From NCBI RefSeq assembly GCF_029626105.1, contig NZ_JARUBH010000009.1, positions 1 to 64,000 on the forward strand: a stretch of DNA of 64,000 nt, read 5' to 3'. Position numbers and translations under genes: made by a program. The notes beneath the pieces are model-generated. The model saw only the letters and a list, made by a program, of their open reading frames with translations. It did no database searches and was not told where the DNA came from. Shown one piece after another: positions 1 to 64,000 of this stretch; position 1 is the stretch's first letter, and every line of letters begins with the position of its first letter. The stretch is from Solwaraspora sp. WMMD792 (GTDB lineage: Bacteria; Actinomycetota; Actinomycetes; Mycobacteriales; Micromonosporaceae).

Positions 1-171
1 GCCGGGGCCGGCCTCGGCGACCTCGGCGAGGACCTCCTCGGTGGCCGGGTTGACGGTCTTGCGGGCCCCGCCGTCGGTCGGGTCGACGAACTCGCCGTCG
101 ATGAACAGGCCGTACGAGTCGCGGATGGTGACGACCGAGCGGGACTCGGGTGCCGGTGCGTAGTCGAACAC
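1..171 (-). CDS. Aldehyde dehydrogenase, N-terminal fragment
   Basis: Only the first 57 codons are present; the gene runs off the left window edge. The frame opens at a GTG at 171 and reads VFDYAPAPESRSVV, then GLFIDGEFVDP and TVNPATEEVLAEV. The 'LFIDGEFV' and 'NPATEEVLAEV' segments are typical of the N-terminal NAD-binding part of the aldehyde dehydrogenase superfamily. It starts 6 nt after the deoC stop on the same strand, so the two are probably co-transcribed. Such an enzyme could oxidise the acetaldehyde released by DeoC; that pairing is inference. The catalytic Cys and Glu lie outside the window. Confidence 0.8.
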   Translation of the reverse strand, partial: MFDYAPAPESRSVVTIRDSYGLFIDGEFVDPTDGGARKTVNPATEEVLAEVAEAGPG

Positions 172-176
172 GCTGA

Positions 177-1142
177 TCAGTCCAGGGTGACGTAGTCGGG
201 ACCGGAGTAGACCCCGGTGTGCAGCTTCGACCGCTGCATCAGCAGGTCGTTGAGCAGGGTGGAAGCGCCGAACCGGAACAGGTCGGGGGTGAGCCACTCG
301 TCGCCGGCGGTCTCGTTGACCAGCACCAGGTACTTGATCGCGTCCTTGGTGGTGCGGATGCCGCCGGCCGGCTTGACGCCGATCCGCCGCCCGGTGGCGG
401 CGTAGAAGTCCCGTACCGCCTCCAGCATGATCAGGGTGACGGGCAGGGTCGCGGCGACCGGCACCTTGCCGGTGGAGGTCTTGATGAAGTCGCCGCCGGC
501 CAGCATCGCCAGCCAGGAGGCGCGGCGCACGTTGTCGTAGGTGGCCAGCTCCCCGGTCTCCAGGATGACCTTGAGATGGGCGTCGCCGCAGGCCTGCTTG
601 ACCGCGACGATCTCGGCGTACACCTGCTCGTAGCGGCCGGCGAGGAACGCCCCCCGGTTGATCACCATGTCGATCTCGTCGGCGCCGGCGGCGACTGCCG
701 CCCGGGTGTCGGCCAGCTTCACCTCCAGCGGCGCCTGCCCGGACGGGAAGGCGGTGGCCACGCTGGCCAGGTGCACGCCGGAGCCGGTGAGCGCCTCGGC
801 GGCGGTCGGCACCATCGACGGGTAGACGCAGACCGCGGCGACCGGTGGGCAGTCCGGGTCGGTCGGGTCGGGGCGGCGGGCCTTGGCGCACAACGCGCGT
901 ACCTTGCCGGGGGTGTCGGCGCCTTCGAGGGTGGTCAGATCGACCATCCGGACGGCCAGGTCGATCGCCCACGCCTTGGCCGTCGTCTTGATCGACCGGG
1001 TGCCGAGCGTCGCGGCCCGCTGCCGCGCGCCGACCTCATCGACGCCGGGCAGCCCGTGCAGGAAGCTACGCAGGGTTGCCGCGTTCCGCCCCACCTCGGC
1101 CAGATCGTGGCGCGCGGGTGCCGGGGTGCTCACCGCTGCCAT
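177..1142 (-). CDS. deoC: Deoxyribose-phosphate aldolase
   Basis: The 321-aa product is a class I aldolase that splits 2-deoxyribose-5-phosphate into glyceraldehyde-3-phosphate and acetaldehyde in deoxynucleoside catabolism (cytoplasmic). Visible signatures are the strand carrying 'EIDMVINRGAF', 'VILETGEL', the Schiff-base lysine in 'DFIKTSTGK', and the second lysine in 'GVKPAGGIRT'. Length fits the longer actinobacterial DeoC form. It is divergent from the glycosyltransferase at 1276, with 133 nt between them, and is followed by the aldehyde dehydrogenase after 6 nt. In many actinobacteria deoC lies near upp, as it does here apart from the prophage. Confidence 0.95.
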   Translation of the reverse strand: MAAVSTPAPARHDLAEVGRNAATLRSFLHGLPGVDEVGARQRAATLGTRSIKTTAKAWAIDLAVRMVDLTTLEGADTPGKVRALCAKARRPDPTDPDCPPVAAVCVYPSMVPTAAEALTGSGVHLASVATAFPSGQAPLEVKLADTRAAVAAGADEIDMVINRGAFLAGRYEQVYAEIVAVKQACGDAHLKVILETGELATYDNVRRASWLAMLAGGDFIKTSTGKVPVAATLPVTLIMLEAVRDFYAATGRRIGVKPAGGIRTTKDAIKYLVLVNETAGDEWLTPDLFRFGASTLLNDLLMQRSKLHTGVYSGPDYVTLD

Positions 1143-1275
1143 GCCGCGAGTCCTGTCATGCCCGCGAGTCTACGTCGCCAGCGAGTTCACGATCTTGGCC
1201 GTCGGCTGATCGGACGAGCAGACTTAACGGCGCTGTTGGCCTACCGTTACATCATGTTGGCCCCGGTGACCCACC

Positions 1276-2586
1276 GTGCCTGACGTGCGAGCAGTGCACT
1301 TCACCGACACGTACCTGCCCCGCCGCGACGGGGTGGTCACCTCGCTGCGGACTCTCGCGGCGGCGTCGGCCGCCGCCGGGCATCCCGGCCTGATCGTGGT
1401 GCCCCGGCACCCGGACCAGCCGACCGAGGCGGACGTGCTGCGGCTACGTGCGCTGCCCTGCGGAGTCGCCGACCTGCGGTTGTCGCCGTGGCTGCTGCGC
1501 GGCGCCGCCGCCACCGGCACCATCGCCGAGATCGCCGCCCACGCCCCGGACGTGGTGCACGTGCACACCCCCGGACCGGTCGGGCTGCTCGGCGTCCTCA
1601 CCGCCCGCCGGCTCGGTCTGCCGCTGGTCCAGACCTACCACACCGACCTGCACGCGTACGCCGACGCGTACCGGGTGCCGGCCCGTGCGCTCAGCGCCGG
1701 CGTCCGGCTGTACGCCCGCCGGCTCGGCGTACCCCGCCCGGCGGCGGCACCGGCCGGCCACGCCCGTGACCACCGGCCGATGGCCAGCGGCGCCGTCGCC
1801 CGCCGCCGGGCCGCCATGGACGCCACCAACACCCTGCTGCTCGGCGGCGCCGACGCGGTGGTGGTGCCGACCCGGGCGGTGCTGGACCGAATCCACCTGC
1901 CGGTGCCCGCCGACCGGGTGCACCTGGTGCCGACCGGGGTCGCGGCCCGCCGCACCACCGCCGACGAGATCAACGCCTTCCGGTACGGCCACGGCATCAC
2001 GCCCAGCGACCGGGTGGTCCTCTACGTGGGTCGGATCAACCGGGAGAAGGGCATCGACCTGCTGATCACCGCGTTCGAGCGGGTGCTGGTCGGCTGCCCG
2101 ACCGCCCGGCTGGTGCTGGTCGGTGCCCTGTACGAGCCGCGCTGGCTGGCCGCGCTGCTGCGCACCATCGACCCTCGGGTGGCTGCCCGGATCACCCTCA
2201 CCGGCCAGCAGGGTCCGGAGGTGGTGGCTGCGGCGTACGGGGCCGCCGAGGTGTTCGCGTTCGCCTCGCAGACCGACACCCAGGCATTGGTCCTGCAGGA
2301 AGCCGGCCTGGCCGGGGTGCCGGTGGTACTTGTCGACCGGGCGTTGCACGCGCACGGCGCGCTTGCCGGCGCCGCACTGCGCACCGAGCCGCAGCCGGGT
2401 GCGCTGGCCGGCGGGGTGCTGCGGCTGCTGCTCGACCCGGACACGGCCCGCCGGCAGGCGGCCGCGGCGGCGGCCCGCTGCGCCGAACACACCCCGGCCC
2501 GCTACGCCGAGGCGATCCGTGAGGTGTATGCGTCGGCCGCCGGGCTGGCGAGTAGGTTCAACGACCGTGGACGTACTCGTCGTTGA
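1276..2586 (+). CDS. GT4-type glycosyltransferase
   Basis: The 436-aa product looks like a GT-B glycosyltransferase of the family 4 / mannosyltransferase type. The N-terminal half has 'HFTDTYLPRRDGVVTSL' and the 'VVHVHTPGPVGLLG' strand. The C-terminal donor domain has 'VVLYVGRINREKGIDLL' and an acidic region around 'TDTQALVLQEAGLAGVPVV'. GTG start at 1276. A proline/arginine-rich insert near residues 150-180 separates the two domains. The stop codon lies inside the 11-bp prophage attachment core, and the last codons overlap the truncated upp start at 2567 by 20 nt. GT and upp were therefore overlapping neighbours before the prophage inserted. Acceptor unknown; actinobacterial relatives act on mannolipids, which is only a suggestion here. 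Confidence 0.85.
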   Translation: MPDVRAVHFTDTYLPRRDGVVTSLRTLAAASAAAGHPGLIVVPRHPDQPTEADVLRLRALPCGVADLRLSPWLLRGAAATGTIAEIAAHAPDVVHVHTPGPVGLLGVLTARRLGLPLVQTYHTDLHAYADAYRVPARALSAGVRLYARRLGVPRPAAAPAGHARDHRPMASGAVARRRAAMDATNTLLLGGADAVVVPTRAVLDRIHLPVPADRVHLVPTGVAARRTTADEINAFRYGHGITPSDRVVLYVGRINREKGIDLLITAFERVLVGCPTARLVLVGALYEPRWLAALLRTIDPRVAARITLTGQQGPEVVAAAYGAAEVFAFASQTDTQALVLQEAGLAGVPVVLVDRALHAHGALAGAALRTEPQPGALAGGVLRLLLDPDTARRQAAAAAARCAEHTPARYAEAIREVYASAAGLASRFNDRGRTRR

Positions 2587-2626
2587 TCAGTCGTCAACCA
2601 TGACTGAGGGGCACCTAACTGGATGA
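2567..2626 (+). pseudogene. upp: 5' remnant of host upp left at the prophage boundary
   Basis: A GTG at 2567 reads VDVLVVD and then changes to QSSTMTEGHLTG followed by a stop. The intact upp at the other prophage end reads VRNVLVVD and continues HPLAQSRL. Joining the left VDVLVVD to HPLAQS gives an unbroken uracil phosphoribosyltransferase N-terminus. This short frame is therefore the original host start of upp, cut off by integration. A TAnnnT element, TAGGTT at 2553-2558, sits 8 nt upstream and may be the native -10. Probably a non-functional 19-codon peptide frame. Confidence 0.85.
2579..2589. other. attL core of the prophage
   Basis: GTCGTTGATCA occurs here and again at 37602-37612, in the same orientation and at the same codon positions of upp. 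Flanking bases then diverge: host upp/GT sequence to the left, prophage sequence to the right. A short identity block of this size is what large serine integrases leave, and a serine integrase gene lies beside the other copy. The GT4 stop codon (2584-2586) is inside the core, so integration preserves it. Confidence 0.85.
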
Positions 2627-2763
2627 TCATCCGGTCGGACAGACGTATGACCCTCGCGTCCTGCTGGCTGGGATCCCGGCCGATCACCCGAGGTCAATGC
2701 CGTAGCGATCCACTTACGGTGAGATCTTCAAACGGGGACTCCACTGCCGGAGGCGCATCACCG

Positions 2764-2952
2764 ATGATGCTCGAACGACTGTCCACACCGATTATCGCCG
2801 CCGCCGCGCTCGCGGCTGGCGTCGCGGCACACGCCGCGATCTCCCGCACCCGCAGCCGCGCCGTGGCACGCGCGTACGCGGATGGGTTCATGGACCGGCA
2901 CCGCCTTGACCGGCACCGCCTTGGCCGGCCCGTCGTCCGATCTGGAGACTGA
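2764..2952 (+). CDS. Small hydrophobic N-terminus protein, unknown
   Basis: This 62-aa frame is not recognised. It starts at ATG 2764 after a GGAGG-type ribosome site. Residues ~8-24 (TPIIAAAALAAGVAAHAA) form one predicted membrane helix or signal anchor, followed by a basic tail with a near repeat, DRHRLDRHRLGRP. It is the first gene inside the left prophage boundary and is convergent with the gene ending at 3041. A hairpin/G-run region follows its stop. Real status is moderate: it has a good RBS and plausible membrane topology but no recognised family. Confidence 0.5.
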   Translation: MMLERLSTPIIAAAALAAGVAAHAAISRTRSRAVARAYADGFMDRHRLDRHRLGRPVVRSGD

Positions 2953-3015
2953 GCCGGGGCGGGGGGCGGGGGTGGGGCTGAACCCCTCATCGAGGACCCC
3001 CCCCCCCCCCGGCTC
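2951..3015. terminator. Bidirectional hairpin with G-quadruplex motif and 14-C run
   Basis: GAGCCGGGG (2951-2959) is exactly complementary to CCCCGGCTC (3007-3015), closing a stem between two convergent genes (stops at 2952 and 3041). The left arm contains four G runs of 4, 6, 5 and 4 at 2956-2977, separated by single bases, a textbook G-quadruplex pattern. The right arm contains an uninterrupted 14-C tract at 2997-3010. There is no T-run, so terminator function is inferred from position and pairing. Confidence 0.55.
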
Positions 3016-3040
3016 AATGTCAACTTTAGATCACTAGCAG

Positions 3041-3379
3041 TTACGTTGGGCCGGTGTGTGCAGGAGCTGCACCACAGTGCCGGGCGAGCGCCGCTGCGGC
3101 GGCCCGACCAGTGGAGAACGGGCCGAGCCGGTCTGACTCGTCCAGCCGTGCGGCTGTCCACCCGCCGAGCAGCCGCCCCGGCTCCGACCACAGGTACCCG
3201 AGCAGCACGCCGTCGCACGCCGCCACCCACCTGGTGGCCCGTTGGTCGACGGGCGCGTACCGCAGCCCTGGATGGGACATCACGGTGTCCAGCGCGGCAG
3301 CCGCCAGCATCTCAGCCTCGGCCTCGTCGACCGCCGTAGCGGCCGCGGTCAGCTTTTCCAACGCCTGGACCCGGTCCAT
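3041..3379 (-). CDS. Unknown 112-aa protein downstream of GntR regulator
   Basis: The start is ATG 3379, 5 nt after the regulator stop at 3385, so the two are probably one transcript. The product begins MDRVQALEKLTAAATAVDEA, has an alanine-rich helical N-terminus, then 'HPGLRYAPVDQRATRWVAACDGVLLGY' and a region rich in W, R and D. No family is recognised. It could be a co-regulated accessory protein of the GntR locus. The frame is open further upstream, but that part overlaps the regulator and its composition is not protein-like. Confidence 0.65.
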   Translation of the reverse strand: MDRVQALEKLTAAATAVDEAEAEMLAAAALDTVMSHPGLRYAPVDQRATRWVAACDGVLLGYLWSEPGRLLGGWTAARLDESDRLGPFSTGRAAAAALARHCGAAPAHTGPT

Positions 3380-3384
3380 GATGG

Positions 3385-4149
3385 TCACCTCTCGCCCCGT
3401 ATCGGCAGATCGTCGTACACGTACGTCACCCGGCGGGCATCCGACACCACCTGCAACGCCTCCAGCGGCCGGCCGGTGACGTCTCGCGTCGTGCGCCACA
3501 GCTCAAGCACCCAGCCCACCGCCGCCAAGCCCAGGTCCGATTGCTCGGCCAACGCAGCAGGCCGCGCCGACAGCTCCTCGCTCGCGGTCGCCGGCCGCAT
3601 GCCGGCAGCGGCCAACGCGGCGTACACGCCGCCGACCACCTTGCCCTGCCCGGCGAGCGCCGTGCCCGCCACCAGGTCACGCGGCATCCACGACTCATGC
3701 AGCTGGACGACACGGCCGTCCATCAAGTGGCGACGGCGGCGCAGCACCATTGAGGCGCCGGCAGGCAGAGCCAGCCGCGCGGCTACGCCGGGTGGTGCAG
3801 GTATGGCCTCCTCGACCGATACGACTTCCACCGACCCGTCGATGCCCTGGTCGGCGCAGGCGGTCTCCCACGGGCCGAGGTTCGCCCGAGTGCGGGCGGG
3901 GTCGGCGACGGCTGCGTACCGCGCCAGCGCCAGCCGCACCGGTGGCGCCGCGACTCGCGTTCCTGCGGCCCGGGCCGACTCGAGTACGCCGGCGGCGCGC
4001 AGTTCGGCCAGTGCCCGACGCACCGTCTCCCGTGACACGCCGTACCGCTCTGCCAGGGCGTGCTCGGTCGGGATCTGGGCGCCGGGCGCGTACTCGCCCG
4101 CCGCGATCGCCTCGCGGAGGTCCGCTGCGATCTCCCGATAGCCCGCCAT
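3385..4149 (-). CDS. GntR/HutC-type transcriptional regulator with UTRA-like domain
   Basis: The 254-aa product starts at MAGYREIAADLREAIAAG, typical of GntR regulators. A winged HTH follows: 'IPTEHALAERYGVSRETVRRAL' and 'AAGVLESARAAGTRVA'. The C-terminal ~170 residues, including 'MVLRRRRHLMDGRVVQLHESWMP' and 'VISDARRVTYVYDDLPI'-like end strands, resemble a UTRA effector domain. An upstream in-frame ATG at 4173 lies inside an operator half-site, so the 4149 start is preferred. The gene is divergent from the small-gene cassette at 4387, with palindromic sites between them, suggesting it controls both sides. Ligand unknown. Regulators of this group also govern actinomycete integrative elements. 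Confidence 0.85.
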   Translation of the reverse strand: MAGYREIAADLREAIAAGEYAPGAQIPTEHALAERYGVSRETVRRALAELRAAGVLESARAAGTRVAAPPVRLALARYAAVADPARTRANLGPWETACADQGIDGSVEVVSVEEAIPAPPGVAARLALPAGASMVLRRRRHLMDGRVVQLHESWMPRDLVAGTALAGQGKVVGGVYAALAAAGMRPATASEELSARPAALAEQSDLGLAAVGWVLELWRTTRDVTGRPLEALQVVSDARRVTYVYDDLPIRGER

Positions 4150-4159
4150 GTGGCCCAGT

Positions 4160-4233
4160 TTAGGCGTACGCAAAGCCTTGACGTCGCGTCGTTACTGCGG
4201 TCACACTCAGTCCAACGCTTTGCGTACGCAAAG
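4160..4233. promoter_or_regulatory. Paired operators for the GntR regulator
   Basis: Positions 4218-4233 are a perfect 16-bp palindrome, CTTTGCGTACGCAAAG. Positions 4160-4175 carry a second copy with one intact half, GCGTACGCAAAG, and three changes in the other half. They lie 43 bp apart in the gap between the regulator start (4149) and the cassette (4387), the usual place for autoregulation and control of the divergent operon. Binding by the neighbouring GntR protein is inferred. Confidence 0.7.
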
Positions 4234-4260
4234 ATGGGCGGGCCGCTCAGCCGCCCAGCC

Positions 4261-4386
4261 GGCCCGGTCCTGATCGGCATCCAGCGCGCGGATCCGCGGG
4301 GCCGGGCCACCCCGGATCGGCGGCGGTCCGGCCGGGTTCCCCCGTGCTCGCCGGGCCGCCGCCCCGCTGACTCGAGGAGCGCGAAG
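4261..4386 (+). promoter_or_regulatory. Conserved leader upstream of cassette A
   Basis: This stretch is repeated with high similarity at 53770-53903, also directly upstream of the paralogous cassette. Identity continues through insertions and deletions that break reading frame, so it is not conserved as protein. Both copies contain GGCGGCGG pairing with a downstream CCGCCGCC, enclosing a C-rich loop, and end in the same GAGGAGCGCGAAG ribosome site before ATG. It may be a structured 5' UTR or promoter segment. Confidence 0.5.
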
Positions 4387-4560
4387 ATGATCGGGAAGTG
4401 GTTCCTCCGCGACGCAGGCGTGGTCGACGTCGTCCGTCCGGTGCCCGGCCGCCGCCGGTGGGTCGACCAGCCCGCCCGGCCGACCGACACCCGGCCTGCG
4501 ACCCGCACCGACCGTGCCGACCAGCGCGGCGGCAACGGCGGCCGCACCATCCTGCCGTGA
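4387..4560 (+). CDS. Cassette gene 1 (copy A), 57-aa conserved small protein
   Basis: The product starts MIGKWFLRDAGVVDVVRPVP and ends with a basic, glycine-rich tail (RADQRGGNGGR). A paralog of the same length is at 53904-54077; by eye about 44 of 57 residues match, and conservation is strongest in MIGKWFLR, VVDVVRPVPGRRR and RPATRTDRAD. GAGGAG ribosome site 8 nt before ATG. Its stop overlaps the GTG of gene 2 (GTGA). No domain family recognised. Length conservation between two separated loci argues strongly that it is a real gene. Confidence 0.8.
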   Translation: MIGKWFLRDAGVVDVVRPVPGRRRWVDQPARPTDTRPATRTDRADQRGGNGGRTILP

Positions 4561-4838
4561 CCGGCACGTCCAGACCGGCCGCCCCGGCCGTCGAGCCGGC
4601 ACACACCCCGCACCGGCCGACGTGGGACTGCGTCGTGTGCCCGGACGGTACGCCCTGGCCGTGTTCGCCGGCCCGCGTCCAGCTGGCGGAGGCGTACGCC
4701 AGCGAACCGCTCGCGCTGTCGGTCGACATCGGCGAGATGCTGACCGTCGCGGCTCGCGAGGCGGGTATCACCGACCCTGCCGAGCTGCACGAGCGGTTCG
4801 TGGCGTGGACCTGGATCGACGGGAGTCCAACGCGGTGA
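4557..4838 (+). CDS. Cassette gene 2 (copy A), cysteine-motif small protein
   Basis: The 93-aa product starts at GTG 4557, overlapping the previous stop by 4 nt. A C-x2-C plus a third cysteine (CVVCPDGTPWPC, residues ~26-37) could bind a metal. The following 'ARVQLAEAYASEPLALSVD' and 'AGITDPAELHERFVAWTWID' are nearly identical in the paralog at 54074-54337. The N-terminal ~15 residues differ in length between the copies. Function unknown. Tight coupling to genes 1 and 3 suggests a stoichiometric small complex or a co-regulated stress module. Confidence 0.8.
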   Translation: MTGTSRPAAPAVEPAHTPHRPTWDCVVCPDGTPWPCSPARVQLAEAYASEPLALSVDIGEMLTVAAREAGITDPAELHERFVAWTWIDGSPTR

Positions 4839-5026
4839 CCGCGATGGACGACGGGCCGATCACCGATCAGGACATCGACGACGCGGCGGCCGGCGCCGTG
4901 CACGCACACGCCGCCGGCCACCGCTGTCACACCGACTGCCCCGGCACCGAGGACTGCCCGCAGCTGGTGTGGGCCCGTACCCGCCGGGCCATCGCCAAGT
5001 ACCGCCTGGTGCGGCGATCCATATGA
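4835..5026 (+). CDS. Cassette gene 3 (copy A), 63-aa cysteine-containing protein
   Basis: GTG 4835 overlaps the gene 2 stop by 4 nt; an internal ATG at 4844 is the alternative start. The sequence MDDGPITDQDIDDAAAGAV precedes a cysteine cluster, RCHTDCPGTEDC, and a basic helix, ARTRRAIAKY. The paralog at 54334-54531 keeps all three cysteines and the helix. No family recognised. In this copy the operon continues into two more genes; in the other copy it ends here. Confidence 0.75.
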   Translation: MTAMDDGPITDQDIDDAAAGAVHAHAAGHRCHTDCPGTEDCPQLVWARTRRAIAKYRLVRRSI

Positions 5027-5286
5027 CCGGGCCGATGGACGACGCCACGGCGGCGCGAATACTGGCCATCCACCACGGCCCGCCACCACCGGTCTGGCCA
5101 CGATGCCCGGAGTGCGAGCCCGAGGGGTGCCCCGACCTGATCCGCGCGGTGCAGTGGCGCGCGGACCGACGGGATGAGCTGGACGATGCCGGCGTGGCCG
5201 ACCATCCGCTGCTGTCGTGGCGGTGGCCACGCCGGACCACCCTGCTCTCAAGGCCATGGCGGTGCACCGTGCCGTCACGGCCGTGA
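5023..5286 (+). CDS. Cassette gene 4 (copy A only), unknown
   Basis: The 87-aa frame starts at ATG 5023 overlapping the previous stop (ATGA). The first half, MDDATAARILAIHHG, CPECEPEGCPDLIRAVQWRADRRDELDDAGV, is acidic and helical with a C-x2-C-x4-C cluster. The last ~20 residues are tryptophan/arginine rich and may be less constrained. No counterpart follows the second cassette. Function unknown. Confidence 0.6.
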   Translation: MTGPMDDATAARILAIHHGPPPPVWPRCPECEPEGCPDLIRAVQWRADRRDELDDAGVADHPLLSWRWPRRTTLLSRPWRCTVPSRP

Positions 5287-5426
5287 TCGTCGTCCGGGTC
5301 TACGGTCGGAGCGGGCAGCTGCTCTGCCTGGACGTGACCGCCGCCGCGCCGGGGGTGTGGCTGCGCGCCCAGACCGGTGAGCCGTGGTGGCCGGCGCGCT
5401 GGCGTGTCGTGGTGGAGTGGGCCTAG
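5283..5426 (+). CDS. Cassette gene 5 (copy A only), 47-aa small protein
   Basis: A GTG at 5283 overlaps the previous stop (GTGA), repeating the coupling pattern of the upstream genes; longer in-frame starts at 5217 and 5256 exist but lie inside gene 4. The product has alternating hydrophobic residues, VIVVRVYGRSGQLLCLDV, then GVWLRAQTGEPWWPARWRVV, suggesting a small beta-rich fold. Function unknown. Confidence 0.5.
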   Translation: MIVVRVYGRSGQLLCLDVTAAAPGVWLRAQTGEPWWPARWRVVVEWA

Positions 5427-5601
5427 CCACGAGCATGCGGCGGTGCACCCGAGTCTCATCCCCGTAACGGTGGGTGTCGCCTGCCCGACGGTCCGATGGC
5501 GTGCTGCGGCCGCCGCTGGCACCGTGATCGCGCCCGCCCGTACCCCGACGGCCCCGCCCCGGCCGGCGACGGCGGGGCCCCACGAGAACCGAGGAGACGA
5601 C

Positions 5602-6027
5602 GTGCGTAACAGAATGTTGGTGGCCGCGATCGTGGCGGCCGCCGTCACCGCTCTGGGCTGCGGTGCCGGCTCTGACGAGGACGCGGCCACGCCGGCCCCG
5701 ACGTCGGCACCGGCGGACGACAGCCTTGCCTCCGCCGCTGCGGCCGCCGGGATCCCGCCTACCCCATCGCCTGAAGATTGGGCTGCCTACATCAGCGCGC
5801 TGAAGGACATCAACCCGGACATCGTCGGAGACAAGGACGAGAAGACGATCATCGACCGTGGCCGGAGCCAGTGCCAGTCAATCGGCAACGGCGAGGCAGA
5901 CGAGGCAAAGCTCGTCCAGCTCACGAACTTGCGATTTTCGGCGCCGGGGTATCCGGACGGGTTCGGGGAGGAGACCGCCACCCAGATCCTGGCTGTGGTG
6001 CGGCAGTACATCTGTCCAGACTTCTGA
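5602..6027 (+). CDS. Lipoprotein, DUF732-like
   Basis: The 141-aa product has a signal peptide, MRNRMLVAAIVAAAVTALGC, with the lipobox cysteine at residue 20, so it is probably exported and membrane anchored. A low-complexity Ala/Thr/Pro linker follows. The folded part (~60-141) has 'WAAYISALKDINPDIVGD', one mid cysteine and a C-terminal 'ILAVVRQYICPDF', resembling the two-cysteine DUF732 fold of actinobacterial secreted proteins. GTG start after GAGGAG. A GGCCCCGCC...GGCGGGGCC hairpin lies just upstream. As a prophage gene outside the lytic operon it is a candidate lysogenic-conversion protein. Confidence 0.7.
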   Translation: MRNRMLVAAIVAAAVTALGCGAGSDEDAATPAPTSAPADDSLASAAAAAGIPPTPSPEDWAAYISALKDINPDIVGDKDEKTIIDRGRSQCQSIGNGEADEAKLVQLTNLRFSAPGYPDGFGEETATQILAVVRQYICPDF

Positions 6028-6037
6028 GACATGGCGG

Positions 6038-6071
6038 AGCGGCCCCGCACCGGACTCGGTGCGGGGCCGCT
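6038..6071. terminator. Bidirectional terminator between lipoprotein and lysis genes
   Basis: A perfect 15-bp inverted repeat (6038-6052 with 6057-6071) around a GACT loop lies 10 nt after the lipoprotein stop and 14 nt beyond the convergent lysis gene stop at 6086. There is no long T-run, as is common in high-GC actinobacteria. Convergent placement supports termination from both sides. Confidence 0.8.
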
Positions 6072-6085
6072 GCTGTGTACGGAGG

Positions 6086-6358
6086 TCAGCGTCCAGGCGG
6101 GACCTCGTGTCGGGGTGCGGACGCCAGCCACGGCGCGTACCGCCGCATCCAGGCGTCGACGCCGGGGATGGCCATGACTCGGGTGATGGCGCCGGTGACC
6201 GCGACGACGCCGGCGACGGCCGGCACGGTGTCGATTCCGGCCTCGGTCGCGGCGAGCGGGATCAGCGGCAGCGCGGCGATCGCCGCGGCGACGGCCGTCC
6301 GGAGGGTGGCCCGCCACGGGTGGCGGGACTGGGTGGTGACAGGACTGGCCATGGTCAT
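6086..6358 (-). CDS. Holin-like membrane protein
   Basis: The 90-aa product has two predicted membrane segments: residues ~20-40 (TLRTAVAAAIAALPLIPLAA) and ~45-62 (TVPAVAGVVAVTGAITRVM), with a short charged C-terminus. Size, topology and position as last gene of the lysis block fit actinophage holins that let the amidase reach peptidoglycan. ATG 6358 overlaps the stop of the upstream gene (ATGA). No sequence-specific holin motif exists, so the call rests on context. Confidence 0.6.
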   Translation of the reverse strand: MTMASPVTTQSRHPWRATLRTAVAAAIAALPLIPLAATEAGIDTVPAVAGVVAVTGAITRVMAIPGVDAWMRRYAPWLASAPRHEVPPGR

Positions 6359-6654
6359 CGCTCCTCGTCGGTCGCGTCGACGGCCGCGCGGACAAGGCAG
6401 TCCTTCGCCTCGACCGCCCGGCGAATCGCGGTGGTCAGCTCCGGACCGTCCGGGAGGTCCGCGACGAGGTCGAGCACCGCGCTGCCGATGCGGGCAGATA
6501 CGGCGGCCAGCGGTGGCGGCAGGTGCGACCAGGCAAGGTGCCGGGCGATCTGGACGGTCGACCGGTGTCGGCCGGTCAGCGCGGCCTCGATGCCGGCGCG
6601 GGTGCCGGCCGCCGCCTGCAGCGGATCGGCTGGATCGGTCGGGGTCTGTGGCAC
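6355..6654 (-). CDS. Small helical phage protein, possible Tad1/Acb2-type
   Basis: The 99-aa product is helical throughout. The C-terminal part, 'ADLPDGPELTTAIRRAVEAKDC', has a spacing reminiscent of the C-terminal helical hairpin of phage cyclic-nucleotide sponges (Tad1/Acb2; pattern P-x-G-x-E followed ~10 residues later by E-A-K/M). Many actinophages carry a similar protein near the lysis genes. The resemblance is weak and from memory, so the function is only a hypothesis; a structural or lysis accessory role is equally possible. Confidence 0.35.
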   Translation of the reverse strand: MPQTPTDPADPLQAAAGTRAGIEAALTGRHRSTVQIARHLAWSHLPPPLAAVSARIGSAVLDLVADLPDGPELTTAIRRAVEAKDCLVRAAVDATDEER

Positions 6655-6679
6655 GAGGGTCTCCTATCTTTCACCGGCT

Positions 6680-7174
6680 CTATGCCGGCGATGGGCGGGC
6701 AAGGTGCAACTGTGCGGTCAGGTCCTCGACCTGGCCGCGCAGCTGCAGGATCGTGGCGTCGCGGGCGGCCAGGACCTCACGAAGCCGGTCCCGGTCGCCT
6801 TGGGTCCGGCGTAGCTCGTCGGCCAGGCCCGCCTCAGCGGTCGCCAGTTGCGCCAGCCGTGACTCCAGGTCGGTCACCCGCTGGCGAAGCCTCTCCTCTT
6901 CAGCACTGGTGAGCCGCAACGCCTCACGCAGGTCGGTGATCTGGCTCCGGGCCCGGTCCAGCGCGTCTCGCAGGTCACTTGTCAGCTGCTGGTAGACGTC
7001 CTGGCTGATCCGGGTCGTCTCGGCCTGCAGGTGCTTCGCCTGGGCGGCGGCGTGCTGGGCCTGGGCCTGGCGGAGCCGGCGGCCGACCATTGCGCCGGCG
7101 GCCGGCCCGCCGACCGCGGCGCCGAGCACCGCCGCGCCGGCGCCGACCAGCGCGGTGAGTAGGCCTGGGTCCAT
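6680..7174 (-). CDS. Membrane-anchored coiled-coil protein of the lysis block
   Basis: The 164-aa product has a glycine/alanine-rich N-terminal membrane segment (MDPGLLTALVGAGAAVLGAA, to ~residue 30). A long charged coiled coil follows (residues ~35-155) with heptad-like repeats such as QITDLREALRLTSAEEERL and VTDLESRLAQLATAEAGL. It lies directly between the amidase and the holin-like gene and overlaps the amidase stop. A second holin, a spanin-like or a lysis-timing protein is plausible; none is certain. Confidence 0.55.
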   Translation of the reverse strand: MDPGLLTALVGAGAAVLGAAVGGPAAGAMVGRRLRQAQAQHAAAQAKHLQAETTRISQDVYQQLTSDLRDALDRARSQITDLREALRLTSAEEERLRQRVTDLESRLAQLATAEAGLADELRRTQGDRDRLREVLAARDATILQLRGQVEDLTAQLHLARPSPA

Positions 7175-8034
7175 CAGTTGGTGGCGAGCAGCGCCCGGCC
7201 GAGCGCGGCGGCGCGCTCCTCGCCGAGGACCGCGACCAGGGCGGTCGCCGCTTCCTCCGGTGGCCGGGCGGCGAGCCCGGTCAGCACCCCGGCGATGATG
7301 GCGTCCTCGTCGACCCAGTCCCGGCCGAGCGCCTCCCGCACCTCCACCCGCAGGGTTGCGACGTCACGAACCGCTCTCGCGGCATCAGCGGCGGCACCAC
7401 GGGCCGCCGTGTGCAGCGCCGGCCCATCCTTGGGGTAAATCCAGCCGTTGACCGCGATAGCGATCCTGCGGAGGTCTTCCTCACTGATCACGTCATCTCC
7501 TTCGACGATTTGCTTCGCCCTGGCCACGATCGCCGGCTTCTGGGCAACGATCGCCGGCCCCGGGCATTGGCTGTGTCCCCAGTCGTATCCGTTCTCGGCG
7601 CCCATGCTGTGGTGGCCGAGACCGCGGCCGTCAGGGGACGACGCGATCTGCAGCCGCACACCGTGCTCGGTGTGGGCACGGGCCAACAGCTGGGCGTTCG
7701 ACTCCAGTTGCGGCGGGGTCAGCGGGTCCGGCAGGAAGCCTTCGTTCTCGATGCTGAGCCAGGTGCGGTTGCCGGCCCGCTGGGTCCATGCCCGGATGTC
7801 GGTGTCGACCATCTGTGCGATCCGGCCGTCCTTGGCCACGATGAAGTGCGACGACACCCGCGACGCCGGGTTGCGCTGCCAGGTGATGGTGCCGTCGAAG
7901 TATCCGGCGGCGATGTGCACCACGACGCCGTGATGCGCGTCCAGGCGGTCCGCCGGCTCGTCGGGTTTGCCGGTGCCGTTGCCGCTGTTCACGGTAGGGC
8001 CACGCCAGGTGGCGAGGTCTGTCCATCTGGCCAA
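7174..8034 (-). CDS. Endolysin: N-acetylmuramoyl-L-alanine amidase
   Basis: The 286-aa product has an N-terminal Amidase_2 (PGRP-like) domain that cuts the lactyl-amide bond of peptidoglycan. Zinc-site residues are visible in 'HHGVVVHIAAG' and in the later 'GHHSMG...HSQCPGP'; the fold strand 'WLSIENEG' lies between. The C-terminal ~90 residues are alanine-rich and helical, probably a wall-binding or multimerisation part. The start is taken as TTG 8034, one nt after the preceding small gene; no ATG or GTG fits the start of the domain, and the longer open frame overlaps other genes. Confidence 0.85.
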   Translation of the reverse strand: MARWTDLATWRGPTVNSGNGTGKPDEPADRLDAHHGVVVHIAAGYFDGTITWQRNPASRVSSHFIVAKDGRIAQMVDTDIRAWTQRAGNRTWLSIENEGFLPDPLTPPQLESNAQLLARAHTEHGVRLQIASSPDGRGLGHHSMGAENGYDWGHSQCPGPAIVAQKPAIVARAKQIVEGDDVISEEDLRRIAIAVNGWIYPKDGPALHTAARGAAADAARAVRDVATLRVEVREALGRDWVDEDAIIAGVLTGLAARPPEEAATALVAVLGEERAAALGRALLATN

Positions 8035-8035
8035 T

Positions 8036-8140
8036 TCAGGACACCTCCGGGAAGTCGTCGTCCCAGCCTGCTGCGTAGGCGAGCAGCCCGCCGACCAGGC
8101 CGACCAGCGCGGCGGCGGCGAGCACGATGAGCAGAGCCAT
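8036..8140 (-). CDS. 34-aa single-pass membrane protein
   Basis: This very short gene encodes MALLIVLAAAALVGLVGGLL and a short acidic tail, GWDDDFPEVS. One membrane helix with a periplasm- or cytoplasm-facing acidic end is evident. A GAGAGG ribosome site precedes ATG 8140, and the stop abuts the amidase start. Small membrane proteins of this sort sit beside phage endolysins and may be an extra holin or antiholin. Confidence 0.65.
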   Translation of the reverse strand: MALLIVLAAAALVGLVGGLLAYAAGWDDDFPEVS

Positions 8141-8151
8141 GTCATTCCTCT

Positions 8152-8640
8152 CTACAGTGGCCGGCGGTAGTGGACATACAGCGCCGATGCCGCCTGGTTG
8201 GTGCCGGATTGCACGTCGAGCGGGGTGGCCGTGGCCTGCCGGACACGGACCTCCACGTAGTCGCCGGTCTCCATGCGCAGCAGCGGCGCGTGCGCCACCG
8301 ACAGTGCCGTGTCCGACGTCGCCGGCCAGATGACTTCCCGCGAGCCGAGGACCGACACGCCGTTGAGCCACAGCCAGGCCAGGCGTCGGTCGGCGACGTA
8401 CGGCTCCCACATGATGTGGCCGGAGACCTCGTACCAGCCGTCGACCTGGCACGTGTATCGGGTCGGCTCGCCGGAGTCCCAGCCGCCGTGCGTGTCCAGC
8501 TCCGCCACGTCCCATTCGACGCTCGTATCAGTGGACGCCAGGATCTCCTGCGCGGACGACATCCGCAGGACGGCGGCCGGCGGGTCGACCAGGGTCGCCA
8601 GGTCGTCGCCGGTGACGATCTGGCCGTCGGCGATGGTCAT
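8152..8640 (-). CDS. Phage tail-tip jelly-roll protein (C1q-like)
   Basis: The 162-aa product starts at ATG 8640, overlapping the upstream tail gene by 4 nt. After an N-terminal linker, the region from ~45 on has beta-sandwich character with patterns such as 'YTCQVDGWYEVSGHIMWEPY', 'RLAWLWLNGVSVLGSREV' and 'GDYVEVRVRQATATPLDV'. These match the C1q/TNF-like jelly rolls found in minor tail proteins of actinophages. Probably a trimeric host-binding appendage. Confidence 0.65.
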   Translation of the reverse strand: MTIADGQIVTGDDLATLVDPPAAVLRMSSAQEILASTDTSVEWDVAELDTHGGWDSGEPTRYTCQVDGWYEVSGHIMWEPYVADRRLAWLWLNGVSVLGSREVIWPATSDTALSVAHAPLLRMETGDYVEVRVRQATATPLDVQSGTNQAASALYVHYRRPL

Positions 8641-11294
8641 CGGGCGAGCCTCCACGGCGCTACGGGCCGGACCGGTGATCCGGCCAGGATGGTCTTGACC
8701 ACGCCGTTGACCGGGGTGGCCGCGATGGTGAACGTCTGCCGGCCCGGCTCGAACAGTTCGGCGTCGTCGATGTAGGTCAGCACCCCCGACGTCGGGGTGC
8801 CGGTCAACCGGACCCGACCGGAGACCCGCGCCGCCGACGCCGGCGGGGACGAGGTCGCGGTGAGCTGGGTCCACGTGTCGGCGATGACGCCGGCCGTCAC
8901 CGTGGTGGTGCCCAGCAGACCGCCGCCGTCGTCATACCACAGGATCTGCATGTCGATGACACGCGTCGACGCGCACCGCACCCACGCCGACCAGGTCCAC
9001 GCGTACGCGCCGTCCAGGGCGTGCACCGGGATGACATCGGTGGCGGCGATCGCCTCGGCGCTGACCCCGTCGGGAGTCAGCAGCAGCGACGCCGACCCGG
9101 TGTGCGCCTGCGCGGTCGACCGGCCGACGGTGCCGCCGGTGCCGGACCAGCCCGACGCGTCAACCTCGAACGTTCCGTTGGGGTTGACGGGACCGGCCTG
9201 GGCGCAGCTGGTGGCGGTCAACCGCACCCCGGACACCAGCACCTCCATCGGGTAGTCCGGCGGCCGGACGGTCCACAGCGATCGGTTCCCGGCGGCTCTC
9301 GCCACCGGCAGCGCCGTGTCGACCCCGGCGTCGACGTCGGCGGTGGTCACCGATCCGCGGGTGCCCGTGCGGGTCGTTGACGCCAGCACACCGACCCGGT
9401 ACAGCGCGGCGGGGCTCGTCGACCACGTGATCCGCAGCGACGACAGGTCGAACTCCTCCGCGTAGCCCTCGACGATCTGCTCGACCGGGTCCGGCGGCAG
9501 CCCGAACGCGTCCAGGCCCTGCAGCTGGACCAGGTCACCGACGTCGACGGCGGCGGCCGCGTCGCGGGCGGTGTCGTCCCACGCCAGCGACGTCAGATCC
9601 ACCGGGATCTGCGGGAACCGGGTCTCGTCGATCGTGCCGGCCGACAGCATCCACCACGCCGCCGACTCCAGCTCGGCCGCGTCGGCGACGTTGCGGTCCA
9701 GCTCGACCGGCATCCGGCCGACCCCGTCCGGATCGTCCGTCGGATCCTGCACGTTCAGCGCACCTGTCTCCTGGACGATGCGTGTCTCGGCGCCGGCCGT
9801 GCTCCGCAGGGTGACGTCGTTGACGATCAGCTTGTCGTCGTCGACCGGCGTCAACGGGGACGCCAGCCGACCGGACCCGTGCGCCAGCACCAACGGCGTC
9901 TGGTTGTACAGGGTGGACCGCAGCCGCATCACCAGCGCCCGGGTGCCGCGCGCCTCGGTGAGGATCGCGTCGTCCGCGTCCGCGCACTCCTGCAGCAACT
10001 CCAGCACCGACAACCGCCGCTGCGGACCCATCGGCGCCGACGACGCGGCGTCACCGATCAGCGAGGAGCCGGGCACCGACTCCTCGGCGCAGAGCCGCTC
10101 GAACCGGTCCCCGGCGGTCTCGCCGGCGTGGCCGGTGGCAGCTGACACGGTGTCCGAGGTGCCCGGGACCGGTGACCAGATCGCGACGTGCCCCAGCGAC
10201 GGCATCAGGTCGTCGCCGTTCTCCCGCTCACGCGGGTTGAGCACCCACTCCGTGACCTGCCCTACCGTGCCGGCAAGCGTGTCGCTGAAGCTGGCGACGG
10301 TCGCGGCCAGCAGGCCGTCCACCCAGACTCGGATCCGGATGTTGCCGCCGTCCTGGTCACCGTCGACCCGGTAGTGGTGCGGCAGCCCGTCGGCGATCGT
10401 GAACGCGGCCCAGCCCGACCCGAAGCTGGTCAACGCCCGACCATAGAAGACGGTGAGACCCTCAGGAGCGACGTTGGCCTCGTAGCGCATCGTCTCCTCG
10501 GACGGATGATCCGTGAACGCGTCGGTCGTCTCCCACCAGATCGGCGTCCGGGAGTCGGCCTGGTCCCGGGGCTGGGTCATCACCCACTCGACACGCCACC
10601 CGGACCCGCCCGCCGGCTGAGGCACCAGGCCCCGCAGGGTGCCGCCCCGGGACAGATCCACCACCGGCGCGGACCCCGGCCCGACATCACCGGTGCCGAA
10701 CTCCGGCAGCCCGGCCGGAGGGATCGGCTCACCAGTGTTCGGCGCCTCGAACCGGGAGTAGCCGAACGGCCGCGCCGGCGGGCACCCGGGGATCGGTGAC
10801 CGGGCCAGCGGCGCCCCCGCCGGATCCTCCAACGGCCAGTAGCCGGCCGGCCCGGTCGCCGGGATCGCACGCCGCAACGCGGACTGCAGCGGCGCGGCCG
10901 ACACCGTGTGCCGCAGCCCGTACGCGGTGACCTCCACCCACCGCACCGACGCGGTCAGATCCCACTGCGCCGGCCACTCCAGCACATCGCCGACGAACCG
11001 CACCGGCGCGGTGGTCAGCTGCGGCACGGTGACCCGGATCGGCACCCGCCGACCGATCACCCCGAACAGATCCGAGCGCGGATTGCGCCGCGAATAGCGG
11101 CCCACCACGCCCGCCGCGACCCGCGACGCACCGTTGTTGATCATCAAAGTGCAGGTCGCCGCATCCGGCTCGCCGCCCTCGTTCTGCGTGCCCCGGGTGA
11201 TCCGCACCTTCCGCTTGTTGAACACATCCGCCGAGATGTCATGCCACTCGCCGGCGTAGAACAGCTCAGTGACCGGCGTGAAACGGGTGCTCAC
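8637..11294 (-). CDS. Minor tail protein / tail-associated host-recognition protein
   Basis: The 885-aa product begins 'TRFTPVTELFYAGEWHDISADV' and continues with tail-hub-like beta segments (residues 1-125). A concanavalin/LamG-like module spans ~235-390 (GSGWRVEWVMTQP ... YRVDGDQDGGNIRIRVWVDG ... ATVASF). A further tail domain occupies ~400-690, and a carbohydrate-binding-like module ~720-850 (TFEVDASGWSGTGGTVG). It follows the tape measure gene (ATGA overlap), the usual place for distal tail and receptor-binding proteins. Sugar-binding modules suggest contact with cell-wall polysaccharide. Confidence 0.75.
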   Translation of the reverse strand: MSTRFTPVTELFYAGEWHDISADVFNKRKVRITRGTQNEGGEPDAATCTLMINNGASRVAAGVVGRYSRRNPRSDLFGVIGRRVPIRVTVPQLTTAPVRFVGDVLEWPAQWDLTASVRWVEVTAYGLRHTVSAAPLQSALRRAIPATGPAGYWPLEDPAGAPLARSPIPGCPPARPFGYSRFEAPNTGEPIPPAGLPEFGTGDVGPGSAPVVDLSRGGTLRGLVPQPAGGSGWRVEWVMTQPRDQADSRTPIWWETTDAFTDHPSEETMRYEANVAPEGLTVFYGRALTSFGSGWAAFTIADGLPHHYRVDGDQDGGNIRIRVWVDGLLAATVASFSDTLAGTVGQVTEWVLNPRERENGDDLMPSLGHVAIWSPVPGTSDTVSAATGHAGETAGDRFERLCAEESVPGSSLIGDAASSAPMGPQRRLSVLELLQECADADDAILTEARGTRALVMRLRSTLYNQTPLVLAHGSGRLASPLTPVDDDKLIVNDVTLRSTAGAETRIVQETGALNVQDPTDDPDGVGRMPVELDRNVADAAELESAAWWMLSAGTIDETRFPQIPVDLTSLAWDDTARDAAAAVDVGDLVQLQGLDAFGLPPDPVEQIVEGYAEEFDLSSLRITWSTSPAALYRVGVLASTTRTGTRGSVTTADVDAGVDTALPVARAAGNRSLWTVRPPDYPMEVLVSGVRLTATSCAQAGPVNPNGTFEVDASGWSGTGGTVGRSTAQAHTGSASLLLTPDGVSAEAIAATDVIPVHALDGAYAWTWSAWVRCASTRVIDMQILWYDDGGGLLGTTTVTAGVIADTWTQLTATSSPPASAARVSGRVRLTGTPTSGVLTYIDDAELFEPGRQTFTIAATPVNGVVKTILAGSPVRPVAPWRLAR

Positions 11295-13348
11295 CGGGCA
11301 CCCCGCTGCCCGAACGCCAACTGCACGTTCCCGCGACCCTTGACCCGCACCAGCTCCCGGATGATCTCCAACAACAGGGCCATCAGTCGGCTGCCGTCGC
11401 CCTCGAACAGGACCGTCGTGTCCCCGCCGCCACCGTCCAGGTCGCGGGCACCGCGCGGCAACGGCACCACCGCCTCGTCGTACCGGCCCTCACCGATCAC
11501 CGCCAGCCGGCCACCCGGCGTCGCCGGCACGATCCCACCATCGGCCAGGTACGGGATGTTCGGCGTCGACAGGGTCACCGACGGGATGTCCAGGCCGAGG
11601 ACCGACCCACCACCCAACGTCAGCGAGAAGTTGTTCCACCGGGCGATCAGCCAGTTCAGGGCAGTGCGGAACGCCGTCTTCAGCCCGTCGAACATGCCCC
11701 GCGCGCCGCGCGACAATTTGCCGGGGAGTCCTTTGAAGAATGCAACGAACCGGTCGATCCTCGACTGGATCTCGTTCCACATCGCGACCGCGATCCGGCC
11801 GACACCCTTCCAAAAGCCGGAGAAGATGCCCCACCACGTCTTAAACAAGGCGATAAAGAACTTCCCGATCGTGATCCAAACGGTGGAGAAGACCGTCCAC
11901 CACAGCTTGGCGAGGGTGATCACGGTATCGAACAGCCACGTCCAGCCCGTGACGATCCAGTCGACCGCCCACTTCACGACCGCCACGATCGCCGTCCAGA
12001 TGACCGACCACAGGTCCTGGAACCACGTCGTCTGCGTCGCGATCCACACGATCACTGCGACCAACAGAGCGACACCGGCGATGATCAGCAGGACGGGGCC
12101 GAGGGTCGTCGCCATCACGATGCCCCACGCGGTCTGCACCGCCGTCCAAATCTTGACCGCGATAACAACGAGCGCGATCGCCGTAGCGAGAATGCCGAGG
12201 CCGGTCGCCAACGGCACCACCCAGTCCGAGTTTTTCTGCAGCCAGCCGAAGGTGGCTTCGATGTACGGCACGGCATCGGCCAGCGTGGTGACCAGGGCCA
12301 GTTCGGCCTTCCGGCGGAAGTTGTCGAGTCGCTGGCTGGCCGAGCCCTCCAGCGCGGCACCGGCCGAGTCGCTCGCCCCGGCCACGGTCTCCAGGCCGTC
12401 ACCCACCGACGCCATCGACTGCAGAAACTGCGGGATGTCCGACTTGTTGAGGTCCTCCAACGGCGCGCCGAACAGCGCGATCGCCTGCTCTGCCTGGCTG
12501 GTCGGGTCCTTGATGGACGCCAGTCCGCCGACGATCTTCTGAAACGCGGCCTGGGCGCGGTCACCACCGGCCAACAGGTCGTTCGACATCTTGTGCGCGT
12601 CGAGCCCGATCGACTCGTACGCGGTCTTCGTCGAGTCGGACATCTCGGTGGCCAGGAGCGTCATCTCTTTGATGGCGTCGCCGGTCTTGTCCAGACCCCA
12701 CTTGCCCTTGGTCGCGGCGTCGGTCAGCAGCGCGAACGTCTGCTCACCGCTGAACCCGACCGCACGGAAGAACTGGCTGTACTCGTCGGCGACCTCCAAC
12801 ACGTCCGGCACCAGTGCCTCCGGTACGCGCCGGCTCGCCGCGGTGATGAGGTCCAGGGCGTGCGTCGCGTCCCGCGCCAGCCCGGACCCGATCAACGTGG
12901 AGGCGTACTGCGCGGCCGCTGCGACGTCGACGCCCCACGCCGTCGCGTACGCCTGGGTCCGTACGGTCAGGTCCTCCAGCTTCGCGGCGTCCCCGTCCGG
13001 CACCAGTCCGGACGACAGCACGGCCCTGGTCGCGGCCATCGCGTCGGCAGCGCTGGCCGCGAAGCCTCTCCCGTAGACCTCGCCGGCGACATCACCCACC
13101 TTCGCCGCGAGCACCGGATCACCCAGCCGGGCCTCCAGCTGTGCGCGGGCCCGGTCCAGGTCCATCGCGCCGGCGATGCCGACGGCGAGGGTGGCGCCGA
13201 TCGCGACCGCGCCGATCGCAGCGGACTTCTTGACCGCCTGCCACGTCCGGTTGAACGTCGACCGGATCGCTTTGGTGCCTTTCTCAACGCCGCCGGCGTC
13301 GACGCCGATCTTGACCATGAGGTCCGCCAGAGTCGCCACCCGGGTCAC
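11291..13348 (-). CDS. Tail tape measure protein
   Basis: The 685-aa product sets tail length. The N-terminal region is helical: 'KIGVDAGGVEKGTKAIRSTF' and a TP901-type pattern around 'AMAATRAVLSSGLVPDGDAAKLEDLTVRT'. Hydrophobic segments lie near residues 45-62 and ~376-435, and a glycine-rich C-terminus has 'YLADGGIVPATPGGRLAVIGEG', typical of tape measures. It is the longest gene but one in the tail block and follows the chaperone pair, as in siphophages. The start overlaps the second chaperone frame by 65 nt; an internal ATG at 13318 is possible. Confidence 0.9.
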   Translation of the reverse strand: MTRVATLADLMVKIGVDAGGVEKGTKAIRSTFNRTWQAVKKSAAIGAVAIGATLAVGIAGAMDLDRARAQLEARLGDPVLAAKVGDVAGEVYGRGFAASAADAMAATRAVLSSGLVPDGDAAKLEDLTVRTQAYATAWGVDVAAAAQYASTLIGSGLARDATHALDLITAASRRVPEALVPDVLEVADEYSQFFRAVGFSGEQTFALLTDAATKGKWGLDKTGDAIKEMTLLATEMSDSTKTAYESIGLDAHKMSNDLLAGGDRAQAAFQKIVGGLASIKDPTSQAEQAIALFGAPLEDLNKSDIPQFLQSMASVGDGLETVAGASDSAGAALEGSASQRLDNFRRKAELALVTTLADAVPYIEATFGWLQKNSDWVVPLATGLGILATAIALVVIAVKIWTAVQTAWGIVMATTLGPVLLIIAGVALLVAVIVWIATQTTWFQDLWSVIWTAIVAVVKWAVDWIVTGWTWLFDTVITLAKLWWTVFSTVWITIGKFFIALFKTWWGIFSGFWKGVGRIAVAMWNEIQSRIDRFVAFFKGLPGKLSRGARGMFDGLKTAFRTALNWLIARWNNFSLTLGGGSVLGLDIPSVTLSTPNIPYLADGGIVPATPGGRLAVIGEGRYDEAVVPLPRGARDLDGGGGDTTVLFEGDGSRLMALLLEIIRELVRVKGRGNVQLAFGQRGAR

Positions 13349-13673
13349 CTCCTCGACGTGTACGGCCGCCCATCTGGGCGTTGAGTTGTTTGATCAGCCG
13401 CAGGTGGTCGTGCTCGTCCTGCGGGCCGGCGGCCGCCTCCGGGCGGTCCCATTCCGGAATGAAGTCCTCCGGCCGGTACCGCTTCCCGCGTTTGCCCCGG
13501 TTCGAGTTCGCGATGGTCGACGCCACGATGGCGGCCTGGATGTCGCCGCGGGCCGGGCCGAGCGGCCCGGTCACCCGCTCGTACGCCATCCACCCGGCGA
13601 CCTCGCGCGAGTCCATCGCCGCGAGCATCACCCCGACCGGCATGCCCAGGGCGAGCGCTAGTCGGTAGCGGAA
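13284..13673 (-). CDS. Tail assembly chaperone, second frame (likely -1 frameshift product)
   Basis: This frame reads FRYRLALALGMPVGVMLAAM, then DSREVAGWMAYERVTGPLG and ARGDIQAAIVASTIAN, matching the second (GT-type) tail chaperone of siphophages. It is in the -1 frame relative to the first chaperone and no good start codon precedes the conserved RLALALG strand, so expression by ribosomal frameshift is likely. No canonical X-XXY-YYZ slippery heptamer was found near the overlap. An ATG at the later MPVGVM is an alternative start. Boundaries on the upstream side are approximate. Confidence 0.65.
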   Translation of the reverse strand, partial: FRYRLALALGMPVGVMLAAMDSREVAGWMAYERVTGPLGPARGDIQAAIVASTIANSNRGKRGKRYRPEDFIPEWDRPEAAAGPQDEHDHLRLIKQLNAQMGGRTRRGGDPGGDSGGPHGQDRRRRRRR

Positions 13674-14053
13674 CTGTCGCTCTGGGCGCTGTCGAAATCC
13701 GCCGTGAGCTCGTCGACGTCGTCGTCGGACAGGCCCGCGATCCGCTGGCATGCGTCGTAGATCCGGTCCAACGGCTTCGCGTTCTTCCGCGACAAGGCGG
13801 CGATGTCGTCCTCGGTGAACATCTTCCGCCCGGTGCCGTCGACCGCACACAACACGATCAGCTTCGCGCGGGCGTTGCGCATGTTGACCTTGCGGTCCCG
13901 GCCCCGCTGCTGCAGCAGCGACTGCTCGAAGCTGTCCCGCTCGGCACCACTGATGCTGCGGATGCGGACGGTGCCGCCCCACTCCGGCACGGGCACCTCG
14001 TCGAAGGTGCGGTCGGACGCGCCGAGGATCTGGTCACGGCTCAGGAAAGTCAT
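13658..14053 (-). CDS. Tail assembly chaperone, first frame
   Basis: The 131-aa product starts MTFLSRDQILGASDRTFDEV and includes 'VPEWGGTVRIRSISGAERDSF', a pattern common in tail assembly chaperones (gpG-like) of actinophages and Gram-positive phages. It lies between the major tail protein and the tape measure, its standard position. The acidic C-terminus (ADFDSAQSDSSATD) overlaps the second frame. Confidence 0.8.
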   Translation of the reverse strand: MTFLSRDQILGASDRTFDEVPVPEWGGTVRIRSISGAERDSFEQSLLQQRGRDRKVNMRNARAKLIVLCAVDGTGRKMFTEDDIAALSRKNAKPLDRIYDACQRIAGLSDDDVDELTADFDSAQSDSSATD

Positions 14054-14059
14054 CGGTCG

Positions 14060-14497
14060 TCAGCTCCCGGTCGGGGTGAGGGTCGGCTTGCCGCTGATCT
14101 TGACGGTCAGACTGCGGCCCATCTTGTCGTCGTACGGGAACTCGTCGCCCAGCTCGGTGAGGATGCCGGCGAGGTCCCACGTGTGTTCGTCTGCCGTGTC
14201 CGGCAGGATCACGATCTGGTAGTTCCGCGGCTGGTCGTCGTCGAAGTCGTCGTCCAGGTCGTGCGTCGCCTCGGTCGGGTCGTAGTTGATCTCAAGGCTG
14301 ACCTCGCCGCCGTCCTTGAGGCTGCCGACGAACTGCATCCACCCGTCCGGGCTGTCGTGGGCGGTGACGTCGATCGTCTCCCGCGTCCGCGCCGGCCCGG
14401 AAATGCTGGTCACGTTGGCGATGGCGGTGAACGCCTCGGTCGGCGTGGCACCGTCCCCGCGCTTGAACTGGGTGCCGAACGCGTCAAGTCCAGACAC
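14060..14497 (-). CDS. Major tail (tube) protein
   Basis: The 145-aa product contains 'DAFGTQFKRGDG', 'ANVTSISGPARTRETIDVTAHDSPDGW' and 'SLTVKISGKPTL', typical of phage tail tube proteins that polymerise around the tape measure. Position between the tail terminator and the chaperones supports this. ATG 14497 with the gene upstream ending 5 nt before. Length is at the short end of the family. Confidence 0.85.
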   Translation of the reverse strand: MSGLDAFGTQFKRGDGATPTEAFTAIANVTSISGPARTRETIDVTAHDSPDGWMQFVGSLKDGGEVSLEINYDPTEATHDLDDDFDDDQPRNYQIVILPDTADEHTWDLAGILTELGDEFPYDDKMGRSLTVKISGKPTLTPTGS

Positions 14498-14501
14498 GCT
14501 G

Positions 14502-15671
14502 CTACTCCTCTACCTGCGATGTGATGATCCGGAACCGGATCACGTGATGACGCACCTGCGGGTCCGTGGTCGGCACCGCCTGGTCGAACTCGTTGCGGAT
14601 CGACACCACCCGGTGCCCGGTCACCGTCAGCTCACGCGGCCGGTGATCCAGCAGCACCCCGATCCGCCGGGCGATCGCCTGCCCATCGGCGTTACCCCGC
14701 GCCTCGGTCCACACGTGCACGGTGACGGTGATGTTCCGGCCGAACCCGCCATGGTCGTTGTCCGGGATGGACAGGTGGTCACCGATCCGCACGTACGGCT
14801 TCACCGCCGGCTCGGGGACCTGGTCCCACACGCCGGTGACCATGCCCATCAGCGTGTTGTCGCCGGTCAGCCGGGCGTGGATCGCGGCCTGCACCGGGTG
14901 GATCGGCGACTGCGACCCGTCCCCGGGTGCGGCCTGCACGTCGACGGCGGCCGCCGCGTACCCGGACAGCCCACCGGCGTCGGTGACCCGGGCCAGGATC
15001 GCCTTCACGCCAAACGTGGCGTAGGCGTGCGTGAGGATCGGGGTCGACCCGGACGTGGTGGTGCCGTCGCCCCAGTCGACCCGGTAGGTGGCGTCGTCCA
15101 GGCCGTCCGGGTCGGTCGCGGTGATCGTCACCTCGACCTGCAGACCGTCCGACGCCACGTCCACCGCGGTGATCGTCGGCGCCGTCCCCGACGCCACACC
15201 CAGGTCGTACGCGACGTCGACGCCGTACCAGTTCCCGACCGACAGCGACGGGAACGATCCCGGGTTTTCGTTGTAGACACCGTTCGGCACCGCAGCGCTG
15301 GACAGCGTCGTCACGGCACCGTCGGCCGACACCACGGCGTCGTCCAGGGCGTCGACGAGTACCCCGTAATTCCCACCTGTCGGGTAGGACACCACGTACT
15401 GTTCGCCGGCGAGGCGCTCCACCGGTGACGACAGTTCGTGCGTCGACCAGCCCACCGGGAGACTGGTCGGCATCACCGCCGAGGCGAGGAGCACCCCGCT
15501 CGTGGTCCAGATCTTGCCGACCCGGCCGGGGTAGTCGATCTCGTTCTCGCCGGCCCACACCCGCACGTGCGTCAGGGTGATCGGCTCGTTCGCCTGCTGC
15601 CTGCTGCCGAGCTCGTAGTCTTCCGGGTCGGCGGCCTCCTGCGGGTCGGCGCCGGACCAGCCGACCGCCAT
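14502..15671 (-). CDS. Tail terminator fused to DUF4082 and PKD domains
   Basis: The 389-aa product has three parts. Residues ~1-145 resemble DUF4082 (ITLTHVRVWAGENE ... VGKIWTTSGVLLASAVMP ... YVVSYPTGGNYGV). Residues ~165-250 look like a PKD/Ig-like module (TVTITATDPDGLDDATYRVDWGDGTTTSGS). Residues ~260-389 match DUF3168 tail terminator proteins (HPVQAAIHARLTGDNTLMGMV ... PYVRIGDH ... VTVHVWTEARG). A free-standing tail terminator is ~125 aa, so the N-terminal 250 residues are an addition. The added domains are the kind found on bacterial surface proteins and may decorate the head-tail junction. Confidence 0.75.
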   Translation of the reverse strand: MAVGWSGADPQEAADPEDYELGSRQQANEPITLTHVRVWAGENEIDYPGRVGKIWTTSGVLLASAVMPTSLPVGWSTHELSSPVERLAGEQYVVSYPTGGNYGVLVDALDDAVVSADGAVTTLSSAAVPNGVYNENPGSFPSLSVGNWYGVDVAYDLGVASGTAPTITAVDVASDGLQVEVTITATDPDGLDDATYRVDWGDGTTTSGSTPILTHAYATFGVKAILARVTDAGGLSGYAAAAVDVQAAPGDGSQSPIHPVQAAIHARLTGDNTLMGMVTGVWDQVPEPAVKPYVRIGDHLSIPDNDHGGFGRNITVTVHVWTEARGNADGQAIARRIGVLLDHRPRELTVTGHRVVSIRNEFDQAVPTTDPQVRHHVIRFRIITSQVEE

Positions 15672-16051
15672 CAGCGGGCCAGCTTCCGCAGCGACACGCC
15701 CGTCTCCTTCTTCACCCTGCGCGGGAACCGCCGCCGGGCCCGCTCGGCGGCCGGCTGCGCGAACGGCTGTTCCGGGGTGTCCTCGGTGCCGTGCTCGACG
15801 AACGTCGCATGCCGTGCCGTGGCCACCGCCCGGCCGGTCAGCCCGCCGGCGTCGATCTCCTCCTGCACCGACTCGGCCAGGGCGCCGGTGTCCCGGGGCG
15901 CGCCCTCACGCATGTCGTCGGCCGTCTCCCGCGTCTCCCCGATAACCGCCCGCCGGGCACCCTCCTGCACCGCTGCCGGCATCCGGTCCAGGCGGCGGCC
16001 GAGCAGATCCATCCCGGCGACCGACACCGTCGTGTCACGCGCCACCCGCAT
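15671..16051 (-). CDS. HK97 gp10-like tail/head completion protein
   Basis: The 126-aa product carries 'MDLLGRRLDRMPAAVQEGARRAV', 'APRDTGALAESV' and 'HATFVEHGTEDTPEQPF'. The D-T-G-x-L-x-x-S and V-E-x-G-T patterns are characteristic of HK97 gp10-family proteins. The order connector - closure - gp10 - terminator - tube is the normal siphophage order. Its stop overlaps the next start. Confidence 0.85.
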   Translation of the reverse strand: MRVARDTTVSVAGMDLLGRRLDRMPAAVQEGARRAVIGETRETADDMREGAPRDTGALAESVQEEIDAGGLTGRAVATARHATFVEHGTEDTPEQPFAQPAAERARRRFPRRVKKETGVSLRKLAR

Positions 16052-16235
16052 CCCCCTCCAGATCTGGTGACTCGAGTTCAGCGGCCGCGGACCGCAGCGC
16101 CAGCGCCAGCACCCGGCGCAGCAGACCGCCGTCGACGGACGCTGCCACCTCGTCGCGGTCGACGGTCACCGTGCCGATCTCGGTCTCCGCCGACCCGCCG
16201 ATCCGGATGTAGACCGGCAACGACACCGACGCCAT
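16035..16235 (-). CDS. Small structural-operon protein, unknown
   Basis: The 66-aa frame starts MASVSLPVYIRIGGSAETEI and continues VTVDRDEVAASVDGGLLRRV. It begins at ATG 16235, overlapping the stop of the small gene before it (TGATG). The product is beta-rich then helical, and acidic at the end. The family is unrecognised. Small proteins at this place often help head-tail joining. Confidence 0.65.
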   Translation of the reverse strand: MASVSLPVYIRIGGSAETEIGTVTVDRDEVAASVDGGLLRRVLALALRSAAAELESPDLEGDAGGA

Positions 16236-16414
16236 CAGCGGCGGCCCGGTCTGGGCGACGTCAGGTGGCGGCGGATAGCGGCCAGGTCGGCGGCGATGGC
16301 CAGCAGCGACCACGCCACCGACCCGGCCGGGTCCGACCCGTTCGCGCACTCCTCCGCCCATGCACGCGCCTGGCCGGGCTCGACCTGCGGCCGCCGGTGC
16401 GGCGGGCTATCCAC
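16235..16414 (-). CDS. 59-aa helical protein in the connector region
   Basis: A short gene starting at GTG 16414, overlapping the previous stop, and ending where the next ATG begins. The frame contains GQARAWAEECANGSDPAGSV and AWSLLAIAADLAAIRRHL, with protein-like helical composition and a tidy overlap at each end. Other frames here are arginine/proline rich shadows. Function unknown. Confidence 0.6.
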   Translation of the reverse strand: MDSPPHRRPQVEPGQARAWAEECANGSDPAGSVAWSLLAIAADLAAIRRHLTSPRPGRR

Positions 16415-17006
16415 TGTGCGCCTGCCGGTACGCGTCGACCAGGTCGGCCGGGATCTTCCCCCGCCGGGGCACCGGCAGACCCTGCCCGGTGGCCCACGCC
16501 CGGATCTTGGCCCGGTCGGCGGCGGTCAGCTCCGACCCGGCCAGGTCCGGGGCGGCCGGCTCGGCGGCGGCCGCCTCGTCCCGGGTGCCGTCGTCGGTTG
16601 CCGGGTCGGGCTGGCCGGCACCGGCCGGGCCTGGCTCCGGCGGTGTGCCGACCGCGTACGCGTCAGGGTCGTGGCGCAGCACCTCGTCGACCCGGTCCAC
16701 CGCGTCGGCCACCTCGGCGGGCAGGCCGTCGCGGTGGCCGACGGCAGCCTCGACCAGGGTGGCCGCGACCGCCGCCAGGTGGTCCCGCATCAGCAGCACC
16801 GTCCGGGCGTACGCGCGGACCCGGTCCACCTCGGCCGCCGGGTCACCGCCGGCGGCCGGGTAGTCCACGGTCAGCGGGCCCCACAGTTTCGGGTGTTCGG
16901 CCACGATCGGATGGGCCTGGTGGGCGGTGTGCTGCCCTCGGCGGACCATCCGCCGGCTCCCGCCGATCGTCACGGTGCCGGTCCGCACCGCGATCATGAT
17001 CGTCAC
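16407..17006 (-). CDS. Structural-operon protein with Lsr2-like C-terminal domain
   Basis: The 199-aa product has an N-terminal part with 'VRRGQHTAHQAHPIVAEHP' and a helical middle (RVRAYARTVLLMRDHLAAVA). After a Pro/Ala-rich linker, the last ~40 residues read ELTAADRAKIRAWATGQGLPV then RRGKIPADLVDAYRQA. That end matches the DNA-binding domain of Lsr2 (pattern IR-x-WA-x3-G-x3-RG-x-IP-x2-V-x-AY), which uses the RGR/RGK loop to read AT-rich minor groove. A DNA-binding tail on a protein made with head and connector genes is unusual. Confidence 0.65.
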   Translation of the reverse strand: MTIMIAVRTGTVTIGGSRRMVRRGQHTAHQAHPIVAEHPKLWGPLTVDYPAAGGDPAAEVDRVRAYARTVLLMRDHLAAVAATLVEAAVGHRDGLPAEVADAVDRVDEVLRHDPDAYAVGTPPEPGPAGAGQPDPATDDGTRDEAAAAEPAAPDLAGSELTAADRAKIRAWATGQGLPVPRRGKIPADLVDAYRQAHSG

Positions 17007-17353
17007 GACGTCTCCTCACTCGGTGGCTCTGACTGGACCCACTCGCAGTCCGCGCGTAGGTACGCGGGCTCGGACGGGACGACGGTCGACGTCACCCGCC
17101 ACACCTGGCCGCCGCCGCGCAGCTCGTCACCCCGGGCCACGTCGGCGTCCGGCCGCAGATACAGCGGTGTGGTGTGCCCCGCGCCGGCCTGCGCGGCCGC
17201 GACCCGCTCGGCCGTCGACGGCTGCGGCACCCGCGCCCACACCACACCCACCTGCGCATGGGTGACGGTCTGCCCGCCGGCGCCGTCGTCGACCAGCTGC
17301 GGCCGCCACACCGCCAGCTGACGGGGCAGGTCGTGCGTGCCGATCGGGATCAC
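17003..17353 (-). CDS. Head closure / head-tail adaptor protein
   Basis: The 116-aa product has 'HDLPRQLAVWRPQLVDDGAGGQ' and 'VVWARVPQPSTAERVAAAQA', with later 'VARGDELRGGGQVWRV', typical of SPP1 gp16-like head-tail joining proteins. It overlaps neighbours by 4 nt and follows the connector gene. Confidence 0.7.
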   Translation of the reverse strand: MIPIGTHDLPRQLAVWRPQLVDDGAGGQTVTHAQVGVVWARVPQPSTAERVAAAQAGAGHTTPLYLRPDADVARGDELRGGGQVWRVTSTVVPSEPAYLRADCEWVQSEPPSEETS

Positions 17354-17796
17354 GAGCCGAGCAGACTCTCTGTGGTGTCGTCACCCGAGTACGGGGACAC
17401 GAGGGTGACCGACCGGAACGACGACGCGGCCGCCGCCCGGCGCACGGACTTCTTCTCGGCGTCGGTCAGGTACACGGCGTCGCCGCCGTGGACCCGCGCC
17501 CGGTCGTACGACTGGTTCAGGTCCGCGATCGTCTTCTGTACCAGCGCCTTCGGGTTGTCGAACGCCCTGTACGCCACGGCCAGGCAGATCTTCTCCACCC
17601 GGCGGGGGACGTCGACCAGGGCGGTGCCGGCGTCGTTGACCCAGTCTTTCTCCGCCGCGTCGCGGATCAGCTCCGACGCCTCCTGCAGCAGCGCCAGCGC
17701 CCGGTCTTCCTCGGCCTGGGTCGGGTACGCCGCGTCCGGGTATCCGATCTTCGTGGCCAGCTGGGTGACGCTGGCCAGCGGCGGCAGATCAGCCAC
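17350..17796 (-). CDS. Head-tail connector (gp6/gp15-like)
   Basis: The 148-aa product begins MADLPPLASVTQLATKIG, then 'EEDRALALLQEASELIRDAAEKDW' and 'VPRRVEKICLAVAYRAFDNPKAL'. This helix-rich pattern is that of phage connector proteins that bind below the portal. It starts inside the end of the Stealth-like cargo gene (8-nt overlap), so cargo and connectors share one transcript. Confidence 0.8.
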   Translation of the reverse strand: MADLPPLASVTQLATKIGYPDAAYPTQAEEDRALALLQEASELIRDAAEKDWVNDAGTALVDVPRRVEKICLAVAYRAFDNPKALVQKTIADLNQSYDRARVHGGDAVYLTDAEKKSVRRAAAASSFRSVTLVSPYSGDDTTESLLGS

Positions 17797-18505
17797 GCCG
17801 GCCCCCTTCCTCGTAGCGGGACGGGACCGGGAACCGTTTCCGTATCCACCGGCCGACCGTGCCCTGCCGAAACGAATAGTCCGACGTGGACACGAACGGT
17901 AGTTCGGCGGACGGGATCGCCCGGAAGTCGCGGATCTTCACGTCCTCGACCTGCGTACCGCCGATCCGCGCGTAGTTGCCGTACAAGGTCCTCTTACCGA
18001 CCGGCTCCATCCGCACGGTGCGCACCTGCTCGGCGAGGGCGATGACGTCGCGCATCGCCGCCCGGTCGACCAGCAGCGGCACGTGCAACTCGTAGTCGAG
18101 CCGGCCCGGTACGCCGATCGCGTCGAGCAGCTCGTCGACGCCCAACCTCCGGTTCAACATCCGCCGGTTCCCGGTCCGGCGGTGGTTCGCGACCTGCCCG
18201 GCGATCGGACCCCGATGCCACACCGGCGGCCGGTCCATCCGGTGCAGCACGAAGAAGTCGTCATTCATCAACACGAACTGCGGCGACACCTCGGGGTGGT
18301 GGGCGGCAGTACGCAGGTTCGCCCACGTGCTGAAGTGCTTGCCGGGCCGGGGTGGCTGGACCGGGATGTGCAGGTCCGGCCGGCACCACACCGGCCGGTG
18401 CCCGACCACCACCAGCCGGTCCACACACCCCAACAGGGCCAGCGACCGCAGGCTGTACCGCAGCTCATCGGTCGACGCCGGGCCGACCAGGTACACGGCG
18501 TCCAT
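17789..18505 (-). CDS. Stealth/glycosyltransferase-like cargo protein in the head operon
   Basis: The 238-aa product starts MDAVYLVGPASTDELRYSLRS. The segment DELRYSLRS is the hallmark of the conserved region of Stealth-type sugar-phosphate transferases. It is followed by 'CVDRLVVVGHRP', 'KHFSTWANLRTAA' and 'FVLMNDDFFVLHRMD', where NDD corresponds to the usual NDD sugar-nucleotide motif. The C-terminal half (ELHVPLLVDRAAMRDVI ... YGNYARIGGTQVED) also fits this family. It lies between a nitroreductase-like gene and the head-tail connector, overlapping both. A host Stealth protein is at 38753-40699. Likely role: sugar-phosphate or glycosyl transfer to the cell surface or virion; target unknown. 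Confidence 0.65.
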   Translation of the reverse strand: MDAVYLVGPASTDELRYSLRSLALLGCVDRLVVVGHRPVWCRPDLHIPVQPPRPGKHFSTWANLRTAAHHPEVSPQFVLMNDDFFVLHRMDRPPVWHRGPIAGQVANHRRTGNRRMLNRRLGVDELLDAIGVPGRLDYELHVPLLVDRAAMRDVIALAEQVRTVRMEPVGKRTLYGNYARIGGTQVEDVKIRDFRAIPSAELPFVSTSDYSFRQGTVGRWIRKRFPVPSRYEEGGRRG

Positions 18506-19047
18506 CAGGATGTGTCTCCCACCCAGTCCGGCGGCGGCACGTGCGGCCAGCCGACCGCGAGCGCCCCGCAGAAGATCCCGGCGCCGAACCGGAACGCGAA
18601 GTGCTCCCGGTCGACCGGCCGCACGTTGGGGTTGACGTAGCAGGCGGCCAGCCCGCCGGCGGCCGCCGCCAGCCACAGGTGACCGACCATCACGCCGGCG
18701 TCCAGGTACGGCATGAACACCGCCTCACCGGCCGCCTTGTACGCCAGCGGGTCGCCGTACAGCAGCAGCACCACCGGCGCCCGATGCACCCAGCCGACCC
18801 CGCCCACGAGCAGCCCGCCCAGCAGGGCCTTGTCGTCCCGGTCCCGGACCACCGTCACACCCACCCCACGCCGGTCACACGACGACGGGGCACGCTCGGC
18901 GGCGGCCAGAACCGGGTCCAACTCGGCGGCCGTGACGTCCCGGTCCGCGAACCGGCGCGTCGAGTGCCGCTCGGCCAGGACCTCGGCGAGGACCCCGGCC
19001 TTACGGCGCTGATGCGCCAGATAACGGGCCTGGTACGGGTCCGTCAT
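18505..19047 (-). CDS. Nitroreductase-like protein in the head operon
   Basis: The 180-aa product has the nitroreductase-family layout: 'ERHSTRRFADRDVTAAELDPVL' with the N-terminal R-S-x-R-x-F flavin-binding element, 'AAERAPSSCDRRGVGVTVV', 'APVVLLLYGD' and 'YLDAGVMVGHLWLAAAAGGLAACYVNP'. The family binds FMN and reduces nitro compounds, quinones or thioamide/azole substrates. It sits directly downstream of the major capsid gene and overlaps the Stealth-like gene by 1 nt. Metabolic enzymes here are not part of virion assembly, so it looks like cargo expressed with late genes. Confidence 0.75.
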   Translation of the reverse strand: MTDPYQARYLAHQRRKAGVLAEVLAERHSTRRFADRDVTAAELDPVLAAAERAPSSCDRRGVGVTVVRDRDDKALLGGLLVGGVGWVHRAPVVLLLYGDPLAYKAAGEAVFMPYLDAGVMVGHLWLAAAAGGLAACYVNPNVRPVDREHFAFRFGAGIFCGALAVGWPHVPPPDWVGDTS

Positions 19048-19928
19048 CAGGACTCGGCGGTGTCCATCACGACAACCCGGGGCGTGGTCTCCCCGGACTC
19101 GGCGTCCGTCACGACCGCCGCGCCGGCGAACGTCGAGATCACGCTGGCATCGCTGAGCTTGTCGGGCACGTACTGGAAGATCTGCCGCATCCCGACCCCG
19201 CCGGACTGCGCGGTCGCCGAGCTGGTCACACCCCGGGGCACCACCGGCACCCGGTTCGCGAACGCGAACCCGGACCGGTGGTACGCGACAGCCTTGCCCG
19301 CGTCCAGCCCGGTCGACTCGACCACGTTGAACCCGCGCCAGCGGGCGATGATCGCGTTGCGCAGCGCGTTGGTGTCGCCCGACGCGTCGACCCGCGACAC
19401 CTCGTCCAGCGCCAGGATGAACGTGGCGACCTCCGGCGACACGGCCAGGTACCGGCCGTCCAGCGGCGCCTCCGCCCGGCCGAGCATCTCCCGGGCCTGC
19501 AGCACGATCGCGTCGATGTTGCCGCCGTCGGCGTCGATCGTCAGATCGGCCGGGAGGCCGTTCATGACCGTCGCCATCTGGTTCTCGGCGCCGGTGGCCA
19601 CCGCCGCCACCTGCACCCGGGTGATCTGCCGCCCGAAGTCGGCCAGGTCCAGGCTCAGCTCCTGATCCGAGACGAGCTTGGCGTGGTACAGGTGCGACAG
19701 GGACACGTCGACCGGCACCTCGTCGACGTCGTCATAGGTGATCGTCGCACCCGGCGACGACTGGGTCCGCGCCGTCGACGGCTGCGGCACCCGCACCGTG
19801 ATCGTGTCCCCGTTCGACCCGCTGAACTCCGCGCCCGGGATCCGCGACGCCGTCATCGGCAGAACGAGGGTGCGCGTCAGCAGCTCGATGGCGAGGGACG
19901 AGATGCCTTGCGCGGTCAGCACAGCCAC
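19047..19928 (-). CDS. Major capsid protein (P22 coat-like)
   Basis: The 293-aa product carries 'RIPGAEFSGSNGDTITVRVP', 'SLSHLYHAKLVSDQELSLDL', 'LDGRYLAVSPEVATFIL' and 'VAYHRSGFAFANRVPVVP', typical of the P22-type HK97-fold coat proteins of actinophages. It lies after the scaffold gene, as expected. No N-terminal protease-cleaved delta domain is seen; a separate scaffold serves that role. Confidence 0.88.
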   Translation of the reverse strand: MAVLTAQGISSLAIELLTRTLVLPMTASRIPGAEFSGSNGDTITVRVPQPSTARTQSSPGATITYDDVDEVPVDVSLSHLYHAKLVSDQELSLDLADFGRQITRVQVAAVATGAENQMATVMNGLPADLTIDADGGNIDAIVLQAREMLGRAEAPLDGRYLAVSPEVATFILALDEVSRVDASGDTNALRNAIIARWRGFNVVESTGLDAGKAVAYHRSGFAFANRVPVVPRGVTSSATAQSGGVGMRQIFQYVPDKLSDASVISTFAGAAVVTDAESGETTPRVVVMDTAES

Positions 19929-19975
19929 TGCGCTACTCCTTTGCTAGTGACCCGACCACGGCGCGGACGCCGTGG

Positions 19976-20593
19976 TCAGAAGTCGGACTTGAGAATCGCC
20001 TCGGCCATCTCGGCCGGGCTCTTGTCGGCGGCCGCCGCCGGCACCGCGCCGGACGTCAGCCGCTCCTTCGGCCTGGTGGCCGTGCTCGCCGTACCGGCCG
20101 GCGGCATCCGGCCGCCGTCGCTGTCGCCACCGTCGCCGTTGCCGCTGTCGGATGCCTTGCCGTCACCGGCGGCACCGTCCTTGCCCGCGTCGCCGCTCGT
20201 ACCGTCCTTGCCGGCCGGTTTGAACGACTCCAGCAGCTCGTCGGCATCCGCCAACAGGTCGTCCCGGGTGTCCCCGCGCAGGCGTGCCGCCTGCTTCGCG
20301 GTGAGACCCTTCTCCGCGGCGATGTCGGCGATCAGCGCCCGCCGTTCGGCGTCGCCCGCCCGCTTCTCCATCTCGGCCAGCTTCTCCATCACCTTGTCCA
20401 TGTCGGACTTGGTGCTGTCGCTGGCCGCCTTCAGCCTCTCCAGTTCGGCGTGGTTGGCCTTGGCCTGGTCCTCGTGCTTACGCGCGAGGGCCTTCCACTT
20501 CTCGGCTTCCGCTTCCCAGTCCTTGCCGCCCGTGCCGGCCGGCTTGGCGGTCTGGTCGGTGGTGCCGGTGTTGTCGTCCGCCATCGCGGTCAC
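19976..20593 (-). CDS. Capsid scaffolding protein
   Basis: The 205-aa product is highly charged: a coiled coil at residues ~25-95 (EAEAEKWKALARKHEDQAKA, HAELERLKAASDSTKSDMDK) then a Gly/Asp-rich linker and a C-terminal helix, MAEAILKSDF. This is the usual make-up of scaffolds, including a short terminal helix that binds coat protein. It lies between MuF and coat genes. Confidence 0.85.
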   Translation of the reverse strand: MTAMADDNTGTTDQTAKPAGTGGKDWEAEAEKWKALARKHEDQAKANHAELERLKAASDSTKSDMDKVMEKLAEMEKRAGDAERRALIADIAAEKGLTAKQAARLRGDTRDDLLADADELLESFKPAGKDGTSGDAGKDGAAGDGKASDSGNGDGGDSDGGRMPPAGTASTATRPKERLTSGAVPAAAADKSPAEMAEAILKSDF

Positions 20594-21396
20594 TCCCGTG
20601 TCGGGTCGGTCCGGCCCGTGTCGGGCCGGAGGGTCTGATCACCGGCGAGGTACCGGCGGAACGCGTTCAACGCGTCGTTGCTGGTGCCCCGGCTCAGTTC
20701 GCCGGACTCGCGGGCCTGCCGCTGCGCGGCTTCCCATGCCCGGCGTAGCCGTTCGTTGCCGGGCACCGGCCGCGACCCCTCGTAGAACGGCTCGGCGGTG
20801 CAGGCGCAGTGGTCGTGGGCCTGGAACCGGGCACCGCGCTGCGACTTGAACGCCGGCCCCCGCGAGGCGATCATGGCGCAGAACGCGCACGGCGACCCCG
20901 ACGTGACCCGCTGCCAGCCGGCCGCCTGCCGGTCCGCCCGCACCGAGTCGGTGACCGTACGCCGGCCGCCGCCGAGCACCATCCACACCGCCGACCCCGA
21001 CGCCCGCACCAGGCCGGTCCGCGCCGCCGCCTGCGCCGACTGGCCGGCCGCCGCCGCCGACCGCATCCCGGCCAGCCCGGTCGCCCGCAGCACCGCCCGC
21101 ACCGCCGGCGCGTCCGGTGCCTCGGCCAGCCGCGCCGTCGCCGACCCGGCCACACCCTCGGCCGTCCGGAACCGCTCGAAGTACGCGGCCGCCAGACCGG
21201 CCGAGTCGCCGTGCCGCTGCCGGATCAGGATCTCCGCCGCCACCGCGAACCGCTCGAAGTCGCCCGGCCCGATCAGCGACCACAGCTGCACCAGGTCCCG
21301 CAGCACATCCGCCCGCAACGTCAGCTGCGCCTGCCGGTGCGCCCGGGTCAACGCGGCGCCCTCAACCGTCAGCGCCACCAGCGCCACCCGGATCAT
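20590..21396 (-). CDS. MuF-like minor head protein
   Basis: The 268-aa product has a helical first half and a zinc-type motif, 'SGSPCAFCAMIASRG' plus 'HDHCACTAEP', characteristic of VG15/MuF-like minor capsid proteins. It overlaps the portal gene by 35 nt and precedes the scaffold, the normal order. The C-x2-C...H-x-H-C-x-C cluster is intact. No toxin domain is fused to the C-terminus. Confidence 0.8.
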   Translation of the reverse strand: MIRVALVALTVEGAALTRAHRQAQLTLRADVLRDLVQLWSLIGPGDFERFAVAAEILIRQRHGDSAGLAAAYFERFRTAEGVAGSATARLAEAPDAPAVRAVLRATGLAGMRSAAAAGQSAQAAARTGLVRASGSAVWMVLGGGRRTVTDSVRADRQAAGWQRVTSGSPCAFCAMIASRGPAFKSQRGARFQAHDHCACTAEPFYEGSRPVPGNERLRRAWEAAQRQARESGELSRGTSNDALNAFRRYLAGDQTLRPDTGRTDPTRE

Positions 21397-22771
21397 CCGG
21401 GTCCCCGTCGTCGGGGCCGGTGGCCTGCCGGTCCAGCAGCGACGTCAGGTTGGCCAACGCGTCGCCCTGGGCGGCGGCCGCCTTGAACCGGCGGATGTCC
21501 TGCTGGGTGACACCCGGGATCCGGTCCCACAACTCCTGCGCGGGAACGCCGAGCATCTGCGCCAGCTTGCCCAGCCCGTCGACGACCGCGGCGAACGCGG
21601 CCGCCGACGTGTCCCGCCACACCACCTCGGCGTCGTCGGGCACCGGCACACCCATCAACGCGCCGACGACCTGGAACGACTGCTCGTGCGACTCGCCCAT
21701 GCCGGTCTTACGCTCGTCGACCTTGCGGTCCCGGCCGGCCTCGGCCGCCGCCAACGCCTCCGCGGACAGGTTGACCAGCTCGCCGATCAGCTCATGCACC
21801 GGCGTCTGCGACAGCGTCGCCACGAACTTCGACGTCGACTCCCGCGACGCCAGATACCCGCTCAACTCCGTCTGCGAGAACTCACCCAGCCGCATCTCAT
21901 CGGGCATCGCGTCGAACGTCCAGAACTGCGACGCGGCGGACCGCATCTTCGCGTCGCGGTCCTCCGGCGTCCACCCGATCGCCCACCGCTGCCGGAACGC
22001 GCTGTACCACTCCGCGCCCTTGAGCGAGAACGAGGTGAGGTCGAGCTGGTCCTGCATCGGCATCAGCGGCGCGACCTGCCCGACCACCACCCGGCACTGC
22101 GCACTCAACCCGCCGGAGAGCAACTCCGGCTCGGCGTCGTCGTCGGCGTCCAGGTCCTCCGCGTCGCGGTAGCGCACCACCGGCGGCCGGTCGAACCCGT
22201 GCTCATCCGCGCTGACCGCATCCAGCCGGCCGCCCCGCTCGACCAGCCCGTACACCACGGTGTTGTCGTAGAGCCGCCACCGGCCCGGCACCGGCAGCTT
22301 CTCCAGCGCGATCTCCGCCCAGTCCGGATCCTCGCCGTACATCGCCGTCACCTGCCGGGGCGACCGCGGCCGCATCACCGGATACGGATCACCGGGGGTG
22401 ATCACCAGGTATCCGGTGCCGTACGCCACCGTCGCCCGGTGCAGACCGGCCTGATGCTTGTTCATCCGGTTCGCCAGCCACGCCGACCACACCGGCGGCG
22501 TCACATCGTCACCGGACTGCGGATCACGGGCCCGCAGCCCGTCGACGAACAACGCCTGCGTCAGGCTGTTGACCACGATGTCGATCACGTTCACCCGGGA
22601 GATCCGGGCCATCTCCCGCACCTCACGCGGCGCGTCGGACGGGATCACCGCCGGCAGCCGCTGCTTGCCCGTCCAGTAGCGGCGCAGCACGTCGAGCTCG
22701 GCACGCTCCGACTCGTGCGTGCGCCGCAGCTCACCCGCCCGGGTCGCGGCAGCCTCAGCCGTCAGCGCCAA
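21362..22771 (-). CDS. Portal protein (SPP1 gp6-like)
   Basis: The 469-aa product shows 'YWTGKQRLPAVIPSDAPREV', 'NVIDIVVNSLTQALFVDGLR', 'NRMNKHQAGLHRATVAYGTGY' and the stem/wing region 'SRESTSKFVATLSQTPVHEL', typical of actinophage SPP1-like portals. The portal forms the dodecameric DNA entry gate of the capsid. It starts 1 nt after the terminase stop. A Gly/Asp-rich C-terminal tail ends the protein. Confidence 0.88.
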   Translation of the reverse strand: MALTAEAAATRAGELRRTHESERAELDVLRRYWTGKQRLPAVIPSDAPREVREMARISRVNVIDIVVNSLTQALFVDGLRARDPQSGDDVTPPVWSAWLANRMNKHQAGLHRATVAYGTGYLVITPGDPYPVMRPRSPRQVTAMYGEDPDWAEIALEKLPVPGRWRLYDNTVVYGLVERGGRLDAVSADEHGFDRPPVVRYRDAEDLDADDDAEPELLSGGLSAQCRVVVGQVAPLMPMQDQLDLTSFSLKGAEWYSAFRQRWAIGWTPEDRDAKMRSAASQFWTFDAMPDEMRLGEFSQTELSGYLASRESTSKFVATLSQTPVHELIGELVNLSAEALAAAEAGRDRKVDERKTGMGESHEQSFQVVGALMGVPVPDDAEVVWRDTSAAAFAAVVDGLGKLAQMLGVPAQELWDRIPGVTQQDIRRFKAAAAQGDALANLTSLLDRQATGPDDGDPDDPGGAGGADG

Positions 22772-24541
22772 TCAGAACACCGCCTTCCCCGCCCCCGCGC
22801 GTCGTACGCGCACCTTGCCGCTGTTGAGCGCCAGCCTCCGACCCATCCGGGCCCCGACCATGCACACCGCCAGGTCGACCAACTTGGTCGAGTCGCGGGT
22901 GATCTTCCCCAGGCTCACGCCCCACGGGTTCGGCCGCCGGCGGGCCGCGTGCACGTGCATCCGCAGCGCCGCCTTGCCGTCATGGGTGAGCGTGCCGTGC
23001 TCGTCGATGTCCGCCGCGCACTGCATCGCCGACTGGGTGAACAGCCGGTTCCGTTCGACCGCGCCCGGTGTCTTGATCCGCATGTCGAACAGCACCGAAT
23101 GACCGCGGGTGCCCGGGGTTGCCCAGACCGGCAGCTTGCGCCGGAAGTCCCGGTGCAGGCCGTCAATCATCTCCATCCAGTACAGCGACTCGTCCTCGTC
23201 GTCGCGGGCCGGCGACGGGTCGATCCCGCACCACACCACCCGGTACCGGTCGAACGCGGCCCGCACCGCCGCGTCGACCTCATGCCGGGGTGCCAGCCAG
23301 CCCTTCCCGCGATCGCCGTGCGGCCGCTGCCACACCCCCAACGTGATCACGTGCCCGTCGGAGATCCGGGCCCCCACCAGCCCGGTCGCGTCCGTACTTT
23401 TCGAGCAGTCCAGGAACAGGGCCAGCTGTTCCCGGTCGGCCACCACCAGGCCCGGCCGCGCCAACTCGTCGAACCGGCGCGGATCGATCCACGCGTCCTC
23501 CGCCGTCGCCAGACCCGACAGGTAGTAGCGGATGCTGTCCGCCTCCGACGTCGACGGGTCGAGCATCTCGTCGGACAACCGCTCCAGATCCGCCCACGGA
23601 GCGTCCATGTACGCGGCCCGCAGCCCGGCCATCCGCGACGCGTCGTCGTACAGGTCCGTCGTCGGCGGGGCCTCGATGCTGTCGTAGAGGATGTCGCGGC
23701 GTTTCGCCTGCCCGGACACCTGCTTCTGCCACGCCTCGTACGACCGTTCCGCCTCGGAGTCGCCGCCCTGCTGGTGAGCGTTCGTCATCTCACACAGCCG
23801 CGCCTGCAGATCCTTCGGCGACTTGCCGACGTTACGGCGGGCCACCGCCGCGACCTTGTGACCGCCGGAGCTTTCGGTCATGTGGTGCGACTCGTTGAGC
23901 AGCACGAACGTCGCCGGGTCACCTTCGGCGGTCTTCTCACTCGCGGTCAGGATCTCCAGCCGCCCACCCGACTCCTTCAGGATCGTGCGGGTCTCACCAC
24001 AGTCGATACCGAAGAAATCGCGTGTCTCCTGGCACAGCATCGCGTTCGCCACCCGAAGCACGTCCTTCGACTGCGCTTCGCTGTTGCTGGCGATCTGGAC
24101 CAGCGGCATCCGGTGCCGGACCCCGACCCACCGGCCGTCCCGGTTCACCAGCCGCGTCGGACCGATCAGCTCCGCATCGCACAGCGACGCCCCGAACGGG
24201 TCCTTGCCGGTGCCCTTGGCGCCCCTCTTGACCGCCCGCCGGTACAGCCACCGGCCCGTCCGCGGGTCGTACGCGTACCAGACGTGCATGTACCTGCGCT
24301 GACCCGGCGTGTACACCCAGCGGCGGCCGGTCTGGTGGTCGACCAGCCCCGGCACGCCGGTCCGGTCGTACGTCCGCCACTCCGCCCAGCCGATGATCTG
24401 CGGGCCGAGACTCGGCGGCAGATCCGCCAGGTCCTCCGGCCACGGCAACGTGCACCACGCCCCGGTCCCACGCCAGCGGTCCAGGTAGTACCCCGGCGGC
24501 AGCTCGACCAGGTCGTCAGTCAGCTCACCCGTAAAGGTCAC
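22772..24541 (-). CDS. Terminase large subunit
   Basis: The 589-aa product is the DNA packaging motor and nuclease. The ATPase half shows 'YTPGQRRYMHVWYAYDP', 'RAVKRGAKGTGKDPFGA' (Walker A-like) and 'ATFVLLNESHHMTESSGGHK' (Walker B with N-E-S-H). The nuclease half has 'LALFLDCSKSTDATGLVGA' with the first catalytic Asp and a late 'KLVDLAVCMVGARMG' region. It overlaps the small subunit by 17 nt. The Walker A lacks the classical GKT/S and has GKD, as in many actinophage terminases. Confidence 0.88.
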   Translation of the reverse strand: MTFTGELTDDLVELPPGYYLDRWRGTGAWCTLPWPEDLADLPPSLGPQIIGWAEWRTYDRTGVPGLVDHQTGRRWVYTPGQRRYMHVWYAYDPRTGRWLYRRAVKRGAKGTGKDPFGASLCDAELIGPTRLVNRDGRWVGVRHRMPLVQIASNSEAQSKDVLRVANAMLCQETRDFFGIDCGETRTILKESGGRLEILTASEKTAEGDPATFVLLNESHHMTESSGGHKVAAVARRNVGKSPKDLQARLCEMTNAHQQGGDSEAERSYEAWQKQVSGQAKRRDILYDSIEAPPTTDLYDDASRMAGLRAAYMDAPWADLERLSDEMLDPSTSEADSIRYYLSGLATAEDAWIDPRRFDELARPGLVVADREQLALFLDCSKSTDATGLVGARISDGHVITLGVWQRPHGDRGKGWLAPRHEVDAAVRAAFDRYRVVWCGIDPSPARDDEDESLYWMEMIDGLHRDFRRKLPVWATPGTRGHSVLFDMRIKTPGAVERNRLFTQSAMQCAADIDEHGTLTHDGKAALRMHVHAARRRPNPWGVSLGKITRDSTKLVDLAVCMVGARMGRRLALNSGKVRVRRAGAGKAVF

Positions 24542-25004
24542 GGTAGTCGTCGAGCTGGACGACGCCGGACTCGTCGCCCCCGCCGGCCGGCCCGGACGGC
24601 GGGTCGACGTACCGGATCCGCAGATCCCGCCGAGCGTTCAGCGTGGTGCCGAGCAGCTTCTCCCGGATCCGCAGCTCAGTCGCCGACGTCTCACCCGCCG
24701 CCCACCTCGCGTGCACCTCGGCCGTGTCGATCGCGAACTGCCAGTCCGACGACGTCCACAACCGGCAGTGCGGCATCGTCGACACCGTCTCCCACCACCG
24801 CCTGGTCGCGGCCGGCCACGACCCGCGCCGCGTCTCCCACGCCGGCGGCTTGTCGTCGACCTGGACCCGCACCATCCGCGTCGGCAGCGACGGACGGTCA
24901 CCGTCGTAGGGGAGGTCCGGCACCTCCACCCAGTCATGCACCGCCGGTACGCGGTGCCGCACCTGGCTACGATCCGTCTTCGGTTTCCGACCCGCAACGG
25001 CCAC
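24525..25004 (-). CDS. Terminase small subunit
   Basis: The 159-aa product starts at GTG 25004 (VAVAGRKPKTDRSQVRHR) after a GGGAGG site; the longer open frame upstream is not protein-like. The family pattern 'AGRKPK', 'DLPYDGDRPSLPT', 'ATRRWWETVSTMPHC' and 'ELRIREKLLGTTLNARRDLRIRY' matches P27-type small terminases. It lies between an HNH nuclease gene and the large subunit, an arrangement tied to cos packaging. The 56-nt gap upstream holds a TATAGA-like -10. Confidence 0.8.
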   Translation of the reverse strand: MAVAGRKPKTDRSQVRHRVPAVHDWVEVPDLPYDGDRPSLPTRMVRVQVDDKPPAWETRRGSWPAATRRWWETVSTMPHCRLWTSSDWQFAIDTAEVHARWAAGETSATELRIREKLLGTTLNARRDLRIRYVDPPSGPAGGGDESGVVQLDDYRDLYG

Positions 25005-25060
25005 GCTCAGCACCTCCCACCAGGGCAGATAGATTTGAGTTCTATACAGTGGCCGAGCCG

Positions 25061-25438
25061 CTAACCCCCACCGCTGAAGGCCCCCCGCCCCGGGGGGCAC
25101 CCCCCACCCCTACCGTCACCGTCAGTGACAATCAGGCCAGGATGGGCGCCTCGATCCGGCCGCCGCCTCGTCGGCCGCGCCGCGTTGCTCGCTGCCGCGC
25201 CCTGCTGCCCGGTCCGATGCGCGTGACACCGCGAGCACACCCCGCGAAGGTTGTGGTCGCCGTGATCCTCCGGGTCGCCGATGTGGTCGACCTCGGTGGA
25301 CTGTGCGCCCCTGCAATGCGTGCGCAACGTGCACGTGCGGTCGCGGCGCAGGATCCGCGGGACGATCCGGGTCCGCCACCCCCGGGGCAACGGGGCGGTA
25401 CGCCACTGGCTGGGGGTCTTGCGGGGGCGGGGATCCAT
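25061..25438 (-). CDS. HNH endonuclease beside the terminase
   Basis: The 125-aa product has 'RTRIVPRILRRDRTCTLRTHC', 'STEVDHIGDPEDHGDHNLRGVC' and 'SRCHAHRTGQQG'. Two CxxC-type pairs with D-H...N...H are the HNH core and its zinc ribbon. Small HNH nucleases next to terS are needed for cos cleavage in several phage groups, so the same role is inferred. The C-terminal 30 residues are Gly/Arg rich. Confidence 0.85.
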   Translation of the reverse strand: MDPRPRKTPSQWRTAPLPRGWRTRIVPRILRRDRTCTLRTHCRGAQSTEVDHIGDPEDHGDHNLRGVCSRCHAHRTGQQGAAASNAARPTRRRPDRGAHPGLIVTDGDGRGGGCPPGRGAFSGGG

Positions 25439-25508
25439 CACGCCGCACTTCCCGATCGTGGGCAGACTCCTGGCGCTGCACCAATGATGAGATTGGAACG
25501 CGATCTTG

Positions 25509-25811
25509 TCAAAGTGCCCTCCGTCGCCCTGGCCGGCCCGCGCGTCCGGTATGTGCCTCGACGTTCAACAACTGCTCAGCCTGATAGCCGTACACCCGGC
25601 CACGGCGTGCCGGCGGGTCGACGTGAGGGAACGCGGCCGCGTCGGGCGGGCAGGCCGGGCAGTCCGCCGGATCGGCACCGGCGACATGCCCGGCAGCACG
25701 GGACCTGCGCACCCAATCACCCAGGCAGTGGCGGGCCACCTGCAGCTGCAGCACGGCGTACGAGGTGGTCCACCACTGCCGGCCCTGCCCGTCGACGACC
25801 ACCCCGCTCAC
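25509..25811 (-). CDS. MerR-like winged-helix protein
   Basis: The 100-aa product starts at GTG 25811, overlapping the stop of the gene before it (GTGA). 'WTTSYAVLQLQVARHCLGDW' looks like a MerR/excisionase-type DNA-binding helix pair. It is followed by C-x2-C (CPAC) and a wing-like 'RRGRVYGYQAEQLLNVEAHT'. It might be a recombination directionality factor or a small regulator near the packaging genes; neither is proven. Confidence 0.55.
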   Translation of the reverse strand: MSGVVVDGQGRQWWTTSYAVLQLQVARHCLGDWVRRSRAAGHVAGADPADCPACPPDAAAFPHVDPPARRGRVYGYQAEQLLNVEAHTGRAGRPGRRRAL

Positions 25812-26614
25812 CGTACGGTCCGCCGATCCGACCAGCCGCCATGCCCGGCCGCCGCCGAACCGGTCACCGGCCGCCCTTGCCGGGCGACCCGGTCCGCGAT
25901 CGCCACCGCCTGCGCCAGCGTTGGCAGCTCCGCCCGAGTCCAGACGTGGGCGAGGCCCTGACGGCGGTCCCGCCGCAGACACCCGCACCCGGCACCCGCG
26001 CACCGGCAGGCCCGTCGGACACACGAGATGGTCCACAGCGACTTGTCCGCGCCCGGGTGGGCCAGCTGCAGCGACGGCGACCCGCAGGCCGGGCAGCGCC
26101 ACGCCACCGGCCGCACCGGCTCTGCCACCACCCCGGCCGCCTGCCGGGCGGACGCGACGGCGGTCGCCAGCTCGTCGACGAGCCAGCTGAGTCGTCGGCG
26201 GTCGCGTAGCTCGTCGACGACCGCCGGCCGGCCCGGCCCGGCCTCGTCGAGCCAGGACAGCACCTGGTCGACGTCGGGCCCGCCGACCCAGCTGGCGTGC
26301 TGCCAGGCGGCCACCCGGTGCGCGATGTCCAGCACCCGCCGGCGTACGGAGGCCTGCGCGTCGACCACCGTGACCGAGGCGGCCGCCGGCGACGGGGGCA
26401 GAGCCGACAGGCCACGGGAGATGTTCCACTGCCGGTACGCGCGATCCGCCCGGCCCTGCGCCTCCAGCCGCTCCGCCTGGGCGTCATCGACCGGCCGGCC
26501 CGGCCGGCGCTCCCGGCCCGGCTCGACCAGCAGGGCCAGCCACGAGTAGGCCTCCCGCAGCGCCTCGATCTGCCCGCGCACCGCGTCCGGCGTCGGGTCG
26601 GTCTGGTTAGCCAC
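25808..26614 (-). CDS. Zinc-ribbon early protein, unknown
   Basis: The 268-aa product is helical for ~150 residues (GQIEALREAYSWLALLVEPG ... RLSWLVDELATAVASARQAA). A zinc ribbon follows, 'WRCPACGSPSLQLAHPG' and 'CVRRACRCAGAGCGC', then 'ELPTLAQAVAIADRVARQGR', resembling a short HTH. Architecture of this kind is common in actinophage early regions, without known function. It overlaps both neighbours. Confidence 0.65.
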   Translation of the reverse strand: MANQTDPTPDAVRGQIEALREAYSWLALLVEPGRERRPGRPVDDAQAERLEAQGRADRAYRQWNISRGLSALPPSPAAASVTVVDAQASVRRRVLDIAHRVAAWQHASWVGGPDVDQVLSWLDEAGPGRPAVVDELRDRRRLSWLVDELATAVASARQAAGVVAEPVRPVAWRCPACGSPSLQLAHPGADKSLWTISCVRRACRCAGAGCGCLRRDRRQGLAHVWTRAELPTLAQAVAIADRVARQGRPVTGSAAAGHGGWSDRRTVR

Positions 26615-27764
26615 CGGTGGGTTCCTCTCCGGGCGGACGGGTGGGCACCGACCCGGCGGGCCAGCGGTAGTCCGGTGGGCCGGGGTCGGGGATCGCTGGG
26701 TGGTCGGCTGGTGGTGGTGCGGTTGGTCTGGCAGGTCCGCGGCTGCGTCGGTGGTAGATGTCCGGGTACTCCTGGGACCTCACTGGCTGGCCGGTCCAGG
26801 CTGCGGCGGGCGGGGGTGGCGGTGCTGATGAGCGCGGTGGCCCGCCCCGACCCAGCCCGGACCCTTCCGGGCGCTGTTCCCTCATCGGGCCGTCGCTGGT
26901 CGGTGCTGGTGTTGGGTGCAGTGGTGGCGTGTGATCGTCGTTCGCATCACTGTCGGGACCGGTGATCGGTTCGTCATCGCGATCACTGGTCGGTTTTTGT
27001 TCGTGTTCGTGGTTCGTCGTTGATTGGTCGCTGATCGGTCGGTGATCCGCCGGGGCGGCCGGGATGGCGCTGGCCGGCGGCGGGTCGAGCACGACGGGGC
27101 CGCGCGCGTGCCACGCGGCGGCCTCCTCCGGGGTGGGCGGGGGCAGCAGCACCATGTCCGCCTCGTCGGGCGTCCTGTGCCCCTTGGACTCGTTGCACCG
27201 GCCACACGCCACGACGAGGTTGCGTCCCTCGGGGCCGGCCGGCGCGTCTGGGTCGACGTGGTCGTACTGCAGACGCTTGCGTGCGTCCTTCGCGCGGCCG
27301 CTCTTGGGGTTAAGTGGCCCGCTGTGGCAGAAGCGGCAGCAGCCGCCGTCGCGGCCGTACACCAGTGCCTTCAGCCTGCTGTCGCGCAAATCAGCCTTCT
27401 GCGCGCGGTTGCGGTTGTACTCCTTGCGCGACGGGTTCCGCTTTGAGAACGCATGGACGCGGTAGGCGTAGCCGTCGATCCACACGCCGTCGCCGAGGCA
27501 CTCGCACTCATCACCACGCCGGTGGAGCAAGGGCGGCCGGTCCAGCACCGCCGTCGCCAGCAGCGCCAGGACCTTGGGCCGGCCCCGGCACTGAGTCAAC
27601 GCGGCCTGCTCGGTGAGGTAGCCGTCCGCGAGCACGCCGGCGGTCGTGCTCTTGCATCGGACGTACGCGGACTGCAGCCGGTCCGCCATGTCGACGTTCC
27701 CTGCGCTGAGCACATCCCACACCGGCCAGTTCGGGAAGGCGTCGTCTTCGAGCCAGTAGGGCAT
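26607..27764 (-). CDS. HNH endonuclease-domain protein with long disordered tail
   Basis: The 385-aa product starts at ATG 27764. The N-terminal ~70 residues (MPYWLEDDAFPNWPVWDVLS, 'LQSAYVRCKSTTAGVLADGYLT') are a conserved helical domain seen in actinophage early proteins. The HNH domain spans ~130-200: 'VYGRDGGCCRFCHSG', 'YDHVDPDAPAGPEGRNLVVACGRCNESKG'. The last ~180 residues are Pro/Ser/Asp-rich and probably unstructured. Its first gene position after a terminator suggests its own promoter. Function in recombination or replication is a guess. Confidence 0.7.
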   Translation of the reverse strand: MPYWLEDDAFPNWPVWDVLSAGNVDMADRLQSAYVRCKSTTAGVLADGYLTEQAALTQCRGRPKVLALLATAVLDRPPLLHRRGDECECLGDGVWIDGYAYRVHAFSKRNPSRKEYNRNRAQKADLRDSRLKALVYGRDGGCCRFCHSGPLNPKSGRAKDARKRLQYDHVDPDAPAGPEGRNLVVACGRCNESKGHRTPDEADMVLLPPPTPEEAAAWHARGPVVLDPPPASAIPAAPADHRPISDQSTTNHEHEQKPTSDRDDEPITGPDSDANDDHTPPLHPTPAPTSDGPMREQRPEGSGLGRGGPPRSSAPPPPPAAAWTGQPVRSQEYPDIYHRRSRGPARPTAPPPADHPAIPDPGPPDYRWPAGSVPTRPPGEEPTGG

Positions 27765-27818
27765 TACCGCCCCCCGTAGATGATCATCAACGTCTATGGA
27801 TTCCTGTGGATGCGATGC

Positions 27819-27849
27819 GGCCCGGCCCGCCGTTTCGGCAGGCCGGGCC
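27819..27849 (-). terminator. Terminator after the first early operon segment
   Basis: GGCCCGGCC (27819-27827) pairs with GGCCGGGCC (27841-27849). Inside, GCC/GGC adds three more pairs around a GTTTC loop, with one mismatch between the two stem parts. It lies 34 nt beyond the stop of the gene ending at 27883 and before the HNH gene, so it may separate two transcription units on the minus strand. Confidence 0.6.
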
Positions 27850-27882
27850 ACGGAGAACAGCAGCTGGGCAAGGGCGATGGAC

Positions 27883-28203
27883 TCAGTCGGGCGGCGGGTC
27901 GTCGGCAGACGCCTCGGCCAGTTGCCGCCGCCAGCCCTCGGCCACGGCGAGCAGCAGGAACGGCCCGCCAAGTTGCCCGCCGCACCTGTCGAGGATCTGC
28001 TGGCATAGCCGGATAAGGGCGGTCCGCTGCTCAGTCAGGCGGGCGACCTGCGCGCGCAGCGCCTCCACCTCGTTGGCGGCGGCCGCCGTGCCGGGCATCA
28101 CCGGCACCGGCACGCCGACCCGGCGGAGCGCCTGAACGGCGTCGCAGGCGAGGCGGCCGAGCTCGGCCCGGACCGCCGCCTCCACATCCTGCTGACTCGT
28201 CAC
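27883..28203 (-). CDS. Early coiled-coil protein, unknown
   Basis: The 106-aa product is helical and charged, with 'VEALRAQVARLTEQRTALIRLC' as a likely coiled coil and 'LLLAVAEGWRRQLAEASADD' near the end. It is unrecognised and contains no nucleic-acid motif. It is last in the early run before the hairpin at 27819. Confidence 0.6.
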   Translation of the reverse strand: MTSQQDVEAAVRAELGRLACDAVQALRRVGVPVPVMPGTAAAANEVEALRAQVARLTEQRTALIRLCQQILDRCGGQLGGPFLLLAVAEGWRRQLAEASADDPPPD

Positions 28204-28512
28204 TCAGCCCACTCCCGTCTCGATGTCGTCCAGTCGCACCGGCTGCGCGCCGGCGCAGGCCTCGCACAGCGAGCCCGGCTCGCCGACGTGCGGCCGGTAG
28301 CAGCCCGCGCAGGACACCAGTTCGTCCAGCACCGGCGGCCGGGCCGGCCGAGGCCCGGCGGTCGCCTGCGGTGGGTCCGGGACCGGTTCGCCGGCGAGCG
28401 CCCGCCGCACCAGCGCGGCACCACGGTGGGCACGCTCGGCGGCCTCGGCCGGTGTCCGGGCCCGCCGGGCGGCCAAGTCCTGCTGCACACGCCGGAGGTC
28501 GCGGTTACGCAC
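28204..28512 (-). CDS. Zinc-ribbon early protein
   Basis: The 102-aa product has a basic helical N-terminus (RDLRRVQQDLAARRARTP) and a two-CxxC ribbon near the C-terminus, 'CAGCYRPHVGEPGSLCEACAG'. It probably binds zinc. It overlaps the previous gene by 8 nt. Function unknown. Confidence 0.6.
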   Translation of the reverse strand: MRNRDLRRVQQDLAARRARTPAEAAERAHRGAALVRRALAGEPVPDPPQATAGPRPARPPVLDELVSCAGCYRPHVGEPGSLCEACAGAQPVRLDDIETGVG

Positions 28513-28732
28513 CGCCGCCTCCGGTCAGGTGGTAGCGGCCGTGCCAGGAGTACCGGCCCTTGCTGATGAGCTGCGGATCGACCGGTGCTGGCTTGCCAGC
28601 CTTGGTGGTCGGCACGACGAGGAGGCCGATCAGCCCTAGGTGGTCGCGGACCCTGATGAGGTGGTCCCACGTGCTGTGCACCCAGACCTCAGTCCCCAGC
28701 TCCTGTCGCGCGGGCTTGGTCGGGTCACCCAT
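28505..28732 (-). CDS. Small early protein, unknown
   Basis: The 75-aa product has 'ELGTEVWVHSTWDHLIRVRDHL' then 'LLVVPTTKAGKPAPVDPQ' and 'GRYSWHGRYHLT'. Beta-rich, no recognised family. It overlaps both neighbouring genes by 8 nt, consistent with coupled translation. Confidence 0.55.
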   Translation of the reverse strand: MGDPTKPARQELGTEVWVHSTWDHLIRVRDHLGLIGLLVVPTTKAGKPAPVDPQLISKGRYSWHGRYHLTGGGGA

Positions 28733-29120
28733 CGGTCACCTGCGTCAGCAGGATCTGCGCGACCCGGGCAGCGCGGTCACACGCCGTCGCCCAGCGCCAC
28801 GCGTGGCCGGTGACGGTGTGCTCGTCGCCGGACGGAGTGATCACCGTGGCGTGCCACCGCCAGCGCCGGCCGAGCCAACCCGCGCGCTCGACGCCCGTCG
28901 ACGCCACGGCGGCCGCCGGCGACGCTGGCGCCGGTTCGGCGACGGCCGGCCGGGCCACCGGCTTGACGGGGGCGGGCCGGACCGGTGCCGGCGTCCGGAG
29001 GGCGGGCCGCCGGGCCTGGCCGAGTGACCTGCGGACGTCGTCCGGGTAGACGGCCTGACCCGGCCGGGCAGCCATCGCGGCCCGGTACGCCGTCTCGAAC
29101 TCGTCATCCTCAATCGGCAT
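28725..29120 (-). CDS. Early protein with linker and compact C-terminal domain
   Basis: The 131-aa product starts at ATG 29120 (MPIEDDEFETAYRAAMAARP). A Pro/Ala-rich linker leads to a C-terminal ~50-residue part: 'GRRWRWHATVITPSGDEHTV', 'AWRWATACDRAARVAQILL'. The last part resembles a small beta-hairpin plus helix. Longer in-frame sequence upstream overlaps another gene and is rejected. Function unknown. Confidence 0.6.
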   Translation of the reverse strand: MPIEDDEFETAYRAAMAARPGQAVYPDDVRRSLGQARRPALRTPAPVRPAPVKPVARPAVAEPAPASPAAAVASTGVERAGWLGRRWRWHATVITPSGDEHTVTGHAWRWATACDRAARVAQILLTQVTDG

Positions 29121-29343
29121 CTCGTTCTCCCAAGATCGCGGCGTCCCGAGCCGCCGCAGCGGCGGCGAGGACCGGGGACACCGGGGTGGTTGGCAGGGTG
29201 ATCGGGTGGTGCGCGTCGCCCGGCTCGCCGAGCAGCCCGCACACGACACAGACCCGGCGGCCACGGTGGTCCGCCGGCAGATCTCGTGTGGCCTGGTGGA
29301 GGTGCGGCGGTACCCGCGACCGGGCCGGGGTGCGGCGGGTCAC
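29110..29343 (-). CDS. Small zinc-finger early protein
   Basis: The 77-aa product starts at GTG 29343, overlapping the previous stop (GTGA). The core 'RVCVVCGLLGEPGDAHH' has a C-x2-C and paired histidines that could hold zinc. An alanine-rich helix follows (SPVLAAAAAARDAAILG). No family recognised. Confidence 0.55.
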   Translation of the reverse strand: MTRRTPARSRVPPHLHQATRDLPADHRGRRVCVVCGLLGEPGDAHHPITLPTTPVSPVLAAAAAARDAAILGERDAD

Positions 29344-29606
29344 CGGGATGCCTCCTCGATGACGCCGGCCGGGTCGACGAGCGTTGGTCCGTCGTGGCCG
29401 GCGTCGCGGCCGCCACGCACCCGCACCGGGTCGGGGAGCACCGAGGCGGCCGCCGCCTGTTCCTGGCGGCGGGCCTCGGCCCGCCGGCGCCGCCAGCACA
29501 GCGATCCGACCCGACGCGCCCGCGCTTTGGGGTCGGTGAGCGGCGTCGCGCAGTCCAGGCACAGCACCGGAGGCAGGTCCGGCCGGGCCGGCGGGCGCGC
29601 GGTCAC
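29340..29606 (-). CDS. Zinc-finger early protein, DUF6011-like
   Basis: The 88-aa product has 'VLCLDCATPLTDPKARARRV' followed by GSLCW, a C-x2-C...S-x-x-C pattern like the small zinc proteins common in actinobacterial and phage genomes. It ends in an acidic tail. GTGA/ATGA overlaps join it to both neighbours. Confidence 0.6.
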   Translation of the reverse strand: MTARPPARPDLPPVLCLDCATPLTDPKARARRVGSLCWRRRRAEARRQEQAAAASVLPDPVRVRGGRDAGHDGPTLVDPAGVIEEASR

Positions 29607-30094
29607 GCCAGTCCCTGGGCTCTGAGCCGCAGCATCCGGTCCGCCTCGGCCGTCAGCAGGGCGGCGGCACGCACGAGGTCGGCGACGCGGTCACCGTGCT
29701 CCGGATAGCCATCGACGTACGGCCAGTCGAGCCAGGTCGACTCCGGATCGGCCCACCAGCACGCCATCTGCCACAGCTGGCCGGACGTGCGCTGGTCATC
29801 GTGGACGGCGTCGTACCGCTTGCGTTCGATCTGCCGGAGCCGTTCCTCCGCGACGCGCAGCAGGGCCGGCGACTGGCAGGACCGGGGCGCGGCCTCCGGC
29901 ACCATCCGGGCCCGCAGCACATCGCGGACCCGACCAGCGGCGGCGACCGCCCGCGACCAGCGGCTCTCACCCGCTGCTGCGGCGTCCGCCGACTCGATCG
30001 CGGCCGCCAGGTCGACCAGCAACTCCGGTGACTCGAGCGCCGTCCGGGTCTCCGGCGGCACCCGCCACAGCGCCGGCTGGGTCTGCCCGGTCAC
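29603..30094 (-). CDS. Early protein, unknown
   Basis: The 163-aa product starts at GTG 30094 overlapping the previous stop. The second half, 'LRVAEERLRQIERKRYDAVHD', 'GQLWQMACWWADPESTWLDWP' and 'DRVADLVRAAALLTAEADRML', resembles a family of phage proteins with an R-Q-I-x-x-E-x-Y/W-D-x-x-H-D pattern (often annotated only as hypothetical, some near nucleotide metabolism). Catalytic role unknown. Confidence 0.6.
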   Translation of the reverse strand: MTGQTQPALWRVPPETRTALESPELLVDLAAAIESADAAAAGESRWSRAVAAAGRVRDVLRARMVPEAAPRSCQSPALLRVAEERLRQIERKRYDAVHDDQRTSGQLWQMACWWADPESTWLDWPYVDGYPEHGDRVADLVRAAALLTAEADRMLRLRAQGLA

Positions 30095-31008
30095 TGGCTG
30101 ACTCCCCGAACCGGTGAGGCGGCCATCCGGCGCAGCGTGTCGACGATCCAGTCGACTTCCTCCACCGGGCCGCCCGGCGGCCGCGACTGGTCGACCACGC
30201 CGGCCGACCCGATGTGTCCGCACCACTGGCTGTACTGGTGGCTCATCGCCCGCAGACGCGGCAGGTAGATCAGCCGCGTCCCCGGCCGGGGTGGCTGGAC
30301 TCCGGCGTCCCGCAGGTCCCAGTCCAGGGCGGAGACCTCCCACTCCGACCAGGCCACGACCCGCCGACCGGTCACCCAGGCCGCCACGCCCGGCGCGGCG
30401 GCCTCGACGAGCCGGCCGCCGGCCGGCAGGTCCCGCTTGCGTTTCGGCCGCCGGTCCGGGATCAACGTGATGTGCAGCCGGTCCACCGCCGGATCGGCGA
30501 GCGACACGACGACGAGTTCGGCGACGGCGGTCCGCTTCACCGTCTGCCCCGGCCCGGCGGGGGCCAGGTCGATCGACCGGGTCGCCACCACCATGGCGGT
30601 CGGGTCAGCGAGTGCCTCGGCGGCCCAGGCGGAGGCCTCGGACCGCTGCTGGGCGCGCCAGGCGCGGACTTGGTCGTAGCGGTCCTCGGCGTCGCAGGCC
30701 GGGCACCGGTGCGCGCCACGGCCGTTCGACGGCAGCGGCCCGCCGGCGTCCCACCCGCACACCTCGCAGTGCCGGGGGTAGACGCGGCTGGCCTCGGCCG
30801 CCGCCCGCTGCCGGGCGGTCAGCGGCCGCATCGCCACGGTGTCGGCGACCGTGAACAGGTGCGTGGTGTCCTTGCCGCGGCTGTAGCGGAGGATGCCGGC
30901 CGGGGCCTGGTCGGGTGCGGGCTTGCGGCGCATCCGGCGCAGCATCGTCACCGTGGCCAGGCCGTCCGGGATCTCCCGCACGCCGTACACCGGCAGGTTG
31001 GCCGTCAT
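30091..31008 (-). CDS. DnaQ-like exonuclease-fold protein, probably inactive
   Basis: The 305-aa product starts at ATG 31008. A zinc knuckle sits at ~95-125: 'HCEVCGWDAGG' and 'HRCPACDAEDRYDQVRAW'. The following segment 'AAEALADPTAMVVATRSIDL' aligns in spacing with the first motif of RNase T/DnaQ 3'-5' exonucleases (normally V-x-D-x-E-T-T). Here the catalytic D and E are replaced by A and R. Later 'GRRVVAWSEWEVSALDWDL' corresponds to the second motif, normally N-x-x-F-D. So the fold may be kept without catalysis. This is a pattern judgement, not an alignment result. Confidence 0.55.
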   Translation of the reverse strand: MTANLPVYGVREIPDGLATVTMLRRMRRKPAPDQAPAGILRYSRGKDTTHLFTVADTVAMRPLTARQRAAAEASRVYPRHCEVCGWDAGGPLPSNGRGAHRCPACDAEDRYDQVRAWRAQQRSEASAWAAEALADPTAMVVATRSIDLAPAGPGQTVKRTAVAELVVVSLADPAVDRLHITLIPDRRPKRKRDLPAGGRLVEAAAPGVAAWVTGRRVVAWSEWEVSALDWDLRDAGVQPPRPGTRLIYLPRLRAMSHQYSQWCGHIGSAGVVDQSRPPGGPVEEVDWIVDTLRRMAASPVRGVSQ

Positions 31009-31319
31009 CGGCTCACCTCTGTCTGTGTCTGGGGTGATGGCCAGCAGTGCGGGCACCAGGCCGCGCGGTAGCGCTCGGCGACCACGGCGGCCGCGAGCAC
31101 CTGGCCCTGCTCCCGCTCGGCGGAGCTGACGAACCGGCCGCACACCGTCCGGCGCTGCTTGTCGTCGGTCGTCGGCCGGATCTTGTGGGCGGTGACACCG
31201 GCACGGGCGACCGCGATCCACACCTGTGCGCGTGCGCCGGCCGCGCCGGCGAGCTCCGCCGGTGGGGCCGGGGCCCGGGTGGCCGCACGGCGCGGCCACC
31301 CGGGCGTACCGGCGGTCAC
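31005..31319 (-). CDS. Early protein with C-terminal CPHC, unknown
   Basis: The 104-aa product starts at GTG 31319 (GTGA overlap) and ends in an ATGA overlap with the next gene. Central 'GARAQVWIAVARAGVTAHKI' and 'REQGQVLAAAVVAERYRAAW' precede 'CPHCWP', a possible redox or metal motif. Family not recognised. Confidence 0.5.
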   Translation of the reverse strand: MTAGTPGWPRRAATRAPAPPAELAGAAGARAQVWIAVARAGVTAHKIRPTTDDKQRRTVCGRFVSSAEREQGQVLAAAVVAERYRAAWCPHCWPSPQTQTEVSR

Positions 31320-31735
31320 CACGACCCGCCCCGGGCCGTCGACCTGGCCACGTGCTGCGCGAACCACGGATTGACGCCTGCTGTGGCTGGGTTCGCGGCG
31401 GCCCACTGGCCGGTGCCGTCGTCCGGCGGCTCCGCCCGGCGCCGGCCCGTGTCCACGACGGGCACCGGAGCCGAGCGGTACACCCCGCCAGCGGGCGCCG
31501 TACGTCCGGTCACGGGCTCCGGCCAGCGTTCGCCGTCGACCGGCTCCGGCCACGGCAGGGCTGAGGCGGGCAGGTCCTGCGTCAGCTCGACGCGCAGCGC
31601 CGACAACTCCCCGGTGTGCATGTCCCAGCCCTCGTGCCGGTCCTCGGCGGCGGCGGTGCTGAGGAGGCCCCGGCGCACGGCGGCCGCGAGCGCGGCGACC
31701 ACCAGGCAGGCTGCCGCGACGATCAGCAGAATCAT
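31316..31735 (-). CDS. Single-pass membrane protein, early operon
   Basis: The 139-aa product starts MILLIVAAACLVVAALAAAV, one membrane helix, followed by an acidic then Pro/Arg-rich soluble part ending QHVARSTARGGSW. First of three consecutive membrane proteins (with those at 31732 and 32169). Function unknown; superinfection exclusion or membrane anchoring of early functions is possible. Confidence 0.6.
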   Translation of the reverse strand: MILLIVAAACLVVAALAAAVRRGLLSTAAAEDRHEGWDMHTGELSALRVELTQDLPASALPWPEPVDGERWPEPVTGRTAPAGGVYRSAPVPVVDTGRRRAEPPDDGTGQWAAANPATAGVNPWFAQHVARSTARGGSW

Positions 31736-32172
31736 TGCTGCTGTCCTCTCTGCTCGGTCTGGTCGTGGGCGGTGGTGCTGGGGCGGGCGAGGTCCAGGGC
31801 GTCGCGGACGTCGCGGGTCAGGCCCGCCACGCGGGCGGCACGGGCCCAGGGGTCGCCCCGGCCCGCACCGGCCACGGTGACCGCGATCAGCGCCACCACC
31901 GCGCCGATCACCGCGCTGACCGGTACCGACACCGCCACGGTGATCGCGACGACCGCCCAGGTCGACAGGTCGTGATGGCGCGGCCGGACGGCGAGGGCGG
32001 CGGTCACGGACGCCCAGTGCTCGTTCAGGCGGCGGGTCCGCCGGCGGCGCACCACCACGGCGGCCCGGAGCGCGCCCGCGAACAGCAGCAGCGCGGCCGC
32101 CAGCCACAGCGGGTGGATCGGCGCCGTCCACCATCCGGACCCGGCCCAGAAATGCGAGGCGAACACCTTCAT
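31732..32172 (-). CDS. Two- or three-helix membrane protein, early operon
   Basis: The 146-aa product has membrane helices at ~20-40 (HPLWLAAALLLFAGALRAAV) and ~72-104 (TWAVVAITVAVSVPVSAVIG, AVVALIAVTVAG), joined by a basic loop (RRRRTRRLNEHW). Acidic/polar C-terminus. Unrecognised. ATGA overlaps on both sides. Confidence 0.6.
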   Translation of the reverse strand: MKVFASHFWAGSGWWTAPIHPLWLAAALLLFAGALRAAVVVRRRRTRRLNEHWASVTAALAVRPRHHDLSTWAVVAITVAVSVPVSAVIGAVVALIAVTVAGAGRGDPWARAARVAGLTRDVRDALDLARPSTTAHDQTEQRGQQQ

Positions 32173-32420
32173 CGGCGCGCACCTCCCGCCGGCTGGTGCT
32201 CGTCGAGCAGCGCGGCCAGGCGGTCGTGCCACGCCCGGTCGGCAGCGGCCCGCCGCGCCTGCCGGGCCGCCACCCGGGCCGCCCGATCAGCCCGCCGGGC
32301 GGCGGCCGCACGGCGTGCCCGACCGGCCAGCACCCGCACCGCGTGCCCGCCAGCGACGATCAGCGCCATGATCAGCAGCCCGCCGGCCTCGGGCAGCGCG
32401 GCTGCGATCCCCGTGGTCAC
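32169..32420 (-). CDS. Small membrane protein with basic tail
   Basis: The 83-aa product has one membrane helix (GLLIMALIVAGGHAVRVLAG) then a strongly basic Ala/Arg helix (residues ~32-65) and HDRLAALLDEHQPAGGARR. Part of the three-gene membrane set. Function unknown. Confidence 0.55.
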   Translation of the reverse strand: MTTGIAAALPEAGGLLIMALIVAGGHAVRVLAGRARRAAAARRADRAARVAARQARRAAADRAWHDRLAALLDEHQPAGGARR

Positions 32421-33112
32421 CGGCGATCACCGCCCAGGGCGGTCCGGATCGCGCCGAGCACCAGGCCGGCCGTGTCCGGGGTCTCCCACATGCCCCACAG
32501 GGCTTGGCGGAGGCAGGCCGGGAGCAGTCCGCGGCTGCCCAGGCTGCAGGCCAGGGACAGAAGGTGGTGCTGGGCGTCGGTGATGTCGTCGCCCAGGGCG
32601 TCATCCAGTGCGGCCAGGTGCAGGGCGTTCCATCCGACGACGCCGGGTGAGGTGATGCGTCGGGTCACGGCCGGGTGGTCGAGCAGGCCGGCGCCGGCCA
32701 GCAGTTCGACGGCGGCGGCCTCGCACGGGTCGGTTGCCTCGGCCAGCAGCGCGGCGGTGACGTCGGCCGGCTGGCCCGGTGCCGGGGTGGCCGGGGGGCG
32801 TGGCGGGTCCTGCGCCAGCGGTGCCGGGCCGGCGGCCCGGCCGGCGGCGTGCGCCCGCGCCAGGAGGCCGATCACGACCTGCACGGTCGCGGTCTCCCAG
32901 CTGGCCAGCCAGGCGAGCACCCGGTGGTCCAGGTCGCCCAGCTCGACGCCGGCGTCGACGGCGGCGGCGATCAGGGCTGCCCGGCGCGTGCCCTCGGCCG
33001 TGCCGTCACCGGGCCGGATGCGGCCGGTGGTGTGCAGTTCGGCCAGTTGCCGGGGCAGTGGCGCGGCCAACGCCTCGTCCTCGCTGTTGTACGGTCCGAT
33101 CTTGGCGGTCAC
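32417..33112 (-). CDS. Early helical protein, unknown
   Basis: The 231-aa product starts MTAKIGPYNSEDEALAAPLP. Helical segments 'VELGDLDHRVLAWLASWETA', 'TVQVVIGLLARAHAAG' and 'GWNALHLAALDDALGDDITD', then 'HLLSLACSLGSRGLLPACLRQ'. The 'LDHRVLAWLASWETATVQVV' element is frequent in actinobacterial prophages, where function is unassigned. ATGA overlaps at both ends. Confidence 0.6.
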   Translation of the reverse strand: MTAKIGPYNSEDEALAAPLPRQLAELHTTGRIRPGDGTAEGTRRAALIAAAVDAGVELGDLDHRVLAWLASWETATVQVVIGLLARAHAAGRAAGPAPLAQDPPRPPATPAPGQPADVTAALLAEATDPCEAAAVELLAGAGLLDHPAVTRRITSPGVVGWNALHLAALDDALGDDITDAQHHLLSLACSLGSRGLLPACLRQALWGMWETPDTAGLVLGAIRTALGGDRR

Positions 33113-34617
33113 AGGTCACCCCCGGTCGGCTGTGCCGGCACCACCACGGCGGCGGTTCCCCGCGCAGGCGGGGCCGGCTGGTCGGCGGGGTCGGCGTCGT
33201 TGTAGACGTACATCTCGATCGACAGCGGCGCGGACGACCCGCCGAGGTCATCGGCCGGACCGCCGCCGGTCAGCAGCTCGGCGACCAGGCGCTCACCGAC
33301 CGGGACCACGTCGGAGCCGAGCTCGGCGGCGAACGCCTGCAGACCGGCGAGGTTGGCGGCGCGGCCGGTCACCTGCAGCCGGTCGACCGGCAGGATCGAC
33401 GGGTCCCGCTCGGCGGCCGCGACCAGGGCGCGCAGCCCGTCCAGCATCAGCTGACGGCGGGTCCGCACACGCAGCGCCTCGGCAGCGGCGGCCACCGTCT
33501 CCTCGTCGACCAGCGGCACCAGGTCGTCGGCGTGGTGCTCGGCGTACTCCGGGCCGGCCAGGAGCACCCCGACCAGTCCGGCGGCGCCAACCTCGACGGC
33601 GCGGACCTCGACACCGGGCACGTCGTCCCGGCCGGTCGCCACCCACATCCCCGGCCGCAGCTCGGTGGCACGCACCGACGGAATCGCGTCGTCTGGGGCC
33701 CGGCCGGCGTCGACGGCGGTGACGTTCGCAGCTGCGAGCACCGCCAGGCGCGGCCACGCGCCGGCCGGCACGTCGGCCAGGTCAACTCCCTCGGCGGAGA
33801 TCTCGCCGCACCGCACCCGCTCCGGAGCGCCGACCAGCCCGGTGTCCAGCCCGCCGGTCCGGGCCTGTTCCGTCACCACGTCCTCGTGCCCGGCGCAAAC
33901 CCAGATGGTGCCCGCGTACGTCCGTGGGCCGGTCCAGCGCAGCGGGTGTGGCTGCGTCGCCACACCGGCCACCGCCGGCCGGCCGCACCGCTGGACGACG
34001 TCGACGGCGACGTCAGCGGCCGGGGACACCGGCACGTCCTCCGGCGAGTCGGCGGTGGTGGCGCCGGCGATGTGCTCGTCCAGCAGCGCCAGCGCCGGAG
34101 CCATGCTGTCGAATCCGTCCACGGCCAGCCCGCAGAGGCACCTGGCGCCGCAGCCGGCCGGGCCGGACCAGCCGCCCGCCACCCCGTGCCCGCCGGCGTC
34201 ACCGGCCGGGTCGGGGTCGGGGGTCGGGTCGACCGGTGCGGTCTCCGGACCGGGGCCGGTGCCCGCCGCCGCCCGCTGCAGCGCCTGGTGCTCCGGTCCG
34301 CCGTCGGGGGTGAGCACCGAGTCGGCGGCGACCCGCCAGATCTCGCCGCACACCGCCGCCGTCGGGATGATCGGCGCGAACACATCGACCACGAGGCCGG
34401 CGGCGCGCAGGCCGGCGGTGGCCTGGTCGACGTGCGCATCGCACGTCGAGACGGTGCCGGCGTACGCCCCGGTCCGGATCACACCCGGGCGGATCGGGGT
34501 CGGCTGGCCGGAGTCGTCGTTGGTGGTGGCCACCACGGTGTTGACGGCCGGCTGGCCGCAGATGTCGGACCTGGTCGGTACGGTGTCCGGTTGGTTTTCG
34601 GTACTCTCGTGTTCCAC
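33109..34617 (-). CDS. Large early protein with duplicated Cys/His module
   Basis: The 502-aa product starts at GTG 34617 (MEHESTENQ). Two modules resemble each other. The first, ~20-95, has 'ICGQPAVNTVVATTNDDSG', 'AYAGTVSTCDAHVDQATAGL' and 'AVCGEIW'. The second, ~210-280, has 'RCGRPAVAGVATQ', 'RTYAGTIWVCAGHEDVVTEQ' and 'RVRCGEIS'. Each has C-G-x-P-A-V, Y-A-G-T-x-x-x-C-x-x-H and C-G-E-I, suggesting a repeated zinc-binding fold. The remainder (~300-500) is Ala/Val-rich. Function unknown. Confidence 0.6.
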   Translation of the reverse strand: MEHESTENQPDTVPTRSDICGQPAVNTVVATTNDDSGQPTPIRPGVIRTGAYAGTVSTCDAHVDQATAGLRAAGLVVDVFAPIIPTAAVCGEIWRVAADSVLTPDGGPEHQALQRAAAGTGPGPETAPVDPTPDPDPAGDAGGHGVAGGWSGPAGCGARCLCGLAVDGFDSMAPALALLDEHIAGATTADSPEDVPVSPAADVAVDVVQRCGRPAVAGVATQPHPLRWTGPRTYAGTIWVCAGHEDVVTEQARTGGLDTGLVGAPERVRCGEISAEGVDLADVPAGAWPRLAVLAAANVTAVDAGRAPDDAIPSVRATELRPGMWVATGRDDVPGVEVRAVEVGAAGLVGVLLAGPEYAEHHADDLVPLVDEETVAAAAEALRVRTRRQLMLDGLRALVAAAERDPSILPVDRLQVTGRAANLAGLQAFAAELGSDVVPVGERLVAELLTGGGPADDLGGSSAPLSIEMYVYNDADPADQPAPPARGTAAVVVPAQPTGGDL

Positions 34618-35153
34618 GTCGACCTCTCACGTCGATGGTTGGGATGGGTGGCCCTTGCCGATGTCGCGGCGAGGGCCGCTGCCGTTTGTGGATGGGGTGC
34701 GTGCGCCGGCCCTCCCCGGCACGGCGCACGCACCCGACGACGCCCGGACCGCCGTGGGGAAGACCGGCGGACCGGGGCGGTGGCGGCGAACAGCACCAGG
34801 GCGCCGGCGGCGGCCAGGGCGGCCGGGTCGACCAGCCCGCGCGTCAGCAGCTCGGCGCCGCCGACCGCGACCAGGCCGACCAGCGCGCCCAGCACGAGGG
34901 CCACGCCGAGCAGCAGGCGCAGCGCACGAAGTGCTCCCCGGCCGGCCGGTCGTAGCGACCGCTGGAGTCGGCCCGTGGGGACCACTCCAGGTCCCGGCCG
35001 GCCGGGGAAGACCGGGGTTACCCGGCCGGCGGCGGCGCCCTCCCAAGCAGCCGCCGCCGGCCGAGCTGGACCAGCCACCAGGAGGGCCGGTCCATCCACC
35101 AGGGCGGAACGTGAGACAGCGCCCCTGGTGGCCGTCTTGTGGATGGTGATCAT
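34479..35153 (-). CDS. Early protein with two membrane segments, boundaries uncertain
   Basis: The 224-aa frame includes two clear hydrophobic helices (LRLLLGVALVLGALVGLVAV and DPAALAAAGALVLFAAT), so at least the central part is coding. The C-terminal ~100 residues are Arg/Pro/Thr-rich and overlap the following gene by 139 nt, far more than any other overlap in this operon. The true stop may be earlier through a sequence error or frameshift. ATG 35153 overlaps the previous stop. Confidence 0.45.
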   Translation of the reverse strand: MITIHKTATRGAVSRSALVDGPALLVAGPARPAAAAWEGAAAGRVTPVFPGRPGPGVVPTGRLQRSLRPAGRGALRALRLLLGVALVLGALVGLVAVGGAELLTRGLVDPAALAAAGALVLFAATAPVRRSSPRRSGRRRVRAPCRGGPAHAPHPQTAAALAATSARATHPNHRRERSTWNTRVPKTNRTPYRPGPTSAASRPSTPWWPPPTTTPASRPRSARV

Positions 35154-35341
35154 GCCGCGCCCCTGCCCCGCCAGCCCGAGGCGGCCGGCGAACCGAGGAC
35201 GCGGGTCGCGGGCCGAGCCAGCGGCCGGGACTCACCGAGGACGGGCGGCAGCAGCAGCCGGATCTGGGCGAGCTGATCGGCGGTCGGCTGCGGCGCACTG
35301 GCGACGGCGGCCGACACGAACTGGCGCAGGTCGACGGTCAT
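35150..35341 (-). CDS. 63-aa early protein, unknown
   Basis: The product reads MTVDLRQFVSAAVASAPQPT then 'ADQLAQIRLLLPPVLGESRP'. The 'LRQFVSAAVASAPQPTADQL' segment is common in small actinobacterial prophage proteins beside the regulator. ATG overlaps the XRE stop, so it is translated with it. Confidence 0.55.
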   Translation of the reverse strand: MTVDLRQFVSAAVASAPQPTADQLAQIRLLLPPVLGESRPLARPATRVLGSPAASGWRGRGAA

Positions 35342-35586
35342 GACCGGGCCGGCGGCATCAGGTCGCTGGCGGGCACGCCGAGGGCTTCCGCGAGCGCGAC
35401 GAGGGTGCGCGGGCCGGCGTTGCGGGTGTTGTTCTCCAGCTCGGCCAGGTGGCTCGGCGAGATGCCGGCAGCCTTGGCAAGAGCAGGGCGGGACAGCCCG
35501 GACGCGACCCGGTGCCGCCGGAGGGCCTCCGGGCTGTGGTCGCGGGGCAGGCGACCCCGTGAGCGTGTCGGGTGCGTAGCTGTCAT
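35338..35586 (-). CDS. XRE-family regulator, first gene of the lytic operon (Cro-like position)
   Basis: The 82-aa product has a full XRE HTH: 'ALRRHRVASGLSRPALAKAA', 'GISPSHLAELENNTRNAG' and 'TLVALAEALGVPASDLMP'. It is divergent from a second XRE gene (35730) across an operator-rich gap and heads the leftward early operon, the position of a Cro-type regulator. Its promoter lies among the CTACGC repeats. Confidence 0.8.
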   Translation of the reverse strand: MTATHPTRSRGRLPRDHSPEALRRHRVASGLSRPALAKAAGISPSHLAELENNTRNAGPRTLVALAEALGVPASDLMPPARS

Positions 35587-35714
35587 GCGTAGGACGCTAC
35601 GCCGCTACGCAGCACTACGCAAGGCTACGCACGATAAACGCGCAGCGTGGCGTAGCGCCTATCTGACAGTGACCATTCATACACGAGCACGATTGCGTAA
35701 GATTGCGCAATCGT
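35587..35714. promoter_or_regulatory. Prophage switch region with repeated operators
   Basis: CTACGC occurs at 35597, 35605, 35615 and 35625 (steps of 8, 10, 10 bp). The inverse GCGTAG is at 35587-35592, forming GCGTAG-gacg-CTACGC, and again at 35650-35655. Nearer the rightward gene, ACGATTGCG (35689-35697) is an inverted repeat with CGCAATCGT (35706-35714), and GATTGCGCAATC (35701-35712) is a perfect palindrome. Two different operator types, each next to one regulator, suggest a bistable switch. Confidence 0.7.
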
Positions 35715-35729
35715 GCGTACGATGCCGGC

Positions 35730-36158
35730 ATGACCAACCGGCTCACCGAGTTCGGCCATCACGTCGAACTGGCGCGCGGCCAAATGGGCCTATCCGGCCG
35801 CAAAGCCGCCGCACGGGCAGGCATCAGTGAAGGACGCTGGAGACAGATCGTCACCGGCCACGGCGGCAAAGACTTACCACCCGCCAAGACGGCGGCCGCC
35901 ATGCTCGCCGCCGTCGACCTCGACCCCGCCACCGACCTACCCCGCTGGTACGGAGCCGACGACGTCAGCCGCGCGCTCCGGCTCCTCGCCGCCGACCACC
36001 CCGATACAGCAGCCGACACCAGCCTCCGCGACCGGGTCGCCCGCATCCGAGCCCTCGACATCGACCCGCAGACGCGAATGGAACTCCTCGACGCGCTACT
36101 CGACGCGCACGAACAGCTCCACGGCGATCAGGACGGCAAGCCGGCCTCACGCCAGTAG
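35730..36158 (+). CDS. XRE-type regulator, candidate lysogeny repressor
   Basis: The 142-aa product has 'HVELARGQMGLSGRKAAARA' and 'GISEGRWRQIVTGHGGKDL', an HTH, followed by 'PAKTAAAMLAAVDLDPATDL' and an effector/dimer region '[19 protein letters not shown]'. The start at ATG 35730 fits the HTH; an earlier in-frame start lies in the operator. It is the only lytic-control gene on the plus strand and converges with the integrase, overlapping its end by 31 nt. That placement suits an immunity repressor. Confidence 0.75.
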   Translation: MTNRLTEFGHHVELARGQMGLSGRKAAARAGISEGRWRQIVTGHGGKDLPPAKTAAAMLAAVDLDPATDLPRWYGADDVSRALRLLAADHPDTAADTSLRDRVARIRALDIDPQTRMELLDALLDAHEQLHGDQDGKPASRQ

Positions 36159-37570
36159 TCGCCCCACGTCCGACCATCTACGTCGCCGACCCACCTCGAC
36201 GGACCCAGCCGCCACGGATCGAACCGACGCGCACCACCACGCCGCCCCGCAGCGAACCGCACATCCGCAACCGTCCGGATCACCACCCGCTGCGGCGGTA
36301 TCCCCGCCGCAGCCCACCGGGCAGCCACATCCTCACCTGGTGCCAGCAGGTCACGCAGCTCCGGCGGCAGACCCGCCGCCAGGGTCCGAGACTCCGCCGC
36401 GCGGATCCGGTCAGTCAGGCCGGCCTCGATCACTGCCAAGCTCTCCGGCGACGTCCGGCCGGCGATCGCCGACCGCCGCCACCCGTCCAGCTCGCCCCGC
36501 AGCCGAGCGGCCTCCGCCTCCGCCTCGATCACCTCGGCATCACTGATCGCCGTCGCCGACCGTAGCCGCTCGTGCACGTCCGGCCGGGCCAACCAACCCA
36601 GCACCACCGCCTCCACGAACGCGTCCGTGGCGGGCTGGACGATGGTCGCCCCGCAGCCCTCGCACCGGTAGCGGCCGCGCGCAACGCACGGAGGACCCTC
36701 GCACTGGTCGCAGCGCATCAGGTAGGACAGCAGGTGCCGCCACCGGCCCGGCCGTGACGTGCGCCGGGTCGGGTCGGACAGGATCCGCTGTGCAGCCCAC
36801 CACGACGTTTCACTCACGATCGGCGGCCAAGCCGCCGCTGTGGTGCTGCCGTGGTGCCGGCGGAGTCCGACGTACGCCGGGTTGCTCGCGATGTCCCGCA
36901 CCCGCACCCGATGCCACCGGCCGCCGCCCGGGGCCGCGATCGCCGCAGCGTTGAGCCGATCGGCGATCGTGGAGATTGGGGTGCCGGCGGCGACCTGGTC
37001 GACGATGTCGGCGACGATCGGGGCGGTGTCCGGGTCTGCGACCTGCCCGGCGAGCCTGCCCGTGTCGGGGTCGTAGACGCGCCGGTATCCGTACTGCGTT
37101 CGGCCCGGAGTCGGCCGGCCGGCGGCGGCCGCGCCGGCTTGGCCACGGCGTGCCCGCAGCGATGTCTTGTCCGACTCGTAGGCGGAGTCGATGCCGTCCT
37201 CGGCGAGGGTGCGCCAGTCGCGGGGGTTTTCGAGCCGGTAGGTCCGCTCGTGGGTGACGACATGGATGCGTACCCCGGACTCACGGCACGAGCTGAGGAA
37301 CGCGAACCACGTCTCCGGCGTACGGTCGCCGCGTGAGCTCTCCCAGAGAATGAGGACGTCGATCCGCCGAGCGGCGATGTCGTCGAGGACCTTCGGCCAT
37401 CCGTCGCGGGCCTTCCGAGCGAACCGGCTGGCACTCGCGCCGTCGGAGTATTCAGCGACGATGGTCCAGCCTTCGTCGGCGGCCGCCGTCCGGATCTCTT
37501 CGGTCTGCTCGGTGATGCTCTTGTGCTTCGCGGCAGACTGGCGGGCGTAGCTACCTGCGCGGGTGGGCAT
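36128..37570 (-). CDS. int: Large serine integrase
   Basis: The 480-aa product is a serine recombinase that integrates and excises the prophage. The catalytic domain starts '[19 protein letters not shown]' with the nucleophile Ser12 in Y-A-R-x-S; it continues '[17 protein letters not shown]' and '[16 protein letters not shown]'. A recombinase domain follows ([14 protein letters not shown] ... 'YVGLRRHHG'), then a zinc ribbon '[19 protein letters not shown]' with 'EGC', a coiled coil (~340-395) and a C-terminal tail. ATG 37570 is 16 nt from the upp start. A TAATCT element 6 nt before ATG indicates a leaderless transcript. Confidence 0.93.
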
Positions 37571-37586
37571 CTGGTTAGATTACCGG
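37571..37586. promoter_or_regulatory. Overlapping divergent leaderless promoters for int and upp
   Basis: The 16-bp gap contains TAGATTA. On the plus strand TAGATT (37576-37581) is a TAnnnT -10 with 5 nt before the upp GTG. On the minus strand the same bases read TAATCT, with 6 nt before the integrase ATG. Such spacing matches leaderless actinobacterial transcripts. Both -10 elements share six base pairs, so polymerase can serve only one gene at a time. Confidence 0.65.
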
Positions 37587-38222
37587 GTGCGTAACGTTCT
37601 AGTCGTTGATCACCCTCTCGCCCAGTCCCGGCTGACCGCGATGCGCGACGCCCGGACCGACTCGGCGGCGTTCCGCGCCGCGCTGCACGAACTCACCACC
37701 ATGTTGGTGTACGAGGCGGCCCGATCCTTCCCGGTGGAGTCCTTCCCGGTGACCACCCCGGTGGCGCCGACCGACGGGACCCGGCTGGCCAACCCGCCGC
37801 TGCTGGTGCCGGTGCTGCGCGCCGGGCTCGGGATGGCCGACTCGGCGTTGGCGCTGCTGCCGGAGTCGTCGATGGGCTTCGTCGGGCTGGCCCGCGACGA
37901 GGAGACCTACGAGCCCCGGGCCTACCTGGAGTCGCTGCCGGTCGACCTGGCCGGCATCCCGGTGCTGGTGCTCGACCCGATGCTGGCCACCGGCGGCTCG
38001 CTGGAGCACTGCTGCCGGCTGCTCGCCGACCGGGGCGCCACCGAGATCACCGTGCTGTGCGTGCTCGCCGCGCCGGCCGGAATCGACCGGCTGGACCGCT
38101 CCGGCCTGCCGTTGCGACTGGTGACCGCGTCGATCGACGAACGGCTCAACGAGAAGATGTTCATCGTGCCGGGGCTCGGTGACGCCGGTGACCGCCAGTT
38201 CGGCGGGATGCCGCGCTTCTGA
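37587..38222 (+). CDS. upp: Uracil phosphoribosyltransferase, 5' end replaced by prophage
   Basis: The 211-aa enzyme makes UMP from uracil and PRPP (pyrimidine salvage). Signatures: '[18 protein letters not shown]', '[19 protein letters not shown]', '[16 protein letters not shown]', and the PRPP loop '[17 protein letters not shown]'. The first codons (VRNVLVVD) come from the prophage; host sequence begins within the att core, and the native start survives at 2567. The protein differs from the pre-integration form only in its first residues. The promoter is now prophage DNA next to int. Confidence 0.95.
37602..37612. other. attR core of the prophage
   Basis: Second copy of GTCGTTGATCA, coding for residues V-V-D of Upp. 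Prophage sequence lies to the left (integrase side), host upp to the right. Together with 2579-2589 it allows reconstruction of attB as the native upp start and of attP as the junction of 37571-37601 with 2590 onward. Confidence 0.85.
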
Positions 38223-38232
38223 CGGGTACCGG

Positions 38233-38724
38233 TCAGCTGGCGGCGGTCCAGCTCCAGCTGGTCGCCACGCCGTCGGTGAACGGCATCACGCCGTGGAAGA
38301 CGGTCGGCTGCTCGGCGAAGACCAGCGGCAGGAAGTGCCGGTCGCTGGGCCACATCGGCACCCGGCCGGCGAGGACGTCGGCCAGGTCGGTCCAGACCAG
38401 GGTGCCTTCCGGGCAGTCCGGCCGGGGCTCGCCGGACCAGGTCGGCACCCGGAACAGGAATCCGAACCAGTTCTCGCTGTGCCGGCCGAAGCCTGGCCAG
38501 GAGATGGTCCCGGCCAGCTCCACCCGCCCGCACTCCAACCCGGACTCCTCCCTGATCTCCCGGCGCATGCCGGCGATGACGTCCTCGCCCGGCTCCAGCT
38601 TGCCGCCCAACCCGTTGTAGTAGCCGTAGTGGATGTCGTCCGGCCGGGTGTCGCGGCGCAGCATCAGCACCTGACGTCCGTCGGGGGAGAGTACGTAGCC
38701 GAGGGTCGCGATGATCGCCTGCAC
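38233..38724 (-). CDS. NUDIX hydrolase
   Basis: The 163-aa product contains a complete Nudix box, starting GGKLEPGEDVIAGMRREIRE and continuing ESGLE (consensus G-x5-E-x7-R-E-x2-E-E-x-G). Upstream 'VLMLRRDTRPDDIHYGYYNG' resembles 8-oxo-dGTP/MutT-type enzymes. GTG 38724 is chosen because the conserved strand QAIIATLGYVLS begins there; longer frames are not protein-like. Converges with upp, 10 nt apart. Substrate unproven. Confidence 0.85.
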   Translation of the reverse strand: MQAIIATLGYVLSPDGRQVLMLRRDTRPDDIHYGYYNGLGGKLEPGEDVIAGMRREIREESGLECGRVELAGTISWPGFGRHSENWFGFLFRVPTWSGEPRPDCPEGTLVWTDLADVLAGRVPMWPSDRHFLPLVFAEQPTVFHGVMPFTDGVATSWSWTAAS

Positions 38725-38752
38725 CTGGTCACCATAGGTACCCGGTGGCCGG

Positions 38753-40699
38753 TCAGCCGCAGCGGTGTCCCACCAGCACCTCGGTGGCCGGGACCGGGTC
38801 GGCCGCAGACAGCGGGTCCGGCTGTGCGGGATACCCGGTGTCGCGGTGGCGGGCCTGCTGCGGCGCGCCGGCCTGCTGCGGCGCGTCGGCCTGCTGTAGC
38901 TGCGGTCCGGCCGGGAACCGACCGACCGGCGGGCGCAGCAGGCGCTGCGCCAGCTCGGTGGCGGTGAACGGAGCGCGGGCCGCTGCGGTCTCCGCGTCGA
39001 CCTCGAACGGTGACGGGGTCGGGAAGTAGCGGTTGAGGAACTCGACCCGCAGCCGGCGGGCGACGGAGTCGACCGCGTCGGCGAGCTCGGTGTCCAGCCC
39101 GAACGTGTCCACGTCACGCCGGTCGAGCAGTCGGTGTAGCCGCAGCGCGGCCTCGGGAGCGGCCGGGTCGACGCGGTGCCGGCGCAGCGACCCGGGGATC
39201 GCGGTGCCCCGCAGGTACGACCAGTGCGGGTGCAGCGAGCGGATCAGTGACACGTCGTCCGGTTGCCGGATCTGGTGACCGCGAATCCGGGCGACCATCT
39301 CGGGACTGCTGGCGCAGATCTCGGCCAGTGTGGAGCGACGCACCGGCAACGGTACGCCGAGCGGGGTGCCTGAGTCGACGAGGCGGTCGAACTGGTCGGC
39401 GAAAACGCGCCGCGCGGCGGCCACCGCCGAGGTGTCACCCGGATCGAGCAGCACCTTCGGGATCCCGTTGGCCTCGAAGAACGTGGTCCGGTCGACCGGC
39501 CGGCCGAAGAAGACGTTGCCGGGCAGGTAGAAGAACCGTTCCGCCAGACCGTCGATTTCGTGCACCGCGGATTCGACGGCGTACGGGTTGAAGGTGGGCA
39601 GCACGGTGTGGCCACCGAGCAGGTCGCGGTGGTCGACCACGGTCAACCGTGGATCGTCCACGTCGAGCCAGCCCGGCACCTGGTCTGCGGTGATCAGGAA
39701 GATCCGCCGGATCCAGGGCGCGTGCAGGTGCACCGAGCGGAGCAGGTGACGCAGTTCTTCGCTGCCGTCCCAGCCGACCCATTCGTCGCCGGCGTGCCCC
39801 GCCGGGCCGGCACCGCCGGCACCGCCGCTGCGGCGGTGCCGGTCGGCGCGCCGGGCTCGTGGCACCGGCCCGGCGGTGCGGGCGATGGCCCGCTGCCGGC
39901 GGGACCGCCACCGCGGGTCGGTCGGGTCGGTCCAGCAGCAGACCAGGTCGACCGGAAAGTCGGGCCAGGTCGCCGGCCGACGGGTGAACGGGGTACGGGT
40001 CACGTGCCGAGCGATCCGGTCCTCCGGCGCGAAGGAGCAGGCCTCGGCTTCGGTCAGCCGTACCGGGGCCGACCGGGCCGGGACCACGGCGGTGACGTCG
40101 TTGCTCCGGGGCGCGTGCAGCCGGTCACCGTCGACGGTCCAGAACTCGATCTCGCAAGCAGCCTGCCCGCCGTAGGTCAGCTGACCGTCGACGCTGGTCA
40201 CCGGCTGGAAGATCCGGATCACCGGGGTCCGGCGCAGCCGCCAGCCGGGCCGGGCCGGCAGTCGTCGGTGCCGGTGTCCGGCGCGCGCCACGGCCAGGCC
40301 ACCGACGCGGCCGAGGGCCCGCAGCGCGGCGGTACGCTCGCCGGCCGGCACCCCGACCCGGCTGCTGAGCCCGGATGCAGCCGGGATGACGAAATGGTCC
40401 ACCCCGGCCCGGGCCAGCGCGTCGGTGACGAGGTGCAGGTTGCGCCGGTGGGCGTTGAGCGGGCTGATCGTGTCGTCGACGACGGCCAGGATGGGGCGCC
40501 CGTCCAGTACGGACCATCGCCGGGGGAGACCGGCGGCGGTTGGTCGGGCCGGCCGCAGACGTCGGGCCAGCCAGCATCGGGCGACCTGGCCGGGCCGCCG
40601 GGCCAGCCGGAACAGGGCGGTCTGCCGGTGGAAGGGGAGCAGCGCGTACCGCCGGTGCGTCGCGGCGGTCAGGTAGGCGAAGCAGCGGCTAGCCAGCAT
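38753..40699 (-). CDS. Stealth-family sugar-phosphate transferase
   Basis: The 648-aa product has the four Stealth conserved regions in order. CR1 reads 'PVDLVCCWTDPTDPRWRSRR'. CR2 spans 'EELRHLLRSVHLHAPWIRRI', 'FLITADQVPGWLDVDDPRLT' and 'LPTFNPYAVESAVHEIDGLAE'. CR3 lies near 'HWSYLRGTAIPGSLR' and CR4 near the C-terminus (FLNRYFPTPSPFE). The family transfers hexose-1-phosphate in capsule or cell-wall polysaccharide synthesis. The NDD motif of CR2 is replaced by 'LPGNVFFGRP'. The N-terminal ~250 residues are a host-specific extension. Expressed alone, from ~55 nt of AT-richer DNA. Confidence 0.8.
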   Translation of the reverse strand: MLASRCFAYLTAATHRRYALLPFHRQTALFRLARRPGQVARCWLARRLRPARPTAAGLPRRWSVLDGRPILAVVDDTISPLNAHRRNLHLVTDALARAGVDHFVIPAASGLSSRVGVPAGERTAALRALGRVGGLAVARAGHRHRRLPARPGWRLRRTPVIRIFQPVTSVDGQLTYGGQAACEIEFWTVDGDRLHAPRSNDVTAVVPARSAPVRLTEAEACSFAPEDRIARHVTRTPFTRRPATWPDFPVDLVCCWTDPTDPRWRSRRQRAIARTAGPVPRARRADRHRRSGGAGGAGPAGHAGDEWVGWDGSEELRHLLRSVHLHAPWIRRIFLITADQVPGWLDVDDPRLTVVDHRDLLGGHTVLPTFNPYAVESAVHEIDGLAERFFYLPGNVFFGRPVDRTTFFEANGIPKVLLDPGDTSAVAAARRVFADQFDRLVDSGTPLGVPLPVRRSTLAEICASSPEMVARIRGHQIRQPDDVSLIRSLHPHWSYLRGTAIPGSLRRHRVDPAAPEAALRLHRLLDRRDVDTFGLDTELADAVDSVARRLRVEFLNRYFPTPSPFEVDAETAAARAPFTATELAQRLLRPPVGRFPAGPQLQQADAPQQAGAPQQARHRDTGYPAQPDPLSAADPVPATEVLVGHRCG

Positions 40700-40755
40700 A
40701 ACCAGCTAAACGAGCAGCAATATGAATTGGTCGCGCCTAAAGGGCTAACCGGACA

Positions 40756-42453
40756 TCATTTGATGTTCAGGGCGGCCGATGTCTCCGTCCGCAGCCGTGC
40801 CAACGCCCGGTCAGCCCGTTCGCGGGCCGCGGCCGGGTCGCCGTCGCGTACCGGCTGGACCACCTCCAGGTACGCCTTGAGCTTCGGCTCCGTACCGGAA
40901 GGACGGACCACGACCCGGGCGGTGCCGGTACGCAGGATCACCACGTCGGCGTCGGGCAGCAGATCCTGCGTCGCGGTGACCGGCTCGCCGAGCAGCGTCG
41001 TCGGCAGGTTCGCCCGCAGGTACGCCGTCGCGGCGGCAATCTCACTCAGCTCGTCGACCCGCACCGCAAGCTGGTCGGTCTGGTACACCCCGAACTCGGC
41101 GGCCAGTTCGTCGAGCCGGTCGGTCAGGCCCTGACCGGCCGCCTTGAGCTCGGCCGCCAGCTCGGCGAGGAGCAGCGCGGCGGTGATGCCGTCCTTGTCG
41201 CGTACCTGGTCGGGCGCCACGCAGTAGCCGAGCGCCTCCTCGTAGCCGTAGACCAGCGGCACCTCGGCGGTGTCCGCGTGGTCGCTGCCGGCCCGGACGA
41301 TCCACTTGAAGCCGGTGAGGGTCTCGGCGTACGGCTCGCCGCGCGCCGCGCACAGTGCACCGAGCAGCGACGACGAGACGATGGTGGTGGCGTAGCGGCC
41401 GTGCCGGCCCCGCCGGATCAGCTGATCGGCGAGCAGCACCCCCAGCTCGTCGCCGCGCAGCATCCGCCACCCGTCGTCGCCGTGCGGCACCGCGACCGCG
41501 CACCGGTCGGCGTCCGGGTCGTTGGCGATCGCCAGGTCGGCTCCTTGTGCCCGGGCCAGCGCGACGACCCGGTCCATCGCGCCCGGCTCCTCCGGGTTGG
41601 GAAACGCCACGGTCGGGAACTGCGGATCCGGCTCGGCCTGCTCGGCGACGACCAGCGGTGCCGGGAATCCGGCACCGACGAACGCCTCCCGCAGCACCGC
41701 CCCACCGACGCCGTGCAGCGGCGTGTACGCCACGGTCAGCGCCCGGGGGGTGGCCGGGTCCACCACCGCCACGGCGGTCCGTAGGTAGCCGGCGACGATC
41801 TCGTCGTCCAGCGTCTTGCCGGGGCCGCCGAGCGGCACGTCGACCAGCTTTCCGACCGCCCGGATCGCCGCCTCGATCTGTTGGTCGGCCGGCGGCGCGA
41901 TCTGCGCGCCGGCACCGGCCGGTCCGCCGAGCTGAGCGCCGAGATAGACCTTGTAGCCGTTGTCCTGCGGTGGGTTGTGGCTGGCGGTGACCATCACTCC
42001 CGCCACCGCGTCGAGGGCGCGGATCGCGTACGCCAGCACCGGGGTGGGCAGCGGGCGGGGCAGCAGGTAGGCGTCCCGCCCGGCGCCGGTGACCACCTCG
42101 GCGGTGCGCACCGCGAAGGCCCGTGACCCGTGCCGGGCGTCGTAGCCGATCACCACCGGCCCGGTGCCGCCCTGCTCGGCCAACCAGCTCACCAGCCCGG
42201 CGGCGGCCCTGGTGACGACCTGCAGGTTCATGCCGTTCGGGCCGGCCCGCAGCGGGCCGCGCAGCCCGGCGGTGCCGAACGTCAACGGCCCGGCGAACCG
42301 GTCGGCCAGCTCGTCGGCGCTGCCCGGCAGCTGGTCCAGCAGCGTCAGCAGCTCGGCGCGGGCGGCCGGGTCCGGCTCGTCGCCGAGCCAGGCCGCCACC
42401 CGCGCCGGCAACGTCGCCGGGTCGCCGGCTGCCGCCGGCTGGTCGATGGGCAT
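40756..42453 (-). CDS. Phosphomannomutase/phosphoglucomutase
   Basis: The 565-aa product belongs to the alpha-D-phosphohexomutase family (four domains). The phosphoserine loop is 'VMVTASHNPPQDNGYKVYLG' (Ser158), the metal loop 'NDPDADRCAV', and the phosphate-binding loop near the C-terminus 'RPSGTEPKLKAYLEVV'. It interconverts hexose-6- and hexose-1-phosphates for wall polysaccharide or glycogen; a pgm-like or manB-like role cannot be separated by eye. It follows the kinase gene by 3 nt, so both are in one operon. Confidence 0.92.
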   Translation of the reverse strand: MPIDQPAAAGDPATLPARVAAWLGDEPDPAARAELLTLLDQLPGSADELADRFAGPLTFGTAGLRGPLRAGPNGMNLQVVTRAAAGLVSWLAEQGGTGPVVIGYDARHGSRAFAVRTAEVVTGAGRDAYLLPRPLPTPVLAYAIRALDAVAGVMVTASHNPPQDNGYKVYLGAQLGGPAGAGAQIAPPADQQIEAAIRAVGKLVDVPLGGPGKTLDDEIVAGYLRTAVAVVDPATPRALTVAYTPLHGVGGAVLREAFVGAGFPAPLVVAEQAEPDPQFPTVAFPNPEEPGAMDRVVALARAQGADLAIANDPDADRCAVAVPHGDDGWRMLRGDELGVLLADQLIRRGRHGRYATTIVSSSLLGALCAARGEPYAETLTGFKWIVRAGSDHADTAEVPLVYGYEEALGYCVAPDQVRDKDGITAALLLAELAAELKAAGQGLTDRLDELAAEFGVYQTDQLAVRVDELSEIAAATAYLRANLPTTLLGEPVTATQDLLPDADVVILRTGTARVVVRPSGTEPKLKAYLEVVQPVRDGDPAAARERADRALARLRTETSAALNIK

Positions 42454-42456
42454 CGG

Positions 42457-44514
<2,058 letters not shown>

Positions 44515-44986
44515 AGGAAATGCCGCCGAGAGAAATTGAGGGGCCGGGGAACCAACCCCTCTATCTTGCTGGGTCGCTCGGCGGAACGAAAGCTACGCGC
44601 CGAGGTTGGTGAGAAGTCCACTCTGTGTCGTTGTGTGGTAGCCCAATGTACACCGGATCGGACTCTAGGTGCGCAACCCGTCACGGTGTCGTTATCAGAT
44701 GGCAGGCCCGGACCGGGGGGTGTCGCGACAGTCAGATATCTGTCAGTTTTTGGCCGAACCGGCAGCCGGGTCGCTGCGTGGCTCGTTACTCGGCGTAGGA
44801 GGTGTGGGACCCATGGCTGCCTACGATGGTGACATTCGGGGCGGACCGCAGTGGTCCGATCGCCTCTACCAGGCATTCCATGACAATACGCGATGCGGTC
44901 ACTACCCGAATGACGTTGCGCAGCGTTACCGTCCCCGGTCTAGGCTGTCGGAGTCCCATCCCATCCACAGTGATCGAGAATCTGAC
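44515..44986. promoter_or_regulatory. Divergent promoter region between kinase and M20 gene
   Basis: This 472-nt gap lies between divergent genes. GAGGGGCCGGGG...CCCCTC near 44548-44573 can form a hairpin in the kinase leader. A TAGGCT (TAnnnT) at 44941 could be the -10 for the M20 gene. An in-frame ATG at 44813 after GGAGG would extend the M20 protein by 58 residues, but that extension lacks family similarity. No other gene is supported. Confidence 0.5.
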
Positions 44987-46246
44987 GTGACGAGTGCGTT
45001 GACGTTGCCCACCGGCAGCGAGATGGCGTCGTCCTGGCCCGATCCACTGCCAGGTGCCCACCCCCTGCCGGCCGGGCTGGACCAGTTGCTCGATGTCCGC
45101 GGGCGGCAGTTGACCGCGATCCGGCGGCACCTGCACGCCCACCCGGAGCTGTCCGGCCACGAGTTCGAGACCGCCGCGTTCATCGCCAACCAGCTCACCA
45201 GGATGGGGCTCACCGCCCGGCTGTTGCCCAAGGGCAACGGCGTCATCTGCGACATCGACGCCGGCCCCGCCGACGGCCCGGTGGTCGCGCTGCGCGCCGA
45301 CATCGACGCGCTGCCGCTGGCCGACGTCAAGGACGTGCCGTACCGGTCGACCGTGCCGGGCGTCTGCCACGCCTGCGGGCACGACGTGCACACGACTGTA
45401 CTGCTCGGCGTGGCGATGCTGCTCGCCCAGCTCGCCGACCGCGGCGAACTGCGCCAGCGGGTCCGGCTGATCTTCCAACCGGCGGAGGAGATCCTGCCCT
45501 GCGGCTCGCTGGAGGTCATCGCGGCCGGCGGGCTCGAGGACGTCACCCAGATCTTCGCGCTGCACTGCGATCCGAACCTGCCGGTCGGCCGGGTCGGGCT
45601 GCGGGTCGGCCCGATCACCGCGGCGGCGGACAACATCAGCGTGCGGCTGACCGGGCCGGGCGGTCACACCGCCCGCCCGCACCTGACCGTCGACCTGGTC
45701 AACGCCCTGGGCCGGCTGGTCACCGAGGTGCCCGCGCTGGTCAACCGGCGGGTGCCGGCCAACGCCGGCCTGCTGCTGGTCTTCGGCCAGGCGTCCGCCG
45801 GCACCCAGTACAACGTGATCCCCAACGAGGCGAGCGCCGCCGGCACCCTGCGGGTGCTCGACCGGCCGACCTGGGACGCCGCACCGGACATCGTCACCCA
45901 GATCATCCGGGAAGTGGTCGCCCCGACCGGCGCGACGGTCGACATCGAGTACCTGCGCGGTCGACCACCGGTGATCAACGATGCCGCCGCGATCGGCGCG
46001 CTCACCGCCGCCACCGCAGCGGCCCTCGGCCCCGCCGCCGTCGCCGACACCCCGCAGAGCATGGGCGGCGAGGACTTCTCCTGGTACCTGGAGTACGTGC
46101 CGGGTGCCCTGGCCCGCCTCGGCGTCGGCCGCGCCGAGGCCGGCAGCGACCTGCACCGCGCCTCGTTCGACGTGGACGAGCGGGCGATCGCCGTCGGCGT
46201 CCGCCTGCTCGTCCACACCGTGCTGCAGCTGGCCGAGGCCGGCTGA
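44987..46246 (+). CDS. M20-family metallopeptidase/amidohydrolase
   Basis: The 419-aa product is of the M20D (IAA-Leu/hippurate hydrolase-like) group, hydrolysing N-acyl or peptide amides with two metal ions. Visible: 'LHAHPELSGHEFETA', 'VALRADIDALPL', 'CHACGHDVHTTVLLG', 'LIFQPAEEILPCGS' (catalytic Glu), 'GGHTARPH' of the dimer domain, and 'SMGGEDFSWYLEYVPG' near the end. GTG 44987 gives the usual start (TSALTLPTGSEMASS). Substrate unknown. Confidence 0.88.
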   Translation: MTSALTLPTGSEMASSWPDPLPGAHPLPAGLDQLLDVRGRQLTAIRRHLHAHPELSGHEFETAAFIANQLTRMGLTARLLPKGNGVICDIDAGPADGPVVALRADIDALPLADVKDVPYRSTVPGVCHACGHDVHTTVLLGVAMLLAQLADRGELRQRVRLIFQPAEEILPCGSLEVIAAGGLEDVTQIFALHCDPNLPVGRVGLRVGPITAAADNISVRLTGPGGHTARPHLTVDLVNALGRLVTEVPALVNRRVPANAGLLLVFGQASAGTQYNVIPNEASAAGTLRVLDRPTWDAAPDIVTQIIREVVAPTGATVDIEYLRGRPPVINDAAAIGALTAATAAALGPAAVADTPQSMGGEDFSWYLEYVPGALARLGVGRAEAGSDLHRASFDVDERAIAVGVRLLVHTVLQLAEAG

Positions 46247-46254
46247 CCGGCGAA

Positions 46255-47418
46255 TCAGCTGGCCGTCGGGTCGCCGCCGATCCGGCCGCCGACCGCGCGG
46301 TCACCGTCCGCGTCGTTGCCGTCCGCGCTGTTGCCATCCGTGCTGTCGTCGTCACGTCGCGGTGCTGGCACCGGGCCGCCGGCCGCCGCTGCCGCCGGTG
46401 CGCCGCCGGCCGGCGCGGTGGCGGCCGGGACCGGCCGGGACCGGCCCCGCTTCGTTCGGATCAGCCAGAACACCCCGAACGCGGGTACGCCGAGAGCGAT
46501 CAGCCACGGCAGCAGCGCGCCGAGCACGGTGACCAGTACCTGCATGGATCCGACGAATGCCCGCCAACCGGCCCCCAGCCCGGCCAGGAAACCCAGCTCC
46601 GACTCATCGTCGACCGGTGGCGTCGCGTCCGGGCCGACCAGCTCGACGGTGATCCGCGACAGTGTCACCAGGTCGTCCAGGCCACGTTTGCGGGCCTCCA
46701 GCGACGCCAGGTCCGCCTCCCGTTTGGCCAGCTCCGACTCCAGCATCACCAGGTCGGCCAGGGTCTCCGCCTCGGCCAGCAGGGCCCGCCCGCTGCGCAC
46801 CCGGGCCTGCTGGGTGGTGATCCGGGCGTCCAGGTCGAGCACCTCCTCGGTGACGTCCTGGGTGGTCAACTCCCGGCTGATCTCCTCGCCGAGGCGGGAC
46901 AGCCGGTCGACGACCTGGTCGAACTGCTCCGCCGGCACCCGTAGCTCCAGCGTGGCCCGGCCGTACGACTCGTACTCGGAGCGCTGGTCGCGCCCGACGA
47001 ACCCGCCGACCGAGGTGGCGATCGTCGCCGCCTCACCGGCCTTCGCCGGCACGTCGGTCACCCGCACGGTGATCGACCCGGAGTAGATGATCGACCGGTT
47101 ACCCACCGCCAGGTCGACCGGCGAGGTCCCGTCCGGCCGGTCAACCTGGCCGCCCCGCTCGCCACCGCCGGCCGCGTCCGCACCGGCCGCCTCCTCGCCG
47201 CCCGCGTCGTCCCCGCCGGTCAGCCCGCCGTCGCCCGGGGCACCACCCTCCGGCGCCGGCTCGGCCCGCTGCGGCATGTCGGCGGTGCTGCTGACACCGG
47301 AGTCATCCGACCCCGAGCAGCCGGTCAGGATCAGCAGGGCGGCGAGCAGGGCAGCCGTACCGGTCGACGCGCCGCGCCGGCCAGGTAGGCGCCACCGGCC
47401 TCGTCTTGCGTTGTTCAT
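46255..47418 (-). CDS. DUF4349 lipoprotein with C-terminal membrane helix
   Basis: The 387-aa product has a lipoprotein signal (AALLAALLILTGCSGSDDS), a Gly/Ala/Asp-rich linker, then the DUF4349 domain (~110-310): 'RSIIYSGSITVRVTDVP', 'ATIATSVGGFVGRDQRSEYE', 'LRVPAEQFDQVVDRLSRLGE', plus a coiled coil 'DLVMLESELAKREADLASLE'. One membrane helix follows (~305-330, LGALLPWLIALGVPAFGVFW) and a low-complexity cytoplasmic tail. Start ATG 47418 after GAGGAG. The family is widespread in bacteria; function unknown, probably envelope-related. Convergent with the M20 gene. Confidence 0.88.
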   Translation of the reverse strand: MNNARRGRWRLPGRRGASTGTAALLAALLILTGCSGSDDSGVSSTADMPQRAEPAPEGGAPGDGGLTGGDDAGGEEAAGADAAGGGERGGQVDRPDGTSPVDLAVGNRSIIYSGSITVRVTDVPAKAGEAATIATSVGGFVGRDQRSEYESYGRATLELRVPAEQFDQVVDRLSRLGEEISRELTTQDVTEEVLDLDARITTQQARVRSGRALLAEAETLADLVMLESELAKREADLASLEARKRGLDDLVTLSRITVELVGPDATPPVDDESELGFLAGLGAGWRAFVGSMQVLVTVLGALLPWLIALGVPAFGVFWLIRTKRGRSRPVPAATAPAGGAPAAAAAGGPVPAPRRDDDSTDGNSADGNDADGDRAVGGRIGGDPTAS

Positions 47419-47545
47419 AGTCAAGGGGTGCTCCTCGGAATCGTCATACGCTTTCACCAGGTGTCGTTCAGACGCGCGGCGCGAGCCGGCTGGTTCCGGC
47501 AGACTGCGAGGCGGCAGATCACGATTCGGCTCACAGGGGGTCACG

Positions 47546-48175
47546 GTGCGACTGACCAAGTTCGGGCATTCCTGCGTACGGGTGGAACACGACGGCGCGG
47601 TACTGGTGATCGACCCGGGCGCGTTCAGCGAGCCGGCCGCGCTCGACGGCGTAGACGCGGTCCTCGTCACCCACGAGCACTTCGACCACCTCGACGTCGG
47701 CCAGTTGACCGACGCGCTCGCCCGACGACCCTCGGTGACCATCCACACTCATCCCTCGGTGGTGTCCAAGCTGGGCGATCTCGGCGAGGTGGCGACCGCC
47801 GTCGAGTCCGGGGAGCGCTTCGAGGCCGCCGGCATCCCGGTCCGGGCGTACGGGGGATGGCACGCCGAGATCCACCCCGACCTGCCCCGGGTGCCCAACC
47901 TCGGCTTCCTGATCGCCGACTCGGTCTACCATCCGGGTGACTCGTTCGACGTGCCGACCGACGCCGAGGTGGACACCCTGTTCGTGCCGGTCTCCGCGCC
48001 CTGGCTGAAGCTCTCCGAGGCGGTCGAGTTCGTCCGCGCGGTGGCCCCGCGCCGGGCGCTCGCCCTGCACGACGGGCTGCTCAACGACGCCGGGCACAAG
48101 GTCACCGACGGCAACATGACCAAGCTGGCCGGCTGCGACTACGCCCGGCTGCCGGCCGGCACCTCGGTACGCTGA
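47546..48175 (+). CDS. MBL-fold metal-dependent hydrolase (UlaG-like)
   Basis: The 209-aa product begins at GTG 47546, 'RLTKFGHSCVRVEHDGAVLV', and contains the metal motif H-x-H-x-D-H in 'VTHEHFDHLD', then 'GYHPGDSF'-like 'YHPGDSFDVP' and 'LPVSAPW'-like 'FVPVSAPWLK'. This matches the small UlaG-type beta-lactamase-fold group of actinobacteria. Substrate unknown. Divergent from the DUF4349 gene with 127 nt between. Confidence 0.88.
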   Translation: MRLTKFGHSCVRVEHDGAVLVIDPGAFSEPAALDGVDAVLVTHEHFDHLDVGQLTDALARRPSVTIHTHPSVVSKLGDLGEVATAVESGERFEAAGIPVRAYGGWHAEIHPDLPRVPNLGFLIADSVYHPGDSFDVPTDAEVDTLFVPVSAPWLKLSEAVEFVRAVAPRRALALHDGLLNDAGHKVTDGNMTKLAGCDYARLPAGTSVR

Positions 48176-48186
48176 GCCGGGCCGCC

Positions 48187-49161
48187 GTGACCGGCAGCGC
48201 AGTGCCCGCCGAGGTGGTGCGACAGCTGTACGCGGTACCGCCCGTGCGGTTCGTCGCGGCCCGTGCCGAGGCCGTCTCGGCCGCCCGGGGCAGAGACCCG
48301 GACACCGCCCGGGCCATCGGCAAGCTCCGCAAACCGACAGTGGCCGCCTGGCTGGTCAACCTGCTCGCGCTGCGCCGCGCCGACCTGCTCGACGGCCTGG
48401 TGGAGCTGTCCGGGCAGTTGCGCGCCGCCCAGCGGGAGCTGCGGGGTCCCGCCCTGCGGGAGCTGTCGACCCGGCGGCGGGCGTTGGTCGACGGGCTGGT
48501 GGCCGAGTGCCGGGAGCTGGCTGTCGCGGAGGACCCGGCGGTGGCGTCGACGAAGCTGCCGTTGGGCGAGGTCGAGGCGACCCTGTCCGCCGCCCTCGCC
48601 GACGAGGAGATCGCCGCCCAGGTGCGGTCCGGCCGGCTGGTCCGTGCGGTCGACTACGCCGGTTTCGGTGAGGTCCCGCGGCCCCGGTTGCGGCTGGTCG
48701 GCCCGGACGACGAGGTGGTTGTCGCCGATCAGCCGACCCGGGCGGCCGAGCCCGCGCGGGCGGCCGATTCCGCGCGGTCGGCGGACTCTTCGCAGACGGC
48801 GGATTCTTCGCGGGCGGCGCAGCGGGAGCGCGAGCGGGCGGCGGACAAGGCTGCTCGCGCGCTGGCCGCCCGCCGGCAGCGGTTGGTCGACGAGCTGGAC
48901 AAAGCCGAGGCCGGCCAGCGGGCCGCCCGCGCCGAACTCGACCGTGCCGTCGCCGCCGAGCAGGCCGCGGCCGACGCCGTCGCCGAGGCGCAGCGTCAAC
49001 TGGCCGAATGGGAACGGCGACGCTCAGCAGCCGAGCGGGAGCATGTCCGTCGTAAGGTGGCGCGCAAGACTGCGGAACGGGCAGCCGTCGCCGCCCGACG
49101 GTACGCCGGCGACGTGGCAGCCGCGCTGGAGGACCTGCCCGGGCCGCAGACCGACCGCTGA
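48187..49161 (+). CDS. Conserved actinobacterial coiled-coil protein
   Basis: The 324-aa product starts at GTG 48187, 11 nt after the MBL gene. N-terminal 'LYAVPPVRFVAARAEAVSAA' and 'LRKPTVAAWLVNLLALRRAD' are typical of a conserved actinobacterial family of unknown function. The middle has serine/alanine-rich repeats (ARAADSARSADSSQTADSS, about three near-copies of RxADS). The C-terminal ~110 residues are a long Ala/Arg/Glu coiled coil. Function unknown; helical scaffold or DNA-associated role is possible. Confidence 0.7.
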   Translation: MTGSAVPAEVVRQLYAVPPVRFVAARAEAVSAARGRDPDTARAIGKLRKPTVAAWLVNLLALRRADLLDGLVELSGQLRAAQRELRGPALRELSTRRRALVDGLVAECRELAVAEDPAVASTKLPLGEVEATLSAALADEEIAAQVRSGRLVRAVDYAGFGEVPRPRLRLVGPDDEVVVADQPTRAAEPARAADSARSADSSQTADSSRAAQRERERAADKAARALAARRQRLVDELDKAEAGQRAARAELDRAVAAEQAAADAVAEAQRQLAEWERRRSAAEREHVRRKVARKTAERAAVAARRYAGDVAAALEDLPGPQTDR

Positions 49162-49216
49162 CCGGAAAGTCGGTGGCGGTGACCGGCCGGGCGGGTGGGC
49201 GAAAGGCGATGACGCG

Positions 49217-50014
49217 GTGATTCCCGATCAGGCGGCCGGCGCGTGCCGGCGCAGCCTGCACGAGTTGAGTACGGCCTACCAGGAGTGCCCGCGCACGTTG
49301 AGCCGGGCGCGCCAACTGGGGCTCAGCGGCTGGGCGTTCCACATCGCCGGCCGGGCCGGGGTGCTCGGCGGCGTACCGGCCGAAACGGTCGCGGCCGTGC
49401 TCGGGTTCATCGCCGCCGACGCGGTGGCCGACGGCTGGCAGGCCGCCAGCGCGGTGACCGACCCGTCCGAGGTGGCGACGGTGAGCATGGCCGAATGCTG
49501 CCGGTGGGGTGTCGAGCAGCTCGGCGACTGCCCGCAGGTGGACCGGCTGGTCGAGCTGGCCGAGGCGGTGGTGGGGGCGGCGGACGCAACCGCGATGCCG
49601 CTGTTCGCCGCCTGGCGGGCGATGTCCCGGCCGGACGACACGGCCGGGGCGCGGGCCGCCGTCGCGGTGCGGCTGCTCGCCGAGCACCGCTCCGGGGCAC
49701 ACCTGATGGCGGTACGGGTGGCCGGGCTGACGCCGGTGGAGGCGCTGCTGGGCGGCCCGGACGGGACGAAGGCCGCGGTTGCGGCCGGGTGGTCGCCGCC
49801 GTGGCCGCCGGTCGGCCCGCTGATCCGCCGCCGGTTGTGGGCGGACCGGGTGACCAACCGGATCACCGGTCAGGCGTTCGCCGCGCTGCGCGCGGAGCAC
49901 CGGCGTGAACTCGTCGAGTTGCTGCACGCTGCGCTGTCCCACGTACGGCCGGCGACCGGTCGGCCGGTGGAAGGCAGGTCAGGCGGTGGCGGTACGGGTG
50001 GGTCGCTTCCGTAG
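49217..50014 (+). CDS. SCO6745-like protein
   Basis: The 265-aa product carries 'LSRARQLGLSGWAFHIAGRA', 'GVLGGVPAETVAAVLGFIAA', 'ADATAMPLFAAWRAMSRPDD' and 'VRVAGLTPVEALLGGPDGT', 'GWSPPWPPVGP'. This is the pattern of the actinobacterial SCO6745 family (helical, no characterised function). GTG 49217. Converges with and overlaps the next gene by 36 nt. Confidence 0.75.
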   Translation: MIPDQAAGACRRSLHELSTAYQECPRTLSRARQLGLSGWAFHIAGRAGVLGGVPAETVAAVLGFIAADAVADGWQAASAVTDPSEVATVSMAECCRWGVEQLGDCPQVDRLVELAEAVVGAADATAMPLFAAWRAMSRPDDTAGARAAVAVRLLAEHRSGAHLMAVRVAGLTPVEALLGGPDGTKAAVAAGWSPPWPPVGPLIRRRLWADRVTNRITGQAFAALRAEHRRELVELLHAALSHVRPATGRPVEGRSGGGGTGGSLP

Positions 50015-50434
50015 CTCGGCGACGTAGTCGTCCGGCGCGCCGGCCTTCTCGGCGGCATTGGCGATCTCCGACAGGTACCAGGCGGTGGGCAGCCCGCCCT
50101 CGTACCCGTCGAAGACGTAGACCCAGGCGGTGACCGCACCGTCCAGGGTGACCGCCCGGACGGTCAGCCGCCGGTAGGTGCCGGACAACGCGCCCTCGAC
50201 CTCGTCGAGCTGCGCGGCGTCCCACGGGTGCACGTCGTAGAGTGCGACGAAGACCCGGTCGCCGGGCGACTCCACGATGGTGGTGACCGCTCCCTCCCAG
50301 CCGATCACCCCCTCACCGGCGAAGGTGAGCCGCCAGCCTTCCAGCCAGCCGGTGCCCACCATCGGCGAATGCGGACAGTAAGCACGCATCCGAGCAGGGT
50401 CGAGGTTTGAGCCATACGCGGCGTAGTGACGCAC
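49979..50434 (-). CDS. Gamma-glutamylcyclotransferase-like protein
   Basis: The 151-aa product has the N-terminal signature 'HYAAYGSNLDPARMRAYCPH', then 'LEGWRLTFAGEG', 'VALYDVHPWDAAQLDEVEGA' (the conserved acidic residue of the cyclotransferase fold) and 'VYVFDGYEGGLPTAWYLSEI'. The family cyclises gamma-glutamyl peptides or resolves glutathione/mycothiol-like conjugates. GTG 50434 fits the conserved start; the earlier frame is not conserved. Confidence 0.85.
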   Translation of the reverse strand: MRHYAAYGSNLDPARMRAYCPHSPMVGTGWLEGWRLTFAGEGVIGWEGAVTTIVESPGDRVFVALYDVHPWDAAQLDEVEGALSGTYRRLTVRAVTLDGAVTAWVYVFDGYEGGLPTAWYLSEIANAAEKAGAPDDYVAELRKRPTRTATA

Positions 50435-50567
50435 GGCGATGACGATAGCCCGGCAGAGGGGTGGGGGAGAATACGAGTGAGCGTGTCGCGTGTCGGGCAA
50501 CCGGTCGGCGGCCGTAGTCAGCCGGGTGGTTCGTCAGCATAAGTTCAAGTTTGGGGAGAGAGTCGTT

Positions 50568-51971
50568 TTGAAGCGGATAGTGATAATCGGCGGTGGCCCG
50601 GCCGGCTACGAGGCGGCGTTGGTCGCGGCGCAGCTGCGGGCTGACGTCACGGTGGTCGAGGCGGACGGGGCGGGCGGCGCCTGCGTACTGTCCGACTGCG
50701 TCCCGTCCAAGACCTTCATCGCCAGCTCAGAGGTGGTCACCGGGTACCGGGACACCGAGGAGTTCGGCATCGACTCCGACGGGCTGGACGCGGTCACCGT
50801 CGACGCGACCGCGGTGCACGCCCGGGTCAAGCGGCTCGCGCTGGCCCAGTCGGCCGACGTGCACAGCAAACTCGTCAAAGCTGGTGTGACATTCGTCGCC
50901 GGCAGCGCCCGACTCGGTGAGGACACGCTCGGTCACACCCACCGGGTACTCGTCAGCCCCGACAACGGTGACGCTGAGTACCCGATCGAGGCGTCGACCG
51001 TACTGGTCGCCACCGGCGCCACGCCCCGGCAGCTGCCCACCGCCGTGCCCGACGGCGAACGCATCCTGACCTGGCGGCAGGTGTACGACCTGCCGGCCCT
51101 GCCCGAGCACCTGGTGGTGGTCGGCTCCGGGGTGACCGGTGCCGAGTTCGCCAGCGCGTACCTGGCGATGGGGGTGCCGGTGACCCTCGTCTCCAGCCGG
51201 GACCGGGTGATGCCGCACGAGGACGCCGACGCGGCGATGGCGATCGAGCAGGTGTTCCGGGCCCGGGGCATGACGATTCTGAACAACTCGCGCGCCGACG
51301 CGGTCACCCGGGTCGGCGACGGCGTCGAGGTGCGGCTCAGCGACGGCCGTACGGTGACCGCCTCGCACGCGTTGATCGCGGTCGGCTCGGTGCCGAACAC
51401 GGCGGACCTGGGGCTCGCCGAGTACGGGGTGACCGTCGCGGACAGTGGGCACGTGCCGGTGGACCGGGTGTCGCGTACCAATGTGCCGGGCATCTACGCG
51501 GCCGGCGACTGCACCGGCGTGCTGCCGCTGGCCAGCGTCGCGGCGATGCAGGGCCGGATCGCGATGTGGCACGCGCTCGGCGAGGCGGTGGTGCCGCTGC
51601 GGCTGCGTACCGTCGCGGCGAACGTTTTCACCGATCCGGAGCTGGCCACCGTCGGGGTGTCCCAGGACGAGGTGGACGACGGGCGGGTGCAGGCCCGGCA
51701 GGTGATGCTGCCGCTGGCCGGCAACGCCCGGGCGAAGATGGCCGACCTGCGGGACGGCTTCGTCAAGCTGTTCTGCCGCCCGGCCAGCGGGCAGATCATC
51801 GGCGGGGTGGTGGTGGCCCCCAAGGCCAGCGAGTTGATCATGCCGATCACCGTCGCGGTGGAGAACCACATGACGGTGAGCCAGTTGGCGCACACAATCA
51901 CAATTTATCCTTCGTTGTCCGGATCAATCGCTGAAGCCGCACGTCAGCTCATGTGGCATGACGAAGAGTGA
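50568..51971 (+). CDS. lpdA: FAD-dependent NAD(P)H quinone dehydrogenase, LpdA-type
   Basis: The 467-aa flavoprotein starts at TTG 50568 after GGGGAGAG; longer frames lack conservation. FAD site: 'RIVIIGGGPAGYEAALVA'. Redox region: 'GGACVLSDCVPSKTFIA', which keeps the C-x4-C pair. NAD site: 'LVVVGSGVTGAEFASAYLAM'. Second FAD motif: 'GIYAAGDCTGVLPL'. The C-terminal end 'HTITIYPSLSGSIAEAARQL' is of the LpdA type, lacking the His-x4-Glu of true lipoamide dehydrogenase. The best reading is a quinone reductase of the mycobacterial LpdA group with an intact disulfide. Confidence 0.85.
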   Translation: MKRIVIIGGGPAGYEAALVAAQLRADVTVVEADGAGGACVLSDCVPSKTFIASSEVVTGYRDTEEFGIDSDGLDAVTVDATAVHARVKRLALAQSADVHSKLVKAGVTFVAGSARLGEDTLGHTHRVLVSPDNGDAEYPIEASTVLVATGATPRQLPTAVPDGERILTWRQVYDLPALPEHLVVVGSGVTGAEFASAYLAMGVPVTLVSSRDRVMPHEDADAAMAIEQVFRARGMTILNNSRADAVTRVGDGVEVRLSDGRTVTASHALIAVGSVPNTADLGLAEYGVTVADSGHVPVDRVSRTNVPGIYAAGDCTGVLPLASVAAMQGRIAMWHALGEAVVPLRLRTVAANVFTDPELATVGVSQDEVDDGRVQARQVMLPLAGNARAKMADLRDGFVKLFCRPASGQIIGGVVVAPKASELIMPITVAVENHMTVSQLAHTITIYPSLSGSIAEAARQLMWHDEE

Positions 51972-52397
51972 TTGATTAGGAACTTTCGGGGGCGGCGCGG
52001 ATCGGCCAGGAAGGCGTACGGTTGACACGGCAACATCTGCTACCCCCGGATCCCCCGTTCCCGGCGGTCGCGGACGACGCCCGGGCTGCCGGCAGGTCCC
52101 GTGCCGGCAGCCCGCCTCCGCTTCGCGGTGCTGGTCGAACTGGCGAGGGCGAGCCTGCGTCGCGTGGCCATATGCCGAGGGAACCCACATTGTTGTCTCG
52201 GGCCCGTTTTGACGACAATGACGGTTCCCTCGACGGCCCGAATCAACTGGCGAGCACGCAGACGAGACGGTGGGGCCGGTGTGCAGGCCGACCCCTGCCG
52301 AGCAGCGTAGCGGCGGTGGTCGGTCCGGCGTACCGTCGCGATGAGAGCGCTGGTCGGTGCGGTCGCCAGCCATCAACCCTCGTGCGGGAGGGCGACG
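51972..52397. promoter_or_regulatory. Long gap with a large inverted repeat upstream of XRE-TPR gene
   Basis: No gene is supported in these 426 nt. A TTGACA -35-like hexamer is at 52022 without a clear -10. The notable feature is an imperfect inverted repeat, 52176-52197 with 52211-52232: 22-nt arms, 13-nt spacer, identical outer 10 bp (CGAGGGAACC / GGTTCCCTCG) and an inner block CATTGTTGTC / GACGACAATG. There is no T-run. It may be an operator for the XRE regulator or the end of the lpdA transcript. Confidence 0.6.
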
Positions 52398-53609
52398 ATG
52401 AACATCGGGGAGGCTCTGGCTCGGAAGCGTCGACGGGCTGGATTCACTCAGGAGGGCCTCGCGGAACGGAGCGGCGTCAGCACCTCCGTGATTCGCAAGC
52501 TGGAACGCGGCGACCGGGACTCCGCCTCGCTTCCGACCCTGCGCCGCCTCGCCGCCGCACTCGGTGTGACCACAGTCGACCTGTTCCACCCCGGACCGGT
52601 CCAGATGCAACCGCCGACCGACGACCGTGACGAGCTCTACCAGATCCGCCGAATGTTGCAGCCAGCCAGAACTGCCACCGGTGACCTGGTTGCCCTGGCA
52701 GACGATGCTCCGCCGAGCCTCGACGATGTCGTTGATTCCGTGCGCGAGATCAACGGCATGTTCCGAGACAGCGACTACGCCGGTGCTGTGGCGGCACTTC
52801 CCATGGCCATCAGTCATGCCCGCACTGGTGTGGCCGAGGCTGATGAACAGCAGAAGCACAGCATGTGGGGCCAGCTTGCGCAGGTCTACCAGACCGGCGC
52901 TCTGGTGCTGACCCAGCTGCGGAAGGACGATCTCGCCTATCACGCGCTCGGGCTGGCGATGGACGCTGGCCGCCGCGCTGGCGACGATGTCCTGACAGCC
53001 TCCGTCGTGTGCAGCGAGGGGTGGCTACTGACCCGCCAGGCTCGGTTCGACGACGCCGAACGCGCCGCGCTCGACACTGCGGAACAGATCGAACCGAGTC
53101 TGACGAAGTCACCGGCGAGCCAGGTCGCGGTGTGGGGGTGGCTGAACCTCGGTGCGGCGGCTGCCGCCACCCGCAACAACCGGATGGATGTGGCCGCAGA
53201 CGCCCTTCGCCGTGCGCACGCGGCCGCGCACGTCGCCGCTGGTTACATCTCGCCGCACGTCGCGCACTGGACCACGTTCGCGCCGGCGGTTGTGGCCATG
53301 CGTGAGGTCGAGCTGGCGATGGTGACCGGGGACGCCGGCCGCGCGACCCGGGTTGCGCGCACCGTTCCACCAGGTGCGCGGCCGGCCGTGACGTATCAGC
53401 GGTTCCGCTTGGACGTCGCCGCTGCCGCGATCGATCGCCGTGACCGGGACGAGGCTTTGGCGATTCTCCTGCAACTGCGTGAAACGGCGCCGGAGTGGCT
53501 GCGCTATCAGCGGTACGCCCATCGCCTGACTGATCGTCTGCTGCATGCCAACTCCAGAACTGTGCCGCGCAAACTGCGCGACCTAGCGGACTTCCTGGAC
53601 ATCACCTGA
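52398..53609 (+). CDS. XRE-TPR transcriptional regulator
   Basis: The 403-aa product has an N-terminal XRE domain: 'GEALARKRRRAGFTQEGLAE', 'RSGVSTSVIRKLERGDRDSA', 'TLRRLAAALGVTTVDLFHP'. The remaining ~300 residues are helical repeats of TPR style (e.g. 'YAGAVAALPMAISHARTGVA', 'AYHALGLAMDAGRRAGDDVL', 'DVAADALRRAHAAAHVAAGY'). This design is very common in actinobacteria, usually next to small target operons. ATG 52398 after GGGAGGG. It lies upstream of, and on the same strand as, cassette B, which it probably controls. Codon use is slightly less GC-biased than neighbours. Confidence 0.85.
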   Translation: MNIGEALARKRRRAGFTQEGLAERSGVSTSVIRKLERGDRDSASLPTLRRLAAALGVTTVDLFHPGPVQMQPPTDDRDELYQIRRMLQPARTATGDLVALADDAPPSLDDVVDSVREINGMFRDSDYAGAVAALPMAISHARTGVAEADEQQKHSMWGQLAQVYQTGALVLTQLRKDDLAYHALGLAMDAGRRAGDDVLTASVVCSEGWLLTRQARFDDAERAALDTAEQIEPSLTKSPASQVAVWGWLNLGAAAAATRNNRMDVAADALRRAHAAAHVAAGYISPHVAHWTTFAPAVVAMREVELAMVTGDAGRATRVARTVPPGARPAVTYQRFRLDVAAAAIDRRDRDEALAILLQLRETAPEWLRYQRYAHRLTDRLLHANSRTVPRKLRDLADFLDIT

Positions 53610-53769
53610 CCAGGACCGCTGCCCCGTAACGGGTCAGTTCACGTTTGAGCGTCCGTCGAATTGTCCCTTCCTGTACATGTCGCTACTGGTCGTGCGGTGA
53701 CAGTGTGTGTGGAGCGCATCCATGCGTGGTCCGAGAGGTAGGTGGGGCCGGTCCGCGCAGCGCCCGTAC

Positions 53770-53903
53770 GGCCCGGTCCTGCCCGGTACCCCGCGAATGC
53801 CCTCGCGTGGGATCCGCGGGGCCGGGCCCCAGATCGGCGGCGGTCTGGCCGGGTCCCCCCGTGCCCGCTGGGCCGCCGCCCCCGCTGACAGAGGAGCGCG
53901 AAG
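53770..53903 (+). promoter_or_regulatory. Conserved leader upstream of cassette B
   Basis: Counterpart of 4261-4386. Shared blocks include GGCCCGGTCCTG, GGATCCGCGGGGCCGGGCC, the GGCGGCGG / CCGCCGCC pair and the ribosome site GAGGAGCGCGAAG. Spacing differs by small insertions that shift frame. Conservation upstream of the start codon in a mobile and a chromosomal copy suggests a retained regulatory or RNA-level function. Confidence 0.5.
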
Positions 53904-54077
53904 ATGATCGGCAAGTGGTTTCTCCGGGTCGACGCCGTGGTCGACGTCGTCCGTCCGGTGCCCGGCCGTCGCCGGTACGCCGACCAGCCGACCCGGCCCG
54001 GGACCGGTCGGCCGGCGACCCGTACCGACCGAGCTGACCGGCGGGGCGGCAACGGCGGCCGGTACTACCTGTCGTGA
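53904..54077 (+). CDS. Cassette gene 1 (copy B), 57-aa conserved small protein
   Basis: Paralog of 4387-4560 with identical length: MIGKWFLRVDAVVDVVRPVP then RPATRTDRADRRGGNGGR. Differences cluster at residues 9-11, in the linker after RRR and at the extreme C-terminus. GTGA overlap with gene 2. Unknown function. Confidence 0.8.
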   Translation: MIGKWFLRVDAVVDVVRPVPGRRRYADQPTRPGTGRPATRTDRADRRGGNGGRYYLS

Positions 54078-54337
54078 CCGGCCGACCCGGGCCGGTGCAC
54101 ACTCCGCAACGCCCGGCGTGGACGTGCGCGGTCTGCCCGGTGGACACCCCGTGGCCGTGTCCACCGGCCCGTGTTCAGCTGGCCGAGGCGTACGCCGGTG
54201 AGCCGCTCGCGTTGTCGGTCGACCTCGGCGGGATGCTGCCGCTCGCCGCCGCCGAGGCGGGTATCACCGATCCGCGCGAACTGTACGAGCGGTTCGTGGC
54301 ATGGACCTGGATCGACTCGGCGAGGGCCGGTCGGTGA
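54074..54337 (+). CDS. Cassette gene 2 (copy B), cysteine-motif small protein
   Basis: The 87-aa paralog of 4557-4838 keeps the three cysteines (CAVCPVDTPWPC), ARVQLAEAYAGEPLALSVDL and AGITDPRELYERFVAWTWID. The N-terminus is 6 residues shorter. GTGA overlaps on both ends copy the arrangement of cassette A. Confidence 0.8.
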   Translation: MTGRPGPVHTPQRPAWTCAVCPVDTPWPCPPARVQLAEAYAGEPLALSVDLGGMLPLAAAEAGITDPRELYERFVAWTWIDSARAGR

Positions 54338-54531
54338 CCGCGATGGACGACGGGCCGGTCACCGACCGGGACCTCGACGAGGCGGCGGCGAGCGCGGTGC
54401 AGGCCCACGACGCCGGCCGCCGCTGCCACACCGGCTGCCCCGGCACCACCGACTGCCGGCAGTTGTCGTGGGCGCGTACCCGCCGGGCCGCTGCCGACTA
54501 CCGCCACACCCATGGTGCTTTTCAAGGCTGA
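54334..54531 (+). CDS. Cassette gene 3 (copy B), cysteine-containing protein
   Basis: The 65-aa paralog of 4835-5026 reads VTAMDDGPVTDRDLDEAAAS and RCHTGCPGTTDC, then ARTRRAAADYRHT. The last codon and stop lie in the left arm of an 18-bp perfect inverted repeat, and no further cassette gene follows. The C-terminus (HTHGAFQG) differs from copy A. Confidence 0.75.
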   Translation: MTAMDDGPVTDRDLDEAAASAVQAHDAGRRCHTGCPGTTDCRQLSWARTRRAAADYRHTHGAFQG

Positions 54532-54566
54532 TGCCACAGGTGCATCAAGATGCACCTGTGGCATCA
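54529..54566. terminator. 18-bp perfect inverted repeat at the end of cassette B
   Basis: TGATGCCACAGGTGCATC (54529-54546), a 2-nt AA spacer, and its exact complement (54549-54566). The left arm begins with the cassette gene 3 stop codon. It is well placed for transcription termination, though there is no T-run and the loop is very short, so it may also be a protein-binding palindrome. Its GC content is lower than the surroundings. Confidence 0.6.
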
Positions 54567-54837
54567 AGGTCAGTCGGACACCCCGACCAGACGAGGCAAC
54601 GCCATGTAACTCGTTGGTTCCCGGAGCCAGCTGCGGGCACCGGAATCGCGCGGGACCGGCGGCCCGTTCCCTCACCGGGCGTCCGGTCGCGTTACTCGTA
54701 CGCAACGAGCCCGGCGTACCGTGCGGGGACCGTGAAGATGCAGGCTGCCGCGCTCCATGGTGTGATGCAGGCAGGTGTGATAACCATCGGGGACAGGGAG
54801 CGGACCGCAGTCGTCGGATGAAGGGCGGGGCTGGCCG

Positions 54838-56475
54838 ATGGCCGATCTGTTCGAGGACTACCACCTCGGCCCCGGCTGGGACGAGATGTTCGGCGAGCCG
54901 GGCATGCCCCGCCATACCTACGAGGCGTTGCACGCCACCCTGCAGCCCTTGTCCAGCGCCGAGCTGGAGGTACGGGCCGACGTCCTCGCCCGGGCCTTTC
55001 TTGACCAGGGCATCACCTTCGCGCTCAAGGGCGTCGAGCGGCCGTTCCCGCTGGACATCGTGCCCCGGATCATCGCCGCCGACCAGTGGCGCACCGTGTC
55101 GGCCGGCGTCGCCCAGCGGGTACGCGCGTTGGAGGCGTTCCTCGCCGACATCTACGGCCCGGCCCGGGTGCTCGCAGACGGCGTGGTGCCCCGCCGGCTG
55201 GTGGTGACCAGCGCCCACTTCCACCGGGAGGCGGCCGGCATCGTGCCGCACAACGGGGTGCGCATCCACGTCGCCGGAGTCGACCTGATCCGTGACGAGC
55301 AGGGCACCTTCCGGGTCCTGGAGGACAACGTACGGGTGCCGTCCGGGGTCAGCTACGTGATGGAGAACCGGCGGGCGATGGCCCACGTACTGCCGGAGGT
55401 CTTCGCCTCGACCCGGATCCAGCCGGTGGAGTCCTACCCGGCGCAACTGCTGCGGGCGCTGCGGGCCGCCGCACCGGCCGGCGTCGTCGACCCGACGGTG
55501 GTGGTGCTCACCCCCGGGGTGCACAACTCGGCCTACTTCGAGCACGCGCTGCTGGCCCGGGAGATGGGCGTCGAGCTGGTCGAGGGGCGCGATCTGGTCT
55601 GCGTCGGCAACGAGGTGGCGATGCGTACCACCGGCGGCGAGCAGCGGGTCGATGTGATCTACCGGCGGATCGACGACGACTTCCTCGACCCGGTGCACTT
55701 CCGGGCCGACTCGGTGCTCGGCGTCGCCGGGCTGCTCAACGCGGCCCGCGCCGGCCGGGTCACCATCGCCAACGCGGTCGGCAACGGCGTCGCCGACGAC
55801 AAGCTGCTCTACACGTACGTGCCGGAGCTGATCCGCTACTACCTGGCCGAGGAACCGATCCTGCCGAACGTCGAGACGTACCGCCTCGATGACGGCCCGG
55901 ACGTGCTCGACCACGTCCTCGACCGGCTCGATCAGCTGGTGCTCAAGCCGGTCGACGGCTCCGGTGGCGCCGGCATCGTGATCGGCTCGCAGGCCAGTGA
56001 CGAGCAGCTGGCTCAGGTCCGCGAGCGGATCCTGATCGACCCCCGCGGCTGGATCGCCCAGCGCGAGGTGGCCCTGTCGATGGTGCCGACGCTGATCGGT
56101 AACCGGCTGCGGGCCAGGCATGTCGATCTGCGTCCGTTCGCGGTCAACGACGGCGACCGGGTCTGGGTGCTGCCCGGTGGCCTGACCCGGGTGGCGTTGC
56201 CCGAAGGCGCCCTGGTGGTCAACTCCAGCCAGGGCGGTGGCTCCAAGGACACCTGGGTGCTGGCGTCGCCGACCGCAACGCCGCACCCGGACGACGCGCC
56301 GGTGCTCGCCGACCTGACCGTCGGGGGTGTCGACCAGTCGCCGGCCGCGCCGACCCCGGACCCCGGCCCCGGCATCGCCGAGACCTCCGCCCGACAGCAA
56401 CAGCAGCAACAACAACAGCAACAACAACAGCAGGAACAAGGACCACAGGTACGCGGGGAGGGTGGTCGATGCTGA
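54838..56475 (+). CDS. Circularly permuted ATP-grasp protein with polyQ tail
   Basis: The 545-aa product is of the circularly permuted ATP-grasp type 2 group (DUF404/DUF407), predicted to form amide bonds. Seen: 'PFPLDIVPRIIAADQW', 'RVLEDNVRVPSGVSYVMENR', 'ELVEGRDLVCVGNEVAMRTT', 'YRRIDDDFLDPVHFR', 'LKPVDGSGGAGIVIG' and 'WVLPGGLTRVALPEGALVVN' with 'SSQGGGSKDTWV'. The C-terminal ~60 residues are Pro/Ala-rich and contain 13 consecutive Gln codons (56395-56433), mixed CAA and CAG. The end overlaps the alpha-E gene by 7 nt. Operon order ATP-grasp, alpha-E, transglutaminase is a known conserved set of unproven peptide-modifying function. Confidence 0.88.
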   Translation: MADLFEDYHLGPGWDEMFGEPGMPRHTYEALHATLQPLSSAELEVRADVLARAFLDQGITFALKGVERPFPLDIVPRIIAADQWRTVSAGVAQRVRALEAFLADIYGPARVLADGVVPRRLVVTSAHFHREAAGIVPHNGVRIHVAGVDLIRDEQGTFRVLEDNVRVPSGVSYVMENRRAMAHVLPEVFASTRIQPVESYPAQLLRALRAAAPAGVVDPTVVVLTPGVHNSAYFEHALLAREMGVELVEGRDLVCVGNEVAMRTTGGEQRVDVIYRRIDDDFLDPVHFRADSVLGVAGLLNAARAGRVTIANAVGNGVADDKLLYTYVPELIRYYLAEEPILPNVETYRLDDGPDVLDHVLDRLDQLVLKPVDGSGGAGIVIGSQASDEQLAQVRERILIDPRGWIAQREVALSMVPTLIGNRLRARHVDLRPFAVNDGDRVWVLPGGLTRVALPEGALVVNSSQGGGSKDTWVLASPTATPHPDDAPVLADLTVGGVDQSPAAPTPDPGPGIAETSARQQQQQQQQQQQQQEQGPQVRGEGGRC

Positions 56476-57422
56476 GCAGGATCGCCGAGTCGCTCTACTG
56501 GATCGGCCGGTACGTGGAGCGGGCCGAGGACACCTCCCGCATCCTCGACGTACACCTGCACCGGATCATCTCCGATCCGTGGGTGGCCGAGGAGACCGCC
56601 TGCCGGTCGCTGCTCGGCGTGATGGGCGTCGACGTCGATGACCAGCCGGTGTCGTCGGCGCGGCTGGTCGGCCTGCTCGGTCTCGACGGACGTAACGCCA
56701 GCTCGGTCGTCGGGTCGCTGGCCGCCGCCCGGGAGAACGCCCGTGGTGCCCGGGAGACGATCTCATCGGAGATGTGGGAGTGCCTCAACGCCACCTGGCA
56801 CGGGCTGCCCGACGCCCGTCGTCGGGTCGAGCAGCAGGGGGTGCACGCATTTTTCCGCTGGACCCGGGAACGCTGCGCATTGATGGCAGGGCTCACCGAC
56901 GCCACCATGAGCCGCGACGAGGGCTGGCTGTTCCTGGTGCTCGGCCGCAACATCGAACGGGTCGACATGACCGCCCGGCTGCTCTCCACCCACGTGCGGG
57001 CCGGCGGCAGCATCCCGTCCTGGCTGACCCTGCTGCGCTCCTGCGGTGCCTGGGAGACCTTCCTGCGCACCTACCGTGGCTCCCTGGACGACCAGCACGC
57101 CGCCGAGTTCCTGCTGCTGGACCGGCTCTTCCCCCGGTCGGTGTTCGCCGCATTGACCGCCGCCGAGTCGTGCCTGGCGGAGCTGGAGCGGACCGCCGGC
57201 TCCGGGGCGACCGGCCGGTCCGGGGCGGTCACCGACGCGCAGCGGATCATCGGGCGGGCCCGGACCAACCTGGAGTTCCGCGGCGCCGACGAACTCCTCA
57301 CCGACCTGGCCGCCGTACTGGCCAGCCTGGAGCGCACCTGTTCGCACCTCAACGAGGCGGTGTCCCGGCGGTACTTCCGGCAGACCGCGGCGGTGCTCTG
57401 GCTCCCGGAGGCGGTGGCGTGA
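56469..57422 (+). CDS. Alpha-E domain protein
   Basis: The 317-aa product opens with the family signature LSRIAESLYWIGRYVERAED followed by TSRILDVHLHRII, and includes 'ARENARGARETISSEMWECL', 'LGRNIERVDMTARLLS' and 'LLLDRLFPRSVFAALTAAES'. All-helical, repeated E-containing pattern. It always occurs with the ATP-grasp and transglutaminase partners and may bring substrate to them. GTGA overlap with the next gene. Confidence 0.9.
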   Translation: MLSRIAESLYWIGRYVERAEDTSRILDVHLHRIISDPWVAEETACRSLLGVMGVDVDDQPVSSARLVGLLGLDGRNASSVVGSLAAARENARGARETISSEMWECLNATWHGLPDARRRVEQQGVHAFFRWTRERCALMAGLTDATMSRDEGWLFLVLGRNIERVDMTARLLSTHVRAGGSIPSWLTLLRSCGAWETFLRTYRGSLDDQHAAEFLLLDRLFPRSVFAALTAAESCLAELERTAGSGATGRSGAVTDAQRIIGRARTNLEFRGADELLTDLAAVLASLERTCSHLNEAVSRRYFRQTAAVLWLPEAVA

Positions 57423-58282
57423 GCGTGCACTCCTGGCGGCTGAAGGTGGAGCACCGCACCGGGTTCAGCTACGCCGGTCCGGTCGGGTCGTCGTACAACG
57501 AGGCCCGGATGTCGCCGCGCAACGAGGCCCGCCAGGCGGTGCTGGAGGCCCGCGTCGAGGTCTTCCCGCCGGCCCGCACCTACCGGTACGAGGACTACTG
57601 GGGCACCGGGGTGACCGCCTTCGACGTGCACTCCCCGCACGACGCGCTGGAGGTCGCCGCGATCTCCACGGTGGAGACCCTGCCGCCGGGTGACCTGCTC
57701 GACGCGGCAGACTCGGCCGGCTGGACCGATCTCGCCCGACCGGAGCAGGTGGACCAGTGGCACGAGTTCCTGCTGCCCACTCCGCGTACCGCCGTGGACG
57801 AGGAGCTGACCGGGTTGGCCGAGTCGGTGCGGGCCGCCCACCCGACCCCGCACGCCGCCGCGTTGGCTGTCTGCGAGCAGGTCCGTGAGCAGGTCGCCTA
57901 CACCACCGGTTCGACCGGGGTGCAGACCGACGCGGTGCACGCCTGGCGGCAACGCAAAGGTGTCTGCCAGGACATCAGCCACCTGGTGGTCGGGCTGCTG
58001 CGGGTCGTCGGCACGCCGGCCCGGTACGTCTCCGGCTACCTGCACCCCAGCCCGGACGCGGCGATCGGTGAACGGGTCGTCGGGCAGAGCCACGCCTGGG
58101 TGGAGTGGTGGGCCGGCCGGTGGACGGCGTTCGACCCGACCAACGGGATCCCGGTCGGCGAGCGGCACGTGGTGGTCGGCCGGGGCCGGGAGTACGGCGA
58201 CGTGCCCCCGCTCAAAGGGGTGTACGCCGGCCCGGCGAACACCGGTCAGGGCGTCGAGGTGGCGATCACCCGGCTTCGCTGA
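57419..58282 (+). CDS. Transglutaminase-like protein
   Basis: The 287-aa product has an N-terminal bacterial transglutaminase-associated domain ('LKVEHRTGFSYAGPVGSSYN', 'PARTYRYEDYWGTGVTAFDV') and a catalytic triad: Cys in 'RKGVCQDISHLVVGLLR', His in 'GQSHAWVEWWAG', Asp in 'WTAFDPTNG'. Such proteins act as peptidases or amide-exchange enzymes. GTG 57419 overlaps the alpha-E stop. Cytoplasmic: no signal peptide. Confidence 0.9.
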   Translation: MSVHSWRLKVEHRTGFSYAGPVGSSYNEARMSPRNEARQAVLEARVEVFPPARTYRYEDYWGTGVTAFDVHSPHDALEVAAISTVETLPPGDLLDAADSAGWTDLARPEQVDQWHEFLLPTPRTAVDEELTGLAESVRAAHPTPHAAALAVCEQVREQVAYTTGSTGVQTDAVHAWRQRKGVCQDISHLVVGLLRVVGTPARYVSGYLHPSPDAAIGERVVGQSHAWVEWWAGRWTAFDPTNGIPVGERHVVVGRGREYGDVPPLKGVYAGPANTGQGVEVAITRLR

Positions 58283-58318
58283 ACCGGCCCGCTGCCGAGC
58301 CCGACCGCCGTACTACGG

Positions 58319-59827
<1,509 letters not shown>

Positions 59828-59996
59828 TCATGCCCTGGCGATCAAGAGTCGGAGACGTTTCCTCAGAACTTCTGAAAGCGAACCCCCAGGCGATCCTCAG
59901 CATTCCCTCAAGTTCCGGCATCGTCCTCCGTAGATGATTCCTGACGGTCGACCGCTGTGCGACCGAATGTTTCGAGGTGGGAAGAGGTAGCCGCTG

Positions 59997-62900
59997 ATGT
60001 CTGCGAGTCGTGCTGTTCACCGTCGGCGTCGCTTGAGGACAGCGGGGACGTTCGTTCGGTGGCGGCGGTGGGCTGGTGGGGTCGCGGTGGTGGTCGCGGC
60101 GCTGGTGGGGTTGTCGTCGTCGGTGCCGCCGGGTGCGGTGCCGGCGGACGGTGAGTTCCCGGTGGGGTGGTTGTCGTCGTGGTTCACCGGTCGGTCGGGG
60201 TGGTTGCCGTGGGGCGGGCCGGCGGTGGAGTTGCCGGCGGCGCGGGTCGGTGACGGTGCCGGTTCGGGTGGGTATGTGGGGTCGGCGGCGACGCGGGCGT
60301 CGGGTGGGGCGGGTTCGGCGCAGCGGTTGGTGAACGGTCTGTCGGGGTATGCCGGGGAGCCGGTGGTGGGCGAGTCGGTGTCGCCGGTGACGGTGGGCCG
60401 GTTCGATCCGGAGTCGAGTGTGCGGGACGCGGTGGCGTCGGGGGCGAATGCCGACGTGTACGCCAATGCGGATGGTTCGACGACGGCGGAGTTGAGTACG
60501 GGGCGGGTCAACTACGAGGCGGCGGATGGTTCGTGGCGGCCGGTGGATTCGACTCTGGTGCGTCGGGGTGACCGGTGGGTGGTGACGGAGAACTCGCTGG
60601 GTGTGTCGCTGGCGGAGACTTCTGTAGGCGGCTCGTTGGTGGAGTTGTCGTTGCCGGGTGGCGGTTCGGTGGGCTGGGGTCTGGCTGGTGCGGCGGCGGT
60701 GGTGCCGGCGGTCGACGGCAGGACGGCCACGTATCCGGAGGTGTTCGCGGACACCGATCTGGAGGTGGTGGCGCGGCCGGACGGGGTGAAGCAGGGGCTG
60801 GTGCTGGCGTCGCCGCAGGCCGGGTCGGAGTGGGTGTTTCCGCTGACGCTGGACGGTGTGTCGGTCCGGTCCGGTGACGGTGGGTCGGTCGATGTGGTCG
60901 ACGACGCCGGGTCGGTGGTGGCGTCGATCCCGCCGGCGGTCATGCAGGATTCGTCGGTCGATCCGGAAACAGGGCTGCCGGCGCGGTCGCCGGCGGTGGC
61001 GATGGAGCTGGTGGAGGTCGACGGTGCCCCGGCGCTGAAGCTGGTGGCCGACCGGGAGTGGTTGACGGATCCGGCGCGGGTGTTCCCGGCGCGGGCGGAC
61101 GTGGGCGCGCTGATCTCGACGAGCGGGGACGTGTTCGTCGACACCGATCCGGACACCGGCCCGGCCGTGCAGAACGGTGACCGTCTCGCGATCGGTAACC
61201 GGGACGGCGTCCTGTCCCGGACGTTTCTCAAGTTCACCATCCCAGCGGAGTTTGCGAAGTCGGGCTGGTTCATCTCCTCGGCGAACCTGCGGCTGTACCT
61301 GAACTACCGGGCGAGGTGTGACGTCCAGCGGGTCAAGGTCGGGCTGGTCGAGGAGGAGTGGACGGTCGGTGATCTGCGGACCGCAGCCCATCCGGGGCCG
61401 AAGATCGATCTGGGGCCGAACCACTACAGGTACTACACCGACAACGGGCGGGCGTGTGAGAACCCGAACGCGAATCCGTCCGTCGGCCAGTGGGTCGAGG
61501 TCGACGTCCGGGACCTGATCTCGGGCTGGGCGCTCGGTCAGCCGAATCTTGGTCTGGCGCTGTTGGACGAGGAGGACTTGTCTGCGGCGGCGGCGGCCTT
61601 GTTCGCCTCGGCGAACTATGCCGGTGGTGACTACGCGCCGCGGTTGCAGCTGACCTTGTCGAACAATCTGCCGCCGCAGGTGGACCAGCGAGCGCCGGCC
61701 CACGGTGCGGTGGTGTCGACGTTGACACCCCGGTTGTATGTGCGCGGCCGCGATTTCGACGAGTCCGGCACCGTGCGCTACAAGGTCTGGATCTACGACA
61801 GCGCCGGGACCCTCATCCACGTCAACGAGGGCACCAAGTCGTACTACGACGTCCCGGTCGGGTTGTTGGAGACGAACAAGCAGTACTCGTGGGCGGTTCA
61901 GCCGTTCGACGGGGCTGTCTACGGCGCCCGCTATCCGAAGTACGTGTTCTACACGCGGATGTCGCAGCCGGCGTTGGGGTCACGGCTGGTGCAGAACCCA
62001 GGGGTGGGCTATCACCCGGAGATCGGCAACTACACGTCGGCGGTGACGGACGCGCAGGTGGCGGGGGTGGGGCCGGCGTTGGAGATCGCCCGGTCGTACA
62101 ACACTCTGGACACCCGGCGGTCGGGGGCGTTCGGGCAGGGCTGGTCGAGTCTGTTGGACGCGCGGGTGACCGAGCGGACGAACTCGGCGGGTGCGGTGCT
62201 GGGTGTGGTGGTGCGGTATCCGGACGGGTCGGAGGCGGTGTTCGGGCCGGGGTCGGACGGGTCGTTCGTGGCGCCGTCGGGGCGGTACGAGGTGCTGACC
62301 GCAGTGAAGTCCGGTTCGTCGGTGACCGGGTACCGGTTGACCGTCAAGCACGGGACGACGTACGTGTTCTCCCGCGCGGCCGGGGGTGGCGCGTTCAAGG
62401 TCACGTCGGTGACGGACGCCAACGACCAGACCTTGACGTTGACGTACAACGGCAGTGGGCTGGTGTCGAAGTTGACCAGCGCGTCGGGGCGGTCGTTGGC
62501 GTTGACCTGGGCGGGGACGGCGAGTCCGTCGGTCGGGTCGCATGTGACGAAGGTGACGACGGACGCGCCGACCGCCGGTGGCAGTGGCTACGTGTGGACG
62601 TACACGTACGGCAACCATGACCGGTTGACTAAGGTGTGTCCGCCGACGGCGTCGTGTACCACGTACACCTGGGGTAACAGCGCCAACCAGGGGGCGAACG
62701 CGGTGCTGAATCATGCGCCGTCGTCGTTCTGGCGGTTGAACGAACCTTCCGGGTCGACCCTGGCGGCCAGCAGCGTGCTGGACAACGGCGGCACCGACGT
62801 GGCGTTCTACGAGGGTACGACGCCGGGCCCGACACCGGGGGCGTGGCCGGGATCGACGTCGACGTCGACGGCCTTCGACGGCACGTCGTCGCGGGTGCGG

Positions 62901-64000
62901 CTGCCCAGCGGGCTGGTCAACGACAGCGCGTACCAGTCGGTCAGTCTGTGGTTCCGGACGGGGACGGCGTCCCAGGCGGGGGTGTTGTTCTCGTACCAGC
63001 ATGATCCGATCTCGGACGGTACGACGTCGCGCAACTACACGCCGTCGATCTATGTCGGGTCGAGTGGGAAGTTGCACGCGAAGTTCTATGACGGCAACTC
63101 GACGACGATGCAGTCGTCCGGTCGGGTGGACGACGGGCAGTGGCATCACGTGGTGCTGGCCGGGGCCGGCTCGAGTCAGTCGCTGTATGTGGACGGGCTC
63201 CGGCACGCGGGCCGCAACGGCCTGATCGAGATGTTCGACGCGGGTGGGTCGGCGCATGAGTACGTGGGTGCCGGTTTCGTCGGCGGGAACTGGCCGGACC
63301 AGCCGCATCATGGTTCGCCGAACTACCACGGGCATGCGAACTTCTTCGACGGGCAGATCGCCGATGTGGCGTTCTTCGACCGGACGTTGACCTCGGCCGA
63401 GGTCACTGAGATCAACGCGACGGCGCGGGGTCAGAGCCGGCAGTTGTCGAAGGTGACCAGCCAGGAAGGTCGGGTACTGGCGTCGTTGTCGATGGATTCG
63501 GTGACGGGGAAGCTGGCGTCGGTGACCGACAGCAACGGTGGGACCTGGGCGTTGGGGACGCCGCGGGTGGCGGGGACGAGCGGGGTGTACGCGGCGGCGG
63601 TGCTGGGGTCCGCGCCGACGGACTACTGGCGGTTGCGGGATGAGGCCGGTGTTCAGGCGGTCAACGAGACCTGGCAGACCACCGCGACGTTCAGTTCGGT
63701 GACGTTGGGGGCGGCGGGTCCGTTCGCGGACGGCACGGCGGTGTCGTTCGACGGGTCATCGTCGCTGGTGTCGGTGCCGGGGGAGCGGTTGGCGCCGGCC
63801 GGGACGCGGTCGCAGGAGCTGTGGTTCAGGACCACTGGTACCGGCGATGTGCTGGCGGGAGCGCAGGACGCGGCGGTGGACGGGACGCCGTCGGTGGGAT
63901 CGCCGGTGTTGTGGATCGACTCCGACGGCCGGTTGCGGGGGCTGTCGGCGTCGGTGGATCCGACCGGGCCGTTGACGTCGGGGCTCGCCGGCAAGTGTGC
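59997..64000 (+). CDS. Secreted YD-repeat/RHS-type protein with DNRLRE and LamG domains, 3' end missing
   Basis: The frame starts at ATG 59997 (MSASRAVHRRRRLRTAGTFV) after GAAGAGG and is open for 1,334 codons to the window edge. A signal peptide covers ~25-50 (GGVAVVVAALVGLSSSVPPG). A DNRLRE-type beta domain lies at ~370-560 ('SRTFLKFTIPAEFAKSGWFI', 'VGLVEEEWTVGDLR', 'WVEVDVRDLISGWALG'). RHS start elements follow at ~680-860 ('VGPALEIARSYNTLDTRRSG', 'FGQGWSSLLDARV', 'YPDGSEAVFGPG', 'VTSVTDANDQTLTLTYNGSG'), then LamG modules at ~907-1142 ('HAPSSFWRLNEPSGSTL', 'SVSLWFRTGTAS', 'QWHHVVLAG') and from ~1200. Toxin tip and cognate immunity gene, if any, lie beyond the window. Codon use is unusually rich in GGT/GTG/TCG. 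Confidence 0.85.
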   Translation, partial: MSASRAVHRRRRLRTAGTFVRWRRWAGGVAVVVAALVGLSSSVPPGAVPADGEFPVGWLSSWFTGRSGWLPWGGPAVELPAARVGDGAGSGGYVGSAATRASGGAGSAQRLVNGLSGYAGEPVVGESVSPVTVGRFDPESSVRDAVASGANADVYANADGSTTAELSTGRVNYEAADGSWRPVDSTLVRRGDRWVVTENSLGVSLAETSVGGSLVELSLPGGGSVGWGLAGAAAVVPAVDGRTATYPEVFADTDLEVVARPDGVKQGLVLASPQAGSEWVFPLTLDGVSVRSGDGGSVDVVDDAGSVVASIPPAVMQDSSVDPETGLPARSPAVAMELVEVDGAPALKLVADREWLTDPARVFPARADVGALISTSGDVFVDTDPDTGPAVQNGDRLAIGNRDGVLSRTFLKFTIPAEFAKSGWFISSANLRLYLNYRARCDVQRVKVGLVEEEWTVGDLRTAAHPGPKIDLGPNHYRYYTDNGRACENPNANPSVGQWVEVDVRDLISGWALGQPNLGLALLDEEDLSAAAAALFASANYAGGDYAPRLQLTLSNNLPPQVDQRAPAHGAVVSTLTPRLYVRGRDFDESGTVRYKVWIYDSAGTLIHVNEGTKSYYDVPVGLLETNKQYSWAVQPFDGAVYGARYPKYVFYTRMSQPALGSRLVQNPGVGYHPEIGNYTSAVTDAQVAGVGPALEIARSYNTLDTRRSGAFGQGWSSLLDARVTERTNSAGAVLGVVVRYPDGSEAVFGPGSDGSFVAPSGRYEVLTAVKSGSSVTGYRLTVKHGTTYVFSRAAGGGAFKVTSVTDANDQTLTLTYNGSGLVSKLTSASGRSLALTWAGTASPSVGSHVTKVTTDAPTAGGSGYVWTYTYGNHDRLTKVCPPTASCTTYTWGNSANQGANAVLNHAPSSFWRLNEPSGSTLAASSVLDNGGTDVAFYEGTTPGPTPGAWPGSTSTSTAFDGTSSRVRLPSGLVNDSAYQSVSLWFRTGTASQAGVLFSYQHDPISDGTTSRNYTPSIYVGSSGKLHAKFYDGNSTTMQSSGRVDDGQWHHVVLAGAGSSQSLYVDGLRHAGRNGLIEMFDAGGSAHEYVGAGFVGGNWPDQPHHGSPNYHGHANFFDGQIADVAFFDRTLTSAEVTEINATARGQSRQLSKVTSQEGRVLASLSMDSVTGKLASVTDSNGGTWALGTPRVAGTSGVYAAAVLGSAPTDYWRLRDEAGVQAVNETWQTTATFSSVTLGAAGPFADGTAVSFDGSSSLVSVPGERLAPAGTRSQELWFRTTGTGDVLAGAQDAAVDGTPSVGSPVLWIDSDGRLRGLSASVDPTGPLTSGLAGKC

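Follow-up and report, generated by a model that had tools for sequence, protein, structure and literature searches.

A prophage with a large serine integrase in the 5' end of upp in Solwaraspora sp. WMMD792, and candidate mis-excision products in the same assembly

Introduction

A prophage that lies in the first codons of a host gene raises the question of whether that gene is lost, kept in use, or turned on and off by the element. This question is posed by upp, a nucleotide-salvage gene used for counter-selection, in Solwaraspora sp. WMMD792, and a second one arises from the genome assembly, in which several contigs join prophage DNA to host DNA away from the attachment sites. The window, i.e., the whole stretch of 64,000 nucleotides that was analysed, supplies the coordinates used throughout.

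The prophage and its integration cores

The interval in question is delimited by two copies of a short repeat and is described by the following features:

1276-2586, forward strand: GT4 glycosyltransferase (Pfam), which overlaps the upp start in relatives
2579-2589, forward strand: left core (attL), an exact repeat containing the GT4 stop codon; the attL junction is observed
22772-24541, reverse strand: terminase large subunit (PHROG match)
24525-25100, reverse strand: terminase small subunit (TerS) candidate, likely start at 25004; the top PHROG is named minor tail protein and the second is terminase small subunit
25061-25441, reverse strand: HNH endonuclease
35338-35586, reverse strand: helix-turn-helix (HTH) regulator of the Cro/CI-like type, with which the leftward block begins
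35586-35720: repeat-rich region between two regulators, with a putative operator/promoter role
35703-36158, forward strand: divergent ORF with a weak HTH match just under the Pfam cut-off and none in PHROGs
36128-37570, reverse strand: large serine integrase whose start codon is 31 bp away from the core (PHROG 95, E 9.4e-64; Pfam Resolvase and Recombinase)
37602-37612, forward strand: right core (attR), an exact repeat within upp

The 11-mer GTCGTTGATCA has two exact forward-strand copies in the 64 kb, at 2579-2589 and 37602-37612, as the earlier note had it, and no others (shuffled sequence gives a mean of 0.01 copies, and 0 of 100 shuffles contain two). The GT4 stop codon, TGA at 2584-2586, is located in the left copy, again as described there. 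Between the cores are encoded an integrase, a terminase large subunit (TerL), portal, protease, scaffold, major head, tail terminator, tape measure and amidase proteins and the TerS candidate, which aligns with BritBrat gp1, annotated as a terminase small subunit. The element is thus a complete-looking HK97-like prophage of the siphovirus type. Its integrase carries both the Resolvase (PF00239) and the Recombinase (PF07508) domain above the Pfam cut-offs, as large serine integrases do, and the short core, the attB arrangement in relatives and the attP junction in an excised-form contig likewise agree with that class. A dyad search for the crossover dinucleotide found no clear centre common to attP and attB.

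Nine ORFs of the 25.8-35.2 kb block, including 34479-35153, have no Pfam match at the limits used, and the label "leftward lytic block" therefore follows from position; ORF 26607-27971 is HNH-like in PHROGs. Near the left end of the prophage lies a GntR/UTRA-type regulator (3385-4173). Prophage DNA at 4290-5006 resembles host DNA at 53810-54505 over a stretch of 731 columns (81% identity), both containing a small frame that begins MIGKWFLR, and the host copy lies near an HTH gene (52341-53609).

Empty sites in relatives and the excised form

All 61 genomes searched for the upp locus (60 relatives and the strain itself, E <= 0.001) gave a match, which was short and near 1e-6 in three (G011, G045 and G058) and at 1e-29 or better in the other 58; 30 loci were fetched, 29 of them from relatives. 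The earlier note had proposed looking for prophage-free relatives in which GT4 overlaps an uninterrupted upp start, and this arrangement is present in six of six same-genus loci (L002-L007), where the start of upp has one 13-residue reading in five and VDVLVVEHPLAQS in L007. Locus L002 is identical to the joined flanks of the prophage over 169 bp (67 bp to the left and 102 bp to the right of the core start), and over longer spans the identity is 97.5% (1300 bp) and 97.6% (621 bp). As the observation that would count against it, the same note had named a VRN-type upp start in prophage-free relatives; none of the 29 relative loci examined has such a start, and the proposal is therefore not refuted.

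The assembly consists of ten contigs, with C9 representing the chromosome. Seven (C2-C8) are non-colinear with it and C10 is colinear. Contig C5 runs from 25176 to 37612 and continues from 2579 onward, with only the 11-bp core in common, and is thus the attP junction whose detection had been suggested, here found at the level of the assembly. It implies a circle of 35,023 bp, although a tandem prophage could also be its source. An attB junction was not observed in the strain's own genome, where only one of the upp matches listed is strong, the one at attR. Separately, contig C1 (L039, L049) matches C9 2508918-2539904 with a net loss of 5.3 kb located within C1 13501-20000, and the assembly therefore contains a second structural variant; C1 5507-6568 recurs with 100% identity at C9 4658017-4659078.

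The start of upp in the two states

The native and the prophage-supplied starts are laid out as follows:

2553-2569, forward strand: TAGGTT box of native upp with its orphaned GTG start (all 29 relative loci have a TANNNT box)
37576-37589, forward strand: prophage TAGATT box, 5-nt spacer and new upp GTG; putative promoter
37582-37577, reverse strand: TAATCT, the opposite strand of the attR box, 6 nt before the int ATG
37587-38222, forward strand: upp, intact to the right of the second core, with prophage-encoded first codons and a new in-frame start (Pfam UPRTase, E 2.7e-62)

An orphaned upp start at 2567 and, beyond the second core, a functional-looking upp whose first codons are prophage DNA had been reported, and both are borne out by the GTG codons at 2567-2569 and 37587-37589. 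The rebuilt N-terminus reads MRN-VLVVD, compared with MD-VLVVD in the native form. The target frame is kept and receives a new in-frame start, as in the 5'-end gene-restoring elements of the SXT/dusA kind. Taken together, the cores, junctions and empty sites support the claim that the prophage is a site-specific insertion in the 5' end of upp, replacing the upstream region and the N-terminus of the gene.

Leaderless transcripts are a common form in actinobacteria. A TANNNT motif stands 6-8 nt before the upp GTG in all 29 relative loci (range tested, 5-9 nt) versus 6 of 1740 control upstream windows, a regularity that fits a leaderless transcript, and native upp looks leaderless on these grounds. 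At attR the spacer between TAGATT and GTG is 5 nt, one base shorter than in any of the 29 relatives, and neither 35100-38000 nor 1000-3200 yielded a promoter in generic sigma-70 scans. The TAGATT and TAATCT motifs overlap on opposite strands, and int and upp may share this single divergent box. At attL, the native upp box now reads into an orphan frame of 19 codons, and the stop of this frame overlaps the ATG of a phage ORF of 109 codons (2567-2952); in the lysogen, expression of a phage gene from the host upp promoter may be the result.

As a TANNNT box stands close to an in-frame GTG in both states, preservation of upp function appears to be the simplest reading. It has to be weighed against the reversible switch that the earlier note had suggested, in which integration and excision would alter upp expression to the use of host or phage. 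Such a switch would draw on the attP junction in the assembly, on the unlike DNA upstream of upp in the integrated and excised states and on the precedent of SpyCI, which acts in this way on mutL (PMC3430984). The box and in-frame start found in both states speak against it, as does the failure to see attB in the strain's own genome, and a switch is distinctly improbable. The element is more plausibly one that preserves upp.

Integrase relatives and target choice

The integrase was matched in 53 of 354 family genomes, the strain's own included, with relatives at most 54% identical. Conservation of the upp site across this integrase group is unsupported: tblastn for upp and GT4 in 32 integrase loci (L056-L087, including the strain's own C5 copy; flanks of at most 1.5 kb for 30 of them) returned nothing, and 13 loci inspected by eye, among which L056 and L059 are the same place, have other neighbouring genes. 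As far as tested, then, the upp target is particular to this phage. At the DNA level, the right end of the prophage is whole in the strain's own genome alone (C9 and C5) among the 354 genomes, and five others have it in part at 67-72% identity. A related integrase occurs in 140 phage records, with 29.9-34.0% identity among the 30 matches listed. In L056, L061, L063, L066 and L069, too, the int ATG follows closely on a TANNNT box (by eye, without a control), and transcripts of int that lack a leader may be widespread among these integrases.

Contig starts and the position of cos

One further feature is placed by comparison:

25070-25180: expected cos

Five of the seven non-colinear contigs (C2, C3, C4, C5 and C7) have their first base within 25081-25176, while those of C8 and C6 are at 20433 and 27224; four of the six aberrant contigs described below thus share this start, with cos itself placed by comparison only. 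In the records of TPA4 and BritBrat, which have related terminases, the first gene is preceded by 74 and 81 bp, respectively, and such records presumably start at cos. If TerS starts at GTG 25004, as a motif that it has in common with BritBrat suggests, their first bases would map to 25078 (TPA4, from a weak alignment) and 25085 (BritBrat). Given the agreement between these positions and the contig starts, the common start most likely marks where linear phage DNA is cut at cos.

Contigs with aberrant junctions

Six of the non-colinear contigs have junctions of another kind, which are numbered in window positions, with 0 and negative values lying to the left of the window and taken from the C9 end:

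177-1142, reverse strand: deoC (Pfam), head of the leftward host operon left of attL
34730-35287: zone of the six aberrant right breakpoints (junction mapping)
C2: 35234 joined to -1827, exact overlap of 2 bp
C3: 35287 joined to 154, exact overlap of 3 bp
C4: 34730 joined to -301, exact overlap of 4 bp
C6: 35136 joined to -786, exact overlap of 1 bp
C7: 35098 joined to -122, no exact overlap, five unmatched bases
C8: 35163 joined to -239, exact overlap of 1 bp

The six junctions are distinct and each connects prophage DNA at 34.7-35.3 kb to host DNA left of attL. Homologous recombination is rejected as their origin, the exact overlaps being 1-4 bp, with none in C7; the average overlap at random junctions is 0.9 bp. 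In all six the same prophage end is deleted, comprising both regulator ORFs, the region between them, int and attR. The host breakpoints fall in the leftward operon, where deoC comes first and is followed by two frames that look by eye like aldehyde dehydrogenases; five lie in the first frame and one in the second. Rightward lateral transduction through upp was also rejected, as none of C2-C8 enters the DNA right of attR.

C2, C3, C4, C6, C7 and C8 all carry a host flank at a non-att junction and have lost the opposite phage end, which is the configuration of specialised-transducing phage. We infer that the aberrant contigs represent specialised-transducing phage genomes that arose by illegitimate mis-excision and were cut at cos.

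Proposed mechanism and alternative explanations

The explanation as a whole, which is considered probable, combines a serine-integrase insertion in the upp start that keeps upp working with mis-excised transducing genomes cut at cos. In this account the large serine integrase of a temperate cos-type siphovirus recombined the phage attP, just upstream of the int start, with the beginning of the upp coding sequence. Because upp would be leaderless, all that the phage would have to bring in for a working gene is TAGATT as the -10 box, followed by GTG and several codons, so that upp stays on, and the overlapping box on the opposite strand would serve int. Precise excision by the integrase would give C5. 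Circles retaining cos and the leftward gene block would instead arise by illegitimate recombination of the 34.7-35.3 kb zone with the side of the deoC operon; this block, with the HTH gene at 35338-35586 as its first gene, would lose the repeat-rich region and be set behind the co-directional host operon. Such circles would escape repression in cis, and their subsequent amplification would account for the detection of six lines next to a single attP contig. The 5-nt attR spacer, the lack of a sigma-70 promoter, the lack of an attB contig, the unmatched bases in C7 and the two of seven contigs that do not start at cos all count against the explanation.

A more far-reaching version is that the prophage repeatedly yields derivatives that escape lysogenic control by promoter capture: mis-excision would remove the operator region, the regulators and int and bring the deoC operon to lie in front of the leftward block, so that the molecule ignores the resident repressor, is amplified and carries deoC-operon DNA, with several such lines present together in one culture. 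This is put forward tentatively and is somewhat doubtful; promoter capture by phage mis-excision was not found among the papers listed in literature searches. A serious competitor, judged a little short of an even chance, is that repression is intact and the aberrant circles are packaged by intact helper phage in induced cells, with the breakpoints reflecting size limits and the cis region needed. If closed, the six circles would measure 35,028-37,060 bp, at or slightly above the wild-type 35,023 bp and never under it, which suits this account, but helper packaging leaves unexplained both the loss of the regulator region in six of six and the occurrence of six lines versus one attP contig.

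The aberrant contigs might also be tandem duplications in the chromosome rather than excised phage genomes, since a tandem duplication would give identical junctions and no contig closes on itself; independent linear phage molecules better account for the six unlike junctions at a single locus and for the five of seven contigs that start at cos, and duplication is considered unlikely. Assembly or library chimeras are very improbable: the small contigs have the length of reads (15-32 kb) and may each be backed by a small number of them, and errors occur near the C7 junction, but random chimeras would not pair one 560-bp zone with one 2-kb zone six times, and simulated right ends clustered as tightly in 0.12% of draws, a figure that is illustrative only, the range having been chosen after the data were seen. 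Mis-excised genomes cut at cos stay the preferred reading of the six contigs.

Relation to known systems

Two components of this picture are known: the replacement of a gene start (SXT/prfC and the dusA islands) and specialised transduction by a mis-excised prophage, which is classical and is exemplified by lambda gal/bio. What is distinct here is the upp target, the use of a serine integrase at an apparently leaderless gene, the divergent box that int and upp may share and the occurrence of several putative mis-excision products side by side in a single assembly. Among the papers listed in a literature search, none dealt with an att site of a phage in upp, as judged by titles and the openings of abstracts.

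For a dusA island, insertion in the 5' end is established to supply a new promoter and N-terminus, and expression measured in the dusA-targeting islands such as IMEVchUSA3 was lower after insertion (PMC8409611). The present prophage likewise sits in the 5' end of a host gene; unlike those islands, it is an actinophage with a serine integrase, its target is upp with a leaderless start, and its promoter effect is predicted from sequence. SXT in prfC also gives its 5'-end target a new promoter and N-terminus (stated in PMC8409611; also PMC4344509), and here too a replacement start is given, with a predicted promoter, whereas SXT is an ICE of Gammaproteobacteria with another target gene. SpyCI is a phage-like element in the 5' end of mutL whose excision restores the native arrangement; intact SpyCI blocks mutL, while this prophage keeps the upp frame, and one strain expresses mutL from a promoter inside an int pseudogene (PMC3430984). 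As in ICEKp1, the DNA upstream of int differs between the integrated and excised states, but in contrast to int promoter switching in ICEKp1, the putative int -10 box here accompanies int in both (PMC13023037). The aberrant contigs resemble phi11 specialised transduction, in which host DNA of one flank is fused to phage DNA by non-homologous recombination (PMC8826898), and differ in that six independent junctions occur in the assembly of one isolate, on one side, all without the regulator and int region.

Implications

The prophage extends the strategy of replacing a gene start to an apparently leaderless actinobacterial gene, in which about 26 bp of phage DNA, from TAGATT to the core, could provide upp with a new promoter, a start codon and an N-terminus. 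Should the aberrant molecules prove real, several independent specialised-transducing genomes of one prophage have been caught in an ordinary genome assembly, so that the rate of mis-excision and the selection acting on its products would be measurable directly from long reads.
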